A stretch of DNA of 64,000 bases from Solibacillus silvestris (GTDB lineage: Bacteria; Bacillota; Bacilli; Bacillales_A; Planococcaceae), in assembly GCA_001586195.1 (NCBI GenBank), contig CP014609.1, positions 408,001 to 472,000 on the forward strand, read 5' to 3'. Shown in pieces: positions 1 to 64,000 of this stretch. The translations under genes were made by a program, and so were the position numbers. The notes under the pieces were generated by a model. The model saw only the letters and a list, made by a program, of their open reading frames with translations. It searched no databases and was not told the origin of the DNA. Every line of letters starts with the position of its first letter. Within the stretch, counting starts at the first letter, position 1.

Positions 1-2
1 TA

Positions 3-434
3 TATTTAACGATTAAGGAAGACATTGCCCAATCACGCGGTACGAATTTAACAATCAGCAATTTAAGGGCATTAAATTCAGTCGTAACAATGGAGCCTAA
101 AACAGAACTTGTCTTTTTAAATGAAAATATCGCACCGCAATATGTGTATCACAATATTACTGGTACCGATACGATTACGCTTTCATTTAATGAAGCGGTT
201 AAAAATGCATTGAATCATTCGTTTGAAGTAAAAGTGGGCGACTTAGCGGTACCGATCTCACAAGTTTATTCAACTACTAATGAGCAAGTGGCAATCCGGT
301 TAGCCCAACCGTTAAAATCGAACCAAGTAGTTACAATTACACAAACGGTAACATCAACGGTAAGTGATTTTGCCAACAATAAACTGGTCCTTTCACCAAT
401 TCAATTTACCGTTCCTACAAATATTAATTACTAA
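3..434 (+). CDS. Surface protein with SbsA-type Ig-like domain, 3' end only
   Basis: The reading frame is open from the first bases of the window, so the gene starts upstream; the ATG at 90 is internal. The visible 143 residues look like the tail of a bacterial Ig-like (SbsA_Ig) surface protein: alternating beta-strand patterns, the phrase DTITLSFNEAV typical of these domains, and a short polar C-terminus. It resembles the Ig-like domains of the next gene, so the two may be paralogous S-layer or S-layer-associated proteins. No SLH domain or sortase motif is in the visible part. A strong terminator follows directly. Role inferred as structural. Confidence 0.75.
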   Translation, partial: YLTIKEDIAQSRGTNLTISNLRALNSVVTMEPKTELVFLNENIAPQYVYHNITGTDTITLSFNEAVKNALNHSFEVKVGDLAVPISQVYSTTNEQVAIRLAQPLKSNQVVTITQTVTSTVSDFANNKLVLSPIQFTVPTNINY

Positions 435-442
435 TTTTTGGA

Positions 443-472
443 GCATATCTATTTCGATAGATATGCTTTTTT
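443..472 (+). terminator. Rho-independent terminator
   Basis: Perfect 10-bp stem (gcatatctat / atagatatgc) with a TTCG tetraloop, followed by six T, just after the stop of the partial surface-protein gene. Confidence 0.9.
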
Positions 473-608
473 ATCTTTATAATACTTTTTAGTCATTTTA
501 ATGGAATTATGTTTATATTCAAATAATTTGTGGAATTGGAAAGGTTGTAAGCAAGTTTGAAAAAGAGGCAACATATTCCATTGTTTACAAACTAGGAGGT
601 TAATAAAG

Positions 609-3527
609 ATGCAGAAAAAGTATAAGAAGTTTTTGACGACGGCAGCTACTGCGACATTAGTGGCATCAGCAATTGTTCCGGCGGCAAGTGCGGCCAGTTT
701 TTCGGACACAGCAGGAAATACTCATAAACGTGCGATTGATTCACTCGTAAGCCAAGGCATCATTTCAGGATATCCGGATGGCACATTTAAACCGAATCGT
801 ACATTGACACGTTCGGATGTTGTAAAACTACTAGGTAAATACTTAGTGTCACAAGGTTATAAAATCCCTTCAGACTATAAAACAAATATGCGCTTTTCAG
901 ACTTGCGCAGTACATCACAGGATGAGCTATTGCAATATGCGGCATTAGTAAAAGACAATGGTGTATTTAACGGAAGTAACGGAAACCTGTTACCGGCGGA
1001 TCCGATTACACGTGAAAATATGGCGGTTGTTTTAGTTCGCGCTTATACGAATATTAATAATTTTGACTTTCTGGGATATGTTATGGATCAGGATTTTAAA
1101 GAGGATGTCATCGATTATAACAGAGCTAAAGCAGAGGCACGTTCTGCAATCAGAGTTTTAGATTACTATAACGTAACGGGTGTACCGAACTTCAACCCGA
1201 AAGGTAACACAACACGCGGACAGTTCTCTTCATTCCTGTATAAATTGCTTCAAGTGGAAGTTCCAGGCGAAGGATTGAAAGCGGTCGAAGTTGTTGATGC
1301 ATCGACATTGAAAGTTACGCTTACTGACAATACGGAACATACTGTAAAATTGGATACACCTTTGGAAACGGGCAAAGAAACGCCAGTTAAGTTTAAGATC
1401 AACGGAAAAGAGTATGGAACTTCTGTAACTTACAATGTTGCCTTAACAGTAAAATCAGCAGAAGCTACTGCAGCAAATAAATTGAAAGTCACATTAAGCG
1501 ACAACTCCGAGCATGCAGTTACTTTAGAAAATAACCTTCCTGAAAATGAGGAAACAACGGTTGAATTTAAAATTGACGGTAAAGATTATTCAGCGAAAGT
1601 AACGTATGTCGTTACTGAAGTGAAAGTCGCATCTGTGAAAGCGCTTAATGCAGGACAAATTGAAGTGAAATTCAATCAAAGAGTCGACTTGCCTGCCAGT
1701 TTAACATCTGCGCAATTGGCAAACTATGTATCAGTATCCGGTGTAGACAATAATGCCGTTACTCTTTCAAGAGGGCAGTTAAGTGAAGATGGCCGTACAT
1801 TGACAATCTCTACAAACGGTGCGGCAGCTTTAACAGGACGCTATTTAGTAAAAGTAAACAATGTGAAAAATACTGCCGGTACAACGGTTACTCCATATGA
1901 TGACGTAGTTAATTTCTCGACGGATACAGTAGCACCAACGTTAATCAGTACAGTAAACCGAGATGCAAAAACAGTTCGCGTTACTTTCTCTGAGCCTTTG
2001 CGTGCATTTAGCAACAGCAGTATTACATTCCGACTGGCGAACGGCACGAATGTAACAGGTATTACAGGAGAAATCGCTGCGGGTGCTACGTATGCAGATT
2101 TTGATTTATCCAACGCAATGGTTAATGGTCAGCCACTAGGAGCAAATACTTCAGTTACTGCAACATTTGCAGGACTGCGTGATATTGCAGGAAACTTCAG
2201 TACGCCAAACCCGCTAACAACTAGCTTTGCAATGGGCGGGGCTGATGGTGTTAAACCAACGCTGACGAGCATCTCTCAAACAGGTCCGAAAACATTCAGA
2301 TTGGCATTCTCGGAACGAATTCAAAAACCGGCAATTGGTGATCTTGAGTTACGTTTAGGTAATTCTGCAAATGCAATTACGTCAATTGAAGCAGTGCCTG
2401 GTGATGACCGTTCATTTATCGTAACAGCTACGAATGATTTAAACGGTGTCTATAATATTGGCACAGCATCCGGCAAAACGATTACAGATATTTCAGGCGA
2501 AACGAATACATTTACGACTACGCATTCATTTACACTCGATACAGCAGCGCCCGAAGTAACGTCAACTTCAGTAACACGAGAAGGCAATTTCGAGTATTTA
2601 AATATTACGCTCAATAAACCAGTAGATTTAGTAACTGCATCACGTGTCACAGCATCCGGCAACTATGTTAAAGGCGGTGTAACACATACATTCAATGGTA
2701 CAGCAACAGCGTTAGAGTATAGAGAAAACGGCAATCGTTCAGTAGTGCGTGTGAAACTCGATGATTTACTAGGATCAGGCGATGCAGATAGTGCAACGTA
2801 TAATGTGACATTATCGTTTACAGAAGTAGACAGTGCATATGGTGTGAATACAGCAAATAAAGCGGTCACTTTCCAACGTACATCGGATTATTCAAACAAT
2901 GAAAATGTACTGGTTGCACCAACTGTTACAACTTCAGCGACGGATCCAAAATTAACGAACAACCAAGTACGATTGAAGTTTAACCATGTAGTGGACGCTA
3001 CAACAGCTTCTGTTGCAAGTAATTATTCTATTCCAAATGCAAGAATTACGAATGCGCAAGTTCCAAGCGATGCTTTAGATACGGTTATTTTGACGTTAGC
3101 ACCAAATGAAACAACAGCTTCTGGAGAACGGAATTTAACGATTACCGGCGTAAAGGCAAAAGATTCGGTGGCATTGCAAGGGAACTTAACGGCCGTAGTC
3201 AATTTAAAGGAGAATATTCGACCAACGCTAAATTCTGCTCAATTTATATCAGCAAACCAAATCGAGCTTACATTTAGCGAAAATGTAAGCGGTCTTGCTG
3301 CAGATTCATTTGTAATTGAAAATTCTGCAGGAGCAACGGTCGGAATCGCATCAGTAACAGGGGCGACAAACGACAATAAAGCAGTCGTTACTTTATCGGC
3401 TAACCAACCAGGTGGTACGATCGTTACGGTTAAAAAAGGTGCAGGTATAGCGAAGGTAGTGGATGAGGCAGGAAATGCTGTTGTTGATACATTCGATAAT
3501 ATACGAACAACTTTAGGTACGAACTAA
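609..3527 (+). CDS. S-layer-type protein: three SLH domains plus SbsA Ig-like repeats
   Basis: A 972-residue exported protein. Residues 1-29 are a signal peptide (KKYKK, hydrophobic core, cleavage near ASA-ASF). Three SLH domains span about 31-215 (GYPDGTFKPN, then TRSD, TREN and TTRGQ binding motifs); SLH domains bind pyruvylated secondary wall polysaccharide. Residues about 225-330 hold two tandem beta repeats of about 50 residues, each with VTL-DN-EH and FKI-GK-Y. The rest is a string of SbsA_Ig-like domains, several containing DTVAPT or VKPTLTS junctions. Length and architecture fit a main S-layer protein or a close paralogue. The start is set by AGGAGG at 594-599. It has its own terminator. 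Being the crystalline S-layer subunit is inference. Confidence 0.9.
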   Translation: MQKKYKKFLTTAATATLVASAIVPAASAASFSDTAGNTHKRAIDSLVSQGIISGYPDGTFKPNRTLTRSDVVKLLGKYLVSQGYKIPSDYKTNMRFSDLRSTSQDELLQYAALVKDNGVFNGSNGNLLPADPITRENMAVVLVRAYTNINNFDFLGYVMDQDFKEDVIDYNRAKAEARSAIRVLDYYNVTGVPNFNPKGNTTRGQFSSFLYKLLQVEVPGEGLKAVEVVDASTLKVTLTDNTEHTVKLDTPLETGKETPVKFKINGKEYGTSVTYNVALTVKSAEATAANKLKVTLSDNSEHAVTLENNLPENEETTVEFKIDGKDYSAKVTYVVTEVKVASVKALNAGQIEVKFNQRVDLPASLTSAQLANYVSVSGVDNNAVTLSRGQLSEDGRTLTISTNGAAALTGRYLVKVNNVKNTAGTTVTPYDDVVNFSTDTVAPTLISTVNRDAKTVRVTFSEPLRAFSNSSITFRLANGTNVTGITGEIAAGATYADFDLSNAMVNGQPLGANTSVTATFAGLRDIAGNFSTPNPLTTSFAMGGADGVKPTLTSISQTGPKTFRLAFSERIQKPAIGDLELRLGNSANAITSIEAVPGDDRSFIVTATNDLNGVYNIGTASGKTITDISGETNTFTTTHSFTLDTAAPEVTSTSVTREGNFEYLNITLNKPVDLVTASRVTASGNYVKGGVTHTFNGTATALEYRENGNRSVVRVKLDDLLGSGDADSATYNVTLSFTEVDSAYGVNTANKAVTFQRTSDYSNNENVLVAPTVTTSATDPKLTNNQVRLKFNHVVDATTASVASNYSIPNARITNAQVPSDALDTVILTLAPNETTASGERNLTITGVKAKDSVALQGNLTAVVNLKENIRPTLNSAQFISANQIELTFSENVSGLAADSFVIENSAGATVGIASVTGATNDNKAVVTLSANQPGGTIVTVKKGAGIAKVVDEAGNAVVDTFDNIRTTLGTN

Positions 3528-3538
3528 ATTTAGATGCG

Positions 3539-3570
3539 GCATACATGCTTAATTGTGTGTATGCTTTTTT
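3539..3570 (+). terminator. Terminator of the S-layer-type gene
   Basis: Stem gcatacat / gtgtatgc (one wobble) around a short loop, then six T, 11 bases after the stop codon. Confidence 0.85.
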
Positions 3571-3586
3571 ATTAGGATTTTAGTTT

Positions 3587-3902
3587 TCTAATATAAACTG
3601 AAGTTGTTCTAATAAATCTTAGAATGATCTAATAAGTAATTCATTTTCTAATAAAAAGTTAGTTTCTTCTAATAAGTGTTCCTCATTTTCAAATATCATT
3701 GTTCAAAGTTCAAATAAGTCAGTTGGAACTTCTAATAAAGGTTGGATTGTTCTAATAAAATACATAGAGTAAATAAATTAGCACGGTTGCAGAATAGATA
3801 TAATTAAATATTCAAGCCAAATATATGAAAGTGCTAATATCAGTACCGGAAGTTCTAATATAGTGGGGAAATTATCGAATATATTCCACAATCTTTCTAA
3901 TA
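3587..3902. repeat. 21-bp ladder array, TCTAAT flavour
   Basis: The hexamer TCTAAT (variants TCAAAT, TCGAAT) starts at 3587, 3608, 3628, 3647, 3668, 3689, 3710, 3731 and 3751, and again at 3854, 3875 and 3896. Steps are 19-21 bases, mostly exactly 21. Spacers are unrelated in sequence. The array fills most of the 480-base gap between two SLH genes; I see no gene in it. See also the arrays near 4.8, 7.8, 14.9, 17.4, 24.8, 36.6, 41.8 and 47.8 kb. Confidence 0.85.
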
Positions 3903-4008
3903 AAGCTGTTTGAGGTTAATGAGATACCAGTTGTATAGTTATCATCTACATAAAACTAAAACTATTGTATAATTGTGCTAATTAGTTTAATCGAAAGGAT
4001 TGATGTAA

Positions 4009-4668
4009 ATGAAGAAATTATTCAACGTATCAATACTTACTGTAGTGCTTGTTATTATTTCAAGTGTTATCGTAAGCGGCCATTCAGTACAAGCATCTAC
4101 AAATCCATTTACCGATGTAAAAGAAACGAATTCCCATGCCAATGCAATAGTTTCATTATATAATGAAGGAATTATTACAGGTGTGACGAGTAAAACTTAT
4201 GAGCCTGGTAAATCGGCAACACGTGGGGATGCAGCATTATATTTAGCGAACGCATTAAATCTGCAAATTACTACCGCGCCAAATCCGGAGTTCAAAGATG
4301 TTCCAACAACAAGCAAATATTACAAAGCCATCGCAGCATTAAATAAAGCAGGCATTGTAAACGGTTATGGCGATGAATTCCGCCCAAACGCAACTTTGAC
4401 TCGTTCTCAGTTAGCCAAAATGTTAACGATCGGTTTTGAGTTGCAGCAATCTACTACTACAAAAACGAAATTCACAGATGTCAACAAGTTAACAGATACT
4501 GCAACGAAGAAGTACATTCAGACCTTAGTTGATTATGAAATTACAAAAGGTACGACAGCTACAACATTCAGCCCGAACATGAAATTGACACGTGCCCAGT
4601 TAGCGACATTTTTATATAATGCAATCCAAGCCACTTCTGATGACTTTATTGTAATTGGTATAGAATAA
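4009..4668 (+). CDS. Small secreted protein consisting of three SLH domains
   Basis: 219 residues. Signal peptide 1-29 (MKKLFNVSIL start, cleavage after SVQA). The remainder is almost only SLH: domain 1 about 33-77 (motif ATRGD), domain 2 about 92-137 (NGYGDEFRPN, TRSQ), domain 3 about 150-207 (TRAQ). There is no catalytic domain, so it should act as a wall-polysaccharide-binding protein, S-layer filler or competitor; that is inference. The start ATG is preceded by AAAGGA. An overlapping ORF on the same strand from 3975 is a shadow. It stands alone between a ladder array and its own terminator. Confidence 0.9.
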   Translation: MKKLFNVSILTVVLVIISSVIVSGHSVQASTNPFTDVKETNSHANAIVSLYNEGIITGVTSKTYEPGKSATRGDAALYLANALNLQITTAPNPEFKDVPTTSKYYKAIAALNKAGIVNGYGDEFRPNATLTRSQLAKMLTIGFELQQSTTTKTKFTDVNKLTDTATKKYIQTLVDYEITKGTTATTFSPNMKLTRAQLATFLYNAIQATSDDFIVIGIE

Positions 4669-4687
4669 GGAAGCTTTTTGGGTAATG

Positions 4688-4722
4688 CACTTGAGTCTTG
4701 ATATAAGCTCAAGTGTTTTTTT
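4688..4722 (+). terminator. Rho-independent terminator
   Basis: Perfect 8-bp stem cacttgag / ctcaagtg followed by seven T, just after the small SLH gene. Confidence 0.9.
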
Positions 4723-4812
4723 ATGGGGAAATTCAGAGATTGAGGTTATGAAATAGAGGGGAGATAAGAAGTGGGAAGCTTTTATGTGTAAAGAGAAAGT
4801 TTATGCTTGAAA

Positions 4813-4966
4813 GTGGAAAATAAGCAGAGGAATGTAGAAAGTTTTTGCGAGAAAGTGGAACACATTATGAGGAAAGTAGAATTTCAGAAGGGAAAAGTAG
4901 AAAGTTTCGGCGTGAAAATAGAACCTTTTTGTCGAAAAGTAGAACCACGCCGCCGAATACTAGACC
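4813..4966. repeat. 21-bp ladder array, GTAGAA flavour
   Basis: GTAGAA or a one-base variant (GTGGAA, ATAGAA, CTAGAC) begins at 4813, 4834, 4855, 4876, 4897, 4918, 4939 and 4960: eight units with exactly 21-base steps. The 15 bases between hexamers differ from unit to unit. Lies in the 481-base gap between two SLH genes. Confidence 0.9.
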
Positions 4967-5149
4967 CCCAACCCTAATAAAGAAATACCTACTAAAGGAA
5001 GCGAGAATTACCATCGCTTCACAACAAGTAGCGTGCTACACTTAATTTGATTGCTATTATTCTATTAAATATTGTACATTTCAGTGAAATATATGGCGAT
5101 TTTCGGTATAATTTATACGTTATTGAAATAAAAGGAGGGAATCTGTCGA

Positions 5150-7717
5150 ATGTTGAAAATAAAATCAGCACTGTTAGCCTCGCTACTATTTTTATCCACA
5201 GCGCTACCAACCGCAACGTATGCAAATGTACAAGGCACAGTTGAAGCTGAAAATCCAACAGTACAAAATTCAACCACTACTACGACTCAAACTACGGATT
5301 CCGGTAATAATCCGGTAGTTCAAGAGGAAACGGTTACAGATGAAAAGGAAGCGGAATCCACTTCTGCAGACGAAAAAGCTGAACAGACAACGACAACACC
5401 TGCTCAGCCAGAACCACAAACAGAAACATCTCCAGAAAAAGAGGAATCAGTAGAGCAAGAGTCTCCGGCACAAACAGAACAACCTGCAACTGATGCGGAA
5501 CAAAACGAGTCATCAGAGGAGCCAGCTAATCAGCCGCAAACAGGTGAGCGATTAACGGTTAAGCAGAAGCTTGCGGATGTGCCGGATAATTTCTGGGCTA
5601 AAAATGAAGTGATGCAGCTAGTAGAGATGGGCGTAATCGGCGGTTACCCGGATGCACAGTTCCGCCCCAATCTAAATATTAACCGTGGTCAGGCGGCAAA
5701 CCTGTTTAAAGGTGCGTTAAAGCTTCCGGACGGTAAATATCAAAACAAGTTTTCGGATGTAAGTGCGAAATCTAGCTTTTTACAAGGTGTATTTTCTACA
5801 TATGAAGCTGGTATTTTTGGCGGTAAACCAGACGGACGTTTCGGTGTAGCGGATGCGTTAACACGTGAACAGATGGCGACGACTCTAGTGCGTGCATTTG
5901 ATTTGAAAGATACAGGTAAGGAACTGACATTTAAAGACTGGAACAAAATCAGTGAATCACATCGCGAGAATGTTAAAATTTTAGCCCAGCATGGAATTAC
6001 AACAGGGCGTGAAGACGGTACTTACGATCCGAAAGCAACAGTTAACCGTGTAACGTTCTCAGTCATGCTTCACCGTGCACTAGTTGCAACAAATCAAATT
6101 GCAAAAAATGAATATAAAGTTCAAGCAGCAGAAGTATCAAGTAATTTTAAAAACAATCGTGAAGAAATGAACTTTGCACAAGTAACATCTGATGCAAACC
6201 CGTTATATCTTCGTTCAACAGCTACGATTGTATTTAAAGGAACAACGACTGAAACTTACGGTGTTGCAAAGGATACAGTTTATAATTATGCAGTCGGGAA
6301 CCAAGGTGCAACAGTGAAAGTAACAGTTCGAGCTTTGGAAAACGGCGATGATTTTGTATTTACAACGTTAACAAATAAGGGGAAATCAAAGCTGACTGTG
6401 GATTTATTCCAGAAAGCAACGAATGTAACAAATTACCGATTGTACCGATATGATCGTTTCCCAATCGAAAAAAACTCGGCTGATGTATTTGGCTTTGACT
6501 CGTCATCATACCCGACAGGATTATTACGCATTATGGAGAACGAAAAGCTGGCGACAGATCGTATGGTCGGAAAGGCATATCGTTCAAAACAATTAACACA
6601 AAGCTATAAAGATACTGGCGGGACAAGCTATATGCGTGATCTGGAATCGGAGTACGAAGCGTATTCACAAGCATGGCTTGGCGAAGATTTATTCAGCTAC
6701 TATACACTTGTTTCTAATGGCAACGATATTGTTGACACATGGTATATGAATTCAAATGAACGTTTATTTAAAACAGATGAAAATATGAATGGCTGGATGC
6801 TTGAAACTGCGCTTAACTATAAAAAGCGTAACAACTGGTACACAGCAGAAGGTCCATACAATAAAATGGCGACAACTACAGAGCCAATGCCGAAATCTTA
6901 CCAAGGGTTCGGGCGTAATCTATTGTTGGTAAAAGAAGACCGTGCACTTGTATTATTAAAAGAACAGGGCGACCGTTATTTTGCAAACTTAGTGAAAAAC
7001 TCGTTCATTAACTTGAATAAGTTTAAAGGCGACGCGACTTACTGGAAGACTGAAGTAACAAGTACGTATTTGAAAAACTTATTTGGCATTACAGCACCAT
7101 TTATCGACACGCGCTTCAATGAGCAGATTGCGTTATTCTACTATAATTCCGGGGCCGAGTTTAATATGCCGAACTATAAAGAGCCATTACGTAATTATGC
7201 AGACCTTTTAGCATCACGTAAACAAGCGGGGCATGTAATTAATGTCGCTAAAGATGCTTATTATATTTCAGATTACTTCCCTGTGAATCAGCAGGTGACA
7301 ACACATGCATCGATGAACCATGTACTTGGTGGCATGAATGTTCTGTTGTTGGCATATAAAGAATTCCAGGATCCAAAATATTTAGAAGCGGCAAAATCGA
7401 TTAGCCGTGCATTGCAAATTGAGAAGAACAAGTGGATCCGTTCAAACGGAGATATTTGGTACCGTGTGAATCCAAAAGGTGAATTTGCCGGTGATGATTA
7501 TCAGCACTTAACGCTTGAAGACTTGATCAACTCTTATAAAAACTGGAAAGATGTAGATCCATCACAATTACCGGTGTTTGAAGAAATGCTGATTTCAAAA
7601 GCGAATTATTTATCGGAAAACCGTTTAGGTCACACATACAAAATTAAAAATGGCCTTGAAGAAATCGGCATGTCCGAGTATTTACCAGAAGGCAAATTAT
7701 ATACAGACGCATTGTAA
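5150..7717 (+). CDS. SLH-anchored exoprotein with large unrecognised C-terminal domain
   Basis: 855 residues. Signal peptide about 1-25 (cleavage near TYA-NVQ). Residues about 27-135 are a Thr/Glu/Gln/Pro-rich, strongly acidic linker. Three SLH domains follow, about 138-305 (GYPDAQFRPN, NRGQ, TREQ, NRVT). The remaining 550 residues are cysteine-free and rich in Trp and Tyr. They begin with a beta-rich part and end in helical segments around a YYISDYFP stretch and GDIWYR, reminiscent of alpha/alpha-barrel carbohydrate-active enzymes such as C5-epimerases. I cannot name the family. A role on wall or S-layer glycans is inference. Start supported by AAAGGAGG at 5131-5138; a strong terminator follows. 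Confidence 0.85.
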   Translation: MLKIKSALLASLLFLSTALPTATYANVQGTVEAENPTVQNSTTTTTQTTDSGNNPVVQEETVTDEKEAESTSADEKAEQTTTTPAQPEPQTETSPEKEESVEQESPAQTEQPATDAEQNESSEEPANQPQTGERLTVKQKLADVPDNFWAKNEVMQLVEMGVIGGYPDAQFRPNLNINRGQAANLFKGALKLPDGKYQNKFSDVSAKSSFLQGVFSTYEAGIFGGKPDGRFGVADALTREQMATTLVRAFDLKDTGKELTFKDWNKISESHRENVKILAQHGITTGREDGTYDPKATVNRVTFSVMLHRALVATNQIAKNEYKVQAAEVSSNFKNNREEMNFAQVTSDANPLYLRSTATIVFKGTTTETYGVAKDTVYNYAVGNQGATVKVTVRALENGDDFVFTTLTNKGKSKLTVDLFQKATNVTNYRLYRYDRFPIEKNSADVFGFDSSSYPTGLLRIMENEKLATDRMVGKAYRSKQLTQSYKDTGGTSYMRDLESEYEAYSQAWLGEDLFSYYTLVSNGNDIVDTWYMNSNERLFKTDENMNGWMLETALNYKKRNNWYTAEGPYNKMATTTEPMPKSYQGFGRNLLLVKEDRALVLLKEQGDRYFANLVKNSFINLNKFKGDATYWKTEVTSTYLKNLFGITAPFIDTRFNEQIALFYYNSGAEFNMPNYKEPLRNYADLLASRKQAGHVINVAKDAYYISDYFPVNQQVTTHASMNHVLGGMNVLLLAYKEFQDPKYLEAAKSISRALQIEKNKWIRSNGDIWYRVNPKGEFAGDDYQHLTLEDLINSYKNWKDVDPSQLPVFEEMLISKANYLSENRLGHTYKIKNGLEEIGMSEYLPEGKLYTDAL

Positions 7718-7723
7718 TAAAAA

Positions 7724-7759
7724 ATCACTCTATTCTTTATTGGATAGAGTGATTTTTTT
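7724..7759 (+). terminator. Rho-independent terminator
   Basis: Perfect 10-bp stem atcactctat / atagagtgat, flanked by A-run and T-run, immediately after the SLH gene. Confidence 0.9.
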
Positions 7760-7762
7760 AGT

Positions 7763-7990
7763 GGCGGATAGATATAAAAAATGACTATTAAAAATAGAAT
7801 TGCCGATTATCTCATGTAAAGTGTCGATTATTTGAGTTAAATTGACTAATAAGCTTACAACTTTGAATAATATGTTTAGATAATTGGCGAATAAATGTTG
7901 TCAGTTACGGACTTTGCAACTTTACAATGCATTTTGACGAATAAGGATCCCCTTTTGGCGAAAATAGCATGTAAAGTGTCGAATATATAT
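7763..7990. repeat. 21-bp ladder array, CGAATA flavour
   Basis: Motifs of the form (g/t)(g/t/a)CGA(a/t)TA occur at about 7802, 7823, 7844, 7886, 7936, 7957 and 7978. Four of the six steps are 21 or 42 bases and one is 50. Read on the minus strand these are TATTCGCC/TATTCGAC units, the same flavour that appears inside the GTAGAA array near 24.9 kb. No gene is visible in the 397-base gap. Confidence 0.7.
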
Positions 7991-8114
7991 TGGGCTCACT
8001 AACCCTAAATCCTTTTCCTTATAAATCAACTAACAAACTGTGAGAATATGCCGATAATTAACCTAGGATTATGAACCATTTTGAAGCACTACCCATGAAG
8101 GAAGGGATAAAACG

Positions 8115-11100
8115 ATGAAAAAAAACTTGAAGGTTGGTTTAATGGCGGGGCTTTTGATTACTCCTGCTATCGTCGCGCAGGCTGGAGCGACAGAAGCGAG
8201 CGAAACACCAACATACTTTAATGTCGTAGCATCAGTTACTGCAGAGGGATTATTGAATAGTTTTAAAGCAGTCAATGAAGAATCGACGAGTGCGACATTA
8301 ACTCAGGAAAGAACAATTTACAATACATATAAAGATGATGAAACATATGCGGACATCATGCCACTGATTGATGCCAAATTGACCTATTTAGAAAAATACA
8401 CGCAACTCAAGCAAGATGCAGCAAAAGTAAAAAGTTTAATTTCAAAGTTAACGAATTCCAATAAAAACTTAGTTGCAGATAGACAAGCTGCACTGGAGGC
8501 AATTGAAAATTTAAATATAAGTTTGGAGAATGCCGGCAGTGAGTTAAGCAATACTGTAAACGGTAATGCCGGTACATTTTTGGAAACATTACTGTATTAC
8601 GATGAAAACGGTCAAACAGATTTCATTAATAAATACGTGACAGCAGCATCTTTAAGTCATCTACAATCTTTTGAGGAACAAACGACAGCCATTGAGCAAT
8701 TTATTGAAAATCATATTAGCCGGATCACGACATTAACGGCTCAGGAGTCATTTAGTAAGGAGAGCTTTATTAGCGTTGTAGCTAACGCACGGAATGAATT
8801 TAATGACATAACAGATCTTGCATTTAAAAATGTATTGAAAGTTCAATTAGTAGAAAACAATAAAGGAATTGAACAATTTATAAAAAATGCAGAATCTGAT
8901 ATTAAAAAGTCGCAAACGGTTGAAGATAAAATTAAAGATTTAGTGGACAATCCGCCAACTGCAACAACATTTAATTCAAAAGTAAATGCACTTGTTAAAG
9001 AATATGGACAATTAACAGCCGTTCAAAAAAATTTGGTTCCAAACGGGGATGAATTAAAACCGTATGAAAATGTATTAAACGTAGTAAATGAAATTACGAG
9101 AATATCTAAGCTATCTGCAAATACTGAAGGATTCCGTGAAGAGGCGGAAAATGTAGGGACTCTATATAATGCCCTCGATCCACTGGATACGCGTCTTGTA
9201 GTGAACTATGACAAATTGCTCGAAATGCAAGCGGCTATTGAAATTGCCCAAAAAGTCGAAACAGAAATTGCAAAGATAGATTCGGCAAAATATGAAGAGA
9301 AAAGCTCGATCGTTGCGGATGCAAGAGCAGCGTACAACGCATTATCAACAACTGAGCGTAAATATGTATTAAAAGAATTATCGGATCTCCTAACATCATG
9401 GGAAAAATCAACAGCAACCGCCGCAACAATCAATAAACAAATTGATGCGATTAAAACAGATATGTTTGCGAATATGGATGATGAAAAGCTGACTGATACG
9501 AAAAAGCGTTCAACTACAATTTCATTTATCACAAAGGTCCGTACAGCGGAATCTTCCTATGCCAAAATTAAGGAAAATGAGCGGGAACTTGTTTCAAAAC
9601 GAGGCATTCTTGAAGCGTTTATTCCGATTGTGGATATTGCAGATAAAGTAGTCAATTTGAACGTTACGAGCTCTACTTATTTAGAAGATCTAACAACAGC
9701 GGAAAATAAATTAAACGAATGGGATTCATTAAAAGAAGCGATTCTTCCAGATGATGCAGAAAATATCGAGAAACTTCATCAATTTTTAACGTCCTATTTG
9801 CGACTACAAAAAGAAGAACAATCTATCGCGGCAAAATTGGATACTGACATTCTTGCATTCAAAACTGCTGATATAGTTGATTTACAGCAAATTGATGCTG
9901 CTCGTGAAAAATATAATTCACTATCTGCAAACGGCAAACGATTAGTGAAAAATATTAAAGTATTAACAGAGATCGAACAGGCCAACAAGGCAATATTAAA
10001 TACAATTCAGGCAATCAGCAAAATTGATGTAATGGCAAAAGATTTTACGCGTAAAACAACTGCAGCCGAAACATCCTTCAACAAACTGGCAGAGCCTATG
10101 AAAGGGCTTGTCTACAATAGTGATAAACTAGTTGAACTGCTGCCGTTCGCAAAGCTGATGCTTGAAATAGATGCAATGCGTTCTACTACAGCTGAATTTA
10201 AGGTTAGTCTATCGAAAGTACAAAATGATTTTGCAAATATGTTAAAGGACTATAATGCTCCGTCAAAACCAGTTACAGACTTTGAGAATATTCAATTAAG
10301 GCTCTTTACCGAATATGGAAAAAAATTAAAGGGCTTTGAAACGATTGTTTCTGATTCATTTTCAATGGAAAGCCGAATCGATGCACTGCAAACAAAATCC
10401 GGTGAAGCATTCATCACAGATTTAGCGGAAGTATCGGCAGCTTACAAAAAATTGGATTCTGCAACGAAACGTAATGTTAGCAACGCGAAGGTTTTAACAA
10501 ACCTTGAACGTGATTACAAAGCATCATTGAAAGTAATCGATCTTATTGAAAAGCTGCCTGTTCACACAGACCGCAACTACCCATCAAAAGTAACGGCAGC
10601 CCAAAAAGCGTACGACCGATTGACAGACAAGCAAAAGAAAGATGTTTATAATTATGGCTCGAAGCTGAGCGATATTTTAAAAGTAGCAGATTTAATCAAC
10701 CGTATAGAAAAACTGCGTGTTGGTTCGAAAACCTATGAGGCAGAAGTATCGGCAATACGTGCGGATTATGCAGCACTATCTGTTCAAGAGCAAGAACTCG
10801 TGCACAATATTACGAAGCTGGCGTCTGCCGAACAAGGTGTTTCCGATTCCAAGAAGGTAGTGGCACTAATTGATGCGGCAATACCTACTGCGGAAGGTTA
10901 TATTCAAAAACTGATTGATGCGCGAAACGGCTATGACAGTCTGACTAAATCAGATCAACGTTTAGTAACGAACTACAAAGATTTGACGACTCGCGAACGC
11001 GGAGTAAAACCGGTATTAAAACTGGATAACGATATTCTCGCATTGGATCCGTCAAATGCCCGTACATTTATTTCTAAGTATCAATCAGCAGAGAAAGCCT

Positions 11101-12155
11101 ATGAAAAGCTGACAATGTCTGAACGCGCACTGCTCGTCAACAGTAAAAAGTTATTGGGAGATCTCGCTACCATTTATAATGTAGTAAATACAATCAATTC
11201 GATTAAATCATCGAGCAAAACATTTGTGGAAGAGACGGCAGCAGCAAGAGCGTTATATAACGAACTGCCGGCTGAGTTAGCAGCACAAGTATCGAATTTA
11301 CCGACATTGCAGGAGCATGAACTGAATGTAGAAGGCGGCGCAAAGGTAGATGCCATGATCCGAGCATTAAATGCAGCACCGGCAAATGAATTTATCGCCA
11401 AAATAAAAGAAGCGCGTGAAGCCTATAAATCATTAAGCTCGGCCAATAAAAAAGGCGTGACGCTCGAACCTGAATTAAAAGAACAGGAAAAATACATTAA
11501 ACCGATCGAAGCGGCAATTAATGCAATTGAGGGTTTGAGCAATCCAAAAAATGATTTGAGCCGTCAGTTCAATACAGTCAATAATGCACTGAAAAAACTG
11601 GATGATAAACAAAAAGAGTACGTAACGAATATGGATCAGTACTCGAATTTATCGAATGTAATTCATGTCTATACACTAATTGCCGGGTTAAAGCCAAGCG
11701 ACAAGTACTATCAAGGGAATATGGAAGCAGCAAAGCTGGCATATGATAAATTGTCTGAAGAGGAAAAATTGAAGGTAACAAACTATTACAAATTACAAGA
11801 GGCCGTACTCGATATAACAGAAGTCCAAAAGGTGACGACAATCATTGCCTCATTGAATTCTTCTTCCAGCAGCTTTGCTACAGATGTTACAAATGCATTG
11901 GCGGCATATAAAGCACTTCCTTCTGGTTCCAAGCGTCAAGTACTGAACTACTCTGATCTTCAGCAAGCCGAAAAAGATTTAAAAGCAGCGGAGCGTGTCA
12001 TTAAGCAAATTGAGGATCTGGATTCATCCTTAAGAACGTACGCTTCAAGAGCAAAGTCTGCGAAAACAGCTTACGATCGCCTGACAAACGACCAAAAACC
12101 TTTAGTGAAAAACTACAATAAACTGCAGGCAGCTATTTTTGAATTAGGGTTGTAA
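8115..12155 (+). CDS. Giant secreted helical-repeat protein without SLH domain
   Basis: 1346 residues, signal peptide about 1-25 (cleavage near AGA-TEA). The mature protein is almost entirely predicted helix and is built from many units of about 70-80 residues. Each carries a version of A-x-x-A-Y-x-x-L-(6)-V-x-N-x-x-x-L, for example AYDRLTDKQKKDVYNY, AYDKLSEEEKLKVTNYYKL and AYDRLTNDQKPLVKNYNKL. At least eleven such units can be counted in the C-terminal two thirds. No SLH, LysM, sortase signal, transmembrane anchor or cysteine is visible, so it is probably released or held by protein contacts; this is inference. The family is unrecognised. Start chosen at ATG 8115 after GAAGGAAGGG. Strong terminator downstream. 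Confidence 0.85.
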   Translation: MKKNLKVGLMAGLLITPAIVAQAGATEASETPTYFNVVASVTAEGLLNSFKAVNEESTSATLTQERTIYNTYKDDETYADIMPLIDAKLTYLEKYTQLKQDAAKVKSLISKLTNSNKNLVADRQAALEAIENLNISLENAGSELSNTVNGNAGTFLETLLYYDENGQTDFINKYVTAASLSHLQSFEEQTTAIEQFIENHISRITTLTAQESFSKESFISVVANARNEFNDITDLAFKNVLKVQLVENNKGIEQFIKNAESDIKKSQTVEDKIKDLVDNPPTATTFNSKVNALVKEYGQLTAVQKNLVPNGDELKPYENVLNVVNEITRISKLSANTEGFREEAENVGTLYNALDPLDTRLVVNYDKLLEMQAAIEIAQKVETEIAKIDSAKYEEKSSIVADARAAYNALSTTERKYVLKELSDLLTSWEKSTATAATINKQIDAIKTDMFANMDDEKLTDTKKRSTTISFITKVRTAESSYAKIKENERELVSKRGILEAFIPIVDIADKVVNLNVTSSTYLEDLTTAENKLNEWDSLKEAILPDDAENIEKLHQFLTSYLRLQKEEQSIAAKLDTDILAFKTADIVDLQQIDAAREKYNSLSANGKRLVKNIKVLTEIEQANKAILNTIQAISKIDVMAKDFTRKTTAAETSFNKLAEPMKGLVYNSDKLVELLPFAKLMLEIDAMRSTTAEFKVSLSKVQNDFANMLKDYNAPSKPVTDFENIQLRLFTEYGKKLKGFETIVSDSFSMESRIDALQTKSGEAFITDLAEVSAAYKKLDSATKRNVSNAKVLTNLERDYKASLKVIDLIEKLPVHTDRNYPSKVTAAQKAYDRLTDKQKKDVYNYGSKLSDILKVADLINRIEKLRVGSKTYEAEVSAIRADYAALSVQEQELVHNITKLASAEQGVSDSKKVVALIDAAIPTAEGYIQKLIDARNGYDSLTKSDQRLVTNYKDLTTRERGVKPVLKLDNDILALDPSNARTFISKYQSAEKAYEKLTMSERALLVNSKKLLGDLATIYNVVNTINSIKSSSKTFVEETAAARALYNELPAELAAQVSNLPTLQEHELNVEGGAKVDAMIRALNAAPANEFIAKIKEAREAYKSLSSANKKGVTLEPELKEQEKYIKPIEAAINAIEGLSNPKNDLSRQFNTVNNALKKLDDKQKEYVTNMDQYSNLSNVIHVYTLIAGLKPSDKYYQGNMEAAKLAYDKLSEEEKLKVTNYYKLQEAVLDITEVQKVTTIIASLNSSSSSFATDVTNALAAYKALPSGSKRQVLNYSDLQQAEKDLKAAERVIKQIEDLDSSLRTYASRAKSAKTAYDRLTNDQKPLVKNYNKLQAAIFELGL

Positions 12156-12186
12156 TTTAATTGAAAATATTATAGTTTAATTACTG

Positions 12187-12232
12187 TACCCCAAAAGGTA
12201 GAATGGAAAATCTGCCTTTTGGGGTATTTTTT
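12187..12232 (+). terminator. Rho-independent terminator
   Basis: Perfect 12-bp stem taccccaaaagg / ccttttggggta, then a T-run, 32 bases after the helical-repeat gene. Confidence 0.95.
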
Positions 12233-12409
12233 AGAGTAAACTTACATTTGAGCTGGACGCTTTTTAGCAGAAAATAAGATTGATTCTGGTCGAATTTGGC
12301 GTAGAATTTCTATTTAGTGGCTTTTAAGTTAGTTGACAAGTTTTCTGTTAAGAGAAAAGTAATTAATTCATTGTATAATAATAGGAAATGGACTGATAGG
12401 GGGGGTTTG

Positions 12410-13471
12410 ATGAAACGGGTTTTAATTATGGGGTCCATCATTGCGTGTTTATTACATGCACCATCTTCTGATGCATATGCAAAAACGTCTCCAACTTTCA
12501 CTGATGTGAAAAGTACGTATTGGGCAGCACCTGTAATATATGAGCTAGTTGAAAAAGGGTTTATGGAAGGCTATACAGACGGTACATTCAAACCGAACAG
12601 TACGACGACTCGTGCTGAGGCGGCAAGTATTATTGCAAGAACGATGGGCATTCCTCTCGCGACTGATTTTGTTCCGGAATTTACGGATGTTCCTGCAAAT
12701 CACCGTTATTATAAAGAGATTTGTAAACTTGCAGAATTGGGGATTATTCAAAATGCTAGTGAGTTTCATCCTGAAGCCCCTTTAAAGCGTGCACATATTT
12801 CAAAAATGATCGCTCTTGCCTATGAGGTTGAAGTTGATCAGAAAAATAAGACAACATTTAAGGATCTGCCTAAAAACTATTGGGCAAAAGATTATATTGA
12901 ATCATTGGCAGATGTGGAAATTGTAAAAGGAAAGACTACTAAAACTTTTGAACCGAATGAGTTTGTTACACGAGCTCATGTCGCTGCACTGACGATGCGC
13001 GGAATGGAGTTTAAGGAAAAGATTAATAATCTGGAAGTAGTATATGACTTTTTACAAAAAGATTATATTGATACAGTGAATCTTCATAAACAGTGGGAGA
13101 AAAAAATATTGGAGCTTGTTAATAAAGAACGGGCTGTTAAAGGACTTTCACCATTTATGCAAGACAAGAAGTTAACACAGATCGCTATTATTAAAGTGAA
13201 GGATATGCTAAAACGCAATTACTTCGAACATAATTCACCATTTTACGGCAACCCGTGGGATTTAGCGACATTGTTCGATTATGAGTATTCAAGCTATGGA
13301 GAAAACTTGGCCCGAAATTTCGAGTCACCGGAAACAACGGTAAAGGCTTGGATGGCGTCACCGAAACACCGAGATAATATTTTAAAAGAAGTGTATACAC
13401 ATATGGGCATCGGCATTGAGCAATCTAAAAATGGAAAATATTATGTAGTTCAACACTTTTCTAGTAAATAA
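12410..13471 (+). CDS. SLH-anchored CAP (SCP/PR1-like) domain protein
   Basis: 353 residues from the ATG at 12410, chosen because it follows a long G-rich ribosome site (12399-12405) and opens a signal peptide (MKRVLIMGSI, cleavage near AYA-KTS). The in-frame ATG at 12317 would add 31 residues with no export signal. Three SLH domains span about 28-200 (GYTDGTFKPN, TRAE, and later TRAH). Residues about 220-350 form a CAP domain: ELVNKERAVKGLSP, FEHNSPFYGNPWD, YGENLAR and a KHRDNIL segment with the expected His and Glu residues, as in YkwD-type proteins. CAP domains in bacilli are extracellular, often spore- or wall-linked, with unknown chemistry. The terminator at 13544 follows. Confidence 0.9.
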   Translation: MKRVLIMGSIIACLLHAPSSDAYAKTSPTFTDVKSTYWAAPVIYELVEKGFMEGYTDGTFKPNSTTTRAEAASIIARTMGIPLATDFVPEFTDVPANHRYYKEICKLAELGIIQNASEFHPEAPLKRAHISKMIALAYEVEVDQKNKTTFKDLPKNYWAKDYIESLADVEIVKGKTTKTFEPNEFVTRAHVAALTMRGMEFKEKINNLEVVYDFLQKDYIDTVNLHKQWEKKILELVNKERAVKGLSPFMQDKKLTQIAIIKVKDMLKRNYFEHNSPFYGNPWDLATLFDYEYSSYGENLARNFESPETTVKAWMASPKHRDNILKEVYTHMGIGIEQSKNGKYYVVQHFSSK

Positions 13472-13494
13472 TATGGTAAATACTAGTACCTTAC

Positions 13495-13511
13495 ATTACA
13501 GTAATGTTACA
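13495..13511 (-). promoter_or_regulatory. Possible WalR-type box
   Basis: On the minus strand the sequence reads TGTAAC-ATTAC-TGTAAT, which matches the WalR (YycF) consensus of two TGTWAH half-sites separated by five bases. It lies between the CAP gene stop and its terminator, about 245 bases upstream of an NlpC/P60-SLH gene. The distance, and the terminator in between, make direct control uncertain. Confidence 0.3.
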
Positions 13512-13543
13512 AAATATAATTTCATATTATAAAAATTCTATTA

Positions 13544-13585
13544 AAAACACCAAATCTCTGCGTAAATACAGGGATTTGGTGTTTT
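13544..13585 (+). terminator. Rho-independent terminator
   Basis: 13-bp stem aaaacaccaaatc / gatttggtgtttt with T-rich tail; A-rich on the other side too, so it may work in both directions. Confidence 0.8.
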
Positions 13586-13755
13586 CTGTTTTTATATCGA
13601 ATTACTACAAACTGTTACACAAGTGAAAAATAATATCACAATTATATATGTTACCCTGTTATTAGGTTAAATAAACATGAACAAACAAGTTTTACGTTAT
13701 GTTATACCTCGAATATTCATCACGAGGCCTATTTTGAAGGGAGTTCCATTTTAAA

Positions 13756-14697
13756 GTGAAAAAGAAAATCTTATTACCGATCTTTGCAACTTTCATGATT
13801 TTTTCAGGTGTAGGGATGGGTTCGAATAATACAGCACAAGCAGCATCAGTTTCAGAATTAACAGCAACAGCTTCTAAATATATTGGTGTACCATACGTTT
13901 ACGGAGGAACAACAGCAAGCGGATTAGATTGCTCTGGATTTACTCAATTAGTATTCAAGCAATTAGGCTATGACCTAAACCGTACAGCTGCTTCTCAATA
14001 TAAACAAGGTAGTGCAGTTTCAAAATCAGATTTACAACCAGGCGATTTAGTATTCTTTAATACAACTGGTAAAGTCGCTTCTCATGTTGGTATCTCATTA
14101 GGTGGAAATAAATTCGTCCACGCTGGTACAAGCACAGGCGTTACTGAAGCAAGTTTAAATTCTTCTTACTGGGCAAAACGTTATAACGGAGCAAAACGCG
14201 TTGCGAGCTTTGGAGAAAGTAATAAAGTAGTTGCAGCAGTATCTTCAGTTGAAAAAGAAGAAGTTAAAGATTCAGCTATCGATTTCACGATTTATGCATC
14301 TCGTGGTGAAGTAGCAATTCAATTAGCAAAAACATTAGGTTTAAATACATCTGATACAAATTCACCATTCACAGATATTAAATCATCATCAAAATATGCA
14401 GGTGCAGCAACAGCACTATATAAATTAGGTGTTTTCACTGGCGATGAAGGTAAATTCAATCCAGCTTCACCATTAACACGTGCTCAAATGGCAAAAGTGT
14501 TAGTAAAAGCATTTGACTTAAAAATGAAACAAGATACTTTAAAGTTCACAGATGTACCAACATCTCACTGGGCACATAACGACATCTCGATCTTAGCATC
14601 GAACGGCATCACAGTTGGTAAAGGTGACGGCACATTCGGTACAAACGACAACGTTATGTTAAAACATTTAACAGCTTTCATTAACCGTTTACAATAA
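13756..14697 (+). CDS. NlpC/P60 endopeptidase with C-terminal SLH domains
   Basis: 313 residues from a GTG start preceded by GAAGGGAG. Signal peptide 1-30 (cleavage near AQA-ASV). NlpC/P60 domain about 33-150 with catalytic Cys59 in DCSGF, His110 in ASHVGIS and His122 in FVHAG; these enzymes cut D-Glu-diaminoacyl bonds in peptidoglycan stem peptides. C-terminal SLH domains about 175-313. The second keeps TRAQ, the first has SRGE, and in the third the TRAE-type motif is replaced by MLKH, so one binding groove may be lost. The catalytic domain is N-terminal, the reverse of its SLH-first neighbours. It probably remodels the wall while tethered to the wall polysaccharide. Confidence 0.9.
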   Translation: MKKKILLPIFATFMIFSGVGMGSNNTAQAASVSELTATASKYIGVPYVYGGTTASGLDCSGFTQLVFKQLGYDLNRTAASQYKQGSAVSKSDLQPGDLVFFNTTGKVASHVGISLGGNKFVHAGTSTGVTEASLNSSYWAKRYNGAKRVASFGESNKVVAAVSSVEKEEVKDSAIDFTIYASRGEVAIQLAKTLGLNTSDTNSPFTDIKSSSKYAGAATALYKLGVFTGDEGKFNPASPLTRAQMAKVLVKAFDLKMKQDTLKFTDVPTSHWAHNDISILASNGITVGKGDGTFGTNDNVMLKHLTAFINRLQ

Positions 14698-14796
14698 TAA
14701 GATTGGCAATACCAATACTTAATGAATAAAAATTAGTAACTTCTACATATCTCAATAGATATCCACCTTGCAGGGAAGTACTTACTAATAGTATTT

Positions 14797-14832
14797 GAAA
14801 CACAGACGAAATTTGTCTGTGTTTCTTTTTTT
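14797..14832 (+). terminator. Rho-independent terminator
   Basis: Perfect 11-bp stem gaaacacagac / gtctgtgtttc followed by seven T, 100 bases after the NlpC/P60-SLH gene. Confidence 0.9.
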
Positions 14833-14850
14833 GTTTTTGGGGGAGCTTTA

Positions 14851-15185
14851 TTAGCAGTTTACGGTGGGAAAGTAGAAAATTTTTATATAAAGTAGAACAT
14901 TTGCAAGGGAAAGTGGAAAGTTTTACTCCTGATGTGGAACAATCAGCACTAAAAGTAGAACGCGACAACTCTATTAGAAATTCTCAGAATGAAAGTGGAA
15001 ACTTTTTTGCCTAAAGTAGAAGTTTACGAGAGAAAGTAGAACCTTTAACTCCTAATGTGGAACAATCAGCACCGAAAGTAGAACAAGCCAACTCTATTAG
15101 ACATTCTCTGTCTGAAAGTAGAACCTTCAGCTCCTAATGTGGAACAGTACACAATTAAAGCAGCACATCACCAGTTTATTAGCCA
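14851..15185. repeat. 21-bp ladder array mixing GTAGAA and TTAGAA flavours
   Basis: Units begin at 14851 (TTAGCA), 14872, 14892, 14913 (GTGGAA), 14934, 14955, 14974 (TTAGAA), 14995, 15016, 15036, 15057, 15078, 15097 (TTAGAC), 15118 and 15139, with a further TTAGCC near 15179. Nearly all steps are 19-21 bases. The TTAGAA-type units sit in phase with the GTAGAA units, which ties the array flavours together. Two stretches around 14934-14995 and 15057-15118 are near-copies (aatcagcac..., aactctattag...), a higher-order repeat of about 123 bases. Confidence 0.9.
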
Positions 15186-15357
15186 TTCATTGATGCCATT
15201 TTCACCTAAAAGAGAAACTCTTATCAGCAAATAATGAAAATATCACTTTCTACTTTCTATAATCTAGAAAAATATTAAATTTCTTGCTTTGTACATATTA
15301 ATTTTATGAATAATTTGGTAAAATGGGAACTATCTAATAGAGGGGAGGATTTTAACA

Positions 15358-17334
15358 TTGTCTTTGCGCAATCTGGTCATGTCGGTGACAATCATCTTCA
15401 TGGCAATGTTCCAATTGAATACGGCATATGCTAGTACAAGCTTTGCCGATGTCCCTTCTTCAAACGGGGCGTATAATGAAATAAACTATTTAATAAATGC
15501 GGGTGTTATAAAAGGGTATACAGAAAACGGTAAAACTCTTTATAAACCGAATGCCCATGTAACCCGGGGACAAGCTGCTAAAATGGTTGTTATTGCAACA
15601 AATAACAAGCCTTTAACTGTAAAAAAGTCCTCGTTTTCTGATGTTACATTAGGCACTGAGCTTTCGGGCTATGTAGAAAGTGCTGTGGAGTTAGGGTTTT
15701 TCTCTGAGCAATCCAATGGAAAATTCGCGCCGAACACTCCTTTGACAAGAGAAGAAATGAGTAAAGTGCTGGCTATTGCATTTAAATTAAACACAGCTCA
15801 AACAGAAAAGCTGGAAATTCCATTTAAAGATATTAAACCGTCGTATGGCTATTATCCATACATCGCGGCAATCTACTTTAACGGAATTACTGTAGAGGCT
15901 GATAAATATAATCCGAAAAATTCAGTAACACGTGCACAGTTCGCATCATTTATTGCTCGTGCCTCATCTGACAAGTATCGTTTGCCATTGCCTGTTCAAG
16001 GGGTGAATGTACCGGATATTTCGACAGCAGTTGCTTCTGTTAAAGCAAATGTAAATAATTTAAATGTCCGCACATCTGCATCTTCTTCAAATGCATCGAA
16101 TATTTTGGCGAAAGTAAATACAGGTGCATCGTTTGCTGTATTTGAAATCCAGAAAGATGGTTGGCTGAAAGTTTCCCATGAAGGACGCTATGCCTATGTT
16201 TACAAGGATTATGTAGATTTTATGGATGAAACAGGTAAGCAGCTTAATAAAGTACAAAAGCATGTTTACGCTTCGGGCAATATTAAAGCATACGAAAAGC
16301 GTGATGTTGGTTCAAATAGTGTAAGTTCAATAGCAGCAAAAGAGAAAATTGCTGTTTATAATACGATTGGCAATTGGTATGTTACGTTAGTAAATGGTTT
16401 ACCTGCCTATGTCCGTGTTTCTCAAACTGAAGACACATTGCAGACAGAACCAGTTACTCCTCCAGTAGTGGAACCGGAAAAACCGGTAGTGGAAGAGGAA
16501 AATAATGTACCGAATCCACCTGCAGGTAATGGCGGTGAAAACGAACAACCAGTTACCCCGCCGCAAGAGCTATTGACGAATACGGTTGGTAAAGCAACGG
16601 TTGATGCATTGCAAATTCGCGAGACTGCTTCAGGCAGTGCACGTTCGCTTGGTCAAATTAAGCGAGGTACACTAGTGGAAGTCCATTCGGTATCCGGTAG
16701 CTGGGCTAAAATAACGTATAACGGTATAAATGGTTATATTAATAAAACATATTTACAACTTCTAAATCAAAAAGGACCTGCTGTAAAAGATCGTATTATT
16801 GTTCTAGATCCAGGTCATGGCGGGAAAGACCCAGGTGCTGTAAAGAAAGACGCACGTGAAAAGGAAATCGTTTTAAAAGTTGCAAATCTCGTAAAGCAAA
16901 AGCTTGAAAAAGATGGTGCAAAAGTGAAAATGACGCGTTCTGGAGATACATATCCTAGCTTAGAGGATCGTGTTCGATACGCAAAAAATGAAAACGGTGA
17001 TATTTTTATCAGTCTTCATGCAAATGCAGCAGCAAAGGAATCAGCAAATGGAACGGAAACATTCTACAGCGTGACTTCCAATGCAAATGAAAAAGAAGAT
17101 TTAGCGTTGGCAACGGCCATTAACAATGAAATCGTTAAAAACGCCAAAATGTACAACCGTGGTGTAAAGCGCGCAGACTATGTTGTTATTAAAGGAAACG
17201 TAATGCCTGCTGTTTTAGTGGAGCTCGGTTTCATAACTAACAATGAAGATAGAGAAAAACTGGTATCTGACGAGTATGTCGAAATTTTTGCCCAGTCCAT
17301 TTACAATGGCATTGTGCAATATTATACGAAATAA
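15358..17334 (+). CDS. SLH-anchored N-acetylmuramoyl-L-alanine amidase with SH3b domains
   Basis: 658 residues from TTG at 15358 behind AGGGGAGG. Signal peptide 1-26. Three SLH domains about 27-205 (TRGQ, TREE, TRAQ). Bacterial SH3 (SH3b) domains at about 220-285 and 408-470, with a degenerate one between, separated by a Pro/Glu linker at about 365-405. The C-terminus (about 480-658) is an Amidase_3 domain: DPGHGGKDPGA with the zinc His, a Glu in REKEIVLKV, the second His in SLHANA, and the late catalytic Glu in LVELGFITN. These zinc amidases cut between muramic acid and L-alanine, as LytC/CwlB do. It should act outside, fixed to the wall polysaccharide, in wall turnover or cell separation. 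Own terminator follows. Confidence 0.95.
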   Translation: MSLRNLVMSVTIIFMAMFQLNTAYASTSFADVPSSNGAYNEINYLINAGVIKGYTENGKTLYKPNAHVTRGQAAKMVVIATNNKPLTVKKSSFSDVTLGTELSGYVESAVELGFFSEQSNGKFAPNTPLTREEMSKVLAIAFKLNTAQTEKLEIPFKDIKPSYGYYPYIAAIYFNGITVEADKYNPKNSVTRAQFASFIARASSDKYRLPLPVQGVNVPDISTAVASVKANVNNLNVRTSASSSNASNILAKVNTGASFAVFEIQKDGWLKVSHEGRYAYVYKDYVDFMDETGKQLNKVQKHVYASGNIKAYEKRDVGSNSVSSIAAKEKIAVYNTIGNWYVTLVNGLPAYVRVSQTEDTLQTEPVTPPVVEPEKPVVEEENNVPNPPAGNGGENEQPVTPPQELLTNTVGKATVDALQIRETASGSARSLGQIKRGTLVEVHSVSGSWAKITYNGINGYINKTYLQLLNQKGPAVKDRIIVLDPGHGGKDPGAVKKDAREKEIVLKVANLVKQKLEKDGAKVKMTRSGDTYPSLEDRVRYAKNENGDIFISLHANAAAKESANGTETFYSVTSNANEKEDLALATAINNEIVKNAKMYNRGVKRADYVVIKGNVMPAVLVELGFITNNEDREKLVSDEYVEIFAQSIYNGIVQYYTK

Positions 17335-17336
17335 TG

Positions 17337-17377
17337 AACTGAGTGGCTTCCTGGCAGAGGGGGCTGCTCAGTTTTTT
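17337..17377 (+). terminator. Rho-independent terminator of the amidase gene
   Basis: Stem aactgag / ctcagtt with an imperfect inner stem (tgg..., ...ctg) and a T-run. Confidence 0.85.
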
Positions 17378-17388
17378 GTTTTCGATTT

Positions 17389-17560
17389 GCTAATATCTTT
17401 ATCAGAAGTTCTAATATCCTGAAAAATGTTCTAATAAAAGTGCCAAGTTCTAATAAAATAGGTTTCTCTTCTAAAATGACATCCGGATGTTCTAAAATCA
17501 TAGCCGGAAGTTCAAATATCCTATCCCATTCTTCTAATAACCTTCACAACTTTTCTAATA
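17389..17560. repeat. 21-bp ladder array, TCTAAT flavour
   Basis: TCTAAT/TCTAAA/TCAAAT units begin at 17389 (GCTAAT), 17410, 17430, 17449, 17470, 17491, 17512, 17533 and 17554; the last five steps are exactly 21. It sits between two convergent wall-hydrolase genes and their terminators. Confidence 0.9.
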
Positions 17561-17592
17561 AACAACAACTCTCGCAACCTCAGCCCCAACTC

Positions 17593-17629
17593 AAAAAAAA
17601 TCCAGCACTTCCGTAGAAGTACTGGATTT
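17593..17629 (-). terminator. Rho-independent terminator of the glucosaminidase gene
   Basis: Minus-strand stem of 14 bp with one mismatch (aaatccagtacttc / gaagtgctggattt) followed by eight T on that strand. Confidence 0.9.
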
Positions 17630-17634
17630 AAATA

Positions 17635-19644
17635 TTAATATCCTGGAATTAGTTGAACTAAATCAGAGCGTACCCAACCATATTTTGCAGGAGGGTTATT
17701 GTCTGACATAATTTTGTACCATACATAGCCGTCCGTACCCTTCGTTTCTTCAACGATTGAGATAGGGTAACCGAACACGCCTGTTTCACCTACATATTTG
17801 GCTTTATAAGTGAAGTGAACTGGCGAAGCTGTAGATGGCTCGTTACGAACATTTACTAAAAGACCATTTTCATATGATACGAAGGCCAATTTAGCTTGTT
17901 TGTAATCTTTTTTACCAAAGCGGTTATCCATACGGTACATATGACCCGCAATTTTACTGCCCCAGAATGGATCTGATGCATAGTGCACGTTCATGCCGGC
18001 TGTTTTATTCCCCGGTGCTGCACCTTTTGCATAACCTCCTGATTGAGGCACGTAGTTCAGGTTGACATAGCGGTTAATAAACGCAAGGACACTATCATCA
18101 CGAGATTTATAAACTTCACCTAATGTCGGATCTGTATCGAATACTTTAATACCGAAAATATTGTTTTTCGTTAATGCATTTTTACTTACACCGTAATCAC
18201 CTTCGTGCATTGCAGCAGCTAAAATGAATAGGGCATTGACATTATATTGTGCTTCCACCTGCTTTAAAAATTTACCCATGCCGATTAAACGAGAGTCAGT
18301 CGTTGCTTTAGCATATTGTGGGGAAGTTTTGATTGCCTGGCGCTCTGCTAATAATGTCATAATCATATTGTCCAGTTCCTCAGCTGTATAGTTAGATGGC
18401 TGACGAATCGATTGGAATTGGAAGTACGGATAATGTGTGCCTACTTTTTTCGTCAATAGTACATCAGAGTAGAAGTTTACACCATCCTGGCTATAGTATT
18501 GACCGCCGCGCTGCATAAATACAGGTGCTTCACTCACTACATAATCCCAATTATACTTTTGTGTAATATGATTGTACGTACGATGTGTTAAGTAACCGCC
18601 TTCAACAAAATAGAAGTCTTGTCCTTTAATTAAGCTTGTCGGTGTTAATGTAACTTCATCAATTTTCGCATAGCCTTTTGTATCAGCTAATTGAACGATT
18701 GCATACTGATCATTGCTTCCGATGTATTTAAATTGAGAGCCTTCAACAGCGTACGATAACGACTTCGTGAAGTTTTTGTCTGAATAAATTGTTACAGTGT
18801 TTGCTTTCGTATCAGCTGCTGAAGCGATACCAGATGACATTTTAATGATTTTTTCGCCTTTAATAATCAAGTTTGAGCCAGAACTTTTTAACGCTGATTC
18901 AGCTTGTTCGTAGTTAAAGTAAACAGTAGAGTTTTTCGTAATTACTCCATTTGAAATTTTGCCGACATAATAAACATTTGGGTTCGGAGCAGGTGTTTCC
19001 ACCGTTCCTTCACCTTCTTTTACAGCAAATGTTTCGATTGTCGTTTGCATACGGAATAAAAATGCTGCAGCATGAGCGATTGTCGCATTGCCCTGAGGTT
19101 CAAAAAATACCCCGTTTTTCGTATGCGATCCACGGATAATATTGTAGTAAACATTTGTAGCTACAGCTGGTTTGAACTGATCACTGATTTTGTTGTTATC
19201 CTTGAATGTTAATGGTTGTCCTTCCAATGGCACGTTTGAATAACGCAATGCTTTTTCCAAAAGTGCTGCCATATGCTGGCGCGTAATCTTTTCGTTCGGA
19301 CGGAATGTGCCATCAGGATAACCGCTTAAAATATTCGAGCCAGCAGCTGCCTGGATCTCACGTGTCAATTCATTACCAGCTTTTAAATCTTTAAAAGTGT
19401 ATGTAGATGAGTCTGGTAATTCAAGTGCGCGTGTAATGTAAGAAGCAAATTCACCTCGCGTAACGGCACGGTTTGGGTAGTAATTTCCTTTGCTGTCTGG
19501 TCGGATGACATTAAGATTAGACCAGTATGTTAATTCATTTACCATTTGATGGCCTTTTATATCATTTGCATGAGATGTTGATTGTGTTGTGAAAGACAGA
19601 GCAACGATTAATGCGAATGCTAGTCCAACTATTTTTTTAAACAC
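17635..19644 (-). CDS. SLH-anchored endo-beta-N-acetylglucosaminidase
   Basis: 669 residues from a GTG at 19644, chosen because AAAGGAG lies nine bases upstream and the signal peptide (VFKKIVGLAFALIV..., cleavage near SHA-NDI) begins there. A TTG or ATG further up would add residues with no export signal. Three SLH domains about 28-205 (TRGE, GYPDGTFRPN with TRQH, and a weaker third). Residues about 225-420 hold SH3-like and spacer segments. A glucosaminidase (GH73/LytD-like) domain lies at about 440-600 with the likely catalytic Glu in AAMHEGDYG and the NNIFGI motif, followed by a C-terminal SH3b (about 610-669). It hydrolyses glycan strands; wall anchoring by SLH is known for such architectures. 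Convergent with the amidase gene. Confidence 0.93.
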   Translation of the reverse strand: MFKKIVGLAFALIVALSFTTQSTSHANDIKGHQMVNELTYWSNLNVIRPDSKGNYYPNRAVTRGEFASYITRALELPDSSTYTFKDLKAGNELTREIQAAAGSNILSGYPDGTFRPNEKITRQHMAALLEKALRYSNVPLEGQPLTFKDNNKISDQFKPAVATNVYYNIIRGSHTKNGVFFEPQGNATIAHAAAFLFRMQTTIETFAVKEGEGTVETPAPNPNVYYVGKISNGVITKNSTVYFNYEQAESALKSSGSNLIIKGEKIIKMSSGIASAADTKANTVTIYSDKNFTKSLSYAVEGSQFKYIGSNDQYAIVQLADTKGYAKIDEVTLTPTSLIKGQDFYFVEGGYLTHRTYNHITQKYNWDYVVSEAPVFMQRGGQYYSQDGVNFYSDVLLTKKVGTHYPYFQFQSIRQPSNYTAEELDNMIMTLLAERQAIKTSPQYAKATTDSRLIGMGKFLKQVEAQYNVNALFILAAAMHEGDYGVSKNALTKNNIFGIKVFDTDPTLGEVYKSRDDSVLAFINRYVNLNYVPQSGGYAKGAAPGNKTAGMNVHYASDPFWGSKIAGHMYRMDNRFGKKDYKQAKLAFVSYENGLLVNVRNEPSTASPVHFTYKAKYVGETGVFGYPISIVEETKGTDGYVWYKIMSDNNPPAKYGWVRSDLVQLIPGY

Positions 19645-19957
19645 AGATTCACGCTCCTTTCCTATATGATGATATTTTACCAATATATGAGCGAGAATCA
19701 TAGATGAATCCTAATTCTTTAGACGTTTGTAATATAAATGTAATTAAAAAGTCCTTTGAAAAATATTTTGATGATAGGGAAAAATGAGTTCAATACTATA
19801 AGGATAGAAGATATAAAAAAGAGTGAGCTGGGTTAAAGCTCATAAAATTCAATTGAGGGGGAGGTTTTTTATATGAGAGGAATAGCGATAAACAAATAGA
19901 ATAGAAGGCACTTCAAAACAAAGCGTCGTATTTCTATTTAAGAAAACCGGAAAATGA

Positions 19958-20224
19958 CTACAAGTTTAATGCCTTCGATATTTTTTTTACTTCTTTTGTT
20001 AAGTAATGAAGCTGTTCATGTACTTCCTGGAGATTCACGTTGTTTTGATTGTTATTAGTGACCTGCTGCTGTGTTTCCTGTAGTGCAAGAGCAGATGCAA
20101 ATGTAGAAATCCCTTCAGCTAACGTAGCTAACAAGCCGGCTAATACCTCAAGTGAAGCGGCTTGAATTAATGGATTGTTATCGATCGGCGGTTCATTGTT
20201 TTTCTTACGGTTATTAGTTTGCAA
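19958..20224 (-). CDS. Small protein with hydrophobic-helical N half and coiled C-terminus, unrecognised
   Basis: About 88 residues from TTG at 20224, eight bases after GGAGG; the upstream TTG at 20239 overlaps that ribosome site and is unlikely. An Asn-rich start is followed by a small-residue amphipathic helix (LAGLLATLAEGISTF), an Asn-rich hinge and a charged helix (EVHEQLHYLTKEVKKI). No signal peptide or membrane segment of full length is seen. It resembles a small helical assembly protein, perhaps spore-related, but I do not recognise it. It stands alone, and the roughly 310 bases between it and the glucosaminidase gene hold no convincing gene. Confidence 0.6.
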   Translation of the reverse strand: MQTNNRKKNNEPPIDNNPLIQAASLEVLAGLLATLAEGISTFASALALQETQQQVTNNNQNNVNLQEVHEQLHYLTKEVKKISKALNL

Positions 20225-20378
20225 TAGTACGACCTCCAAAATAGTGATGTATATATTTTATGGTTTTGATGAGCAATTATGAATGACTGGTGGGATTTGC
20301 TGCAGAAAGTTTTAAAATCTTTCAAGTTTATTTGATGGTAAAATTCAGGGGTATTTTAATTCGAGAGGTTTGGGGGTG

Positions 20379-20409
20379 AAGAGAGGCATATTTCCTCTCT
20401 TTTTTTTAT
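20379..20409 (+). terminator. Terminator-like hairpin with no assigned gene
   Basis: Stem aagagagg / cctctctt followed by eight T. It points in the plus direction in a 359-base gap with no plus-strand gene upstream; it may end an antisense or small transcript, or protect the next gene from read-through. Confidence 0.6.
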
Positions 20410-20583
20410 GTTATGTGACTGAAAAACCATTGATCTGACAATTATTCTAGTAATTTAGGGTGTGTTTTATACTCTCATTGAATTATAATTGTAACCATAT
20501 TATACTTAAGTTCGTCTTAATCCACATGAGCAAAACTCATCTAAAAATAGAGAACTACATATAGGAAAGGGTTTGGGACATCT

Positions 20584-22074
20584 ATGAATGACATTTCTGT
20601 CAAAATGAATAAAAAAGAGTGGCTCGAAATTTTTGGAGCAATTCTTGTACTTGTGGCGGCATTACTGCTTCCGCCTTCGATAGCGCAAATCAGTACAGCG
20701 ATTTTCTTTGTACTCTTTGCATTTTTTAAGCCGTTTCAAAGTTTAGTAATTTTAGTACCGTACGTTATTTTCCGTACCTTCTTTATTGAACTGAACCCTG
20801 GTCTTAAACTCATCGGCGATTTAATTACAATCGTCGTATTACTGCGTTTATTTTTACTTAATACGAAGAAACTTAAAACTTGGTTTCATTTCAAACCATT
20901 TGAATACTTCTTCTTCGCCTTTTTAATCTTCGGTGCAATCATCGGATACAAAAACGGTGTATCACTTGGTGCGATCGTCTTCCAATTACGTACATTCGGC
21001 GTTATGTATTTACTGTATTACATTCTAAGCCGCAGTGAATTGCCGAAAAACTTCCTTGTGAAACTGGCATGGGTTACTGTATTTTCAGGTGCAGTTATTT
21101 TTATTCAGGGGATTTTCGAAAAATTGTCGATGCGCCAGTTATTAATGCCTGAAATTTGGACGGAAAAAATACTTTCTTCAACAAACTTCGTGCGTGTCTA
21201 CGGTATGCTGAACAATCCGAACTCACTGGCATTAGTCATGTTCTTTGCAATTGGCGCGGTATTCTTCCTGCGATGGGCTTATAAAAACAATGAATTTAAA
21301 TGGACGTTCCGTATAGCACAAGTCGCTTTCTTTGGAATGCTGTTATTGACACTTTCCCGTGGTACATGGATTTCTGCGTTCGTCTTCGTCTTATTCTTCA
21401 TGCTGCTATCACGAAATTGGAAGCTATTGAAGAGAATTGCCATTTCATTTGTTGTGGCAATCGCACTAATTTATTTCCCTGTAAACTGGGGAGTATCATT
21501 TTTACAGAACTTAGGTGTGGAAAACACGGTAGCACCAGAGGAAATTTCTGGTGGAATCAGCAATCGCTTCACGGAAACATTCTCGGACGACACTTTGGAG
21601 TTGATGCAGGAAAGTGGTCGTATGTTCTATATTAAAAAAGGATTTGAAGTGCTGAAGGATTATCCGATTACAGGTGCCGGTTTTGGTACATTCGGTGGTT
21701 CGGCAACTTTATCATATGACTCACCGATTTATGAGGAATATGGTATCCGTTCTGATATATACGGCGGCAAGAACTTCTATTCCGATAACCAATATATTCA
21801 AGTTATTGCAGAGACAGGTGCAGTCGGCGTTCTATTATTTGCAGGCTTCTTACTTGCGATGGTATGGATGTACTGGAAAGAACGTAAAACAATCTTCGGG
21901 CAATATTTATTCGGGCTATGGTTTGCAACAGGTGTAGCAGGGTTCTTCTATAATATTTGGGAATTAAAAGTATATGTCCTATTCTACTTTATTCTCTTTG
22001 GAATATTTGCAAGTATGCGCACAATGTATCCAATGCTCAAGCTCAGCGATTACGAAAAACAAAAAGCAGAATAA
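20584..22074 (+). CDS. O-antigen ligase/polymerase-like membrane protein (Wzy/WaaL family)
   Basis: 496 residues with about ten to twelve hydrophobic segments spread through the length and one large outside loop at about 315-405, which is the family layout. Recognisable family features are LTLSRGTWISA near residues 257-267 and a GAGFGTFGG segment in the big loop. Members polymerise or ligate lipid-linked glycans at the outer face of the membrane. In this neighbourhood, with csaB, a flippase and a glycosyltransferase 4 kb away, polymerisation or transfer of the secondary wall polysaccharide is a reasonable inference. Start ATG follows AGGAAAGGG. Monocistronic, with a good terminator. Confidence 0.85.
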   Translation: MNDISVKMNKKEWLEIFGAILVLVAALLLPPSIAQISTAIFFVLFAFFKPFQSLVILVPYVIFRTFFIELNPGLKLIGDLITIVVLLRLFLLNTKKLKTWFHFKPFEYFFFAFLIFGAIIGYKNGVSLGAIVFQLRTFGVMYLLYYILSRSELPKNFLVKLAWVTVFSGAVIFIQGIFEKLSMRQLLMPEIWTEKILSSTNFVRVYGMLNNPNSLALVMFFAIGAVFFLRWAYKNNEFKWTFRIAQVAFFGMLLLTLSRGTWISAFVFVLFFMLLSRNWKLLKRIAISFVVAIALIYFPVNWGVSFLQNLGVENTVAPEEISGGISNRFTETFSDDTLELMQESGRMFYIKKGFEVLKDYPITGAGFGTFGGSATLSYDSPIYEEYGIRSDIYGGKNFYSDNQYIQVIAETGAVGVLLFAGFLLAMVWMYWKERKTIFGQYLFGLWFATGVAGFFYNIWELKVYVLFYFILFGIFASMRTMYPMLKLSDYEKQKAE

Positions 22075-22080
22075 ATTAAG

Positions 22081-22113
22081 GAACTATCTCTTCAGGGGGA
22101 TAGTTCTTTTTTT
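22081..22113 (+). terminator. Rho-independent terminator
   Basis: Perfect 8-bp stem gaactatc / gatagttc followed by seven T. Confidence 0.9.
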
Positions 22114-22319
22114 ATGAAATGAACAGACTATTTTAGAAGCTTCATTATTGTATTTGCATTATTCTCTTATACAAGATGTAACTTTATGTTGAAAAAATGG
22201 ATTTCTTGTAAAATGTAACAAAAGATTAATAGTTTCTCATGCAAAAATTTGTTAAGGTTAGAGATAGGACATTAAGAAAGGAAGGTGACTTGCTTCAAGG
22301 TAATTAGGAAGCACAAATT

Positions 22320-24593
22320 ATGAAAACAAATAAATCTCTATTTATTGCAGTGCTAATGGTGTTTGCACTCATTTTCAGTACACCGCAATTTGCAAGTGCA
22401 GCACAAACGACAAATGACTCATACCCGCTTTCAACAGGGGTAACATATTCAAACTACACTCATAAAGGTTCTAAAACAAGTGTGGTTAATCATTTAGAAG
22501 TTGATTTAACAGACTCTTTCACAAAAATCGGTTTAGGTTTACCATCTCCGGTCAATACGTTAATGACAACGACGCAACATGCGAACAGTCATACGAAGGA
22601 AGGAAACCGGGTAGTTGGGGCAATCAACTCTAATTTCTATAATATGGGGGATGGCTATCCTTTATATTTAATTTCTCAATATAATACAATCGTTACACCA
22701 AGCGTTATTTCAGATTCAAGTTCGAACTATGTGAGCCAACCGATCGCATTCGGTATTACAAAGGACGGAAACGGAGAGATTGCTTACTACAATAGTAAGA
22801 TTAACGTTACATATAACGGTCAAACAAATGAAGTAAATGGTCTTAATGTAAAGCGCGGAACAGATGAGGCGGTTATTTATACACCGCAAAATCATAGTTC
22901 TATGACGCCGAACAATGGAAAAGGTATGGAGTTTATCGTTGAAACTGGAAATACAGTCGGTGCAACGAAATTCGGCCAAACATTAACGGGTAAGGTAACA
23001 GCAATCCGCGGTTATGATGATGAAACAAAAACGAAAATTCCGCGTAACGGTTTCGTGCTTTCTTTTAACGGATCAGCATGGGGCGATAAATACCGTAGTA
23101 TTAAAGTCGGTGATGAAATTTCAGTAAACTTTGCTATTGATGATCGTTGGATGGACGCACAGTTTATGATGGCAAGTGGTCCATTACTAGTATTGGACGG
23201 CAAGAAAAATCTGACAATCAATGAATCAAGCTCACGTGCTCGAGAAGTTGCACCACGAACGGCGATTGCAATCAGCAAAGATAAGAAGAAAGTACACTTA
23301 ATTACAGTGGACGGACGTATTAGCTCAAGTGCAGGTATGTCTTTACCACAGTTTGCGGATTATCTAGTAAGCCTTGGCTTTGACCGTGCGATTAATTTAG
23401 ATGGCGGCGGTTCAACAACAATGGGTATTCGAAAATACGGCAGTAACACAGTCGTTTTAGCCAATACACCGTCTGGAGGTACACAACGTCGCGTATCTGC
23501 AATTATTGAAGCAATCAGTACAGCACCAACAACAAATGCACCTAAATATATTCAAGTGAATCGTGATAAAGTAGGTACGTTATTAGTCGGTGCAACAGTG
23601 AAACTTACACCAAACTATGTGTTGGACGAGTATTACAATCCATTGGCAGTAAATGCAAGTGATTTTGTGTTAACACCGCAAAATAACACAGTAACAGTTA
23701 ACGGCTTAAGCTATACAGCTGTAGCGCCTGGCTCAGAACGTCTAACGGTTTCAAATAAAGGCGCAACACAAACGATCAGCTTCAATGTAGTGGATGCACC
23801 TGCTGGACTTTCTATTTCAGGAGTAACAGGTCCAGTTGAACCAAATGCATCGCTTCAATTAAAAGCAAATGTAACAGGAACAAATAATGAAACATTAATT
23901 TATAACGATTCACAAATTAAATGGTCTGTTGATGGAAACATCGGTTCAGTATCCAGCTCAGGTCTTTTCAAATCGAATGGTAAAGAAGGCACTGCCCGTG
24001 TAACAGCGACATTAGGAACAAAATCTGTTTCTAAAGATATCGTTGTAAAGGCGGTAGAAAAACCATTATTCAAAGATATTTCTGTGAACAATGTTTATAA
24101 AAAAGAAATTCAATATTTAGTGGATAATAACTTAATCAACGGGTATCCGGATGGTACATTCAAACCGGATTTAGCATTAAACCGTGGTCAAGCAGCTGTA
24201 CTGCTGACTCGTGCATTAGGCTTATCTACAAAAGATGTGCCAAACCCTGGATTTAGCGATCTATCAACAAAGAGCACATATTATGGTGCAGTTGCAGCGA
24301 TTGTACAAGCAGGCATCATGAGTGGTACTGGTGATGGCAAGTATGAGCCAGGCAAACCATTAACTCGTGCTCAAATGGCGAAAATCCTAGTTGAAGCATA
24401 TAAGTTAACAGGTACTACTTCTACGAAATTTAAAGATGTAAGTACAAAGCACTGGGCGTACGATTATATTCATACGCTAGCAGCAAATGAAATTACGACT
24501 GGTTATGAAGATAATACTTATAAACCAAGTCAAGAAGTATCACGCGTGCACTTCAGCTTATTCTTATACCGCACAATTACACAAAACAAATAA
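22320..24593 (+). CDS. SLH-anchored phosphodiester glycosidase (NAGPA domain) protein
   Basis: 757 residues. Signal peptide 1-28 (cleavage near ASA-AQT). The NAGPA-type phosphodiester glycosidase domain covers about 50-400; family marks are GAINSNFYN, the RTAIAISKD segment and NLDGGGSTTM. Relatives remove GlcNAc-1-phosphate from phosphodiesters, and bacterial members can act on teichoic acids. About 410-575 holds Ig-like (Big_2-like) modules. Three SLH domains at about 578-757 end the protein (GYPDGTFKPD with NRGQ, TRAQ, SRVH). So it is a surface enzyme likely to trim wall glycopolymers; the substrate is inference. Start set by TAGGAAG 8 bases upstream of ATG 22320. Confidence 0.92.
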   Translation: MKTNKSLFIAVLMVFALIFSTPQFASAAQTTNDSYPLSTGVTYSNYTHKGSKTSVVNHLEVDLTDSFTKIGLGLPSPVNTLMTTTQHANSHTKEGNRVVGAINSNFYNMGDGYPLYLISQYNTIVTPSVISDSSSNYVSQPIAFGITKDGNGEIAYYNSKINVTYNGQTNEVNGLNVKRGTDEAVIYTPQNHSSMTPNNGKGMEFIVETGNTVGATKFGQTLTGKVTAIRGYDDETKTKIPRNGFVLSFNGSAWGDKYRSIKVGDEISVNFAIDDRWMDAQFMMASGPLLVLDGKKNLTINESSSRAREVAPRTAIAISKDKKKVHLITVDGRISSSAGMSLPQFADYLVSLGFDRAINLDGGGSTTMGIRKYGSNTVVLANTPSGGTQRRVSAIIEAISTAPTTNAPKYIQVNRDKVGTLLVGATVKLTPNYVLDEYYNPLAVNASDFVLTPQNNTVTVNGLSYTAVAPGSERLTVSNKGATQTISFNVVDAPAGLSISGVTGPVEPNASLQLKANVTGTNNETLIYNDSQIKWSVDGNIGSVSSSGLFKSNGKEGTARVTATLGTKSVSKDIVVKAVEKPLFKDISVNNVYKKEIQYLVDNNLINGYPDGTFKPDLALNRGQAAVLLTRALGLSTKDVPNPGFSDLSTKSTYYGAVAAIVQAGIMSGTGDGKYEPGKPLTRAQMAKILVEAYKLTGTTSTKFKDVSTKHWAYDYIHTLAANEITTGYEDNTYKPSQEVSRVHFSLFLYRTITQNK

Positions 24594-24600
24594 TAAAGAA

Positions 24601-24649
24601 CCTTTGTAAAGTTGCAGCGAGGAATCGCAACTTTTACAAAGGTTTTTTT
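24601..24649 (+). terminator. Rho-independent terminator
   Basis: Long stem cctttgtaaa(a)gttgc / gcaacttttacaaagg followed by seven T. Confidence 0.95.
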
Positions 24650-24807
24650 ATGGAGAAATGGGGGCGTTGGGGAAGAGAGGGAGGGAATTAAATGAATTGA
24701 GGTTGAAACGGAGAGTTTTACTACGTAGAATGTAATTTTTTATGGGGAAGGTGTAAGTATTGGCTTCTGTGTTGTTGAAACTATAGAATATTATAGCGCG
24801 GAAGTAG

Positions 24808-25335
24808 GACGCTTACGCTGGGGCTAGAAAGTAGAACCTCGTGTCATGAAAGTAGAACATTTCCCGGGTATAGTAGAAAGTGTCATTCGAAAAGTAGAAC
24901 GGGTTGCGAGTATTCGCCAAGTTGTCGGAGAAAGTAGAAAGATATGGTGCGGAAGTAGAATGCTTTTGGATTAAAGTAGAATTTCGCACCAAGAAAGTAG
25001 AACGTTTCTCGGGTAAAGTAGAAAGTTTCATTCGAAAAGTAGAACGGTTTGCGAGTATTCGCCAAGTTGTCGGAGAAAGTAGAAAGTTATGGTGCGGAAG
25101 TAGAATGCTTTTGGATTAAAGTAGAATTTCGCACCAAGAAAGTAGAACGTTCTCATATAAAGTAATAAGTTTTATTCCGAAAGTAGAATCGGTTGCGAGT
25201 ATTCGCCAAGTTGTCAGAGAAAGTAGAAAGATATGGTGGGAAAGTAGAACTTCGCACCAAGAAAGTAGAATGAATTAACGCTAATGTAGAACCTAGCCCC
25301 AGAAATATAGAACTTTACCCGGAAAAACTAGAAGA
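24808..25335. repeat. Long 21-bp ladder array with 145-bp higher-order repeat
   Basis: More than twenty GTAGAA-type units, mostly with 21-base steps. In every higher-order copy one 40-base double step contains an internal TATTCGCC, so it reads as a GTAGAA unit plus a TTCGCC-flavour unit. The block gcgagtattcgccaagttgt recurs at 24906, 25051 and 25195 (steps 145 and 144), and the sequences between are near-identical in the first two copies: a tandem amplification of seven ladder units. The array fills most of the 800-base gap before the NERD gene. Short ORFs here encode seven-residue repeats only because 21 is divisible by three. Confidence 0.92.
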
Positions 25336-25394
25336 ATATACTTCGTAAGTAACTCATCACCTCCTTTAAGTGAAAAATCACATAAGAAAACAAC

Positions 25395-26342
25395 CTATCC
25401 ACTTTTCTGATCTAAAACGCCTTCAGGGATTAAGTAATAGACACCACGGCCTTTGCCAAATTGCTCAAAGTTTAAGCGCTTTAGAAGTTTGGAAGTAACT
25501 GCTTTGCAGTCGATTCCGACAAATTCCCTCAATTCACGGTTTGTAATGCGGTCCCCGATTAATACCCGATATTGATGTAATGCTAAAAAGATTGCCTCTT
25601 TACTTTTCACGCCGCAGTGTGGGCAAATCCATAATCCGTAATGATAATACATGACATGCTGAAAGTCGCACTTTTTGCAAAGGACGCCATTTCGTATACG
25701 ATATCTATCTATTTTTTTTCTAACAGGAAGCCTGCAAGAGATGGCGGATAATTTATTTTCCAATTCCACTAAATCAAGTTTTGTTTCAGCATAGTTTTGG
25801 TATAATTTCTCCAGAAAATTCGGCAAGCCGCTTAAATGAATAATCGGAGAACCGTTTAAGGATGAATCCAATTTTGTTCTGATATTAGCATTGACCACAA
25901 TATATAAGACAGGAAGCTGAATTCTCCATCTTGATAATAAATGCGATAAAAATAACTGATGCCGGTAAGCCTGGTCAAACGGATTCGGGAAATTTTCTAA
26001 AACCCCCTCCTCAGTTTGACGGGCGAACTCGTGGAATGCAGGTTTATAAAACAACGTACCGGAAATTTGTTTTACTTCAACAACAAGAAGAAATCTTGTC
26101 GTAATTATAAGGGCGTCGATTTGATGAGAAAAACCCTTTTCGTTTATACACTCAAAGTTATAAAAAATTTTATAGGGGCCAATAAAATGATAATCCTCTA
26201 ATGTACGCTGCATTTTTTCTTCGCCTGCAACTCCAGCTTGGACGCGATAATAAGCCTCTTGATAAGAGGTAAACTCTTCATCATCAGCTTGTAATCTAGA
26301 AACAAGAGCTTCCAAATAAACAAGATTTTCAGACCTGTACAA
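25395..26342 (-). CDS. NERD-domain protein with zinc ribbon and winged-helix-like tail
   Basis: 315 residues from TTG at 26342, four bases after GAGGTGA; an upstream TTG at 26372 has no ribosome site. An N-terminal helical stretch precedes the NERD (nuclease-related) domain at about 50-160, with Asp and Glu-x-Lys residues (HQIDALIITT, VVEVKQ) laid out like a PD-(D/E)XK nuclease core. A zinc ribbon follows (CKKC ... CPHC at about 222-245), then a C-terminal helix-turn-helix-like region. NERD proteins are linked to DNA processing by similarity only. The gene stands alone beside the longest ladder array, which may be chance. Confidence 0.8.
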   Translation of the reverse strand: MYRSENLVYLEALVSRLQADDEEFTSYQEAYYRVQAGVAGEEKMQRTLEDYHFIGPYKIFYNFECINEKGFSHQIDALIITTRFLLVVEVKQISGTLFYKPAFHEFARQTEEGVLENFPNPFDQAYRHQLFLSHLLSRWRIQLPVLYIVVNANIRTKLDSSLNGSPIIHLSGLPNFLEKLYQNYAETKLDLVELENKLSAISCRLPVRKKIDRYRIRNGVLCKKCDFQHVMYYHYGLWICPHCGVKSKEAIFLALHQYRVLIGDRITNRELREFVGIDCKAVTSKLLKRLNFEQFGKGRGVYYLIPEGVLDQKSG

Positions 26343-26586
26343 TAAATCACCTCTACTCGTGCATTGAGACAAAATCTCTATGACAGCAATGTATCCGAAA
26401 ATTTCCCGGTTTGCAAATGACCCAGAAAAGTCCTTTAATGCATAATTTCCACTTCAAAAAGTAAAAATGAAACTAATCTTATATGCAAACCGTCTCATTA
26501 ACGAAAAACTATAAATTTATTGTTAATTTTCTTCTTGTGAAATGGTGTGATCTTGCCCTCGGGAATATCGTTTCAAACAGACATTA

Positions 26587-26640
26587 TGCTATACTGAAAA
26601 TACGAATCATAACGCAGAACACATCGACTTCAGATGTGTT
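26587..26640 (+). promoter_or_regulatory. Candidate extended -10 promoter and leader hairpin upstream of csaB
   Basis: TGCTATACT (26587-26595) is a good extended -10 element with no clear -35. It is followed at 26618-26640 by an 8-bp perfect hairpin (aacacatc / gatgtgtt) and five T, which could act as an attenuator or be a terminator remnant. csaB begins 67 bases after the hairpin. The same nine-base extended -10 occurs upstream of tagO. Confidence 0.4.
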
Positions 26641-26706
26641 TTTCAAATGAAAAATGAAATAAGCCAAGCGTACTTAATATGCTTGATTCAAAGGATGAAT
26701 GAATAA

Positions 26707-27849
26707 ATGAAAATTGGTATTGTTGGAAATTACGGGAATGATAATAATGGAGACGAGGCGATTTTATTAAGTATTATTCGCCAGCTGCAGAAGGTATTTC
26801 AAATAGATACAAAAAATATTACGGTATTTAGTAATAACCCAAAACAAACAGCTGAACGTTATTCTGTGCAAAGTTACCCTTTATATTACAAAAACGGTAA
26901 TGCCGTGAAAACGTTTATGAAGACGTATAAAGAAAATTCTAATGTCGTGAAAAACCTTGATTTTGTCGTAATCGGCGGCGGCGGTATTTTGATGGATCTT
27001 TATAAACGTGAAGCACCGCTGTATGGTTCATATGCGATGATGGCCAAAAATAATAATGTACCATATGTTGTCTATGGTTGTGGGGCGGGTCCACTAAACA
27101 CAGGCTTAGGTAAATGGTTTATCCGCTATATGGCCAAGCATGCACAAAATATTTCAGTGCGTGATCCGCAATCTGAACAGCTACTAAAAACAATCGGGGT
27201 AAAACGTAATGTACATGTAATTGGAGATCCGGCATTTAGTTTAGAAGTAGAGCGTTCAAATTATAGTGATAAACCAAAATCGGTTGGTGTTACAGCGGTT
27301 CCTTACTATAATGCTTCATACTGGCCAACAGGCGATGAGACTAAATACGAAAACTATATTAATGGCATGGCGAAAAACCTGGATCGTTTAATTGAAGAGC
27401 ATAATGTCGATGTAACATTTTTTGCGACAAAATATCCGCAAGATGCTGATGTGACAAAAGATATTCAGGCTAAAATGAAGCATCCGGAGAACACAAAAAT
27501 TATTGATGAAAACTTGCCGCCGCAGCGTATTTTACATATTACGTCTACATTTGATGTGTTAATCGGTACAAGACTTCATTCATTAATATTGGCAACGGAT
27601 GCGAAAACGCCGATTATCGGTGTGTCTTATCATGTGAAGGTGAATGACTTCTTACAAATGGCGGGGCTTGGCAACTATTCTTTACCGATTGATTCACTTC
27701 ATGAATCAGACGAGAAGTTTGCGATGCTCTTTAACGATATGGCAGTAGATTGGAACGGTGCACAAAACTTAGCAGCTCGTACAAATGCGTCATTTAAAGA
27801 AAAATCAGCATTAGGGGAGCAGCTTTTAAAAGAAGGTGCGAAAAAGTAA
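26707..27849 (+). CDS. csaB: CsaB, polysaccharide pyruvyltransferase
   Basis: 380 residues, the usual length for CsaB. It transfers a pyruvate ketal from phosphoenolpyruvate to the ManNAc of the secondary cell-wall polysaccharide, which creates the ligand that SLH domains bind. Family marks are the N-terminal GNYGNDNNGDEAIL, VVIGGGGILMDL near 90, VYGCGAGPLNT, and the conserved HSLILA near 295 that follows a GTR motif (VLIGTRLHS). It probably acts at the cytoplasmic face. It is the first gene of a three-gene operon: its TAA overlaps the next ATG by one base (TAATG). The many SLH proteins in this window depend on its product. Confidence 0.95.
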   Translation: MKIGIVGNYGNDNNGDEAILLSIIRQLQKVFQIDTKNITVFSNNPKQTAERYSVQSYPLYYKNGNAVKTFMKTYKENSNVVKNLDFVVIGGGGILMDLYKREAPLYGSYAMMAKNNNVPYVVYGCGAGPLNTGLGKWFIRYMAKHAQNISVRDPQSEQLLKTIGVKRNVHVIGDPAFSLEVERSNYSDKPKSVGVTAVPYYNASYWPTGDETKYENYINGMAKNLDRLIEEHNVDVTFFATKYPQDADVTKDIQAKMKHPENTKIIDENLPPQRILHITSTFDVLIGTRLHSLILATDAKTPIIGVSYHVKVNDFLQMAGLGNYSLPIDSLHESDEKFAMLFNDMAVDWNGAQNLAARTNASFKEKSALGEQLLKEGAKK

Positions 27850-28937
27850 TGAAAAAAGTATTCGTCATTAGCAATATGTATCCTTCAAAGGAACATTTAG
27901 CTTACGGCATTTTCGTGAAAAATCAGGTTGAGCAATTGGAACAAGAGGGTATCGATACAGTGCTCGCGGTAAATACCAATCCAGCAACAGGAAAGAAAAA
28001 TGTTATTCTGAAATATTTAAAGTGGGCTCAACAGTTTATGCGTGTATTCCGTGCAAACAAGCGGAATATTTCGCTAACACATAGTCATTACGTATTTCCG
28101 AGCGGGATATTCAGCTACTATTTAAAAAAGCGCCACAATATCCCGTATATTGTGACGGCACATGGTGGAGATATTAATAAAATGGCTAAAAAAGGCGGAC
28201 AAATCCGTGAGTTTACGGAGAAGATTTTACAGTCTGCAGATCATGTCATTGCAGTAGGGGAAGAGCTTGGTGCAACGATTGAAACAACTTTCCATGTTGA
28301 AAACGATAAAATTTCGGTGATGAGCATGGGGATTGATCGTACGGTTTTCAATAAAGCGGACGATAAAAAACAACATGCAAAAGAGCTTGGAATGGACCCT
28401 GACAAGACAAACTTTTTATTCGTAGGTAACATTATACGGGAAAAAGGCGTTACAGAACTTGTACGTGCATTCAATAAAGTAACGGAATCGCTTCCGCAGC
28501 AAGCCGCTCTTTATTGTGTTGGTTCGACAAAAGATAGTAATTTTACTAGTAAAGTAAAAGAGCTTGCTAGGGACAATACGGCGATTCATTTTATTGAACC
28601 ATTACCACAGCAAGAGTTGGCACGTTATTTTCAGGCGGCTGATGTTTTCGTACTCCCTTCTTATATTGAAGGACTGGGATTAGTAGCTTTAGAGGCAATG
28701 AGCTGCGGCACACCGGTCATTGCATCGGATGTCGGAGGACTGCATTATATGCTGGCAGATGGAGCAGGGGTATTAGTGCCTCCTAAAGACGAAATTTTAC
28801 TTCAGCTGGCACTTGAAAATGCAGTGAAAGACGGGATCGCAGTTAATGAAGCACGTGTAGCAGAGCTGCTTCATACACATGATGCAAAAAACATTATTGC
28901 ACGTTTAAAAGAGCTCTACACAACACATGCGAAATAA
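27849..28937 (+). CDS. Glycosyltransferase family 4 (GT-B), wall-polysaccharide synthesis
   Basis: 362 residues. The N-terminal domain has HSHYVFPSG and TAHGGDINK. The C-terminal donor-binding domain has FVGNIIREKG (about 196-205), VLPSYIEGLGLVALEAMSCGTPVIA (the family E-x7-E site, positions about 274-299) and DVGGL. Transfers a sugar from a nucleotide donor; acceptor and sugar cannot be read from sequence. Translationally coupled to csaB by a one-base overlap and followed by a flippase gene, which points to assembly of the lipid-linked secondary wall polysaccharide or its linkage unit. No signal peptide; cytoplasmic or membrane-peripheral. Confidence 0.9.
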   Translation: MKKVFVISNMYPSKEHLAYGIFVKNQVEQLEQEGIDTVLAVNTNPATGKKNVILKYLKWAQQFMRVFRANKRNISLTHSHYVFPSGIFSYYLKKRHNIPYIVTAHGGDINKMAKKGGQIREFTEKILQSADHVIAVGEELGATIETTFHVENDKISVMSMGIDRTVFNKADDKKQHAKELGMDPDKTNFLFVGNIIREKGVTELVRAFNKVTESLPQQAALYCVGSTKDSNFTSKVKELARDNTAIHFIEPLPQQELARYFQAADVFVLPSYIEGLGLVALEAMSCGTPVIASDVGGLHYMLADGAGVLVPPKDEILLQLALENAVKDGIAVNEARVAELLHTHDAKNIIARLKELYTTHAK

Positions 28938-28968
28938 AGTAATTGTAATTAAAGGATTGTGATAAGCG

Positions 28969-30486
28969 TTGAAAGGAATTTTAAAAATAGTAGGGGCCGT
29001 CGCGGTTATTAATATTTTAGCGCGACTGGTCGGCTTTGCCCGTGAAACGTATATCGGGATTGAATTTGGTACCACTTTATATTCAGATAGTATTGTTAAT
29101 GCTTATACAATTCCAAACTTTTTATATTTAGTCATCGGCGGAGCGTTTACGACGGCGTTTATATCCATATACCATAAGACGTCATCAAGCATTACAGAAT
29201 ATATACAGCGAACGTTTACAACGATAGTTGTTTCGATTACGCTCATTGTCATTTTATTTATGGTGTTGGCCGATCCGATATTAATGCAATTTTTCCAAGT
29301 TGAGAATCAGGCGGAATATGAAATACTGCGCTCGCTTTACTACTGGATGATGCCATCGACGATTATGCTCGTATTATCGACTTGGATGAGCGGTATTTTA
29401 AATGTCCAGGGCCGTTATCATTTATCAGCGTTTTCAGTGCTTATTTATAATGCTTCATTTTTACTCGTATCCGTAGTCTTGTCCATCACAATGGGACCGG
29501 TCGGAATGGGGATCGGGGCATTAGTCGGTGCGATCTGTATGTTCCTGTTCCTTGTATTCGGAGTTCGGAATGTGAAAGAAATGTCCTTCAAGCCAAACTT
29601 TAAACAGGCTGAAGATCAAAAAATGCTATGGAAAGTTGCATTGCCAATTATGCTTGGCGGTGCGACTGCACAGCTATATATTTTAATTCAACGATTTTTT
29701 ACAAATATGCTGGAAGCTGGTGTTCCGTCAGCGATGAACTATGCGACAAAAATGTCCCAGTTCCCGCAGGCAATTTTAATGACTGCTGTAACGACCGTTA
29801 TTTTCCCTTTACTCAGCAAAAAAGAAGGAGAAGGGGACACAGAGTCGGTAAAACAACTGTATGTTCGCGGGATGCGTCTATTATATTTACTCGTATTGCC
29901 TGTTTCGGTGTTCTTCTACTTCCAGGCAGAAGGGATTGTCCGCATCATATTTGAATATAAAGAATTTGATGCAGAGTCAACAGCGATTACAGCGCCACTG
30001 CTGCAAGTATTCAGTACGACGATGTTCTTCCTTGCTGCAAACACGTATATTACGCGTTTCTACTATGCGAAGGGTAACTCCGTATTACCGATGATATTCA
30101 GTATTTTAACAGTATTCGGTGTGAATATTGCGGTCGTAATGGCGACGATTGATGAAATGGGCGCTAATGCGGTTGCCCTAGGGACATTAATCAGTGCTAT
30201 CGTAAACTTCCTGTTGCTTGTATTTGTGCTTCAAAGTAAATATAAGTTAAAACTTTTGGACAATAACGTTAGTCAGCTGTTTAAGTTGGCCATCATTGGA
30301 CTAATATACGTCGCAATTAACTGGGCGATTGCACATTGGATTTCAATCGATCAAAAATGGCTTCATATAATTGCTACATTTATCGTTGCGTCAATTAGCT
30401 ATATGATATTACTGTTCGCGTTCAAAATGGATGAGCTGCAGCAGATTACAGGTAAAGTAAAAGGTAAGATTTTACGAAAAAAATAA
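28969..30486 (+). CDS. MurJ/MviN-like lipid-linked oligosaccharide flippase
   Basis: 505 residues with about 14 membrane segments, matching the MOP-superfamily MurJ layout. The N-terminus (NILARLVGFARE, then a GGAFTTAFISIY stretch near 60) is typical of MurJ-related proteins, and a buried Arg is present in the first helix. Starts at TTG 28969, with AAAGGA twelve bases upstream, a slightly long spacing. As the third gene after csaB and a GT4 it more likely flips the wall-polysaccharide precursor than lipid II, but both remain possible. A terminator follows. Confidence 0.85.
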   Translation: MKGILKIVGAVAVINILARLVGFARETYIGIEFGTTLYSDSIVNAYTIPNFLYLVIGGAFTTAFISIYHKTSSSITEYIQRTFTTIVVSITLIVILFMVLADPILMQFFQVENQAEYEILRSLYYWMMPSTIMLVLSTWMSGILNVQGRYHLSAFSVLIYNASFLLVSVVLSITMGPVGMGIGALVGAICMFLFLVFGVRNVKEMSFKPNFKQAEDQKMLWKVALPIMLGGATAQLYILIQRFFTNMLEAGVPSAMNYATKMSQFPQAILMTAVTTVIFPLLSKKEGEGDTESVKQLYVRGMRLLYLLVLPVSVFFYFQAEGIVRIIFEYKEFDAESTAITAPLLQVFSTTMFFLAANTYITRFYYAKGNSVLPMIFSILTVFGVNIAVVMATIDEMGANAVALGTLISAIVNFLLLVFVLQSKYKLKLLDNNVSQLFKLAIIGLIYVAINWAIAHWISIDQKWLHIIATFIVASISYMILLFAFKMDELQQITGKVKGKILRKK

Positions 30487-30497
30487 CATGACAAAGC

Positions 30498-30531
30498 GCG
30501 TATCCTGAAATTGATTAGGATACGCCTTTTT
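30498..30531 (+). terminator. Terminator of the csaB operon
   Basis: Perfect 9-bp stem gcgtatcct / aggatacgc followed by five T. Confidence 0.9.
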
Positions 30532-30568
30532 GTATCTACTATATAATGATATTTCAGGAAAAGAATAA

Positions 30569-30661
30569 TTTATCCTTATAACAGGTCAATTAACGGATGA
30601 TGAAATTCAAATTATTGCTAAGTTATGTCAATGGAGTGCTAATAATAAGGAGAAATGTTAG
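30569..30661 (+). pseudogene. Possible remnant of a coding sequence
   Basis: A 30-codon open stretch without start codon, bounded by stops, reads like a protein end (GQLTDDEIQIIAKLCQWSA). Composition is protein-like, but the piece is too short to assign or to exclude chance. Confidence 0.2.
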
Positions 30662-30775
30662 TTATATGGCGGAAAACTTTATTTTAAAAAAACTTTCCTA
30701 TATAATCATAAGTGGAATAATTGGAATTTAATATAAATTACTAAACATCTAAAATAGAGATAAGGGTGGAGAAGT

Positions 30776-31372
30776 ATGGCAAGAGGAAGACGTGTAAATT
30801 CATGCGGTGAAAAAAGTAAAAAATTATTATTGGAAAAAGCAATTGAGTTATTTTCTACATATGGTTATCATCAAACAAAAATCAGTGATATTGTGAAATC
30901 GGCAAATTTAACACAGCCGACATTTTATTTATATTTTCAAAGTAAGGAAACATTGTTTAACGATTTAAATGAGAAGTTCCACAATGAGCTAACTGAAATT
31001 TTTTCTAGTTCAACAAATGACATAAACAACGGGAAAATTGGAATCGACCTTATTCAAGGAAGTCTGACACATATTTTCGAGTTTTTTATCGAAAACCCCA
31101 ACCTCACAAAAATCGGTTTTTATGAAGCAGAGCAATCAACGGCCGTAAAGGAAATGCTTGTTTCTGAATTAATACATATCCTAAATACACAGTTAAAAGA
31201 TTCGAATGTTTTAAAGCAGGCGGATGCGACTATTCTTGCAGAAAGTCTTATTGGTTCGGTGGAACGGCTGACACTGACAAACTTATTAACGAATAAAACG
31301 AGTCCGGAACAGCTAGCAAAAGAGATTTGCATGATTTATTTTGCAACGGAACTAAGCTTAGTACATTCATAA
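30776..31372 (+). CDS. TetR/AcrR-family transcriptional regulator
   Basis: 198 residues. The N-terminal TetR_N helix-turn-helix covers about 14-60 (AIELFSTYGYHQTKISDIVKSA then QPTFYLYFQSKETLF, the usual recognition helix). The C-terminal ligand domain is not assignable. ATG 30776 follows AAGGGTGGAG. It stands alone, facing an S41 protease gene on the other strand with a shared terminator between them. Typically such proteins repress an adjacent or own promoter; the target is unknown here. Confidence 0.9.
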   Translation: MARGRRVNSCGEKSKKLLLEKAIELFSTYGYHQTKISDIVKSANLTQPTFYLYFQSKETLFNDLNEKFHNELTEIFSSSTNDINNGKIGIDLIQGSLTHIFEFFIENPNLTKIGFYEAEQSTAVKEMLVSELIHILNTQLKDSNVLKQADATILAESLIGSVERLTLTNLLTNKTSPEQLAKEICMIYFATELSLVHS

Positions 31373-31380
31373 AATTGAAA

Positions 31381-31415
31381 GAGACGATTGCCAATGCGCA
31401 AATCGTCTCTTTTTT
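31381..31415 (+). terminator. Terminator between convergent genes
   Basis: Perfect 9-bp stem gagacgatt / aatcgtctc followed by six T on the plus strand; on the minus strand the tail is weaker. Confidence 0.85.
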
Positions 31416-31418
31416 CAT

Positions 31419-32789
31419 TTACTGTTTTGTCGTTACATGTAAATAAACACCAGCTTTTAAATTTTTGCCTTTCTCATTTTTTACTTTAGGATGAACGATG
31501 AGGGCATATTCTTTGCCAGCCGTTAATTCTTTTGCAGGGGTAACAACGAGCTGTTGACCCGATAATTTGTGGGTTGTTTTTACAGTATCTGCACCCAGCT
31601 CTACTAGTTCTACGGAAGAAGCATTGAGCTCTTTCGCCAGTTTAGCGGAAAACTTGATTGTAAATGTTTTATTTAACGGAACATTTTTTAAGGCAGCAAG
31701 TTCTTTATAGGTTTTTAAGTTTGAAGCGATTGTATCGTAATGTGCTTTAAAGAGGGGCTCGCTTGCTGTTTTAATATGAGGTTTAACCCCAACTTCATTT
31801 ATTTTCGTACCGTTTGGACCATAAAAATGGCCAACTGTTAATTTAAGAAAGCTGCCGTCTTCAAGCTCATAAAATGCCTGCATCGAGCCTTTACCATAAG
31901 TCGTTTCCCCGTAAAGTGTGACTGCTTTTTGATCGGAAAGTGCTGCTGCAGTCATTTCCGATGAGCTGGCACTATATCGATTTATAAGCATTTTCGTATT
32001 TTCAGGGAATGTTGTTGATTGCTTCATCGAACGTACAATAGATGTCCCCGAAGTTTCTTTCAATTTATAGGCATAGGAGGCATTCGGGAACATACCGATA
32101 AGCTGTTCTGCTGCGGTTACATAGCCGCCCCCGTTATTTTGCAAATCGAAAATAAATGATTTAGCCCCTTTATTTTTCAAATCACGAATAGCCTTTGTAA
32201 CGAGGCTCACCGTGTCGTTTGAAAATGAATTCAATGAAATGTATCCCGTATTGCCGTATAAAAGCTTTGTTTCCACATTAGGAAGTGAGAAAGCTTTACG
32301 TGTTAATTTTTTCGTTATAATTGTGCCGTCTTCACGTGAAAGCGTTAAAGAAACCGTTGTATTTGCTGCGCCTTTTATAAGTAAAGAAGCCTGGTCGATT
32401 GTCAGTTCTGCAACCGGTTTCCCATCAATCTCTGTGATGATATCGCCAACTTTTAAGCCGGCATTTTTTGCGCTGCCCCCATCGATCAGCTCGGATATTT
32501 GAATACCGCCTTCAACCTTTTCGATGATAACGCCAATGCCTACAGTAGTAAGGTCCACGCCATTAATAAACTCATCGAATTCTTCCGGTGTAAAGTAAGC
32601 GGAATACGAATCGAGCATTTCTGTCAGTTGGTCGATGCTTGTAGCACGGTTGATATCACCATTAATATTCCCTACATAGTTTTCCTTAACAATCTGTTTT
32701 GCTTCATCTAAAGGAGCACCTAGCACCGTCAAAGGAACGGTTAGGCACATGATGAAAAACAGTATTGCTGACAAACGTCTTTTTAGCAT
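31419..32789 (-). CDS. S41-family carboxyl-terminal processing protease with PDZ domain
   Basis: 456 residues. Signal peptide or anchor about 1-24 (MLKRRLSAIL..., VLGA). An N-terminal helical part is followed by a PDZ domain (about 85-160, GLKVGDIITEIDG) and the tail-specific protease core (about 175-340). The catalytic dyad is probably Ser275 in YSASSSEM and Lys300 in YGKGSMQ, 25 residues apart as in this family. The last 110 residues form an Ig-like add-on (FTIKFSAKLAKELN...AGKEYALIVHP) of the kind seen in bacillus surface proteins. It works outside the membrane, probably on exported or wall proteins; substrates unknown. Relatives include CtpA/CtpB. Confidence 0.9.
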   Translation of the reverse strand: MLKRRLSAILFFIMCLTVPLTVLGAPLDEAKQIVKENYVGNINGDINRATSIDQLTEMLDSYSAYFTPEEFDEFINGVDLTTVGIGVIIEKVEGGIQISELIDGGSAKNAGLKVGDIITEIDGKPVAELTIDQASLLIKGAANTTVSLTLSREDGTIITKKLTRKAFSLPNVETKLLYGNTGYISLNSFSNDTVSLVTKAIRDLKNKGAKSFIFDLQNNGGGYVTAAEQLIGMFPNASYAYKLKETSGTSIVRSMKQSTTFPENTKMLINRYSASSSEMTAAALSDQKAVTLYGETTYGKGSMQAFYELEDGSFLKLTVGHFYGPNGTKINEVGVKPHIKTASEPLFKAHYDTIASNLKTYKELAALKNVPLNKTFTIKFSAKLAKELNASSVELVELGADTVKTTHKLSGQQLVVTPAKELTAGKEYALIVHPKVKNEKGKNLKAGVYLHVTTKQ

Positions 32790-32925
32790 GAGTCCACCTC
32801 ATTAGTTTTATTTTTCTAAAATGTAATGCGTAATGCCACAATAGCGATATTACCATATTTTATCATGAATACTTCACTAATTTATGGTAAATGTAAAAAA
32901 TTATTTTAATCTATTTTTAGTCAAT

Positions 32926-32969
32926 AAAAGAGGGTAAGTTACAAGTTTTTACACTTATAACTTACCCTC
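32926..32969 (-). terminator. Terminator of the brnQ-type gene
   Basis: Minus-strand 12-bp stem gagggtaagtta / taacttaccctc followed by TTTTA. Confidence 0.85.
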
Positions 32970-32985
32970 ATACTAGTAATTAAAC

Positions 32986-34305
32986 TTATTTTCGTTTTGC
33001 TAAATACATGATGTAGCCGATGACACCACCGACTAATGCAGGGACAACCCATGCGATGCCTTGCTCATAAAACGGGAAGATTGATAAAAACTTATCGTAA
33101 GCTTCGATTTCGAATCCGGCTTGTTTGATCCCGTCATAAATTGCCACAATACCTGTGAAAATTAAAGCCATTCCATACACGCTCGGTGCATGATTGAAAA
33201 GGTTTCCGAATAATGCAAAAATCATAAGCACAATTGCGAATGGATAAATTGCAACCAATACAGGCAATGATAGATTAATTAAATCTGATAATCCAAAGTT
33301 TGAAACACCGAAGCTGAAAAGTGCGAAAATAACTAAGTACACCTGGTAAGAAACTTTCGGGAAAATCTTATGGAAAAATGTTGCGTTTGCAGATAATAAA
33401 CCTACAGATGTTGTTAAACAAGCTAAAATAATCACGGCTGATAAAATGATATTACCGGCTTGTCCGTATAGTTTCTGTGCTGCCAGAGAAATTATTGTAC
33501 CGCCATCTTCTTGGAAGCCGATAGCCGATGTACTTGTTACACCGATATAACCTAATGATACATAGACAAATGCTAAACCTATTGCAGCGACAATACCTGC
33601 GAAAATTGTAATTTTAACTTGTTTAGCTCTATCCGTTACGCCACGAGCAACTAATGATTGAACGATAACGATTCCGAATACTAATGATGCCAGTACGTCC
33701 ATCGTCAAGTAACCTTGAATGAATGATTCACCAAAAGCGTTATTAATATATGGCCCCTGCGCTTCACCAGCTTCACCTAACGGAGTAATAACGGCTTTAA
33801 TCGCAAGTAAACAAATAACGACTAAAAGAGCAGGTGTTAAAATTTTTCCGACACGGTCGACGATTTTTGTCGGGTTATATGCTAAGTAGAATGTGATTCC
33901 GAAAAAGATAAGTGTTGTAATAAATAATGGAATCCAGCTACCTTTCATTGCTTCTGTTAAAAACGGTTCCACACCGATTGAATATGACACAGCACCAGTA
34001 CGCGGAATTGCAAAGAATGGTCCGATCGACAAGTATATAATCGACGTGAAAATTATACCGAAATATGGATTAATGCGACCTGCCAATATTTCTAAGTCTC
34101 CGCCGTTCTTTGCTACGGCAATAATACCTAATAGAGGCAACCCTACTCCTGTTATTAAAAATCCGATCATGGATATTACAATATTTTCCCCGGCCATTTG
34201 ACCTAGTTGTGGTGGGAATATGATATTACCTGCACCTAGGAACAATGCAAATAACATAAAACCTACCGCGATATTCTCACGGAAAAAACTTGACTTGCTA
34301 TTCAT
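32986..34305 (-). CDS. brnQ: Branched-chain amino acid:cation symporter (LIVCS family)
   Basis: 439 residues, the normal BrnQ length, with about twelve membrane segments. Family marks are the start ENIAVGFMLFALFLGAGN(I), FPPQLGQ and GPFFAIPRTGAVSYS near 115-130. Imports Leu, Ile and Val with Na+ or H+. ATG 34305 follows AAAGGAG. The upstream 300 bases contain no T-box that I can see. Unrelated in function to the envelope genes around it. Confidence 0.93.
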   Translation of the reverse strand: MNSKSSFFRENIAVGFMLFALFLGAGNIIFPPQLGQMAGENIVISMIGFLITGVGLPLLGIIAVAKNGGDLEILAGRINPYFGIIFTSIIYLSIGPFFAIPRTGAVSYSIGVEPFLTEAMKGSWIPLFITTLIFFGITFYLAYNPTKIVDRVGKILTPALLVVICLLAIKAVITPLGEAGEAQGPYINNAFGESFIQGYLTMDVLASLVFGIVIVQSLVARGVTDRAKQVKITIFAGIVAAIGLAFVYVSLGYIGVTSTSAIGFQEDGGTIISLAAQKLYGQAGNIILSAVIILACLTTSVGLLSANATFFHKIFPKVSYQVYLVIFALFSFGVSNFGLSDLINLSLPVLVAIYPFAIVLMIFALFGNLFNHAPSVYGMALIFTGIVAIYDGIKQAGFEIEAYDKFLSIFPFYEQGIAWVVPALVGGVIGYIMYLAKRK

Positions 34306-34607
34306 GTTGACTTAACTCCTTTAATTTGAAAATACAAAGTTTTCTAAAAATTTAAATCTTTTAACAAAAACTAATTCTATCATAAAACTATTAAAAAACA
34401 AGCATATTTTAAGAAATCATTTTGCAACAATTCAGTGTCTATAAAATATTCGTTTATTTCTATTACATAATATTACTATGTGAGTATAGTAATAGAAGAA
34501 AAATATAGCTACCCGAATAATTTTCTTATTAAAAGAGGGTTGTATCCTCTATTAAAAATTAAGTAAAATAGAGTAAAAAATAGTTTCATTGAGAAGGGGG
34601 AGTTTTC

Positions 34608-35591
34608 ATGTTGAATAATAAATGGAAGGTAGTGCTGACTGGTGTCACATTTTCACTTGCACTATTCATTGCACCCGATGCCCAAGCATCCACCTATACG
34701 GTGAAACATGGCGATACGTTAACAAAAATTGCGAAAGCTCATAACACGACGATTAATCAGCTTAGACAATGGAACAAACTATCTCAAGATCGCATTTTTA
34801 TCGCGCAAAAACTGGTCGTTGCACCAGCAAAAAGTGCAGTGAGCAAAACGGCGGCGGCAACTAAAACGGCAGCAACAAAAACAACAGCTGTTTCAGTTGT
34901 AGAGGAAAAAGTCGAAACCCTGCAGAATGCCGTTTCGCATACCGTTATTAAAGGTGATAATTTAACAAAGATCGCTAAAAAGTATAGTATAACGGTAGCG
35001 AGTATTAAACAGTTGAACAATTTGAAAACGGATGCGATTAAAGTTGGTCAAAAGCTGACAATCAGTCCGCAATCAACTAAAGACTTAGCTGTTGAAGCGC
35101 CTTCTGCCAAAACAGTGGAAGCGGAAATTAATTTTAATCAAACGGCAGATGATGCGATTGAAAAACAGTTGAAGAAGGAAGTTGCAATGCCTGGGAAGGT
35201 TTCGCAACAAACAGAACACCTTTATGCACAAGCTATTGAAGCGGCTAATGCAGTATTAGGCACACCTTATAAATACGGCGGAACGACAACAGATGGATTT
35301 GACTGTAGCGGCTTTGTAAACTACATATTTAATTCAGTTGGCATCCAAATGGATCGTAAAAGCAGTCTTATGTATTTCGAACAAGATACGACAAAAGTGA
35401 CGCAACCTGTACCGGGAGATTTAGTATTTTTCAAAAATACATTTATCCCAAATGTCTCACATATGGGTATTTATATTGGTAATGATGAATTTATCCATGC
35501 GGGTTCTAAGGGGATTACGGTTTCGAATGTCAAAGAAAAATATTGGGATGAGCGCTTTGTCGCATACAAACGCATTAATAATTTAAAATAA
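34608..35591 (+). CDS. LysM-NlpC/P60 peptidoglycan DL-endopeptidase
   Basis: 327 residues. Signal peptide 1-28 (cleavage near AQA-STY). Two LysM domains (about 29-72 and 111-153), which bind peptidoglycan glycan strands, joined by an Ala/Lys/Thr-rich linker. The NlpC/P60 domain (about 205-327) has Cys233 in DCSGF, His285 in SHMGIY and His297 in FIHAG. The design matches LytE/LytF/CwlS-type D,L-endopeptidases of bacilli that act in elongation and cell separation. ATG 34608 follows GAAGGGGGAG. The upstream 302 bases hold no gene. Followed by an imperfect terminator and a second, shorter NlpC/P60 gene. Confidence 0.93.
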   Translation: MLNNKWKVVLTGVTFSLALFIAPDAQASTYTVKHGDTLTKIAKAHNTTINQLRQWNKLSQDRIFIAQKLVVAPAKSAVSKTAAATKTAATKTTAVSVVEEKVETLQNAVSHTVIKGDNLTKIAKKYSITVASIKQLNNLKTDAIKVGQKLTISPQSTKDLAVEAPSAKTVEAEINFNQTADDAIEKQLKKEVAMPGKVSQQTEHLYAQAIEAANAVLGTPYKYGGTTTDGFDCSGFVNYIFNSVGIQMDRKSSLMYFEQDTTKVTQPVPGDLVFFKNTFIPNVSHMGIYIGNDEFIHAGSKGITVSNVKEKYWDERFVAYKRINNLK

Positions 35592-35599
35592 AATAGTGA

Positions 35600-35644
35600 A
35601 GAGCTAATAAGTGATGTTGAAAATTGCTTACTAGTTCTTTTTTT
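35600..35644 (+). terminator. Imperfect rho-independent terminator
   Basis: Stem agagctaataag / cttactagttct (one wobble, one mismatch) with a long T-run. Confidence 0.75.
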
Positions 35645-35803
35645 GTTACATAAATTCGTGATAATGTTACAAATGTTACAAAAAAGAGCTTAAATATTGG
35701 TTAATATTACAAATAATAGAGGCATTTGTTTGGGTAATAGTGTAAAAATCCTAATTGAAATAGGTTCTTTGGCAATGTTTGAAGTTATTTAAAAGCGGGT
35801 AAA

Positions 35804-35846
35804 TGTAACTTTGTTGTTACATAACTGTAATGTCATTAAATATAAT
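35804..35846 (+). promoter_or_regulatory. WalR-type box and -10 element upstream of an NlpC/P60 gene
   Basis: TGTAAC-TTTGT-TGTTAC (35804-35820) fits the WalR consensus, two TGTWAH half-sites with a five-base gap. A TATAAT lies at 35841-35846 with no good -35, as expected for an activator-dependent promoter, and the gene starts 58 bases later. WalR controls wall hydrolases in bacilli, so the placement makes biological sense. Confidence 0.55.
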
Positions 35847-35904
35847 CTCGTGTTAACCTAATATCAGTTAAGTTTTCAGAAAATTTATTGGTTGGGGGAA
35901 CACG

Positions 35905-36456
35905 ATGGATTACTTAAAATTAATACGCAATACCGTACTAACTTTGGCAGCTGCCTTCGTAATTTTCTTCGCACCGGTGAATGAAAAGGAAGCTTCTGCA
36001 GAAGAATCTGCTTACTCGATTGATGAGTTAAAAGAAGTCTCTTCAAAATATTTAGGAGTTCGCTATTCATACGGCGGTACATCAGCAAAAGGCTTTGACT
36101 GCTCTGGCTATGTACGTCATGTCTTTAAAGAACTAGGCATTACATCACTGAATCGCACATCTTCAGATATGTATACGCAAGGTACGAAAGTTAAGAAAAG
36201 TGACCTTGAGCCAGGCGATTTAGTATTTTTCAACACATCAGGCAAACGCATCTCTCATGTAGGGATTTACATTGGTTCAGGAAAATTCATCCACGCTTCT
36301 ACAAGCAAGGGTGTTATCAAAACAAGCATTAACGACAAATATTACTGGGGTAAAAAGTACGTAGGTGCTAAACGCATCGCCAACTTCTCAACAGAAGAAG
36401 CCCTTGTAGCAGATGCAGACGATTCAGATGTAGACAACACTCCAGAAGCAGAATAA
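35905..36456 (+). CDS. Short NlpC/P60 endopeptidase without binding domains
   Basis: 183 residues. Signal peptide about 1-31 (cleavage near ASA-EES). The rest is one NlpC/P60 domain (about 40-160) with Cys66 in DCSGY, His118 in SHVGIY and His130 in FIHAST, plus an acidic tail (about 165-183). It lacks LysM, SH3b and SLH, unlike the other hydrolases here, so wall targeting must come from elsewhere. Its catalytic domain is close to that of the NlpC/P60-SLH protein at 13756 (shared SYGGTSAKG/VYGGTTASG, QGTKVKKSDL/QGSAVSKSDL blocks), so they are recent paralogues. Likely under WalR control. Confidence 0.92.
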   Translation: MDYLKLIRNTVLTLAAAFVIFFAPVNEKEASAEESAYSIDELKEVSSKYLGVRYSYGGTSAKGFDCSGYVRHVFKELGITSLNRTSSDMYTQGTKVKKSDLEPGDLVFFNTSGKRISHVGIYIGSGKFIHASTSKGVIKTSINDKYYWGKKYVGAKRIANFSTEEALVADADDSDVDNTPEAE

Positions 36457-36505
36457 TACATAGCTTACACACACTACTACATACTGCATAATTCGTAATT
36501 ATAAT

Positions 36506-36536
36506 CTCTCACCTTTTATAGGGTGGGGGATTTTTT
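36506..36536 (+). terminator. Weak terminator
   Basis: Short wobble-containing stem (ctcacc / gggtggg) followed by six T, 50 bases after the NlpC/P60 gene. Confidence 0.4.
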
Positions 36537-36614
36537 AGTGTGGTTTGGGCTTGGTAGTGCGGCTGAATGATAGATTGGGTTTCTATATTTTGAGGGGGGA
36601 AGCTAGATTGGATG

Positions 36615-36915
36615 GCGTTCTACTTTTAGAGCGGGGAATTTTCTCTATAAGTTTCGACGTGTTCCCCATTATGAGCGCTTGGTTCTACATTAGCGCTGAA
36701 ACTTTCCACATTTCCTGATTGAATGGCGAATAAAAAGTCGAAGTTCTACTTTCAATGCGGAAGTTTCTACATTTCGAGACAGGATGGCAAATAAAGAATT
36801 AGCGTTCTACTTTTTAAGCAAAACTTTCTACATAAGCCCCGCAATTTTCCACATTACCAGCGTTCCGTTCTACATTAGCAAAGAAACTTTCTACTTTTCC
36901 CGAAAAATCGGCAAA
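36615..36915. repeat. 21-bp ladder array in reverse orientation, mixed flavours
   Basis: On the minus strand the units read GTAGAA, GTGGAA and occasional TTCGCC/TTTGCC (plus-strand TTCTAC, TTCCAC, GGCGAATAA, GGCAAATAA). More than ten units lie at about 20-21-base steps through the 550-base gap between convergent genes. This is the clearest array with its GTAGAA units on the minus strand. Confidence 0.85.
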
Positions 36916-36948
36916 TAAAAGCGAGCCCCCTAGAAGCGAGCCACAAAC

Positions 36949-36988
36949 CAAAAAAGCACCCGAAAGCCAGTTAATGACTTCCGAATGC
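36949..36988 (-). terminator. Terminator of the slaP-secA2 operon
   Basis: Minus-strand stem of 13 bp with G-U pairs (gcattcggaagtc / ggctttcgggtgc) followed by six T. Confidence 0.8.
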
Positions 36989-37005
36989 TGTCTGTTCATA
37001 TAAGC

Positions 37006-37911
37006 CTATTGTGGTACACGAGCTGTCCAGCGAGATAAGTCAGCGCCTTCAGCTGTTACTAATTCTTTAGGGAAGATGAAGGTCCAAGGCTTTGTCGTAT
37101 TAGGTTGTACTGTTAATACAGGGTCTAATTTGAACGATCCTTTAGCAACTAAGACATTGCGTGCATCCATAATTTCAAGTGGTAACTGTTCCAAGTTGAT
37201 CGCTTTTTCATGTCCGTTACGGATGAAAATTGATGCGTGGAAGCTGCCATCATCGTTTAACTTCGCTTGCAGTCCTGTGAAGTTTACTTCTGTTTTTCCT
37301 AACTTCGGTAAAGTTTTCACAATTTCAGCTAGTTTTTCTTGCTGATCTTTCGGTAATTGTTTCTTCCAAGTATCATCCAAGTCTAATTGGTGACCGCGTA
37401 ATGAAAGTAAGTTGAATGAAATTTTCCAGCCTTCTTCAGGCACTTCGTCTGCAGTAATTGAAGAAGCAGGGAATGTGAAAATCCATGGACGAGCACTTTC
37501 TGCTGGGATCACGCCTAGCTCTTTAAAATCAAAGTAATGTGAAGCGATTCGGTTATCATCTTTATCTAAAATTAATAACTCGATTTCACCTAATTCGATT
37601 GCTTCTGATAATGAAGAACGGAAAAATGCTTTAACATTCCAAGAACCGTTCGCCAATGAAGGCTCAATATTAATTGCTGACAACGATAGCTGATTTGGTT
37701 TCAATGGTGCCAAATCATTTGCCAAGAAATTAAATACATACTTTTGTTCTTGCGGTACATCCCATTCAGGGTGGAAAGATAATTTTGTTATAACATCGCG
37801 ATTTGCACCTTTTTTAGAAGTATCACCAGATGTTTTTACGACTGATGAAGAATCAACAGCACTGTCTTTACCTACTTTGTCACCTTTTTTAAATAAATCG
37901 AATAAACCCAT
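37006..37911 (-). CDS. slaP: SlaP-like accessory Sec S-layer assembly protein
   Basis: 301 residues, no signal peptide. A Lys/Ser-rich N-terminus (1-40) is followed by two related beta-rich SLAP repeats (about 45-165 and 175-301). Each ends in a P-W-x-F-x-F-P motif (RPWIFTFP and KPWTFIFP). In Bacillus anthracis SlaP works with SecA2 to export the S-layer proteins. The gene starts three bases after the secA2 stop, with its ribosome site (GGAGG) inside the end of secA2, so both are one operon on the minus strand. Confidence 0.9.
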   Translation of the reverse strand: MGLFDLFKKGDKVGKDSAVDSSSVVKTSGDTSKKGANRDVITKLSFHPEWDVPQEQKYVFNFLANDLAPLKPNQLSLSAINIEPSLANGSWNVKAFFRSSLSEAIELGEIELLILDKDDNRIASHYFDFKELGVIPAESARPWIFTFPASSITADEVPEEGWKISFNLLSLRGHQLDLDDTWKKQLPKDQQEKLAEIVKTLPKLGKTEVNFTGLQAKLNDDGSFHASIFIRNGHEKAINLEQLPLEIMDARNVLVAKGSFKLDPVLTVQPNTTKPWTFIFPKELVTAEGADLSRWTARVPQ

Positions 37912-37914
37912 CTG

Positions 37915-40275
37915 CTATTCCTCCACATTCATCGTAATGTTTTTCATAAATGTTACAAGTTCTTCTACTATTTTGCGGCGAAGTTCCTGATAGTTTTTAC
38001 CGAATAATTCAAGTCCTTCACGTTGATAAATACGCATCGGATCTTCCTGCTGGTAATGACGTAAGCCAATACCTTCTTTTAAATGAGCCATCTGTTCTAA
38101 ATGTTTTACCCACATTTGATCGATGAAACTTAACATGACTTGCGGAATAATCGCCATAATTTGTTCGTTTTCAGCAAAGCCTTCGATAACTTCTGTTAAT
38201 TCTTTTACAGAGGGATCCATTGCATCGAGCATTTTCTTCACTTTTGTTTCTTCGCGGTTCACAGTAACAGGTGTTAAGAATAAAGAGTTCACTGTGCGTT
38301 CCATTTTATCGAAATCCCACTCAAGCACATCTTTATCTTCAGGGGCATTTTCACGAACGGCAAAATCTACAGTTTCCTTCATCATCGTCACTAAATGTTC
38401 CAGAAGATTTTCATTGCGTAATACTTTATCACGTAAATCATAAACTACACGACGTTGATCATTAATCACATCATCCAGTTTTAAGTTATATTCACGCATA
38501 GAGAAGTGTGCGCCTTCAACGATACGCTGTGTACGTTCGATCAGCTCTGTCACTTCTTTGTTTTGAATAAGACCAATTTCGTCTGTTGTCATTTTCTTAC
38601 GGAATTTCTCGACATCATCTTTTGCGAAACGTTTGAACATATCGTCTTCAATTGAAAGGATAAATCGAGTTTCACCTACGTCACCTTGACGACCGGAACG
38701 TCCGCGTAATTGGTTGTCGACACGACGGCTTTCATGCTTTTCAGTACCGATTACAAATAGACCGCCAAGCTCATCAACGCCTTTACCTAATACGATATCC
38801 GTTCCACGTCCTGCCATGTTTGTCGCAACGGTAATACGATTTTTTTGTCCGGCTTCCGAGATTAATTCAACCTCTTGTTCGACTGTTTTCGCATTTAATA
38901 ATTGGAATTGTAATCCATGTTTTTTTAAATAATCCGCTACTTTTTCTGATTGCAAAATAGAAGTTGTCCCGATTAATACCGGTTGTCCTTTTTCATGGCG
39001 ACGCAATACTTCCTGTGCCACATATTCGTATTTTTGCTCGATTTTTTCGAATACGATATCCGGTTGGTCCAGGCGTCGACGTGGACGGTTTGTCGGTATT
39101 TGAATAACGCGCATACCGTAAACTTCTAAAATTTCCTTTTCTTGAGTTTTCGCAGTACCTGTCATCCCTGATAATTTCGGATACATACGGAAGTAGTTTT
39201 GAATTGTAACTTGTGCCTGTGCTTTGTTTTCCTCAGTGATTGTCACGCCTTCTTTTGCTTCAATCGCCTGATGTAAGCCGTCAGAAAGTGAACGACCTTC
39301 CATGATACGGCCAGTAAACATATCGACTAATTCGATTTTGTCATCACGTACGATGTAATCAACATCACGCTCAAACATAACGTGTGCACGTACTGCCTGA
39401 ATTACGTAATGGTACAAAGTTTGATGTTCTAAATCGTATAAGTTGTCGACTCCGAATGCAGCTTCAACTTTTTCGATACCTTGATCTGTTAAAGAAGTCG
39501 CTTTCGTTTCGTCATCGAAATCATAATCTTCTTCAGCTTTGAAACGTTTCGCCAACATTGCAGCAATACGGTGCAGTTCTTCGTTTGCACCCATTTTACC
39601 CGCGATGATTAACGGTGTTTTCGCTTCGTCAATTAAGACAGAATCTACTTCATCGATAATCGCAAAGTGGTATGGACGCTGTACTTTATCGCCGATTGTA
39701 TGTGCCATATTATCACGTAAGTAGTCGAAGCCGAATTCTGTACCGACACCATATGTAATATCCGCATTGTACGCTTCCTTTTTATCTGCAGGCTCCATCA
39801 TTGGAACATTCAATCCAACTGTTAACCCAAGGAAACGGTGAATTTGTCCGATTAATTCGAAGTCACGTTTTGCAAGGTAATCGTTTACCGTAATAACGTG
39901 TACACCTTTGCCTTCCAATGCACGCACGTAAGAAGGGAGTGAGGCAACAAGTGTTTTACCTTCACCTGTCGGCATTTCGGCAATATTACCTTCAGTCAGT
40001 ACTAGACCGCCGATTAACTGCACATCAAAGTGGCGCATGTTTAATACACGTTTAGAAGCTTCACGGACAACAGCAAATGCATCAGGGATAATATCAACTA
40101 GCTGTGTTCCGTTTTCTAAACGCTCTTTAAATGTAAATGTCATATTTCGAAGTTCTTCGTCAGACATAGGACTATATGTTGCTTCGAGGCTATTAATTTG
40201 CTCTACTGTTTTGTAGTATCTTTTTAGCTCTCGAGCACTTGTTTGCTCTTTATTACGTTTGAAAATTGAGAACAT
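37915..40275 (-). CDS. secA2: Accessory preprotein translocase ATPase SecA2
   Basis: 786 residues, shorter than a housekeeping SecA and lacking the C-terminal zinc-binding tail (it ends FMKNITMNVEE). Motifs: Walker A MPTGEGKT at 101-108, DEVDS in the DEAD motif, TNMAGRGTDI and the QLRGRSGRQGD arginine finger region. It drives export of a subset of signal-peptide proteins through SecYEG. Paired with slaP, its likely cargo is the SLH and S-layer proteins encoded in this window; that is by analogy with B. anthracis. ATG 40275 follows AAAGGAG. Confidence 0.95.
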   Translation of the reverse strand: MFSIFKRNKEQTSARELKRYYKTVEQINSLEATYSPMSDEELRNMTFTFKERLENGTQLVDIIPDAFAVVREASKRVLNMRHFDVQLIGGLVLTEGNIAEMPTGEGKTLVASLPSYVRALEGKGVHVITVNDYLAKRDFELIGQIHRFLGLTVGLNVPMMEPADKKEAYNADITYGVGTEFGFDYLRDNMAHTIGDKVQRPYHFAIIDEVDSVLIDEAKTPLIIAGKMGANEELHRIAAMLAKRFKAEEDYDFDDETKATSLTDQGIEKVEAAFGVDNLYDLEHQTLYHYVIQAVRAHVMFERDVDYIVRDDKIELVDMFTGRIMEGRSLSDGLHQAIEAKEGVTITEENKAQAQVTIQNYFRMYPKLSGMTGTAKTQEKEILEVYGMRVIQIPTNRPRRRLDQPDIVFEKIEQKYEYVAQEVLRRHEKGQPVLIGTTSILQSEKVADYLKKHGLQFQLLNAKTVEQEVELISEAGQKNRITVATNMAGRGTDIVLGKGVDELGGLFVIGTEKHESRRVDNQLRGRSGRQGDVGETRFILSIEDDMFKRFAKDDVEKFRKKMTTDEIGLIQNKEVTELIERTQRIVEGAHFSMREYNLKLDDVINDQRRVVYDLRDKVLRNENLLEHLVTMMKETVDFAVRENAPEDKDVLEWDFDKMERTVNSLFLTPVTVNREETKVKKMLDAMDPSVKELTEVIEGFAENEQIMAIIPQVMLSFIDQMWVKHLEQMAHLKEGIGLRHYQQEDPMRIYQREGLELFGKNYQELRRKIVEELVTFMKNITMNVEE

Positions 40276-40526
40276 TATTTTACTCTCCTTTGAAATTGGC
40301 TACTTTAATATAGTAGACACTCCGTTATTTTATCAAATAATGCACAAAAAGACTACTGAACAAAAGGGAATTCATAGGAACAATATAAATAAATTGGATG
40401 AACCTCTCTTTTATAATATTAATTATTTGATTAGTTTGAAATATACTAGAAGAATGATAGATGTAAAATTTATGTGAGCGGAATAAATAGTGGAAGGAAT
40501 TTGAGCTATATTTTATGAATTGTTCA

Positions 40527-40535
40527 TGCTATACT
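40527..40535 (+). promoter_or_regulatory. Candidate extended -10 promoter of tagO
   Basis: TGCTATACT, 90 bases upstream of the tagO start, with no good -35. It is identical to the element ahead of csaB. The remaining bases of the 350-base gap between secA2 and tagO are AT-rich with nothing else convincing. Confidence 0.4.
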
Positions 40536-40625
40536 TATGTTGAATAAAAATGTAGAGTTTTTAATGAATCTCCAAAAGGCGATTTATTGTAATGCTTAAT
40601 ACTACAAAAATTAAGGAGGAGAGAC

Positions 40626-41681
40626 ATGATTTACGTGTCTTTAATCGTAGCTTTTATTGCTGCTATTATACTAACTCCGCTTGTGAAGCGATTGGCTTTT
40701 CGCCTTGGAGCTGTAGATGCCCCGAACTATCGTAAAGTGCATGCTCGCATTATGCCACGATTAGGCGGTTTAGCAATTTTTGGTGCGTTTATGATCGGGA
40801 TATTACTTTTAAAATTAGTCACGAACTTCGAAAGTGACTACTTATATGCAATTTTAATTGCCGCGACAATTATTGTAGCAACAGGTGTTGTCGATGATAT
40901 GCGGGAAATTTCCGCAAAGGCTAAGCTGCTTGGTCAAGTAATTGCTGCCTGCATCGTTGTATTTGTCGGCGGTATTCAAATTGATAATATTAACTTACCG
41001 TTTGGTGGGGAACTGGAATTCGGCTGGTTAGGTATTCCGTTCACAATTATTTGGATTGTTGGTATTACTAATGCGATTAACTTAATCGATGGTCTTGATG
41101 GACTAGCTGCAGGTGTCTCAACAATTGCGTTAATGACATTAGCCGTAATGGCAATGATCATGGGTAACGGTATTGTTATCGCAATGGCTGCTATTTTGGC
41201 TGCTGCAACAATCGGTTTCCTGTTTTTCAACTTCCACCCAGCAAAAATTTTCATGGGGGACACAGGTGCACTGTTTTTAGGATTTATGATTTCGGTGCTC
41301 GCGCTATTAGGATTTAAAAACGTAGCTGTTATTTCATTCGTTATCCCGGTTATTATGCTGGGAGTTCCAATTTCTGATACATTCTTCGCGATCGTGCGTC
41401 GTTTACGTAGCGGTAAAAAGTGGTCGGATCCGGATAAATCGCATTTACACCACCGTTTATTGGATTTAGGATTCTCGCATCGTCAAACAGTGATGATTAT
41501 TTATGCGATGGCTGCAATGTTCGGTCTCGCTGCTGTCATCTTCTCGATGGCAAAAGTATGGGGCGCAATTCTACTCATTGCCGTTATACTAGTGGCGATT
41601 GAACTGTTCGTAGAAATTATCGGCCTCGCCGGCAAAAACTACAAACCATTGCTCAACCTCGTAAGAATATTTAATAAGTGA
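40626..41681 (+). CDS. tagO: Undecaprenyl-phosphate GlcNAc-1-phosphate transferase
   Basis: 351 residues with about ten membrane helices. WecA/MraY family marks: RKVHARIMPRLGG (about 37-49), DDMREIS (about 90-96, the metal-binding Asp pair), NAINLIDGLDGLAAG (about 143-157), NFHPAKIFMGDTGA (about 201-214) and SHLHHRLLDLGFSHRQ (about 264-279, the His motif of GlcNAc-specific members). It makes undecaprenyl-PP-GlcNAc, the first lipid intermediate of wall teichoic acid or secondary wall polysaccharide. In an SLH organism it probably starts the polymer that CsaB pyruvylates. ATG follows AAGGAGGAG. Confidence 0.92.
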   Translation: MIYVSLIVAFIAAIILTPLVKRLAFRLGAVDAPNYRKVHARIMPRLGGLAIFGAFMIGILLLKLVTNFESDYLYAILIAATIIVATGVVDDMREISAKAKLLGQVIAACIVVFVGGIQIDNINLPFGGELEFGWLGIPFTIIWIVGITNAINLIDGLDGLAAGVSTIALMTLAVMAMIMGNGIVIAMAAILAAATIGFLFFNFHPAKIFMGDTGALFLGFMISVLALLGFKNVAVISFVIPVIMLGVPISDTFFAIVRRLRSGKKWSDPDKSHLHHRLLDLGFSHRQTVMIIYAMAAMFGLAAVIFSMAKVWGAILLIAVILVAIELFVEIIGLAGKNYKPLLNLVRIFNK

Positions 41682-41764
41682 AAAGATCGAAACAAGTAAA
41701 TGGCTTTGTGCCGTTTGCTTGTTTTTTATTTAAGGGGAATTTAGTTGCCAAATTGTTGGAGGAA

Positions 41765-41936
41765 GTAGAAAGTTTGGGGGCTAAAGTGGAAAGAGATGAA
41801 GTGAAAGTAGAAAGCTCTGAAGCTAAAGTAGAAGCTTCTCGTGGAAATGTAGAACGGATCACCTGAAAAGTAGAACGCGTGAATTTATTAGCAAATTCGC
41901 AGGAAAAAGTGGAACAGTATGCCCGTAATGTAGAAC
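41765..41936. repeat. 21-bp ladder array, GTAGAA flavour
   Basis: Units begin at 41765, 41786 (GTGGAA), 41807, 41828, 41849 and 41870, then TTAGCA at 41888, and 41909 and 41930. Steps are 21 except one of 18. It fills the gap between tagO and the convergent LCP gene. Confidence 0.9.
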
Positions 41937-41964
41937 ACCCCCTATACTAGTAGAAACGCCATAT

Positions 41965-41999
41965 AAAAAACCAACCCCCGCATTACTTGCGGAGGTTGG
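41965..41999 (-). terminator. Terminator of the LCP gene
   Basis: Minus-strand 11-bp stem ccaacctccgc / gcgggggttgg (one mismatch) followed by six T. Confidence 0.85.
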
Positions 42000-42005
42000 T
42001 TTCGG

Positions 42006-43055
42006 TTATTGTGTATCGGAATTTGTTTTTGTTGTATAAGCTGAGTTGGATTGGGAGCTTGTGCCCGAAATGTTTGTCGATTCCGGAGTAAGTCCTAAAT
42101 GACTTTTTAAAATATGGCTTGTTTCTGCAAGCGCTTCTTCATCCAGTTTGTAATAGTAAACACCTGTAGACATGTCGTCATAGCCTTCCAGCGTTAATGT
42201 ATCAATGCGAGGCATGCCGTTTGTTAAATAGCTGAAGAACGATTTCATCTCTGTAAATGTCATATCTGTCTTCATGTTGTTTCCAACAGCGGATAAAATA
42301 TCATCATATTTTGAAAGTGATGTAAATGACGCTGCTTTAGAAGCGATTGCCTGAATGATTTCCTGCTGCCGTTTACCGCGTTCAATGTCATTGTCCTGTT
42401 TACGTGTGCGGGCAAGTGCCAGTGCTTCACGGCCGTCCAATGTTTGCAATCCTGGCTGCAAGTTGACTGTGTTGCGGTCGAACTCGTCTTTTTCAAGCAT
42501 TGCGTATGGTACTTCTGCTTCAATGCCGCCTAATGCATCGACAATCTCGATGAAGGCATTAAAGTTTACACGCATATAGTAATCAATTGGGATATCAAAT
42601 AATTTTTCTACCGTTTCAATTGAAGCAAGTGTGCCACCGCGCGCATGTGCATGGTTGATTTTATCGTTATATCCGATGTGAGGGATGTAAACATATGAAT
42701 CACGTGGAATACTTACTAGTTTAACTGTTTTTGTTTTATTGTTCAAAGTGGCAAGCAATAGGGCATCGGTGCGGGAATTGTCTGCACCTTGTCCGCGCTT
42801 ATCACTATCATCGACACCTAAAATTAAAATAGATACATTGTCTTGGGCAGGCTCAACTTTTACTTCTCGCTGGTCCGACATTTTGCGGTCCTCGATAACT
42901 TCATATGCACTGTCTGCTGCATGTTCGGCTTGCTTCGTCAAATAGACACCGTATGCTGTTGCACAAATTGCGAGTGAAAGAGTCAGAAGCATCGTAACTT
43001 TAAGAAATAATCTGAATTTCGAAGAGCCTTTCTTTTTATTTTGCCTTGTTGTCAT
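42006..43055 (-). CDS. LytR-CpsA-Psr (LCP) family wall-polymer ligase
   Basis: 349 residues. One N-terminal membrane helix (about 17-37) with a short Lys-rich cytoplasmic start. The outer LCP domain (about 70-300) carries NSRTDALLLATL, VSIPRDSYVYIP with the catalytic Arg-Asp, NDKINHAHARGG, and LDGREALALARTRKQDNDIERGKRQ. A Ser/Thr-rich tail follows. LCP enzymes move lipid-linked teichoic acid or other wall polymers onto peptidoglycan; here the likely substrate is the TagO-initiated polymer. In B. subtilis the orthologous position holds lytR/tagU next to yvyE, as here. Confidence 0.93.
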   Translation of the reverse strand: MTTRQNKKKGSSKFRLFLKVTMLLTLSLAICATAYGVYLTKQAEHAADSAYEVIEDRKMSDQREVKVEPAQDNVSILILGVDDSDKRGQGADNSRTDALLLATLNNKTKTVKLVSIPRDSYVYIPHIGYNDKINHAHARGGTLASIETVEKLFDIPIDYYMRVNFNAFIEIVDALGGIEAEVPYAMLEKDEFDRNTVNLQPGLQTLDGREALALARTRKQDNDIERGKRQQEIIQAIASKAASFTSLSKYDDILSAVGNNMKTDMTFTEMKSFFSYLTNGMPRIDTLTLEGYDDMSTGVYYYKLDEEALAETSHILKSHLGLTPESTNISGTSSQSNSAYTTKTNSDTQ

Positions 43056-43196
43056 AAAGATTCTCCTCTAGGTTAGGGATAGGTTACTATATTTAATTGG
43101 TTATACTAGTTAATTCGTAATCTTATCTAATATACTACAATCACCTTTTGTCGTAAAGTAACGAAGTCTTGCATTATGATGACATTTATTTCGAGG

Positions 43197-43832
43197 TTAT
43201 TCCTTCGAAAATTCGATGAAAAGCGCGTCTTCGTTTTTAATTGCTGCCTGGCCGTTTGTCAGTTCAGTAATCCAGTCGATAAATGTTTGCTCTTCTTCTT
43301 TTAAAACATGTACATAAATTTCTACATTTTCCGCATACTGAATATCATGAAGAAGGTAGTGGGAACCACGTATTTCATTTTCTAATTTCCCTAACCACAC
43401 ATAATCAATCTCAATTTTCATTAAATAATGCAATTTTCGCTCAACAACTTGGGCAGCAGCGATTCCTTCTGTTGTAGCTTTACTATATGCACGGATCAAA
43501 CCGCCTCCGCCCAGCTTAATCCCGCCGAAATAGCGAGTGACGACAACAACCGTATCTTTTAAACCTTGTTTTTTAAGTACTTCTAACATAGGGACGCCTG
43601 CAGTACCGCTTGGTTCCCCGTCATCATTCGCTTTTTGGATCTGGTCATGCTCACCAATCATATAGCAGGAGCAGTTATGGGTAGCCGATGCATGAATCTT
43701 TTTTATTTTATCTATAAAGAGAATCGCTTCTTCTTCTGTCTCAACGCGTTCTACATAAGTTAAAAAACGTGATTTTGATATGATGATTTCTGATTCTCCG
43801 TAACCTTTTACAGTAATGTAGTTATTTCTCAT
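43197..43832 (-). CDS. yvyE: YigZ/IMPACT family protein
   Basis: 211 residues with the UPF0029 (IMPACT) domain first (SRFLTYVERVETEEEA, ATHNCSCYMIG, DDGEPSGTAGVPML, TRYFGGIKLGGGGLIRAYS) and a C-terminal DUF1949-type domain. Function is not firmly known; members are linked to translation-associated factors. It lies divergent from degS exactly as yvyE does in B. subtilis. ATG 43832 follows AAGGAG. Confidence 0.9.
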   Translation of the reverse strand: MRNNYITVKGYGESEIIISKSRFLTYVERVETEEEAILFIDKIKKIHASATHNCSCYMIGEHDQIQKANDDGEPSGTAGVPMLEVLKKQGLKDTVVVVTRYFGGIKLGGGGLIRAYSKATTEGIAAAQVVERKLHYLMKIEIDYVWLGKLENEIRGSHYLLHDIQYAENVEIYVHVLKEEEQTFIDWITELTNGQAAIKNEDALFIEFSKE

Positions 43833-43993
43833 TATCGATTCTCCTTAATATTACAATTTGATTTCAAATTTGTGGTTATAATTTAACTTAAAAAATGATT
43901 TACTAATGATATAATATGTATGTACTATAATAGTAGGTTGCAAAGTAAAAAGATAGAGTAGTTCGCATTCTGACTAAGTAAGGTGGGGAAAAA

Positions 43994-45157
43994 GTGCTAG
44001 AAAACAATCAAATAGACATCGCCTCGCTTGATGTAATATTTAATCGAATGTTGGAAACTATTACAAGTTCGAAAGATGATGTATTTATTATAAGCGAACA
44101 AAGCCGCAGAAACTTTGAAGAAATGCAACAAGAGCTGGAAGTTGTGCGTCATGAAATAAAGATTATAATAGATGAAAGTGATAACTTGGAAAAGTTGCTT
44201 CAATTGTCTAGACAGCGATTAGTCGTTGTAAGTAAAAGTTTCAATAATCATTCAGAAGAGCAAATACGTGCAGCTTATGAAAATACAAGTAACTTACAAT
44301 TAAAGGTCTCCCTTTGCCGGGAGCGCGAAAAGCAGCTAAGAGATAAGCGTGACGATTTGGAAAGGCGCCTGCGCACACTTTATGATACGATTGAAAGAGC
44401 GGATCATATCGTGAACCAAGTAAATGTTGTTATCAATTTTTTGACGACCGACCTGAAAAATGTCGGAGCAGCACTGGAACAGGCGAAGATCAAACAAGAT
44501 TTTGGCATACGTATTATCGCAGCCCAGGAAGAAGAACGAAAACGTTTATCGCGTGAAATTCATGATGGGCCTGCACAAATGATGGCGAATGTGCTGATGC
44601 GTTCGAATTTAATTGACCGCACTTTCCGAGAAAAAGGAGCAGACGCCGCTTTAAAAGAAATTCATGACTTGAAAATAAGCGTTCGCAACGCCTTATCAGA
44701 AGTACGCCGCATTATTTATGATTTACGTCCAATGGCACTCGATGATTTAGGTATTGATCCAACATTGAAAAAGTATTTATCTACGATTATGGAATACAAT
44801 CCAGGTGTTGAGATTCAGTTCCTTTCATATAATAACGAGCGCAGAATCCCTACAGATTATGAGGTGGCAGTTTTCCGTTTAGTGCAGGAAAGTGTAAATA
44901 ATGCATTGAAACACGGAAAGCCGAACCTGATTATTGTTAAACTAGAGTGGTTATGTGACGAAATTAATGTTGTAGTAAAAGATAATGGGGTTGGATTTGA
45001 TACGGAAAGCGCTCGTGAAGGATCTTTCGGTATTATAGGAATGAAAGAAAGAATTGATCTACTGAAAGGTTCTTTGAAAATTAGCAGCAGCATCGGTAAA
45101 GGAACAACAATTTTAATGAAAATTCCATTGCCGACAAAAGATGAAGAGATAAGATAG
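43994..45157 (+). CDS. degS: DegS, cytoplasmic sensor histidine kinase
   Basis: 387 residues from GTG 43994 (AGGTGGGG upstream). No membrane segment. The N-terminal half is a long coiled coil (sensory DegS domain). HisKA_3 has the phospho-acceptor His190 in [12 protein letters not shown], and the ATPase domain follows with [19 protein letters not shown] and GIIGMKERI. It phosphorylates DegU to control exoenzymes, motility and competence in bacilli. degU starts 22 bases downstream; the pair is one operon. Confidence 0.95.
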
Positions 45158-45179
45158 CAGAATTCCAGGGGGTTTCGAA

Positions 45180-45854
45180 ATGACGAAAATTATTATTGTA
45201 GATGATCACCAATTATTCCGTGAAGGGGTAAAACGTATTTTAGATTTTGAAGACACATTCGAGGTTGTTGCTGAAGGTGATGACGGTACAGATATCGTAA
45301 ACTTGTATGAACAAAACGAACCGGATGTCGTATTAATGGACATTAATATGCCAGGTAAAAACGGTGTAGAGGCGACAGCTGATTTAATCGCTGTATATCC
45401 GGATGCGAAAGTAATGGTTTTATCAATTCATGATGATGAATCTTATGTAACACACGCATTAAAATCAGGTGCCCTTGGCTATATGCTGAAGGAAATGGAT
45501 GCCGATGAAATCGTTGAAGCAATCAAAGTTGTTTCAAACGGTGGTTCATACCTGCACCCGAAAGTAACGAAAAATCTGGTTGCGGAATTCCGCCGTCTTT
45601 CGGAGCACGAAAACAAAGGTAATTTCCACCAAACAGAGATTCGCCGTCCATTCCACTTATTAACGAAGCGTGAATGCGAAGTGCTTCAATTATTAACAGA
45701 TGGCCAATCAAACCGTACAATCGGTGAGACATTATTCATCTCGGAAAAAACGGTTAAAAACCATGTATCAAGTATTTTACAAAAAATGAATGTTAATGAC
45801 CGTACACAAGCAGTTGTAACAGCAATCAAAAACGGCTGGGTAGAAGTACGTTAA
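45180..45854 (+). CDS. degU: DegU, response regulator
   Basis: 224 residues. Receiver domain about 1-120 with acidic pocket DD at 8-9, phospho-acceptor Asp54 in [10 protein letters not shown], and a conserved Lys near 105. LuxR-type helix-turn-helix at about 155-220 ([38 protein letters not shown]). Controls degradative enzymes, flagellar genes and competence; it binds the comF region and flgM region in B. subtilis, both of which lie just downstream here. A terminator follows. Confidence 0.95.
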
Positions 45855-45874
45855 TTACATATTAAACGTTACAG

Positions 45875-45905
45875 CAAGGATACGATTTTTGTATCCTTGT
45901 TTTTA
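45875..45905 (+). terminator. Terminator of degSU
   Basis: Perfect 9-bp stem caaggatac / gtatccttg followed by a T-run. Confidence 0.9.
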
Positions 45906-45939
45906 TTTTTGCATATTATTACCGATTAATAAATAGTTA

Positions 45940-46035
45940 TAGCCGCGTAATCTATGAAACATCTGTGAACAAGATTCGTCCTAATGTTTTGAAGACGATA
46001 GCAAATAATTCGAACATCGAATTTTTACGCGGCTA
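45940..46035. repeat. 96-bp element with 11-bp perfect terminal inverted repeats
   Basis: TAGCCGCGTAA at 45940-45950 is the exact inverse of TTACGCGGCTA at 46025-46035. Inside are further short hairpins: atct/agat (45961-45975), tcgtc/gacga (45976-45998) and attcg/cgaat (46008-46022), so the whole can fold as a branched RNA. It could be a MITE-like insertion with TA ends or a structured leader; no T-run follows. Confidence 0.5.
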
Positions 46036-46152
46036 AAGAAGGTATTCGTTTTCAATGAAACCAGCATAAGAAAACATTATTCGTGCTATTTAATACAAGA
46101 TGTGTTTTTCTAATATTGTGTGCTAAAATGTTTTGCGGGAGGTTGTAAAATT

Positions 46153-46668
46153 ATGAAAAAATGGTTCGTAGCTGTACTGGCGGTTTTTGTACTGGCAGCT
46201 TGCGGGGATAAAGAAGAAGCTTCACCTGAAAATCTGCAAAAAACGATCGACGAAGGTACTGTAGGTTTTGAAATGATGGGAGATTCGATTGAAGAAGCTA
46301 CAGATGTCCCGGAAGAAGAAAAAAATAATATTATCTCTGCTTTTAATGAGTATATTGCAGCCTTTAATGAAAAAGATCTAGAACGTTATAAAAATATAAT
46401 TTCAAAAAATGCGACAGGCTTTAATTATGATGAAGACATCGAGGCAGTTTCCGACGTGTTTAATCAATATGATGTAAAACGTACGGCTGAAGATATTACG
46501 ATTGTTAAATATAGTGGCGAAGAAGCCCAAGTATTTTCCAATTTAAAGACCGAAACGAAAGAAATTGACACTGGTGCCGAACTATCCGGTGTCGGCCGCC
46601 AAGTAACGGTATTTAAGAAGGAAGACAGCTGGAAAGTTTCAAGTATCTATTATATCGGTAGTGAATAA
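46153..46668 (+). CDS. Lipoprotein with NTF2-like domain, function unknown
   Basis: 171 residues from ATG 46153, chosen for GGGAGG nine bases upstream and because the lipoprotein signal begins there (MKKWFVAVLAVF, lipobox LAAC with Cys near 21). The mature part is acidic. Residues about 65-170 look like an NTF2/SnoaL-like cone fold (FNEYIAAFNEKDLERYKNII, then VTVFKKEDSWKVSSIYYIG). Such domains bind small ligands or act as immunity or scaffolding modules; I cannot say which. Located between degSU and degV, where B. subtilis has no such gene. Own terminator. Confidence 0.8.
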   Translation: MKKWFVAVLAVFVLAACGDKEEASPENLQKTIDEGTVGFEMMGDSIEEATDVPEEEKNNIISAFNEYIAAFNEKDLERYKNIISKNATGFNYDEDIEAVSDVFNQYDVKRTAEDITIVKYSGEEAQVFSNLKTETKEIDTGAELSGVGRQVTVFKKEDSWKVSSIYYIGSE

Positions 46669-46695
46669 AAACTTATCTTCTATAATATAAAGTAA

Positions 46696-46732
46696 AAACG
46701 TCTTGTGCGAATCGATGCCAAGATGTTTTTTT
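46696..46732 (+). terminator. Rho-independent terminator
   Basis: 10-bp stem aaacgtcttg / caagatgttt (one G-U) followed by a T-run. Confidence 0.85.
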
Positions 46733-46844
46733 CATATAGCGATGAGGTTGAGACAGCGGGAAGTTCCCTATAAGAATGGCAATTTACCGTTCACAATTAT
46801 AGTGAGTTCATGTAAACTAATGAACATAGGAGAGTGGGAGAGCG

Positions 46845-47687
46845 ATGAAAACAGCAATTGTTACAGATAGTACAGCCTATTTAACACTTGAAGAACGAAA
46901 TTCGTACAATGTCCATATGATTCCTCTAAGTGTTAACATTGAAGGAACATTTTACGATGAAGAAATCGATATTACAGCTTCTGAATTTTACGACCGTGTG
47001 CGCGGTGCAGCGGAGTTTCCGAAAACAACGCAGCCCTCTGTCGGAAAATTTGTCGAGCTTTATGAAACATTAGGTAAGGATTATGATGAAATTGTAACGA
47101 TTCACTTATCAAGCGGAATTAGTGGAACTTTCCAAGGCGCGGTCCAAGCCGGTGCGATGGTGGAAGGTATAAATGTTCACGCTTTTGATTCGGAAGTTGC
47201 AGCCTACTTGCAAGGCTTTTATGTAAAAGAAGCTGCTAAACTAGCATCGAAAGGCGCTTCAGGCGAGCAGATTATGACACACTTAAACGATCTGAAAGAC
47301 ACGATGGATGATTACATTATTGTCGACGATCTGCAGCATCTGCAGCGCGGCGGTCGCTTATCAGCAGCAGCGGCATTGATCGGCGGATTACTTCAAGTAA
47401 AACCGATTTTAACTTTCCAGAACAAAGTCATCGTGCCATTCGAAAAAATTCGTACACGTAAAAAAGCACTACGCCGAGTGGAAGAACAACTCGCTTCAGC
47501 AGTCGAAAAGCACGGCGCTCTTCAAGCAACAGTGATTCACGCCAACTGTGAGAAAGAAGCACGCGAATGGATGAAATCTCTGGAAGCGGCTTACCCGACA
47601 GTCGATTTCACGCTAAGCTACTTCGGTCCGGTCATCGGCACGCATTTAGGTGAAGGCGCAATGGCGATGGGATGGATTAAGAAATAA
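46845..47687 (+). CDS. DegV/FakB-family fatty-acid-binding protein
   Basis: 280 residues, the normal DegV length. N-terminal domain starts VTDSTAYL; PKTTQPSVGKF and HLSSGISGTFQ are family signatures, followed by the VDDLQHLQRGGRLSAAAALIG motif (about 156-176). FakB proteins present a bound fatty acid to the FakA kinase for incorporation into phospholipid. It lies between degSU and comFA, as yviA does in B. subtilis. ATG 46845 follows AGGAGAGTGGGAG. Confidence 0.92.
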   Translation: MKTAIVTDSTAYLTLEERNSYNVHMIPLSVNIEGTFYDEEIDITASEFYDRVRGAAEFPKTTQPSVGKFVELYETLGKDYDEIVTIHLSSGISGTFQGAVQAGAMVEGINVHAFDSEVAAYLQGFYVKEAAKLASKGASGEQIMTHLNDLKDTMDDYIIVDDLQHLQRGGRLSAAAALIGGLLQVKPILTFQNKVIVPFEKIRTRKKALRRVEEQLASAVEKHGALQATVIHANCEKEAREWMKSLEAAYPTVDFTLSYFGPVIGTHLGEGAMAMGWIKK

Positions 47688-47700
47688 TTTTTTAGGCTTA

Positions 47701-47738
47701 ACAGTCACTACTTCTGAGGGAGTTAGTGGCTGTTTTTT
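47701..47738 (+). terminator. Rho-independent terminator
   Basis: 10-bp stem acagtcacta / tagtggctgt (one G-U) followed by seven T. Confidence 0.9.
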
Positions 47739-47766
47739 TGAAGTGTGGGGAGGTGGGCGGCGGGAA

Positions 47767-47898
47767 TTAGAAGTTTGTGGCTGGAAAGTAGAACGTGGGC
47801 CGTGAAAAGTAGAAAGTCACAGGGCGAAAGTGGAATGTGGGCCCCTGAAAGTCGAATATGAACAGGAAAATGTAGAATCTATCGTATGAAAAGTAGAA
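47767..47898. repeat. 21-bp ladder array upstream of comFA
   Basis: Seven hexamers at 47767 (TTAGAA), 47788, 47809, 47830 (GTGGAA), 47851 (GTCGAA), 47872 and 47893, every step exactly 21. The array starts 29 bases after the degV terminator and ends 75 bases before the comFA start. Confidence 0.92.
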
Positions 47899-47972
47899 TA
47901 ATCCTAGGTAGGCCATTTTATTTCGAAGATTATCAACACTTAAAAATAAAATTGAATAAAGGAGCGAAAATT

Positions 47973-49439
47973 ATGTTAATAACAACCTCAATAAACAAAC
48001 GTTATCGACTTCTCAAACTCTTCGTTTCAAACCACTCCAGTGACTCAAATATACTCAATTCTCCAACCCACACCCGCTACACTGGACTCATCCCCGAACC
48101 GGCAATCGTAAATTTCTTCACTGGCCGAATCTGGTCGCGCCGTCATACACCATTTCCCCAGCAAAAAATTGACACCTACATCAACCACGGCTATTTTGAA
48201 ACAACCCCAGCTGTCATCGCAGCACCCAAGCTTATTTGCCGTCGTTGTCTAAATGAACAACCATATAAATTTGTTTCTTTTCCCTGTGCCAAGTGTCAAA
48301 AAATCTGTCACTATTGCCGGCACTGTATTACGATGGGTCGAATGTGCAGCTGTGATGAGCTAATTTTGTGGAAAAGAGCGAAAACCCGGAAATCAAAATC
48401 GCCAGTTCAGTTTTCATGGACCGGCAACCTTACCCCTCATCAGCAAAAAGCGGCGGATGAACTCACCCGAAGTATTTCACAATACAGAAATCACCTTTTG
48501 GAAGCAGTTTGTGGTGCTGGTAAAACAGAGATTCTTTTTACTGCAATATACGATTCACTGAAAGCAGGTAAAAGAGTTTGTGTAGCGACGCCTAGAACCG
48601 ATGTAGTCCTAGAATTGTATCCTCGTTTTCAACAAGTGTTCCAAAAGATTACGATCCATGCACTATACGGCGGCGCGGAAAATAACGCCGAGTTTGCGCA
48701 GATTGTTCTGGCGACAACACATCAGTTGTATCGGTTTGAAAATGCGTTTGATGTCATGATTGTTGATGAAGCGGATGCTTTTCCGTATACCTATGACGAA
48801 GCGTTGCAGCGTGCGGTCGTGAAAGCAAAAAAGGCGGATGCCCCGATTTCATTTGTTACCGCCACTCCTTCAAACAAACTGCTCCTTCAGCAAAAAAAAG
48901 AAAACTGGGGCTACTCATTTATAGCAAGAAGATACCATGGCCATGTCTTGCCTGTGCCAAGATTCCAGTCCTTATGGAATTATGAAAAAGCATTTCAGAA
49001 AAATAAAATCCCTCAAAAGCTCCATACATGGGTCAAGCAAAGGATCCAGGAAAACGAGCCATTTCTCATCTTCTTTCCAACAATCGAATTAATGGAACAT
49101 GCATCACCCTTGTTCCAAGAAATAGAATCTACTGTAGAAAGTGTCCATTCCGAAGATCCTGATCGGAAAGAAAAAGTTCTGCAATTGCGCAATGAACAGC
49201 GGAAAGGTTTATTGACGACGACAATACTGGAGCGCGGAATCACGATTAAAAATGTTCAGGTCGCCGTAGTAGGTGCGGAAAATCCCGTTTTCACATCCAG
49301 TGCACTTATTCAAATTAGCGGTAGAGTAGGACGTAATGTGCAGTATCCTACAGGGGATATTGTGTTTTTCCACCATGGCATCACGATGGAAATGGACAGG
49401 GCACGCAATAAAATAAAGGAGATGAACTGCCATGAATAA
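47973..49439 (+). CDS. comFA: ComFA, DEAD-box DNA uptake ATPase
   Basis: 488 residues from ATG 47973, which follows AAAGGAGCG; the in-frame ATG at 47886 lies inside the ladder array and has no ribosome site. An N-terminal zinc module (CRRC ... CAKC ... CHYCRHC ... CSCD, about 95-145) is typical of ComFA. Helicase domain 1 has Walker A VCGAGKTE and Walker B IVDEADAF. Domain 2 carries the arginine motif ISGRVGRNVQYP. It powers transport of single-stranded DNA into the cytoplasm during natural transformation. Overlaps comFC by eight bases. Confidence 0.93.
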   Translation: MLITTSINKRYRLLKLFVSNHSSDSNILNSPTHTRYTGLIPEPAIVNFFTGRIWSRRHTPFPQQKIDTYINHGYFETTPAVIAAPKLICRRCLNEQPYKFVSFPCAKCQKICHYCRHCITMGRMCSCDELILWKRAKTRKSKSPVQFSWTGNLTPHQQKAADELTRSISQYRNHLLEAVCGAGKTEILFTAIYDSLKAGKRVCVATPRTDVVLELYPRFQQVFQKITIHALYGGAENNAEFAQIVLATTHQLYRFENAFDVMIVDEADAFPYTYDEALQRAVVKAKKADAPISFVTATPSNKLLLQQKKENWGYSFIARRYHGHVLPVPRFQSLWNYEKAFQKNKIPQKLHTWVKQRIQENEPFLIFFPTIELMEHASPLFQEIESTVESVHSEDPDRKEKVLQLRNEQRKGLLTTTILERGITIKNVQVAVVGAENPVFTSSALIQISGRVGRNVQYPTGDIVFFHHGITMEMDRARNKIKEMNCHE

Positions 49440-50037
49440 ACCGATATCGAATTGCCTCTTATGTGATCGCGAGCTCCACCAAAGCATTGGCTGGAAAGAA
49501 CTGCTGCTAAAAACACTGCCTCAGACAATCTGCTCGCGCTGTGAACAACGCTTTCAACGAATCGAGCAGCAACAGGAAGAGGGAGTCGTATCTTTATTTC
49601 ATTATAATGAAGCGATGAAAGATTATTTGCACCGTTATAAGTTTCTGCACGATATACTCCTTGCAAAAGTATTCAATAAAATCCTCCATGAACAGCTAAA
49701 AAATGAAAGCCGCCTCATTATCCCTATCCCAATGCATCCCGAAAACTTGCGATTACGAACGTTTGCACATATCGATGAATTGCTAAAGTTTGCGAATATC
49801 CCCTTTACCCACCATTTAACAAAGCTTTCAAAGGAGCAGCAATCACTTAAAACTAGAGAAGAGCGACTAAAAACCACACAACTATTTGAAGTTATCAATC
49901 CGGCTGCAATAAAAGATAAAAGTTTACTTATAGTTGACGATATTTATACTACAGGGACAACATTAAACCATGCGAAAAAGGCGCTGCTTGAAGCCGGTGC
50001 GAAAACAGTGGACGGATTCACATTAATCCATGGGTAA
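49432..50037 (+). CDS. comFC: ComFC, phosphoribosyltransferase-like competence protein
   Basis: 201 residues. An N-terminal four-Cys zinc finger (CLLC ... CSRC at about 8-39) and a C-terminal phosphoribosyltransferase fold whose PRPP loop reads LLIVDDIYTTGTT (about 163-175). Works with ComFA in DNA uptake. Translationally coupled: its ATG lies within the last codons of comFA. B. subtilis has comFB between the two; there is no room for it here. Confidence 0.93.
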   Translation: MNKPISNCLLCDRELHQSIGWKELLLKTLPQTICSRCEQRFQRIEQQQEEGVVSLFHYNEAMKDYLHRYKFLHDILLAKVFNKILHEQLKNESRLIIPIPMHPENLRLRTFAHIDELLKFANIPFTHHLTKLSKEQQSLKTREERLKTTQLFEVINPAAIKDKSLLIVDDIYTTGTTLNHAKKALLEAGAKTVDGFTLIHG

Positions 50038-50135
50038 AATATAGTGCCTATTAAGATATTGGAAAGTATTCAAACAAAGTTATCGAAGTATTTTGTATAA
50101 TAATGAAAAGTAGATACGAAGAAGGAGGGCTCAAA

Positions 50136-50546
50136 ATGGCGGAATTAAGAAATTGCCCGGAATGTAATGCTTTTTTTAACTACACTGGCTTGAGGGAAGT
50201 TTGTCATAACTGTGCGCAAAAAGAAGAGGACTTGTATCAGGAGGTGTATCGTTTCCTGCGTAAGCGCGAAAACCGTGCAGCAAATGTTGATCGTATTGTG
50301 GAGGCGACTGGGGTTGAGCGGGACTTGCTTTATAAATGGGTCCGAAAAGGGCGTCTCCACCCGGCGATGTTTCCAAACCTGGGTTACCCATGTGATAACT
50401 GCGGAAGAATAACAAATTCAGGGAAGCTATGTGAAAAATGTAAAAATGATTTAAAATCTGAATTGCGGACATTTGATGCAGCAAAAGAATTTCGAGATGA
50501 TATTGAACGTCGTGAGCGTGCAACATATCTTTCTGGAAAAAAATAA
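50136..50546 (+). CDS. yvyF: YvyF-type flagellar operon protein
   Basis: 136 residues from ATG 50136 behind GAAGGAGGG; an earlier in-frame ATG at 50103 lacks a ribosome site. An N-terminal zinc-ribbon-like segment (CPECNAFF, CHNC), a central helix-turn-helix-like part (NRAANVDRIVEATGVERDLLYKWVRKGRL) and a second Cys pair (CDNCGR, CEKC). This is the family found next to flgM in bacilli; probably regulatory, function not settled. A terminator separates it from flgM. Confidence 0.9.
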   Translation: MAELRNCPECNAFFNYTGLREVCHNCAQKEEDLYQEVYRFLRKRENRAANVDRIVEATGVERDLLYKWVRKGRLHPAMFPNLGYPCDNCGRITNSGKLCEKCKNDLKSELRTFDAAKEFRDDIERRERATYLSGKK

Positions 50547-50554
50547 GTGCCTAA

Positions 50555-50588
50555 AACGGAGTCGTTTAAATAGGACTTCGTTTTTATT
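50555..50588 (+). terminator. Rho-independent terminator
   Basis: 9-bp stem aacggagtc / gacttcgtt (one G-U) followed by five T. Confidence 0.85.
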
Positions 50589-50726
50589 TTCAGTAAAATG
50601 AGCATAATAATATACTACATAAGTCCAATTTTTTGCAATAGAGCATAAACAATTGGTAGAAGCAGTCGAAATATAAAGTAGACGAAGCTTTTAACTTTAT
50701 TCAGCTGTAATAAGTTTAAGCCCCGG

Positions 50727-50795
50727 GCGGAAGTCGAAGGTTCGGTAAGGATTTATCTCCCGAGCGATAAGCCGAATCGAGGCATAACTGATTTT
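50727..50795 (+). promoter_or_regulatory. Structured GC-rich leader or SigD-type promoter before flgM
   Basis: A GC-rich patch in AT-rich DNA. GGTTCGG pairs with CCGAATC (7 bp with one wobble) around an inner TTATC/GATAA hairpin. The string GCCGAATC also resembles the SigD -10 (GCCGATAT), with a weak TTTA 15 bases upstream. It could be a promoter, a structured leader or both; I do not recognise a known riboswitch. Confidence 0.4.
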
Positions 50796-50813
50796 AAGAG
50801 GAGGTCTATAAAT

Positions 50814-51077
50814 ATGAAGATTAATCCAATAGGTTTACAAGCGATCAATAATTACAATAAGCAAGCACGTCCTGTAAAAACAGAAGAAACTAAAAAAACA
50901 TTTGCAGACCAGATCGAAATTTCAACAAAAGCAAAAGAGATGCAGGCCAATTCGACCTATGCAAATGAGCGTGCAGAACGTGTGAAAAAGATTAAAGAAG
51001 ATATTGATTCTGGAAACTACAAAGTAGACGCAAAGCAGGTTGCAGAGGACATGCTGAAATTCTACCGAGGGAAATAA
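50814..51077 (+). CDS. flgM: FlgM, anti-sigma-D factor
   Basis: 87 residues, typical length. The conserved C-terminal half (ERAERVKKIKEDIDSGNYKVDAKQVAEDML) binds SigD and holds late flagellar genes off until the hook-basal body is finished. Start ATG behind AGAGGAGG. It opens the flgM-flgN-flgK-flgL operon. Confidence 0.95.
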   Translation: MKINPIGLQAINNYNKQARPVKTEETKKTFADQIEISTKAKEMQANSTYANERAERVKKIKEDIDSGNYKVDAKQVAEDMLKFYRGK

Positions 51078-51110
51078 CAGAAATTTTACGAGCAAGGGAG
51101 CGCTAAATAC

Positions 51111-51614
51111 ATGTCAATTGCCAATATTGTCGTCACGCTGGAAAAGCTAGAGAAAATGCATAAAAGTCTGCTGGAACTAGCGCTTGCGAAAACGGAATAC
51201 ATTAAGCAAGGTGATATGGAAAAGCTTGATCAGCTCATCAAAAATGAGCAGTCACATGTAGCGGCGATTAACACAATTGAGCAACAGCGTCAGGTGATGG
51301 TAACGGATTACCTCCGAGCAAAAGGAATTGCTCTCACTGACACACCATCTGTTGCCGATGTGATAACAGCCGCTGGAAACAGCGAATCCACTGAAAAATT
51401 GATTAATGTACGCGAACGTTTAATAGCGTTGCTGAATCAATTAAAGATTCAAAATGATTTGAATCAGAAACTGGTCATGAACTCACTGCAGTTTATTAAC
51501 ATAACATTGGATGCAATGCGCCCACAGCAAACAGAGCAGTTCAATTATTCCGGGGCGCAAATACGCGGGAATACTGAAGTTGCAAAACGTTCTTTCAATG
51601 AATTTAAAGCCTAA
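51111..51614 (+). CDS. flgN: FlgN-family chaperone
   Basis: 167 residues, long helices throughout with the FlgN signature of a two-helix hairpin (LEKLEKMHKSLLELALAKTEYIKQGDMEKLDQLI). It binds the hook-associated proteins FlgK and FlgL before export. 33 bases after flgM; the next gene is its client flgK. A terminator-like hairpin follows. Confidence 0.92.
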   Translation: MSIANIVVTLEKLEKMHKSLLELALAKTEYIKQGDMEKLDQLIKNEQSHVAAINTIEQQRQVMVTDYLRAKGIALTDTPSVADVITAAGNSESTEKLINVRERLIALLNQLKIQNDLNQKLVMNSLQFINITLDAMRPQQTEQFNYSGAQIRGNTEVAKRSFNEFKA

Positions 51615-51616
51615 TT

Positions 51617-51661
51617 GCATGTAAGCTTCCGCATGCTGCGGAGGCAATACATGCGATTTTT
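51617..51661 (+). terminator. Terminator-like hairpin between flgN and flgK
   Basis: gcatgta / tacatgc outer stem, inner stem cttccgca / tgcggag and a T-run. It lies inside what is usually one operon and may tune the flgN:flgK ratio. Confidence 0.75.
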
Positions 51662-51706
51662 TATTAATACTGTACAGAAACTACACACTAAAAGGGAGGT
51701 CCTACA

Positions 51707-53248
51707 ATGCGTTCTACATTTATGGGACTTGAAGCAAGTAAGCGCGGACTTTACACGCAGCAATCAGCGCTTTATACAACAGGACATAACATTTCAAATG
51801 CCAATACACTCGGCTATACTCGCCAACGCGTTAATATGGAAACAACACCGGGATTCCCAAGTCCGGGTTTAAATACAGGTAAAACAGCAGGTCATATCGG
51901 GACAGGGGTACAGGCGCATTCCGTACAGCGTATTCGTGATGAATTTATCGACCGCCAATATCGCCAAGAAACAAATAAATTGGGCTACTGGCAATCGACA
52001 ACAAAATCAATCTCTCAAATGGAAGATATTATGTCCGAACCTTCTGAATTTGGGCTGAACCAGGCATTTACTGAATTTTGGAAATCAATGGAAGATATCG
52101 TGACAAATCCAAAAGATACAGCAGCACGTCAAGTAATGATTTCAAAAGGTCAATCTTTGGCAGAATCATTCAACTATATCGATGCTCAGTTAAAGCAAAT
52201 TCAAGGAAATATCGGGAATGAAATTAATGTAAAAACGAAAGAAGTTAATAATATTTTAAAGCAAATTGCTGATTTAAATGGTCAAATTCAAGCGGTAGAG
52301 CCAAATGGTTATATGCCGAATGACCTTTATGATGCACGTGATGCATTGGTGGATAAGTTAAACGATATTATTCCGGTATCAATTACGACTGAAAAATCTG
52401 GTGGTAATGCATTAGCAATTGCAGAAGGGAGCATGACAATTTCCTTCAAAACAACTGACGGCCAATCGATTACTCTTGTTAAAGGGAAAGAATATGCAGC
52501 ACTATCGACGAATAATGCAACAGGCGCAATTACCGGTGATGTAGATCCGAATGGTGAATATCTGGAGTTCGATAATATTTCTATTTCGGGATTGTCAAGT
52601 AATCATGAAAAAAATCCGCCGACAGCCAATATTGCAACTGTGAATTATAATCAGCTTGAATCTTCAAAAGGTTCTTTAGTGTCGTTGATTGATGCATTTG
52701 GTCACAGTAACGGAGAAGGCATATATCCAGAAATGTTATCACAGTTAGATCTTTTGGCAAGTGAATTTATTGAGAAATTCAATGCAGTACATGAAGACGG
52801 ATTTGATTTAAATGGTGATAAAGGTAAGCCATTCTTCTCGGGCACTTCAGCGAAGGATTTTAAAGTTGTTACTACAAAACCAAGTGAAGTTGCTGCTTCT
52901 AGTGAGGAAAATGAAGTAGGTAACAACCAAAATATGTTAAAGCTTTCTGAACTGCAATCCAAAGTTCAAACAGCTCTGCAAGGTGGTACGTTCCAATCCT
53001 TCTATAAATCTTTAGTTGGTGATTTAGGAGTTAAAGGTCAACAAGCAGTAACATTAGAATACAACTCAATAACTTTGCGTCTGCAAATTGAAAATAATCG
53101 TGCATCCCATAACTCAGTTTCACTAGACGAAGAGATGACGAATATGATTACTTTCCAACAAGCCTACAATGCCAACGCACGTATGATTACAGTTATCGAC
53201 GAAACATTAGACAAAATCATTAACGGAATGGGCCGTGCAGGTTTATAA
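51707..53248 (+). CDS. flgK: FlgK, hook-filament junction protein 1
   Basis: 513 residues. N-terminal rod/hook signature MRSTFMGLEASKRGLY ... GHNISNANTLGYTRQRV and the C-terminal MITFQQAYNANARMITVIDE helix, both needed for axial assembly. It sits between hook and filament. ATG follows GGGAGG. A second frame (51615 onward) is a shadow. Confidence 0.96.
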   Translation: MRSTFMGLEASKRGLYTQQSALYTTGHNISNANTLGYTRQRVNMETTPGFPSPGLNTGKTAGHIGTGVQAHSVQRIRDEFIDRQYRQETNKLGYWQSTTKSISQMEDIMSEPSEFGLNQAFTEFWKSMEDIVTNPKDTAARQVMISKGQSLAESFNYIDAQLKQIQGNIGNEINVKTKEVNNILKQIADLNGQIQAVEPNGYMPNDLYDARDALVDKLNDIIPVSITTEKSGGNALAIAEGSMTISFKTTDGQSITLVKGKEYAALSTNNATGAITGDVDPNGEYLEFDNISISGLSSNHEKNPPTANIATVNYNQLESSKGSLVSLIDAFGHSNGEGIYPEMLSQLDLLASEFIEKFNAVHEDGFDLNGDKGKPFFSGTSAKDFKVVTTKPSEVAASSEENEVGNNQNMLKLSELQSKVQTALQGGTFQSFYKSLVGDLGVKGQQAVTLEYNSITLRLQIENNRASHNSVSLDEEMTNMITFQQAYNANARMITVIDETLDKIINGMGRAGL

Positions 53249-53276
53249 TCCATACTAGAAAGAAGGGAATAATACG

Positions 53277-54200
53277 ATGCGCGTAACACAATCGATGCTC
53301 TCTAGTAATATGCTTCGTAACTTAAATAATAGTTATAATAAAATGGCTAAATACCAAGAACAATTAAATTCAGGAAGTATAATTAACCGACCTTCCGATG
53401 ATCCAGTAGTAGCTGTAAAAGGAATGGGATATCGCATTGACCTAGATAAAAATGCACAATACCAACGTAATATGAGGGAAGCAAATACTTGGTTAGATTC
53501 AACAGATGAAGCGTTAGATCAAGTAGGAACATCTCTTATTCGTGTAAAAGAGTTAATTATTCAAGCAGCGAATGATACAATTACTACCGAGGATCGTCAA
53601 AAAATCAATCAGGAAATTTCGCAAATCAATCAACATATCCAAGATTTAGGGAACACAAAAGTTGGGGAGAATTATATTTTCTCCGGGACACATACTAGTA
53701 GCCCCTTGTTTGATGAAAACGGTGAAATTCAAAATGGTCCTAATTTCACGGGATTGGGTAAGGAAATTGAGATTAATGTGTTCGATGGAATCTCAATGCC
53801 TATTAATGTAACGGGTGCAGAACTATTTGGAGAAGTAAAAAACTTCATGAACGGGCTCGACACTCTTTTAAATAACGGAGGTACAAGTGAAGAAATCGGT
53901 AATGCACTAGGCGTTGATTTTACAGCAGGAGGCACTGCAAATATTCCAGGACTTGATTCATTAAATGAAAAGGTACTGGTAAAGCGCGCGGAAGTCGGCG
54001 CAAAGCAAAATCGTGTTGAATTAATGGAAAGCCGCCTGCAAATGCAAGAAGTAAACGTAACAAAGCAAATGTCTGAAAACGAAGATACAGACTATGCAAA
54101 AACAATTACAGAAATGGTAACAGCTGAATCTATCCATCAAGCTGCCCTCTCTGTAGGCGCCAAAATTATTCAGCAAACTCTAGTAGATTTCATCCGTTAA
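53277..54200 (+). CDS. flgL: FlgL, hook-filament junction protein 3
   Basis: 307 residues with flagellin-like ends: MRVTQSMLSSNMLRNLNNSY and a C-terminal TEMVTAESIHQAALSVGAKI helix. The motif RPSDDPVVAVKGM is the D1-type hallmark. It caps the junction on FlgK. 28 bases after flgK; a strong terminator follows. Confidence 0.96.
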   Translation: MRVTQSMLSSNMLRNLNNSYNKMAKYQEQLNSGSIINRPSDDPVVAVKGMGYRIDLDKNAQYQRNMREANTWLDSTDEALDQVGTSLIRVKELIIQAANDTITTEDRQKINQEISQINQHIQDLGNTKVGENYIFSGTHTSSPLFDENGEIQNGPNFTGLGKEIEINVFDGISMPINVTGAELFGEVKNFMNGLDTLLNNGGTSEEIGNALGVDFTAGGTANIPGLDSLNEKVLVKRAEVGAKQNRVELMESRLQMQEVNVTKQMSENEDTDYAKTITEMVTAESIHQAALSVGAKIIQQTLVDFIR

Positions 54201-54261
54201 TGAAATCTACTAGAGTTCTGTACTCGGAATATTGCGTAAAATAAAGAAAATACTTATAAAC

Positions 54262-54292
54262 AAAGCGTTTGGATAATCTCCAAACGCTTTTA
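54262..54292 (+). terminator. Terminator after flgL
   Basis: Perfect 12-bp stem aaagcgtttgga / tccaaacgcttt with a short T-run. Confidence 0.85.
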
Positions 54293-54313
54293 TTGAAAAA
54301 GGGAGGAACAAGG

Positions 54314-54880
54314 ATGCGATTCCCGCAAATTCAAATTTCAAAAACTGATATTCAAATGGATTATTCAATTACGAAGCCTCTCCAACGAATCCAACAACCA
54401 CAAGCAGATTTAAGTATATCCCAGCCAGCAGCAAAAGTCGAAATCAATACTACTAATGCACGACTTAATATTAATATGGATCAAATGTGGCGTGATTTAG
54501 GGATGAAACCGGTAGGGGAATTCATTAAAGAATATGCACAAATGGGACGCCAAGAAATGTTGAAGGGGATGTCTAGGCGAATGGGGGAGGGACGTCAAAT
54601 GATGATGAGCGCCGGGAAAGAACAAGGGCGTTCGACGATTCAAAATCTCGCGAAGCAAAGTCATGGTCCCGAACGGCCAGGTCCATATAATATCAAGTTT
54701 ATTCCCTCCATCGGCTCAGTAAAAGTAAACATCACACCAGGAACAACAGATATTAACATTCAGCAAAACGAACCGAAAATTGCCGTAAAGGTGAACAAGC
54801 CACAAATGGACTTCACTTATGGGAAAGTCAGTGGAGAAATGATGGTAAGGCCGGCTGTACAAATTGATGTCGTCGGTTAA
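54314..54880 (+). CDS. yviE: YviE-type flagellar region protein (DUF6470)
   Basis: 188 residues from ATG 54314 behind GGGAGGAAC; an upstream in-frame ATG at 54269 lies within the flgL terminator. N-terminal part is beta-prone and polar ([16 protein letters not shown]), repeated in style near the end ([13 protein letters not shown]), with a Met/Arg-rich helical middle. No known biochemical role; always found between flgL and fliW in bacilli. 14 bases ahead of fliW. Confidence 0.88.
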
Positions 54881-54894
54881 AAGGAGCAGAATAC

Positions 54895-55338
54895 ATGAAC
54901 ATTAAAACAAAATTCTTAGGCGAAGTTGAAATAGAGCAATCAGAAATACTTACATTTGAAAATGGTCTACCCGGATTTCAAGAATTTACGAAATTCATCC
55001 TTTTAGGTTTAGATACAGATTTACCTATTGCATTATTACAGTCTACAGAAAAGGAGCAAATCGGTTTTGTAGTAGGGTATCCATTTGCATTTAAACACGA
55101 TTATGCATTTGATTTAAGCGAGGAAGACAAAGAGCAACTACAGTTAGAAGATGAAAGTGAAGTAGCTTCATATACAGTCCTTACATTGAAAGAAAATTTC
55201 GCGGATTCTACAATAAACTTACTGGCACCTATTGTTATTAATACGAAGCAGAAAATCGGCAAACAAATTGTTCTACAAGATAGTGAAAAGTATCCACTTC
55301 GTTATAAAATTGGTATAGCTAAAGGAAGTGGGAAATAA
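54895..55338 (+). CDS. fliW: FliW, flagellin-binding antagonist of CsrA
   Basis: 147 residues. FliW marks: [16 protein letters not shown] (about 22-37), [13 protein letters not shown] and [20 protein letters not shown]. FliW binds either flagellin or CsrA. When flagellin is scarce it holds CsrA, which frees hag translation. Stop codon directly abuts the csrA ATG, so the two are translationally coupled. Confidence 0.95.
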
Positions 55339-55554
55339 ATGCTAGTCCTATCTCGAAAAAAAGGCGAAACAATCATGATTGGTGATCAAATTGAAGTAAA
55401 AGTAATTTCTGTTGAGGGAGATCAAGTAAAGTTAGGCATCATAGCTCCGAAAACTGTAAAAGTCCATCGTTCAGAAGTGTTTGAAGCGATACAAAAGCAG
55501 AATAAAGAGGCATTGGCTATTTCAGTCGATGCATTGAAGCAGTTTAAGCTATAA
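55339..55554 (+). CDS. csrA: CsrA, translational repressor
   Basis: 71 residues. [20 protein letters not shown] start and the [10 protein letters not shown] helix are diagnostic, with the RNA-binding Leu-Ser-Arg and Arg44-type residues present. It binds GGA-loop hairpins and blocks ribosome access on hag mRNA. The hag leader 210 bases downstream carries two such hairpins. Confidence 0.96.
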
Positions 55555-55699
55555 GCAGTGATATGGACAAGTCTTGTAGAAGGTGTTCGATAAGGCTTTT
55601 ATATTCCTATAAATTTTAATCTTACGCATCTTTCGCATCAGATAATGTTCACTTTTTTTAATACATTAAAAAAATATATAATAATTTATAAAAAACTAT

Positions 55700-55725
55700 T
55701 AAATATTTAAAATTAGCTACGATAT
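55700..55725 (+). promoter_or_regulatory. SigD-type promoter of hag
   Basis: TAAA (55700-55703), 14-base gap, TACGATAT (55718-55725), close to the SigD consensus TAAA-N14-16-GCCGATAT. About 90 bases upstream of the hag start, giving a leader long enough for the CsrA sites. Confidence 0.65.
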
Positions 55726-55765
55726 ATATAGTGTAAGGCAGAGGTACTAGCCAAAGCCAAGCTTT

Positions 55766-55811
55766 CCCACAAGGACGTGGGTCATAAATATTAAAAATTC
55801 AAGGAGGAATT
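55766..55811 (+). promoter_or_regulatory. Two CsrA-binding hairpins in the hag leader
   Basis: Site 1: CCCAC-AAGGAC-GTGGG (55766-55781), a perfect 5-bp stem with GGA in the loop that matches the CsrA consensus ACARGGAYGT. Site 2: AATTC-AAGGAG-GAATT (55796-55811), a second perfect stem whose loop is the Shine-Dalgarno sequence itself. This two-site layout is as known for B. subtilis hag. Confidence 0.85.
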
Positions 55812-55815
55812 CCAA

Positions 55816-56625
55816 ATGAGAATTCAACACAATATTTCAGCTTTAAACACACACCGTAACCTTTCTTTCAATAACACTCAAGCTTCCAAAAACCTTGAGA
55901 AGTTATCTTCAGGTTACAAAGTAAACCGCGCGGGCGATGACGCTGCTGGTTTAGCAATTTCTGAAAAAATGCGTGGCCAAATCCGTGGTCTTGATATGGC
56001 AACAAAAAATGCGCAAGATTCTATTTCTTTAATTCAAACAGCAGAGGGTGCATTAAATGAAACTCACGCTATCTTACAACGTATGCGTGAATTAGCGGTG
56101 CAATCTGCTAACGATACAAATGTTGGTTCAGACCGTACGGCACTTAATAAAGAAGTTACTGCATTAAAATCTGAAATCGATCGTATTGCAAAAAACACAG
56201 AGTTTAATACTCAAAAATTATTAGATGGTAAGTTCACTGGTAAAAAGTTACACATTGGAGCCAATGAGGGACAATCGATCACTTTAAAAATCGGTACTAT
56301 GGATACGGCTGGACTGAAAATTACTGGTTCAATTGATACTCAAACGAAAGCGGATAAAGCGATTAAAAACTTTAATGATGCATTAGAATCAGTTTCTTCC
56401 CAACGTTCTGATTTAGGTGCTGTTCAAAACCGTTTAGAGCACACAATTAATAACTTAGGTGCAACATCTGAAAACTTAACAGCTGCTGAATCACGTATTC
56501 GTGACACAGATATGGCTAAAGAAATGATGAGCTTTACGAAAAATAACATCTTAATGCAAGCTGCACAATCTATGCTTGCACAAGCGAATCAACAGCCACA
56601 AGGTGTATTACAATTATTACAATAA
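55816..56625 (+). CDS. hag: Flagellin
   Basis: 269 residues, a short flagellin with D0/D1 ends and little of a D2/D3 middle. N-terminus MRIQHNISALNTHRNLSFN, with LSSGYKVNRAGDDAAGLAISEKMRGQIRG; C-terminus AESRIRDTDMAKEMMSFTKNNILMQAAQSML-type. It forms the filament. Controlled by SigD and CsrA sites upstream. A Maf-type glycosyltransferase and pse genes follow, so surface Ser/Thr (for example around residues 155-190) are probably glycosylated; that is inference. A palindromic terminator follows. Confidence 0.97.
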   Translation: MRIQHNISALNTHRNLSFNNTQASKNLEKLSSGYKVNRAGDDAAGLAISEKMRGQIRGLDMATKNAQDSISLIQTAEGALNETHAILQRMRELAVQSANDTNVGSDRTALNKEVTALKSEIDRIAKNTEFNTQKLLDGKFTGKKLHIGANEGQSITLKIGTMDTAGLKITGSIDTQTKADKAIKNFNDALESVSSQRSDLGAVQNRLEHTINNLGATSENLTAAESRIRDTDMAKEMMSFTKNNILMQAAQSMLAQANQQPQGVLQLLQ

Positions 56626-56650
56626 TTTTATAAAATATTGCGTTAAACTT

Positions 56651-56686
56651 AAAAGCTTGAACGAAATTTCGTTCAAGCTTTTTTAA
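56651..56686 (+). terminator. Terminator of hag
   Basis: Perfect palindrome with 16-base arms (arm: aaaagcttgaacgaaa) followed by TT; functions in either direction. Confidence 0.92.
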
Positions 56687-56820
56687 TTTAATTCAATAAT
56701 AAATTTTTGATCCGATATAAATATAGACGTATATTCCAGTTAATTTGAAAAAACAGAATAACTTGATAATGCATAATTAAAAGCAACAGCCTAATTTACT
56801 TAAGGTAAGGAGAAAATTTT

Positions 56821-58509
56821 ATGGAAGATTTAGAAATAATCTATTTAAAAACAAAAAATGAAATGCCAAATGCAAAAGTAAACGGCTATTTTTTGCATAG
56901 TAATTATAATCCGGAAGCAGAAGCTGATAAATACATAGAGCATAACTTTAAAGAAGGATATTTAAATATCTTGTTTGGGTATGGGCTGGGGTATATACCT
57001 AATTCTATTGCAAAAAAATATGGGGAAACTGATATTTTAGTTTTTGATCCTATATTTAGTAGTTTAAGTATTGAAAGAAAAGATAAAATTGCCGGTGTAT
57101 TCTTTGATTTTAATGAATTTTGTAAAAGTTGTGAAAATTATATAGCTGATTTTGATCGGAAAGTAAATATTTTAATTTCGCCAAATTATGATAAGATTTT
57201 TGAAAAGAAATATAAAGATTTACTTGACTTTATCCGTCATATCCAAATTGAAGATATTGTAAATGAAAATACAATAAGATATTTTGGAGATTTATGGCAA
57301 GAAAATTACATTATGAATTTACATTATGTTCATAAAGATCAAAGTTTAAAAGAACTTTTCAATAATTATGATTGTCCAGTAATCTTGGCTTCGGGAGGCC
57401 CATCGCTAACCAAACAGTTGCCTTTATTAAAGAAATTTAAAGGTAAATGTCTGATAATAGCTGCTGGATCAACAGTGAACTCTTTATTAGCAGCAGATAT
57501 TATTCCAGACTATGTTGTAACCATGGATGGAGGCGAAAGTAATTATTTACATTTTAAAAATATAGGTAATTATAATTTCAATTTAATATATGGTTTGGGC
57601 AATGCATGGAGAATTCAAAGGGAATTCAAGGGAGAACGTTATAGTTTTTGTTTTTATGGAGAAGATAGTATACAAAAGCATATTAAAGAAGGTTTAGATA
57701 AAGATCTTCCAATGTTATCAAGTGGAGGTACAGTAGCTATAACCGCTTTAGAAATTGCAAGTAAAATCAGTACAGGTCCAATAGCTATAATTGGGCAGGA
57801 TTTGGCATATACGGACAATAAATCACACGCAGAGAACAATAAACATTACAGTGAATTGAATGCTGAATTTTATAAGAATGGGTTGGTTTTTGAGGTAGAA
57901 GGATATTACGGAAAACCTGTAAAAACTAATCATCAATTTAATAGTATGAGAAAAAGCCTGGAAAAATTATATCAGATGTTAAAATACAAACATGAAATTT
58001 ATAATTGCACAGAGGGAGGTGCAAAGATTACTGATATACCGCAACTAGATTTTGAAGAGTTTTGTTTGAAATTCATTTCTAACAAAACTGATATTCTGAA
58101 GCTGCAACCTAATAATGAAGTTACCTACAATTTTGCCAAGTATAAAGAATTTATGAATAAAGAAGTGGATGTTTATTTAAAAATGAAAAAGTTACTAGTC
58201 GAAGCAATTAATTTGTTGAAATTAGAAAATAAAAACTATTTATTTTCTTCAAAAACTTTAAAAAAGTTAGATAACATCGATTTAAAATTAAAGGAATATT
58301 ATCCAAAAGTTATTATGGAAAGAATCATTGATCCGATTACTATGGATGTGATGAGAATGAATGTAGATAATAAAAAAATAGAGATAAAAAAAGATAAATT
58401 TAAACAAATTTATAATCAAAATATGTATCTTTATGAAAGTATCTTAGAAGCAACTGAAATATCTTTAAAATATACTCGAGAAGCATTAAATAAATTCGGA
58501 GGTTATTAA
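56821..58509 (+). CDS. Maf-type motility accessory factor (DUF115), flagellin glycosyltransferase
   Basis: 562 residues, cytoplasmic. The N-terminal domain (about 1-180) precedes the central MAF/DUF115 core (about 185-440). The core carries VILASGGPSLTKQLPLLK, DYVVTMDGGES, SGGTVAITALEIA, and IGQDLAYTDNKSHA, which are marks of the Maf family that transfers pseudaminic or legionaminic acid to flagellin. The C-terminal part is helical. Right after hag and before pse genes, so transfer of a nonulosonic acid to this flagellin is the natural inference. The gene is visibly more AT-rich than the flagellar operon. ATG follows AAGGAGA. Confidence 0.88.
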   Translation: MEDLEIIYLKTKNEMPNAKVNGYFLHSNYNPEAEADKYIEHNFKEGYLNILFGYGLGYIPNSIAKKYGETDILVFDPIFSSLSIERKDKIAGVFFDFNEFCKSCENYIADFDRKVNILISPNYDKIFEKKYKDLLDFIRHIQIEDIVNENTIRYFGDLWQENYIMNLHYVHKDQSLKELFNNYDCPVILASGGPSLTKQLPLLKKFKGKCLIIAAGSTVNSLLAADIIPDYVVTMDGGESNYLHFKNIGNYNFNLIYGLGNAWRIQREFKGERYSFCFYGEDSIQKHIKEGLDKDLPMLSSGGTVAITALEIASKISTGPIAIIGQDLAYTDNKSHAENNKHYSELNAEFYKNGLVFEVEGYYGKPVKTNHQFNSMRKSLEKLYQMLKYKHEIYNCTEGGAKITDIPQLDFEEFCLKFISNKTDILKLQPNNEVTYNFAKYKEFMNKEVDVYLKMKKLLVEAINLLKLENKNYLFSSKTLKKLDNIDLKLKEYYPKVIMERIIDPITMDVMRMNVDNKKIEIKKDKFKQIYNQNMYLYESILEATEISLKYTREALNKFGGY

Positions 58510-58510
58510 A

Positions 58511-58840
58511 ATGGATAAAAAGGAAATTGTAGAAGAATATTTAAATTATTTAAATAAAATACCAAATGGATTGCAAAATATTTCTGATAATTTAAGAGCT
58601 AATAATAAAGAGCTAGCACTTAGCGAGATTTTGAATTTTATAGAGGGTATATCTTGGCTAACTCAAGTAGAACCTGTGGTAAGCGAACAAGGAATTAATC
58701 ATGACTTAAACAAAAAAAAGTTAGACAGTTTTTTAAATCTTATCAACGAGGGTTTAGAAAAACAAGATTTTGTCTTAGTTGCTGATATCTTAGAATACGA
58801 AATGATACCATATTTTGGGGAAGTATTGGCTTCGAACTAA
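58511..58840 (+). CDS. Small helical protein, unrecognised, coupled to the Maf gene
   Basis: 109 residues, one base after the Maf stop with its ribosome site (GGAGG) in the end of that gene. All-helical, acidic, no signal peptide, membrane segment or cysteine. A central hydrophobic helix carries EILNFIEGISWLTQVEP. Tight coupling suggests it helps Maf, as a chaperone or specificity subunit, but no family is recognised. Confidence 0.7.
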   Translation: MDKKEIVEEYLNYLNKIPNGLQNISDNLRANNKELALSEILNFIEGISWLTQVEPVVSEQGINHDLNKKKLDSFLNLINEGLEKQDFVLVADILEYEMIPYFGEVLASN

Positions 58841-59130
58841 TAATAGTACTGAGTAGTTTAGATTTTTATTATTAGCAATCCCTTTGCTTGAAACATGTTA
58901 TTTCTTAGTGAAATAAGGTGTATGTTCTTTTGTCTTAGAGTACTAAACATCTTTTTGAAGCAGTAGCATCTTTATTGAGGTTTTCGATGGGATTAATGAG
59001 CTATTAGTCTGTAATTCATAACCTTATTTACGGGGCATCTAAACTGATTCGCTGTTGTCTACGGTGCACGGGCAACAAGCTGAGATTTGAAGAAAGTTTT
59101 ATAATTTTTATTGGCAATTAATAAAATCCA

Positions 59131-59289
59131 CTAAATTGCTTTTTTAAAACTTTGTAAGTAAACAATTTCATTTGGAATATTAATAGGGTTTTTAAGTGCA
59201 CCTCTTTTTAATTCATGAAATACCCCACTATTAAGAGCCAATTTTAAAGACCAAAACCAACCTTGATTATTAAAGATTTCAATTGGTTT
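59131..59289 (-). pseudogene. Remnant of the 3' end of a gene
   Basis: On the minus strand a 52-residue open stretch with clear protein character (for example NQGWFWSLKLALNSGVFHEL and NEIVYLQSFKKAI before the stop) but preceded by a stop and with no start codon. It reads like the C-terminus of a larger enzyme, perhaps a sugar-active one, but I cannot name it. It suggests a deletion or exchange in this 522-base gap between the Maf partner and pseB; the rest of the gap shows no gene, only a short GC-richer patch near 59035-59085. Confidence 0.45.
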
Positions 59290-59362
59290 TTATATACCTT
59301 TATATTATATTGCAGATATAATAAATAGTAATTAATGTACATAAATGTTAGGAGAAAGCTAG

Positions 59363-61371
<2,009 letters not shown>

Positions 61372-61372
61372 T

Positions 61373-61876
61373 TTGGAAGAAGTGTGTATTAGAAAACAAG
61401 AACCTAGTCAATATATTAATACGATTAATTGGTTAAGTAATAAACAAATCCAAAGAAGCTTTGGCATTACAAAAGAGGTTAAATTAAATGAACATATTGA
61501 ATGGCTTAGTAAACAACCTAATACTGAGTTTTTAAGTATACTAAATAATGGACTTCACGTTGGTAATATTGTGCTAGATTTTAATGAACGTCATGAATCT
61601 GTATTTTTACAAATTTATATCGGAGATTTTAACTGTCGCGGTAAAGGGATTGGCTCACAAGCGATGAAAATAGCGCTGAAATATATTTTTGTAGATAAAC
61701 AAATGCATCGAGTGCACTTAAAAGTTTTTGAGGATAATGTTCCAGCGATAAACTTATATGAAAAGTTAGGATTTATTAAAGAAGGTACTGAAAGAGACTC
61801 TCATAAAATGGATGGGATTTTTCGTAATCAGCTACTTTACTCTATGTTAAGTAGCGAATGGAAGAGGGAATACTAA
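61373..61876 (+). CDS. pseH: PseH-type GNAT N-acetyltransferase
   Basis: 167 residues from TTG 61373, one base after the pseG stop, with GAGGAAG upstream. GNAT fold; the acetyl-CoA loop reads NCRGKGIGSQAMKIAL (about 84-99) and the DNVPAINLYEKLGFIKEG helix is conserved. It would acetylate the 4-amino group of the altrosamine intermediate before PseG. It could also be specific for a modified sugar given the unusual genes that follow. Confidence 0.88.
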   Translation: MEEVCIRKQEPSQYINTINWLSNKQIQRSFGITKEVKLNEHIEWLSKQPNTEFLSILNNGLHVGNIVLDFNERHESVFLQIYIGDFNCRGKGIGSQAMKIALKYIFVDKQMHRVHLKVFEDNVPAINLYEKLGFIKEGTERDSHKMDGIFRNQLLYSMLSSEWKREY

Positions 61877-61877
61877 T

Positions 61878-62561
61878 ATGAAATGTGCCATTATGCAGCC
61901 AACATATTTACCTTGGTTAGGTTTTTTTAAAATGATGAATCAAGTAGATATTTTTGTGATTTTGGATGATGTTCAATTTTCAAAGCGATCTTGGCAACAA
62001 CGCAATAAAATTTCATTGTCTAATCAAGAAAAAATGTTAACAATACCTTGTATTACTAAAGGTTTAAGGCATCAAAGAATTAATGAAGTTCATTTGGATT
62101 TGAGCATGAATTGGAAGTTACAGCACAAAAAAACACTTGAGCAAGCTTATCGTAACTATCCATATTTTTCAGAATTACAAAGTATCCTTGAAATTTATAA
62201 TGAGCCAACAAATAAGCTTTCAGAATTTACGATTGCAATCATAAAGGAAATTGCTAATAAGGCTAATATAACACCGAAATTTATTTTAAGTAGTGAATTA
62301 GATGCTACTGGAGTTAAGTCGGAGTATTTGCTGAATATTTGTAATGAATTGGGTGTAACTGAGTATGTAAGTGCGGCAGGATCTAAAGAATATATTGAAG
62401 AAGAAGGTCTTTTTGCACAGTCTGATATATTTGTTACTTATGAACAAAGTGAATCTTTTATCTATAAGCAATATAACGAAAAACCTACATTACCCTATTT
62501 ATCTTCTATAGATTATATAGCGAATCATGGCTATCTTAGTATGAAGGAGGAAGTATTATAA
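61878..62561 (+). CDS. WbqC-family protein
   Basis: 227 residues. CAIMQPTYLPWLGFFKMM at the start, the DDVQFSKRSWQQRN block (about 32-45) and a late AAGSKEYI are hallmarks of the WbqC family, found in O-antigen and nonulosonic-acid clusters. The chemistry is not well established; a role in amide or amino-sugar modification has been suggested from context. One base after pseH; its stop overlaps the next ATG (TAATG). Confidence 0.88.
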   Translation: MKCAIMQPTYLPWLGFFKMMNQVDIFVILDDVQFSKRSWQQRNKISLSNQEKMLTIPCITKGLRHQRINEVHLDLSMNWKLQHKKTLEQAYRNYPYFSELQSILEIYNEPTNKLSEFTIAIIKEIANKANITPKFILSSELDATGVKSEYLLNICNELGVTEYVSAAGSKEYIEEEGLFAQSDIFVTYEQSESFIYKQYNEKPTLPYLSSIDYIANHGYLSMKEEVL

Positions 62562-63916
62562 TGAAGGTAAGGTACTTAACAGATGCTTGTATTGTAATTG
62601 AATATGAAGGGAAAAAACTATTATGTGATCCTTGGTTGAGTGAAAGCATTTGTTATGGGGGATTATATCACTATCCTCCAATAGATATAGATATACACAA
62701 ATATTTAGATATAGATTGTATTTATATTTCACATATTCATGAAGATCATTTGGATGCAAAAACATTACAGCATTTCTCTAAAGAAATTCCAATTGTTATA
62801 CATAGCTATGAAGAAAAACATGTGTTTAATCGTTTGAAAGGTATGGGTTTTACTAATATATACGAACTTAAACATAAAACAAAATTTGAAATAGCACCTA
62901 AATTTACAATTGAAATATTAGCAGCAGATAATTGCGATCCTGCTATTTGCTTTAAATTTTTTGGATGCCAAGTGTCTCAAATGTATGAGCATTCATTACA
63001 AATTGATTCAATGGCAGTTATTCAAGGGGGGGACTATATTGTAGTTAACACCAATGATTGTCCTTATGAGTTATCTCATACTATGAATCCCTATATATTA
63101 GAACAATATAAAAAAGTCGATTTCCTCATGACAAGTTATAATGCAGCTAGTCCATACCCTCAGTCATTTGAGAACTTTACAGATACTGAAAAAATTGTAG
63201 AGAAAGAAAAGATACGTCAGAAGTGCTTGGATCGTGCAGTTAGCTATTGTAAAGATTTACAGCCGGAGTATGTACTTCCGTTTGCTGCTCAAAGAGTAAT
63301 AGGAGGTAAAAATTATGAGTTGAATAATTTTACAGCGACTACTCCTTTAGAAGATTTGGAAAGTGAATTAAGCTTAAAATTAGAAAAAGCTAAGCAAAAT
63401 ACTAAAGTAATACTTTTAAATTCCAAAAGTTACTTTGATTTGAAAATAAAAACTAGTTCGTCTGAATTTATGCCACCAACAGAAGAAGAAAGAGAAAAGT
63501 ATTTAAAGTATATAATAGGGACTAAGCCGTATTTATTTGAGTTGCCAGAATATAAAATCAACAAAGGTAATCAAGTAAATTTGATAGAAAAATTTAAAGT
63601 AGCTCAAATAAGAATGATGAAAAAAATGGATGAAGTTTATTATGGATTGAAAATAGAAACCATACTTTATATTGATGCTTATCAAGAGTATATATATAAA
63701 ATCCCTTTAAATGGTGAACCAGTTAGTACGGTAAAGCGTTCTAATATGAAGGAACCTTATTTGAAATTAACTTTAGATTATAGTTTGTTAAATATGATAT
63801 TAGATAGAAAAGCTCATTGGAATAATGCTGAATTTGGTAGCTTTATATCTTATTTAAGGAAGCCCAATATATTTGATCGAGCAGTTCATCATGTTATATC
63901 TTATTTACATACTTAG
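62561..63916 (+). CDS. MBL-fold protein resembling amino-sugar hydroxylases
   Basis: 451 residues. The metallo-beta-lactamase domain (about 1-270) has SHIHEDHLD (about 56-64, the HxHxDH metal motif) and later metal-ligand candidates near VNTNDCPYE. The C-terminal part (about 390-450: LKLTLDYSLLNMILDRK, WNNAEFGSFISYLRKP) resembles the tails of CMP-Neu5Ac hydroxylase and UDP-MurNAc hydroxylase, which make N-glycolyl sugars. Those enzymes also carry a Rieske domain that is not present here. An N-acyl hydroxylase or related modification of the flagellar sugar is a reasonable inference; hydrolase activity is the alternative. Confidence 0.75.
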   Translation: MKVRYLTDACIVIEYEGKKLLCDPWLSESICYGGLYHYPPIDIDIHKYLDIDCIYISHIHEDHLDAKTLQHFSKEIPIVIHSYEEKHVFNRLKGMGFTNIYELKHKTKFEIAPKFTIEILAADNCDPAICFKFFGCQVSQMYEHSLQIDSMAVIQGGDYIVVNTNDCPYELSHTMNPYILEQYKKVDFLMTSYNAASPYPQSFENFTDTEKIVEKEKIRQKCLDRAVSYCKDLQPEYVLPFAAQRVIGGKNYELNNFTATTPLEDLESELSLKLEKAKQNTKVILLNSKSYFDLKIKTSSSEFMPPTEEEREKYLKYIIGTKPYLFELPEYKINKGNQVNLIEKFKVAQIRMMKKMDEVYYGLKIETILYIDAYQEYIYKIPLNGEPVSTVKRSNMKEPYLKLTLDYSLLNMILDRKAHWNNAEFGSFISYLRKPNIFDRAVHHVISYLHT

Positions 63917-63928
63917 GAGGAGTTTTGG

Positions 63929-64000
63929 TTGAATTGTAATGGTGAAATTGTCGTTAAGCAAAATGGACACAATATTATCAATTGTAATATTTGTGAATTT
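63929..64000 (+). CDS. Start of a further gene, probably a zinc-finger methyltransferase
   Basis: Begins at TTG 63929, behind AGGAGGAG that overlaps the preceding stop; the window ends after 24 codons. The peptide has NCNICEF, the start of a CxxC-F segment that commonly opens sugar-cluster SAM methyltransferases (C-x2-C-G/E-F-x-H). Too short to be sure. It continues the pse operon. Confidence 0.45.
   Translation, partial: MNCNGEIVVKQNGHNIINCNICEF

What the first reader, a model, noticed from the sequence alone, without database searches (positions are those of the whole stretch)
3587..47898. Nine intergenic arrays of a hexamer repeated every 21 bp
In nine separate gaps a short hexamer recurs at 21-base steps with variable 15-base spacers. 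At 4813-4966 eight units, and at 47767-47898 seven units, keep exactly 21 bases every time. That is two helical turns, so the hexamers lie on one face of the helix and the adjoining A-runs could bend the DNA. Spacers are not conserved, so this is not an ordinary tandem repeat, CRISPR or MITE. It could be a protein-binding ladder (nucleoid protein, boundary, condensin or membrane tether), or an RNA-level element. I know of no described element like it.
Basis: partly seen in the sequence, partly recalled or inferred. Interest (0 to 1): 0.85.

Follow-up and report, generated by a model that had tools for sequence, protein, structure and literature searches.

The report
Helix-phased word ladders between genes
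Many gaps between genes in Solibacillus and some related bacteria hold ladders of a short DNA word repeated about every two helix turns, kept in step over evolution while the DNA between the words drifts, which looks like an undescribed docking scaffold on the chromosome.

Summary
Eight of 30 window gaps (not nine) hold ladders, built on two 9-base words: AAAGTAGAA (A) and TTCTAATAA (T); 30 shuffled passes gave none. Steps are mostly 21, but 19, 20 and 39/40 occur at fixed places. Of 31 long T ladders examined in this genome, 27 have exactly nine words with the same opening steps. The best-fitting period is 20.6 bp, i.e. 10.28-10.33 bp per turn, in eight sets covering three words and three genera. 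In orthologous T ladders, words changed at 5%, spacers at 27%, with 4 gap columns inside against 71 outside. They are not coding, show no RNA fold or covariation, and match no Rfam family. Three of 12 same-genus relatives scanned carry other words at the same step. The A family is almost gone from two species that keep T. Best reading: a DNA-level scaffold for a cooperatively binding, word-specific, still unidentified protein. Seven literature searches for such an element showed no description in their listings.

The parts
3586..3758 (+). T ladder, nine words (TTCTAATAA type), steps 21,20,19,21,21,21,21,20
3832..3903 (+). second T block, words at 3832, 3853 and 3895 (one missing), 73 bp after the ninth word
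4810..4944 (+). A ladder, seven words (AAAGTAGAA type), all steps 21
14869..15165 (+). A ladder, 12 words with 40/42-base double steps; 123-bp tandem block
17388..17561 (+). T ladder, nine words, steps 21,20,19,21x5; orthologous ladder of the same length in G001, G008 and G012
24828..25333 (+). A ladder, 22 words, mostly in 145-bp blocks (five steps of 21 + 40)
36683..36897 (-). A ladder, nine words with two 40-base double steps; between convergent genes
41762..41955 (+). A ladder, nine words with one 39-base double step; between convergent genes
47764..47898 (+). A ladder, seven words, all steps 21

Best explanation
Each ladder is a cis-acting DNA scaffold. A sequence-specific protein (not identified) recognises the 9-10-base word; successive words lie two helical turns apart on the same face, so copies bind side by side and cooperatively build a nucleoprotein structure (of fixed size in the T form) in DNA set between gene ends. 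The required pitch is about 20.6 bp (10.3 bp per turn), which integer spacing meets with runs of 21 corrected by 39/40-base joints, or by the 20-19 pair inside T ladders. Spacer sequence is nearly free; spacer length is not. The word is read by a specific factor: related lineages use other words, and a whole word family can vanish from one species while another stays. Placement outside divergent gaps (T) suggests a chromosome-level role (domain anchoring, insulation or topology) rather than control of particular genes. Shown: the architecture, phasing, constraint, word diversity and family-wide near-absence. Inferred: the protein, cooperativity and the chromosomal role.
For: Best helical repeat 10.28-10.33 in 8 of 8 data sets, coherence 0.77-0.97; one of these sets held the same G171 ladder twice, and without the duplicate it gives 10.29 from two ladders. 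In 13 of 31 long T ladders a second block follows, its first word 71 (2), 81-83 (9) or 91-92 (2) bases after the last word, that is about 7, 8 or 9 turns of 10.3: spacing shifts by single turns. Orthologous T ladders: words 43/828 changed, spacers 313/1169, outside 267/1206; gap columns 0 in words, 4 in spacers, 71 outside. 27 of 31 long T ladders have nine words with opening steps 20/21, 20/21, 19. T ladders lie in 0 of 31 divergent gaps, against 46 of 230 background gaps. Other words at the same step in 3 of 12 same-genus relatives scanned, two of them in the slot that holds an A ladder here. A pairs with the relaxed word number 1 each in G004 and G007, which keep 324 and 72 T pairs; G005, sister of G007, keeps 31 A pairs. 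No covariation, no fold excess, no avoidance of stop codons.
Against: No binding protein is known or was found, and no binding data exist. That the period reflects DNA helix turns is inference. The ortholog test used five of the eight ladder gaps with 3-5 species each; pairs are not independent, some species with usable gaps were left out (G008 in two gaps, G005 in two), and words were located with up to two mismatches, which favours conserved words (softened by counting a column as word if either species has it). A ladders gain and lose whole blocks freely, so their length is not fixed. Three of 15 A ladders sit between apparently divergent genes (crude gene calls). Six of 12 same-genus relatives scanned showed no ladder in the sampled gaps, so the element is dispensable for the genus.
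Confidence: 0.55

Rival explanations
1. Selfish or neutral repeats: the ladders are a mobile or recombination-driven repeat family; the words are binding sites of the machinery that copies them, with no benefit to the host.
For: Many copies; patchy distribution (T pairs in 20 of 250 family genomes, of which 13 have ten or more and seven have one, as often as control hits); presence/absence at orthologous slots; block duplications in A ladders; unit-specific consensus in T ladders points to common descent.
Against: Words stay conserved relative to spacers in orthologous copies; no common gene was seen by eye near ladders in three low-copy species; spacers of different loci look mostly dissimilar (by eye). 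Terminal repeats and target duplications were not tested.
Confidence: 0.22
2. Gyrase or supercoil sink: the phased AT-rich words and GC-rich spacers make strong gyrase sites, like E. coli BIMEs.
For: Location at gene ends, convergent gaps included; alternating composition, word GC 0.12-0.24 against spacer GC 0.42-0.49. BIME-2 elements have properties of strong gyrase sites and sit between genes (PMC6379681, passages).
Against: The E. coli gyrase motif has 10.75-bp periodicity and is degenerate (same passages); here the period is 10.3 with strict, directional, lineage-specific words. Gyrase would not explain near-absence of one word family only.
Confidence: 0.08
3. RNA-level element: the ladder acts in transcripts, as repeated sites for an RNA-binding protein or as antisense or 3' RNA.
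For: 8 of 15 A ladders lie downstream of a gene in that gene's direction.
Against: T ladders occur in both orientations relative to genes (14 sense, 7 antisense, 10 convergent); no fold excess (mean z -0.40 to 0.64 over 47 ladders, first 190 bases, both strands); no covariation above shuffles in 27 T ladders; exact spacing is hard to explain for unstructured RNA.
Confidence: 0.08
4. Direct pairing of double helices: identical short words at matching helical positions let distant ladders recognise each other without a sequence-specific protein.
For: Analogy only: in Neurospora RIP, trinucleotides matched every 11 or 12 bp are enough (PMC4858203, abstract). Nine-word T ladders share the same opening steps.
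Against: The pitch differs (20.6 against 11-12), I know of no bacterial precedent, and near-absence of one word family is easier with a specific protein.
Confidence: 0.03
5. Decayed or hidden coding sequence for heptad repeats (KVExxxx or LLExxxx).
For: 21 bases = seven codons; the words read KVE and LLE in frame.
Against: In-frame stops are as common as in column-shuffled spacers (A 13 of 138 against 14.5; T 25 of 200 against 24.2); 19-, 20- and 40-base steps break the frame at fixed places; the GAA codon hardly varies to GAG.
Confidence: 0.01

Closest known systems
Iteron arrays and ParR/parC-type plasmid centromeres (recalled, not retrieved here)
   Same: Direct repeats of a protein-binding word at about two helical turns, bound cooperatively
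   Different: Those are one or a few sites beside their own rep or par gene; here dozens of ladders across the chromosome, with no common gene seen by eye in the low-copy species examined, two words in one genome and a fixed nine-word form
REP/BIME elements of enterobacteria
   Same: Interspersed between genes; family differs by species (recalled)
   Different: REPs are palindromes (recalled); ladders show no fold excess and are directional and helically phased
E. coli gyrase motif
   Same: Periodic composition change along wrapped DNA
   Different: 10.75-bp period and degenerate sequence (PMC6379681, passages) against 10.3 and strict words
CRISPR arrays
   Same: Short repeats separated by variable spacers
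   Different: 9-base word and 10-12-base spacers; step is tuned to 19/20/21 at fixed places
DNA uptake sequences and Chi sites (recalled)
   Same: Species-specific short words
   Different: The words are not clearly enriched as single copies in coding DNA; they occur as ladders

Membership tests
CRISPR array | Repeats of about 23-50 bases with spacers of about 25-50 bases (recalled) | tested here: not met
   9-base words and 10-12-base spacers
CRISPR array | cas genes nearby | not tested
   Only ten window genes beside ladders were searched in Pfam; none matched a Cas family
REP/BIME | Palindromic stem-loop unit | tested here: not met
   Mean fold z near 0 for 47 ladders on both strands; 3 of 94 folds below -2
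MITE | Terminal inverted repeats and target-site duplication | not tested
   Boundaries were only viewed
Ordinary tandem repeat (minisatellite) | Whole unit conserved between neighbouring copies | tested here: not met
   Only about 9-10 of 21 positions carry strong information; A blocks are additionally duplicated in tandem
Protein-coding repeat | Open reading frame without stops | tested here: not met
   Stops at shuffled frequency
Structured RNA family | Match to an Rfam model | tested here: not met
   0 matches at gathering score over the window
Structured RNA family | Base-pair covariation | tested here: not met
   Top mutual information 0.76 against 0.72-0.81 in three shuffles, 27 aligned T ladders
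Iteron/ParR centromere | Direct repeats phased on the helix | tested here: met
   Coherence 0.77-0.97 at 10.28-10.33 bp
Iteron/ParR centromere | Located beside its rep or par gene on a replicon | tested here: inconclusive
   Neighbours listed for ladders of this genome and three low-copy species are varied genes with no common partner; judged by eye, not searched in a family library
Gyrase site | 10.75-bp periodic composition | tested here: not met
   10.28-10.33 against 10.75 in PMC6379681; word positions were fitted, not composition
DNA uptake sequence | Word over-represented as single copies genome-wide | tested here: not met
   Coding DNA of a 400-kb sample: AAAGTAGAA 8 against 4.5 expected, TTCTAATAA 8 against 5.2, TTCTAATAT 5 against 4.7, GTTCTAATA 3 against 2.5; slightly high, far from uptake-sequence levels

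The most novel reading that the evidence does not exclude
A previously undescribed class of bacterial chromosomal element: ladders tuned to 10.3 bp per turn, each a sequence-encoded template for a wrapped or filamentous protein-DNA body, of set size in the nine-word T form. The word is exchangeable and is matched by a lineage-specific DNA-binding factor, so that a species can lose one word family genome-wide and keep another: a bacterial, sequence-programmed counterpart of a positioned nucleosome array or dispersed centromere.
Probability: 0.35. Interest if true: 0.92.

Novelty: categorically new. Interest (0 to 1): 0.82.

Why it matters
If right, dozens of loci per chromosome in Solibacillus and relatives encode a nucleoprotein structure whose pitch (10.3 bp per turn) can be read straight from sequence. 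Species that lack one word family but keep the other are natural knock-outs that point to the binding factor by comparing gene content. It would open a new layer of sequence-encoded chromosome organisation in Firmicutes, one that similarity searches miss because spacers are free and words are short.

Tried and rejected
Coding heptad repeats: rejected. RNA structure: no support from single folds or covariation. CRISPR, REP and Rfam families: rejected. DNA uptake/Chi-like single words: no clear enrichment in coding DNA. Linked partner gene: the surroundings of T ladders in G002, G015 and G013 showed no common gene by eye; a gene that looks like enolase adjoins one ladder each in G002 and G015 and one in G000. 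The genome collection scan gave 110 stretches, 80 shown: many in Solibacillus and Ureibacillus, and mostly single hits elsewhere that were not examined. De novo scan of 18 of the 20 stretches fetched (two very short ones dropped; one had no gap called) and of five more from G003, G011 and G013 found no ladder, so density elsewhere is low or uneven. Literature: seven searches for the element and two for analogues, open PMC text only, judged from listings (one search listed 30 of 109 papers, 12 of 57); none of the listed titles and abstract starts described such an element. Two papers were opened: PMC6379681 (12 of 19 passages) and PMC4858203 (abstract and outline). Replication-strand or ori-ter bias was looked at only from truncated listings and is not claimed. 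Relatedness of the words was tested against a reference word chosen after seeing them, so it is suggestive only.
Full report
WHAT IS THERE. The window is positions 408001-472000 of a 3.99-Mb single-contig genome. Its assembly is unnamed; its genus is Solibacillus by inference: three handles of the same genus have contigs of the same length as named records of S. faecavium, S. merdavium and S. palustris. Eight of 30 intergenic gaps hold ladders of a 9-base word; the same scan on shuffled gaps gave none in 30 passes. Six ladders use AAAGTAGAA (A), two use TTCTAATAA (T). In pooled profiles little beyond the word is strongly conserved (A, 185 units; T, 334 units); in reverse orientation the T word, TTATTAGAAC, shares TAGAAC with A's AAAGTAGAAC.

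GENOME-WIDE. A pair pattern of the A word occurs 37 times in the genome, of the T word 46 times; the reversed control pattern 0 times for both. Loci around these hits were fetched. In them and the window I find 15 A ladders with six or more words and 31 T ladders with seven or more, no duplicates. These were chosen by exact word pairs, so weaker ladders are missed; a looser T pattern gives 219 pairs and further places that I did not fetch (listing truncated). In a 400-kb sample, 20 stretches spread over the genome, lag 21 and lag 42 are the two highest of 61 lags in intergenic DNA (60 and 51), yet a de novo scan of it found only two ladders, so the window is unusually dense.

ARCHITECTURE. T ladders are not loose arrays: 27 of 31 have exactly nine words, and all 27 open with steps 20/21, 20/21, 19. 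In 13 of 31 a second block of three to six words follows; its first word starts 71 (2), 81-83 (9) or 91-92 (2) bases after the last word of the first block. Single units have their own consensus, for example the third spacer ends CGATT and the sixth word is often TTCAAATA. A ladders run n x 21 + 39/40, giving blocks near 123-124 or 145 bp; the joint often carries a T-like word (TATTAGAAG, TATTCGCCA). In Ureibacillus manganicus (G183) the T-word block is 3 x 21 + 40 = 103.

PHASE. Fitting one helical repeat to word positions gives 10.31 (A) and 10.29 (T) in this genome; 10.33 and 10.32 in G008/G001/G012; 10.29 in G183 and in G196 (Ureibacillus acetophenoni); 10.28 for the word CGAGCATAA in G078/G171 and 10.28 in G013. 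The G078/G171 set counted one G171 ladder twice; without the duplicate it is 10.29 from two ladders. Coherence is 0.77-0.97 at the best value, and -0.02 to 0.26 at 10.5 except in G013 (0.75), whose ladders are short. Runs of 21 overshoot 20.6 and the 39/40 joint brings the phase back. The distances between T blocks, about 7, 8 and 9 times 10.3, suggest that a single helical turn, not only the two-turn step, is the unit. That this equals DNA helix turns is inference; A-form RNA would give about 11 bp per turn (recalled).

CONSTRAINT. I gave five of the eight window gaps. In two T gaps (nine species pairs: six and three), words differ at 43 of 828 compared positions, spacers at 313 of 1169, other intergenic DNA at 267 of 1206; gap columns are 0, 4 and 71. 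In the gap 17335-17634 the ladder has no gap in any of six species pairs. In three A gaps (19 pairs) words differ at 245 of 2255, spacers at 889 of 2947, outside at 863 of 4351, but whole blocks come and go (gap columns 775, 1342, 598), so fixed length is a property of T ladders only. Left out: G008 in the gaps 3528-4008 and 4669-5149, G005 in 24594-25394 and 36457-37005. Pairs are not independent. Spacers are GC-rich: 0.49 (A) and 0.42-0.48 (T), against 0.36-0.37 in the flanks of the same ladders and 0.33 in the intergenic sample; this is unexplained.

WHERE. With both neighbours known, 31 T ladders (two of them in one gap) lie in 14 sense, 7 antisense, 10 convergent and 0 divergent gaps; background gaps are 146 codirectional, 46 divergent, 38 convergent. 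A: 8 sense, 4 convergent, 3 divergent of 15. Gene calls are crude. In two convergent window gaps, some relatives without a ladder (for example G004) have only what look like the two terminators (by eye). Neighbour genes are varied; by their first residues, recalled not searched, recA, dnaK/dnaJ, eno and murA are among them.

OTHER WORDS. A word-free scan of sampled gaps in 12 same-genus relatives found other words in three: TGGATAAAA (score 33), GGCTATTAA (27) and ACTAGCCAA (42) in G003, TATGAGCGA (42) in G011, TCGCAAATA (48), CGAGCATAA (42, twice) and GTATTTGCG (27) in G013; A-type ladders in G005, G006 and G007; and none in G002, G004, G009, G010, G014 and G015. Shuffles gave 4 of 454 gaps at 21 or more, the best at 27, so the two hits at 27 are not convincing alone. 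The slot 36457-37005, which holds an A ladder here and in G001, G005, G008 and G012, holds CGAGCATAA in G013 and GGATAAAA in G003, a degenerate A-like remnant in G007, and none that I can see in G002, G004, G006, G010, G011, G014 and G015 (read by eye; G009 unclear). CGAGCATAA pairs occur in 9 of 261 genomes of the order sample, 19 times in G013 and 25 and 31 times in G078 and G171, with a 103-bp block in G078; control hits: one each in two genomes. TATGAGCGA pairs number two, both in G011, so this one is not a large family. T pairs: 11 of 16 genomes of the genus (one control hit in G009) and 20 of 250 of the family: 13 genomes with ten or more pairs, among them G183 and G196, and seven with a single pair, which is no more than the control (11 genomes with one hit). 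A pairs outside the genus: one each in G016 and G038, not examined.

FAMILY-WIDE NEAR-ABSENCE. On a four-gene tree all eight species of one clade have T ladders (61-400 pairs); A pairs with the relaxed word number 31-108 in six of them but 1 each in G004 and G007 (control 1 each in five of the rich genomes). G004 and G007 lie on different branches. G007 still has a decayed A-like ladder in one slot. Independent loss of one word family, with the other kept, is most simply explained by a word-specific trans factor; the factor was not found.

NOT WHAT. Stops in the word's frame are as frequent as in column-shuffled spacers. Fold energies do not differ from shuffles on average in 15 A and 32 T ladders (first 190 bases, both strands, 40 shuffles each); 3 of 94 folds have z below -2, one at -3.69. 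No covariation exceeds shuffles in 27 aligned T ladders (modest power). Rfam: no match in the window. Words are at most slightly enriched as singles in coding DNA.

KNOWN RELATIVES. Works like: iteron or ParR-type phased arrays (recalled). Membership fails or is untested for the families listed. The E. coli gyrase motif has 10.75-bp periodicity (PMC6379681, passages), which does not match 10.3. Homology recognition in RIP uses 11-12-bp matches (PMC4858203, abstract). Seven full-text searches for the element gave no description in their listings; most subscription papers are not covered.

One search was made for the check; it removed a duplicate from one phase set and added the block distances.

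Noticed in passing
window 609-24593: A cluster of S-layer-homology proteins, several with cell-wall domains (NlpC/P60, Amidase_3, NAGPA). Five of the window's eight ladders lie in the gaps of this stretch.
   Followed up: no
L107 (G008), gap between orthologs of window genes 40626-41681 and 42006-43055: A long ORF that looks like a transposase sits right beside the A ladder in G008; recognised by eye, not searched.
   Followed up: no
window 24594-25394 and 36457-37005 and orthologs: Ladders of G001 and G008 are more alike than those of the sister species G008 and G012 (spacer differences 0.14 against 0.46 in the first gap, 0.12 against 0.38 in the second), which hints at exchange of these gaps between species.
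   Followed up: no
ladders of this genome: Spacers are richer in G+C (0.42-0.49) than the flanks of the same ladders (0.36-0.37) and other intergenic DNA (0.33); could be gene conversion or selection.
   Followed up: partly
L065 (G000), L176 (G002), L178 (G015): A T ladder lies at the 3' side of a gene that looks like enolase in G000, G002 and G015, which belong to different clades; the gene was named from recall.
   Followed up: no
L060, about 3470-3800, minus strand, after the T ladder: The tail resembles a cobalamin riboswitch (recalled, not searched).
   Followed up: no
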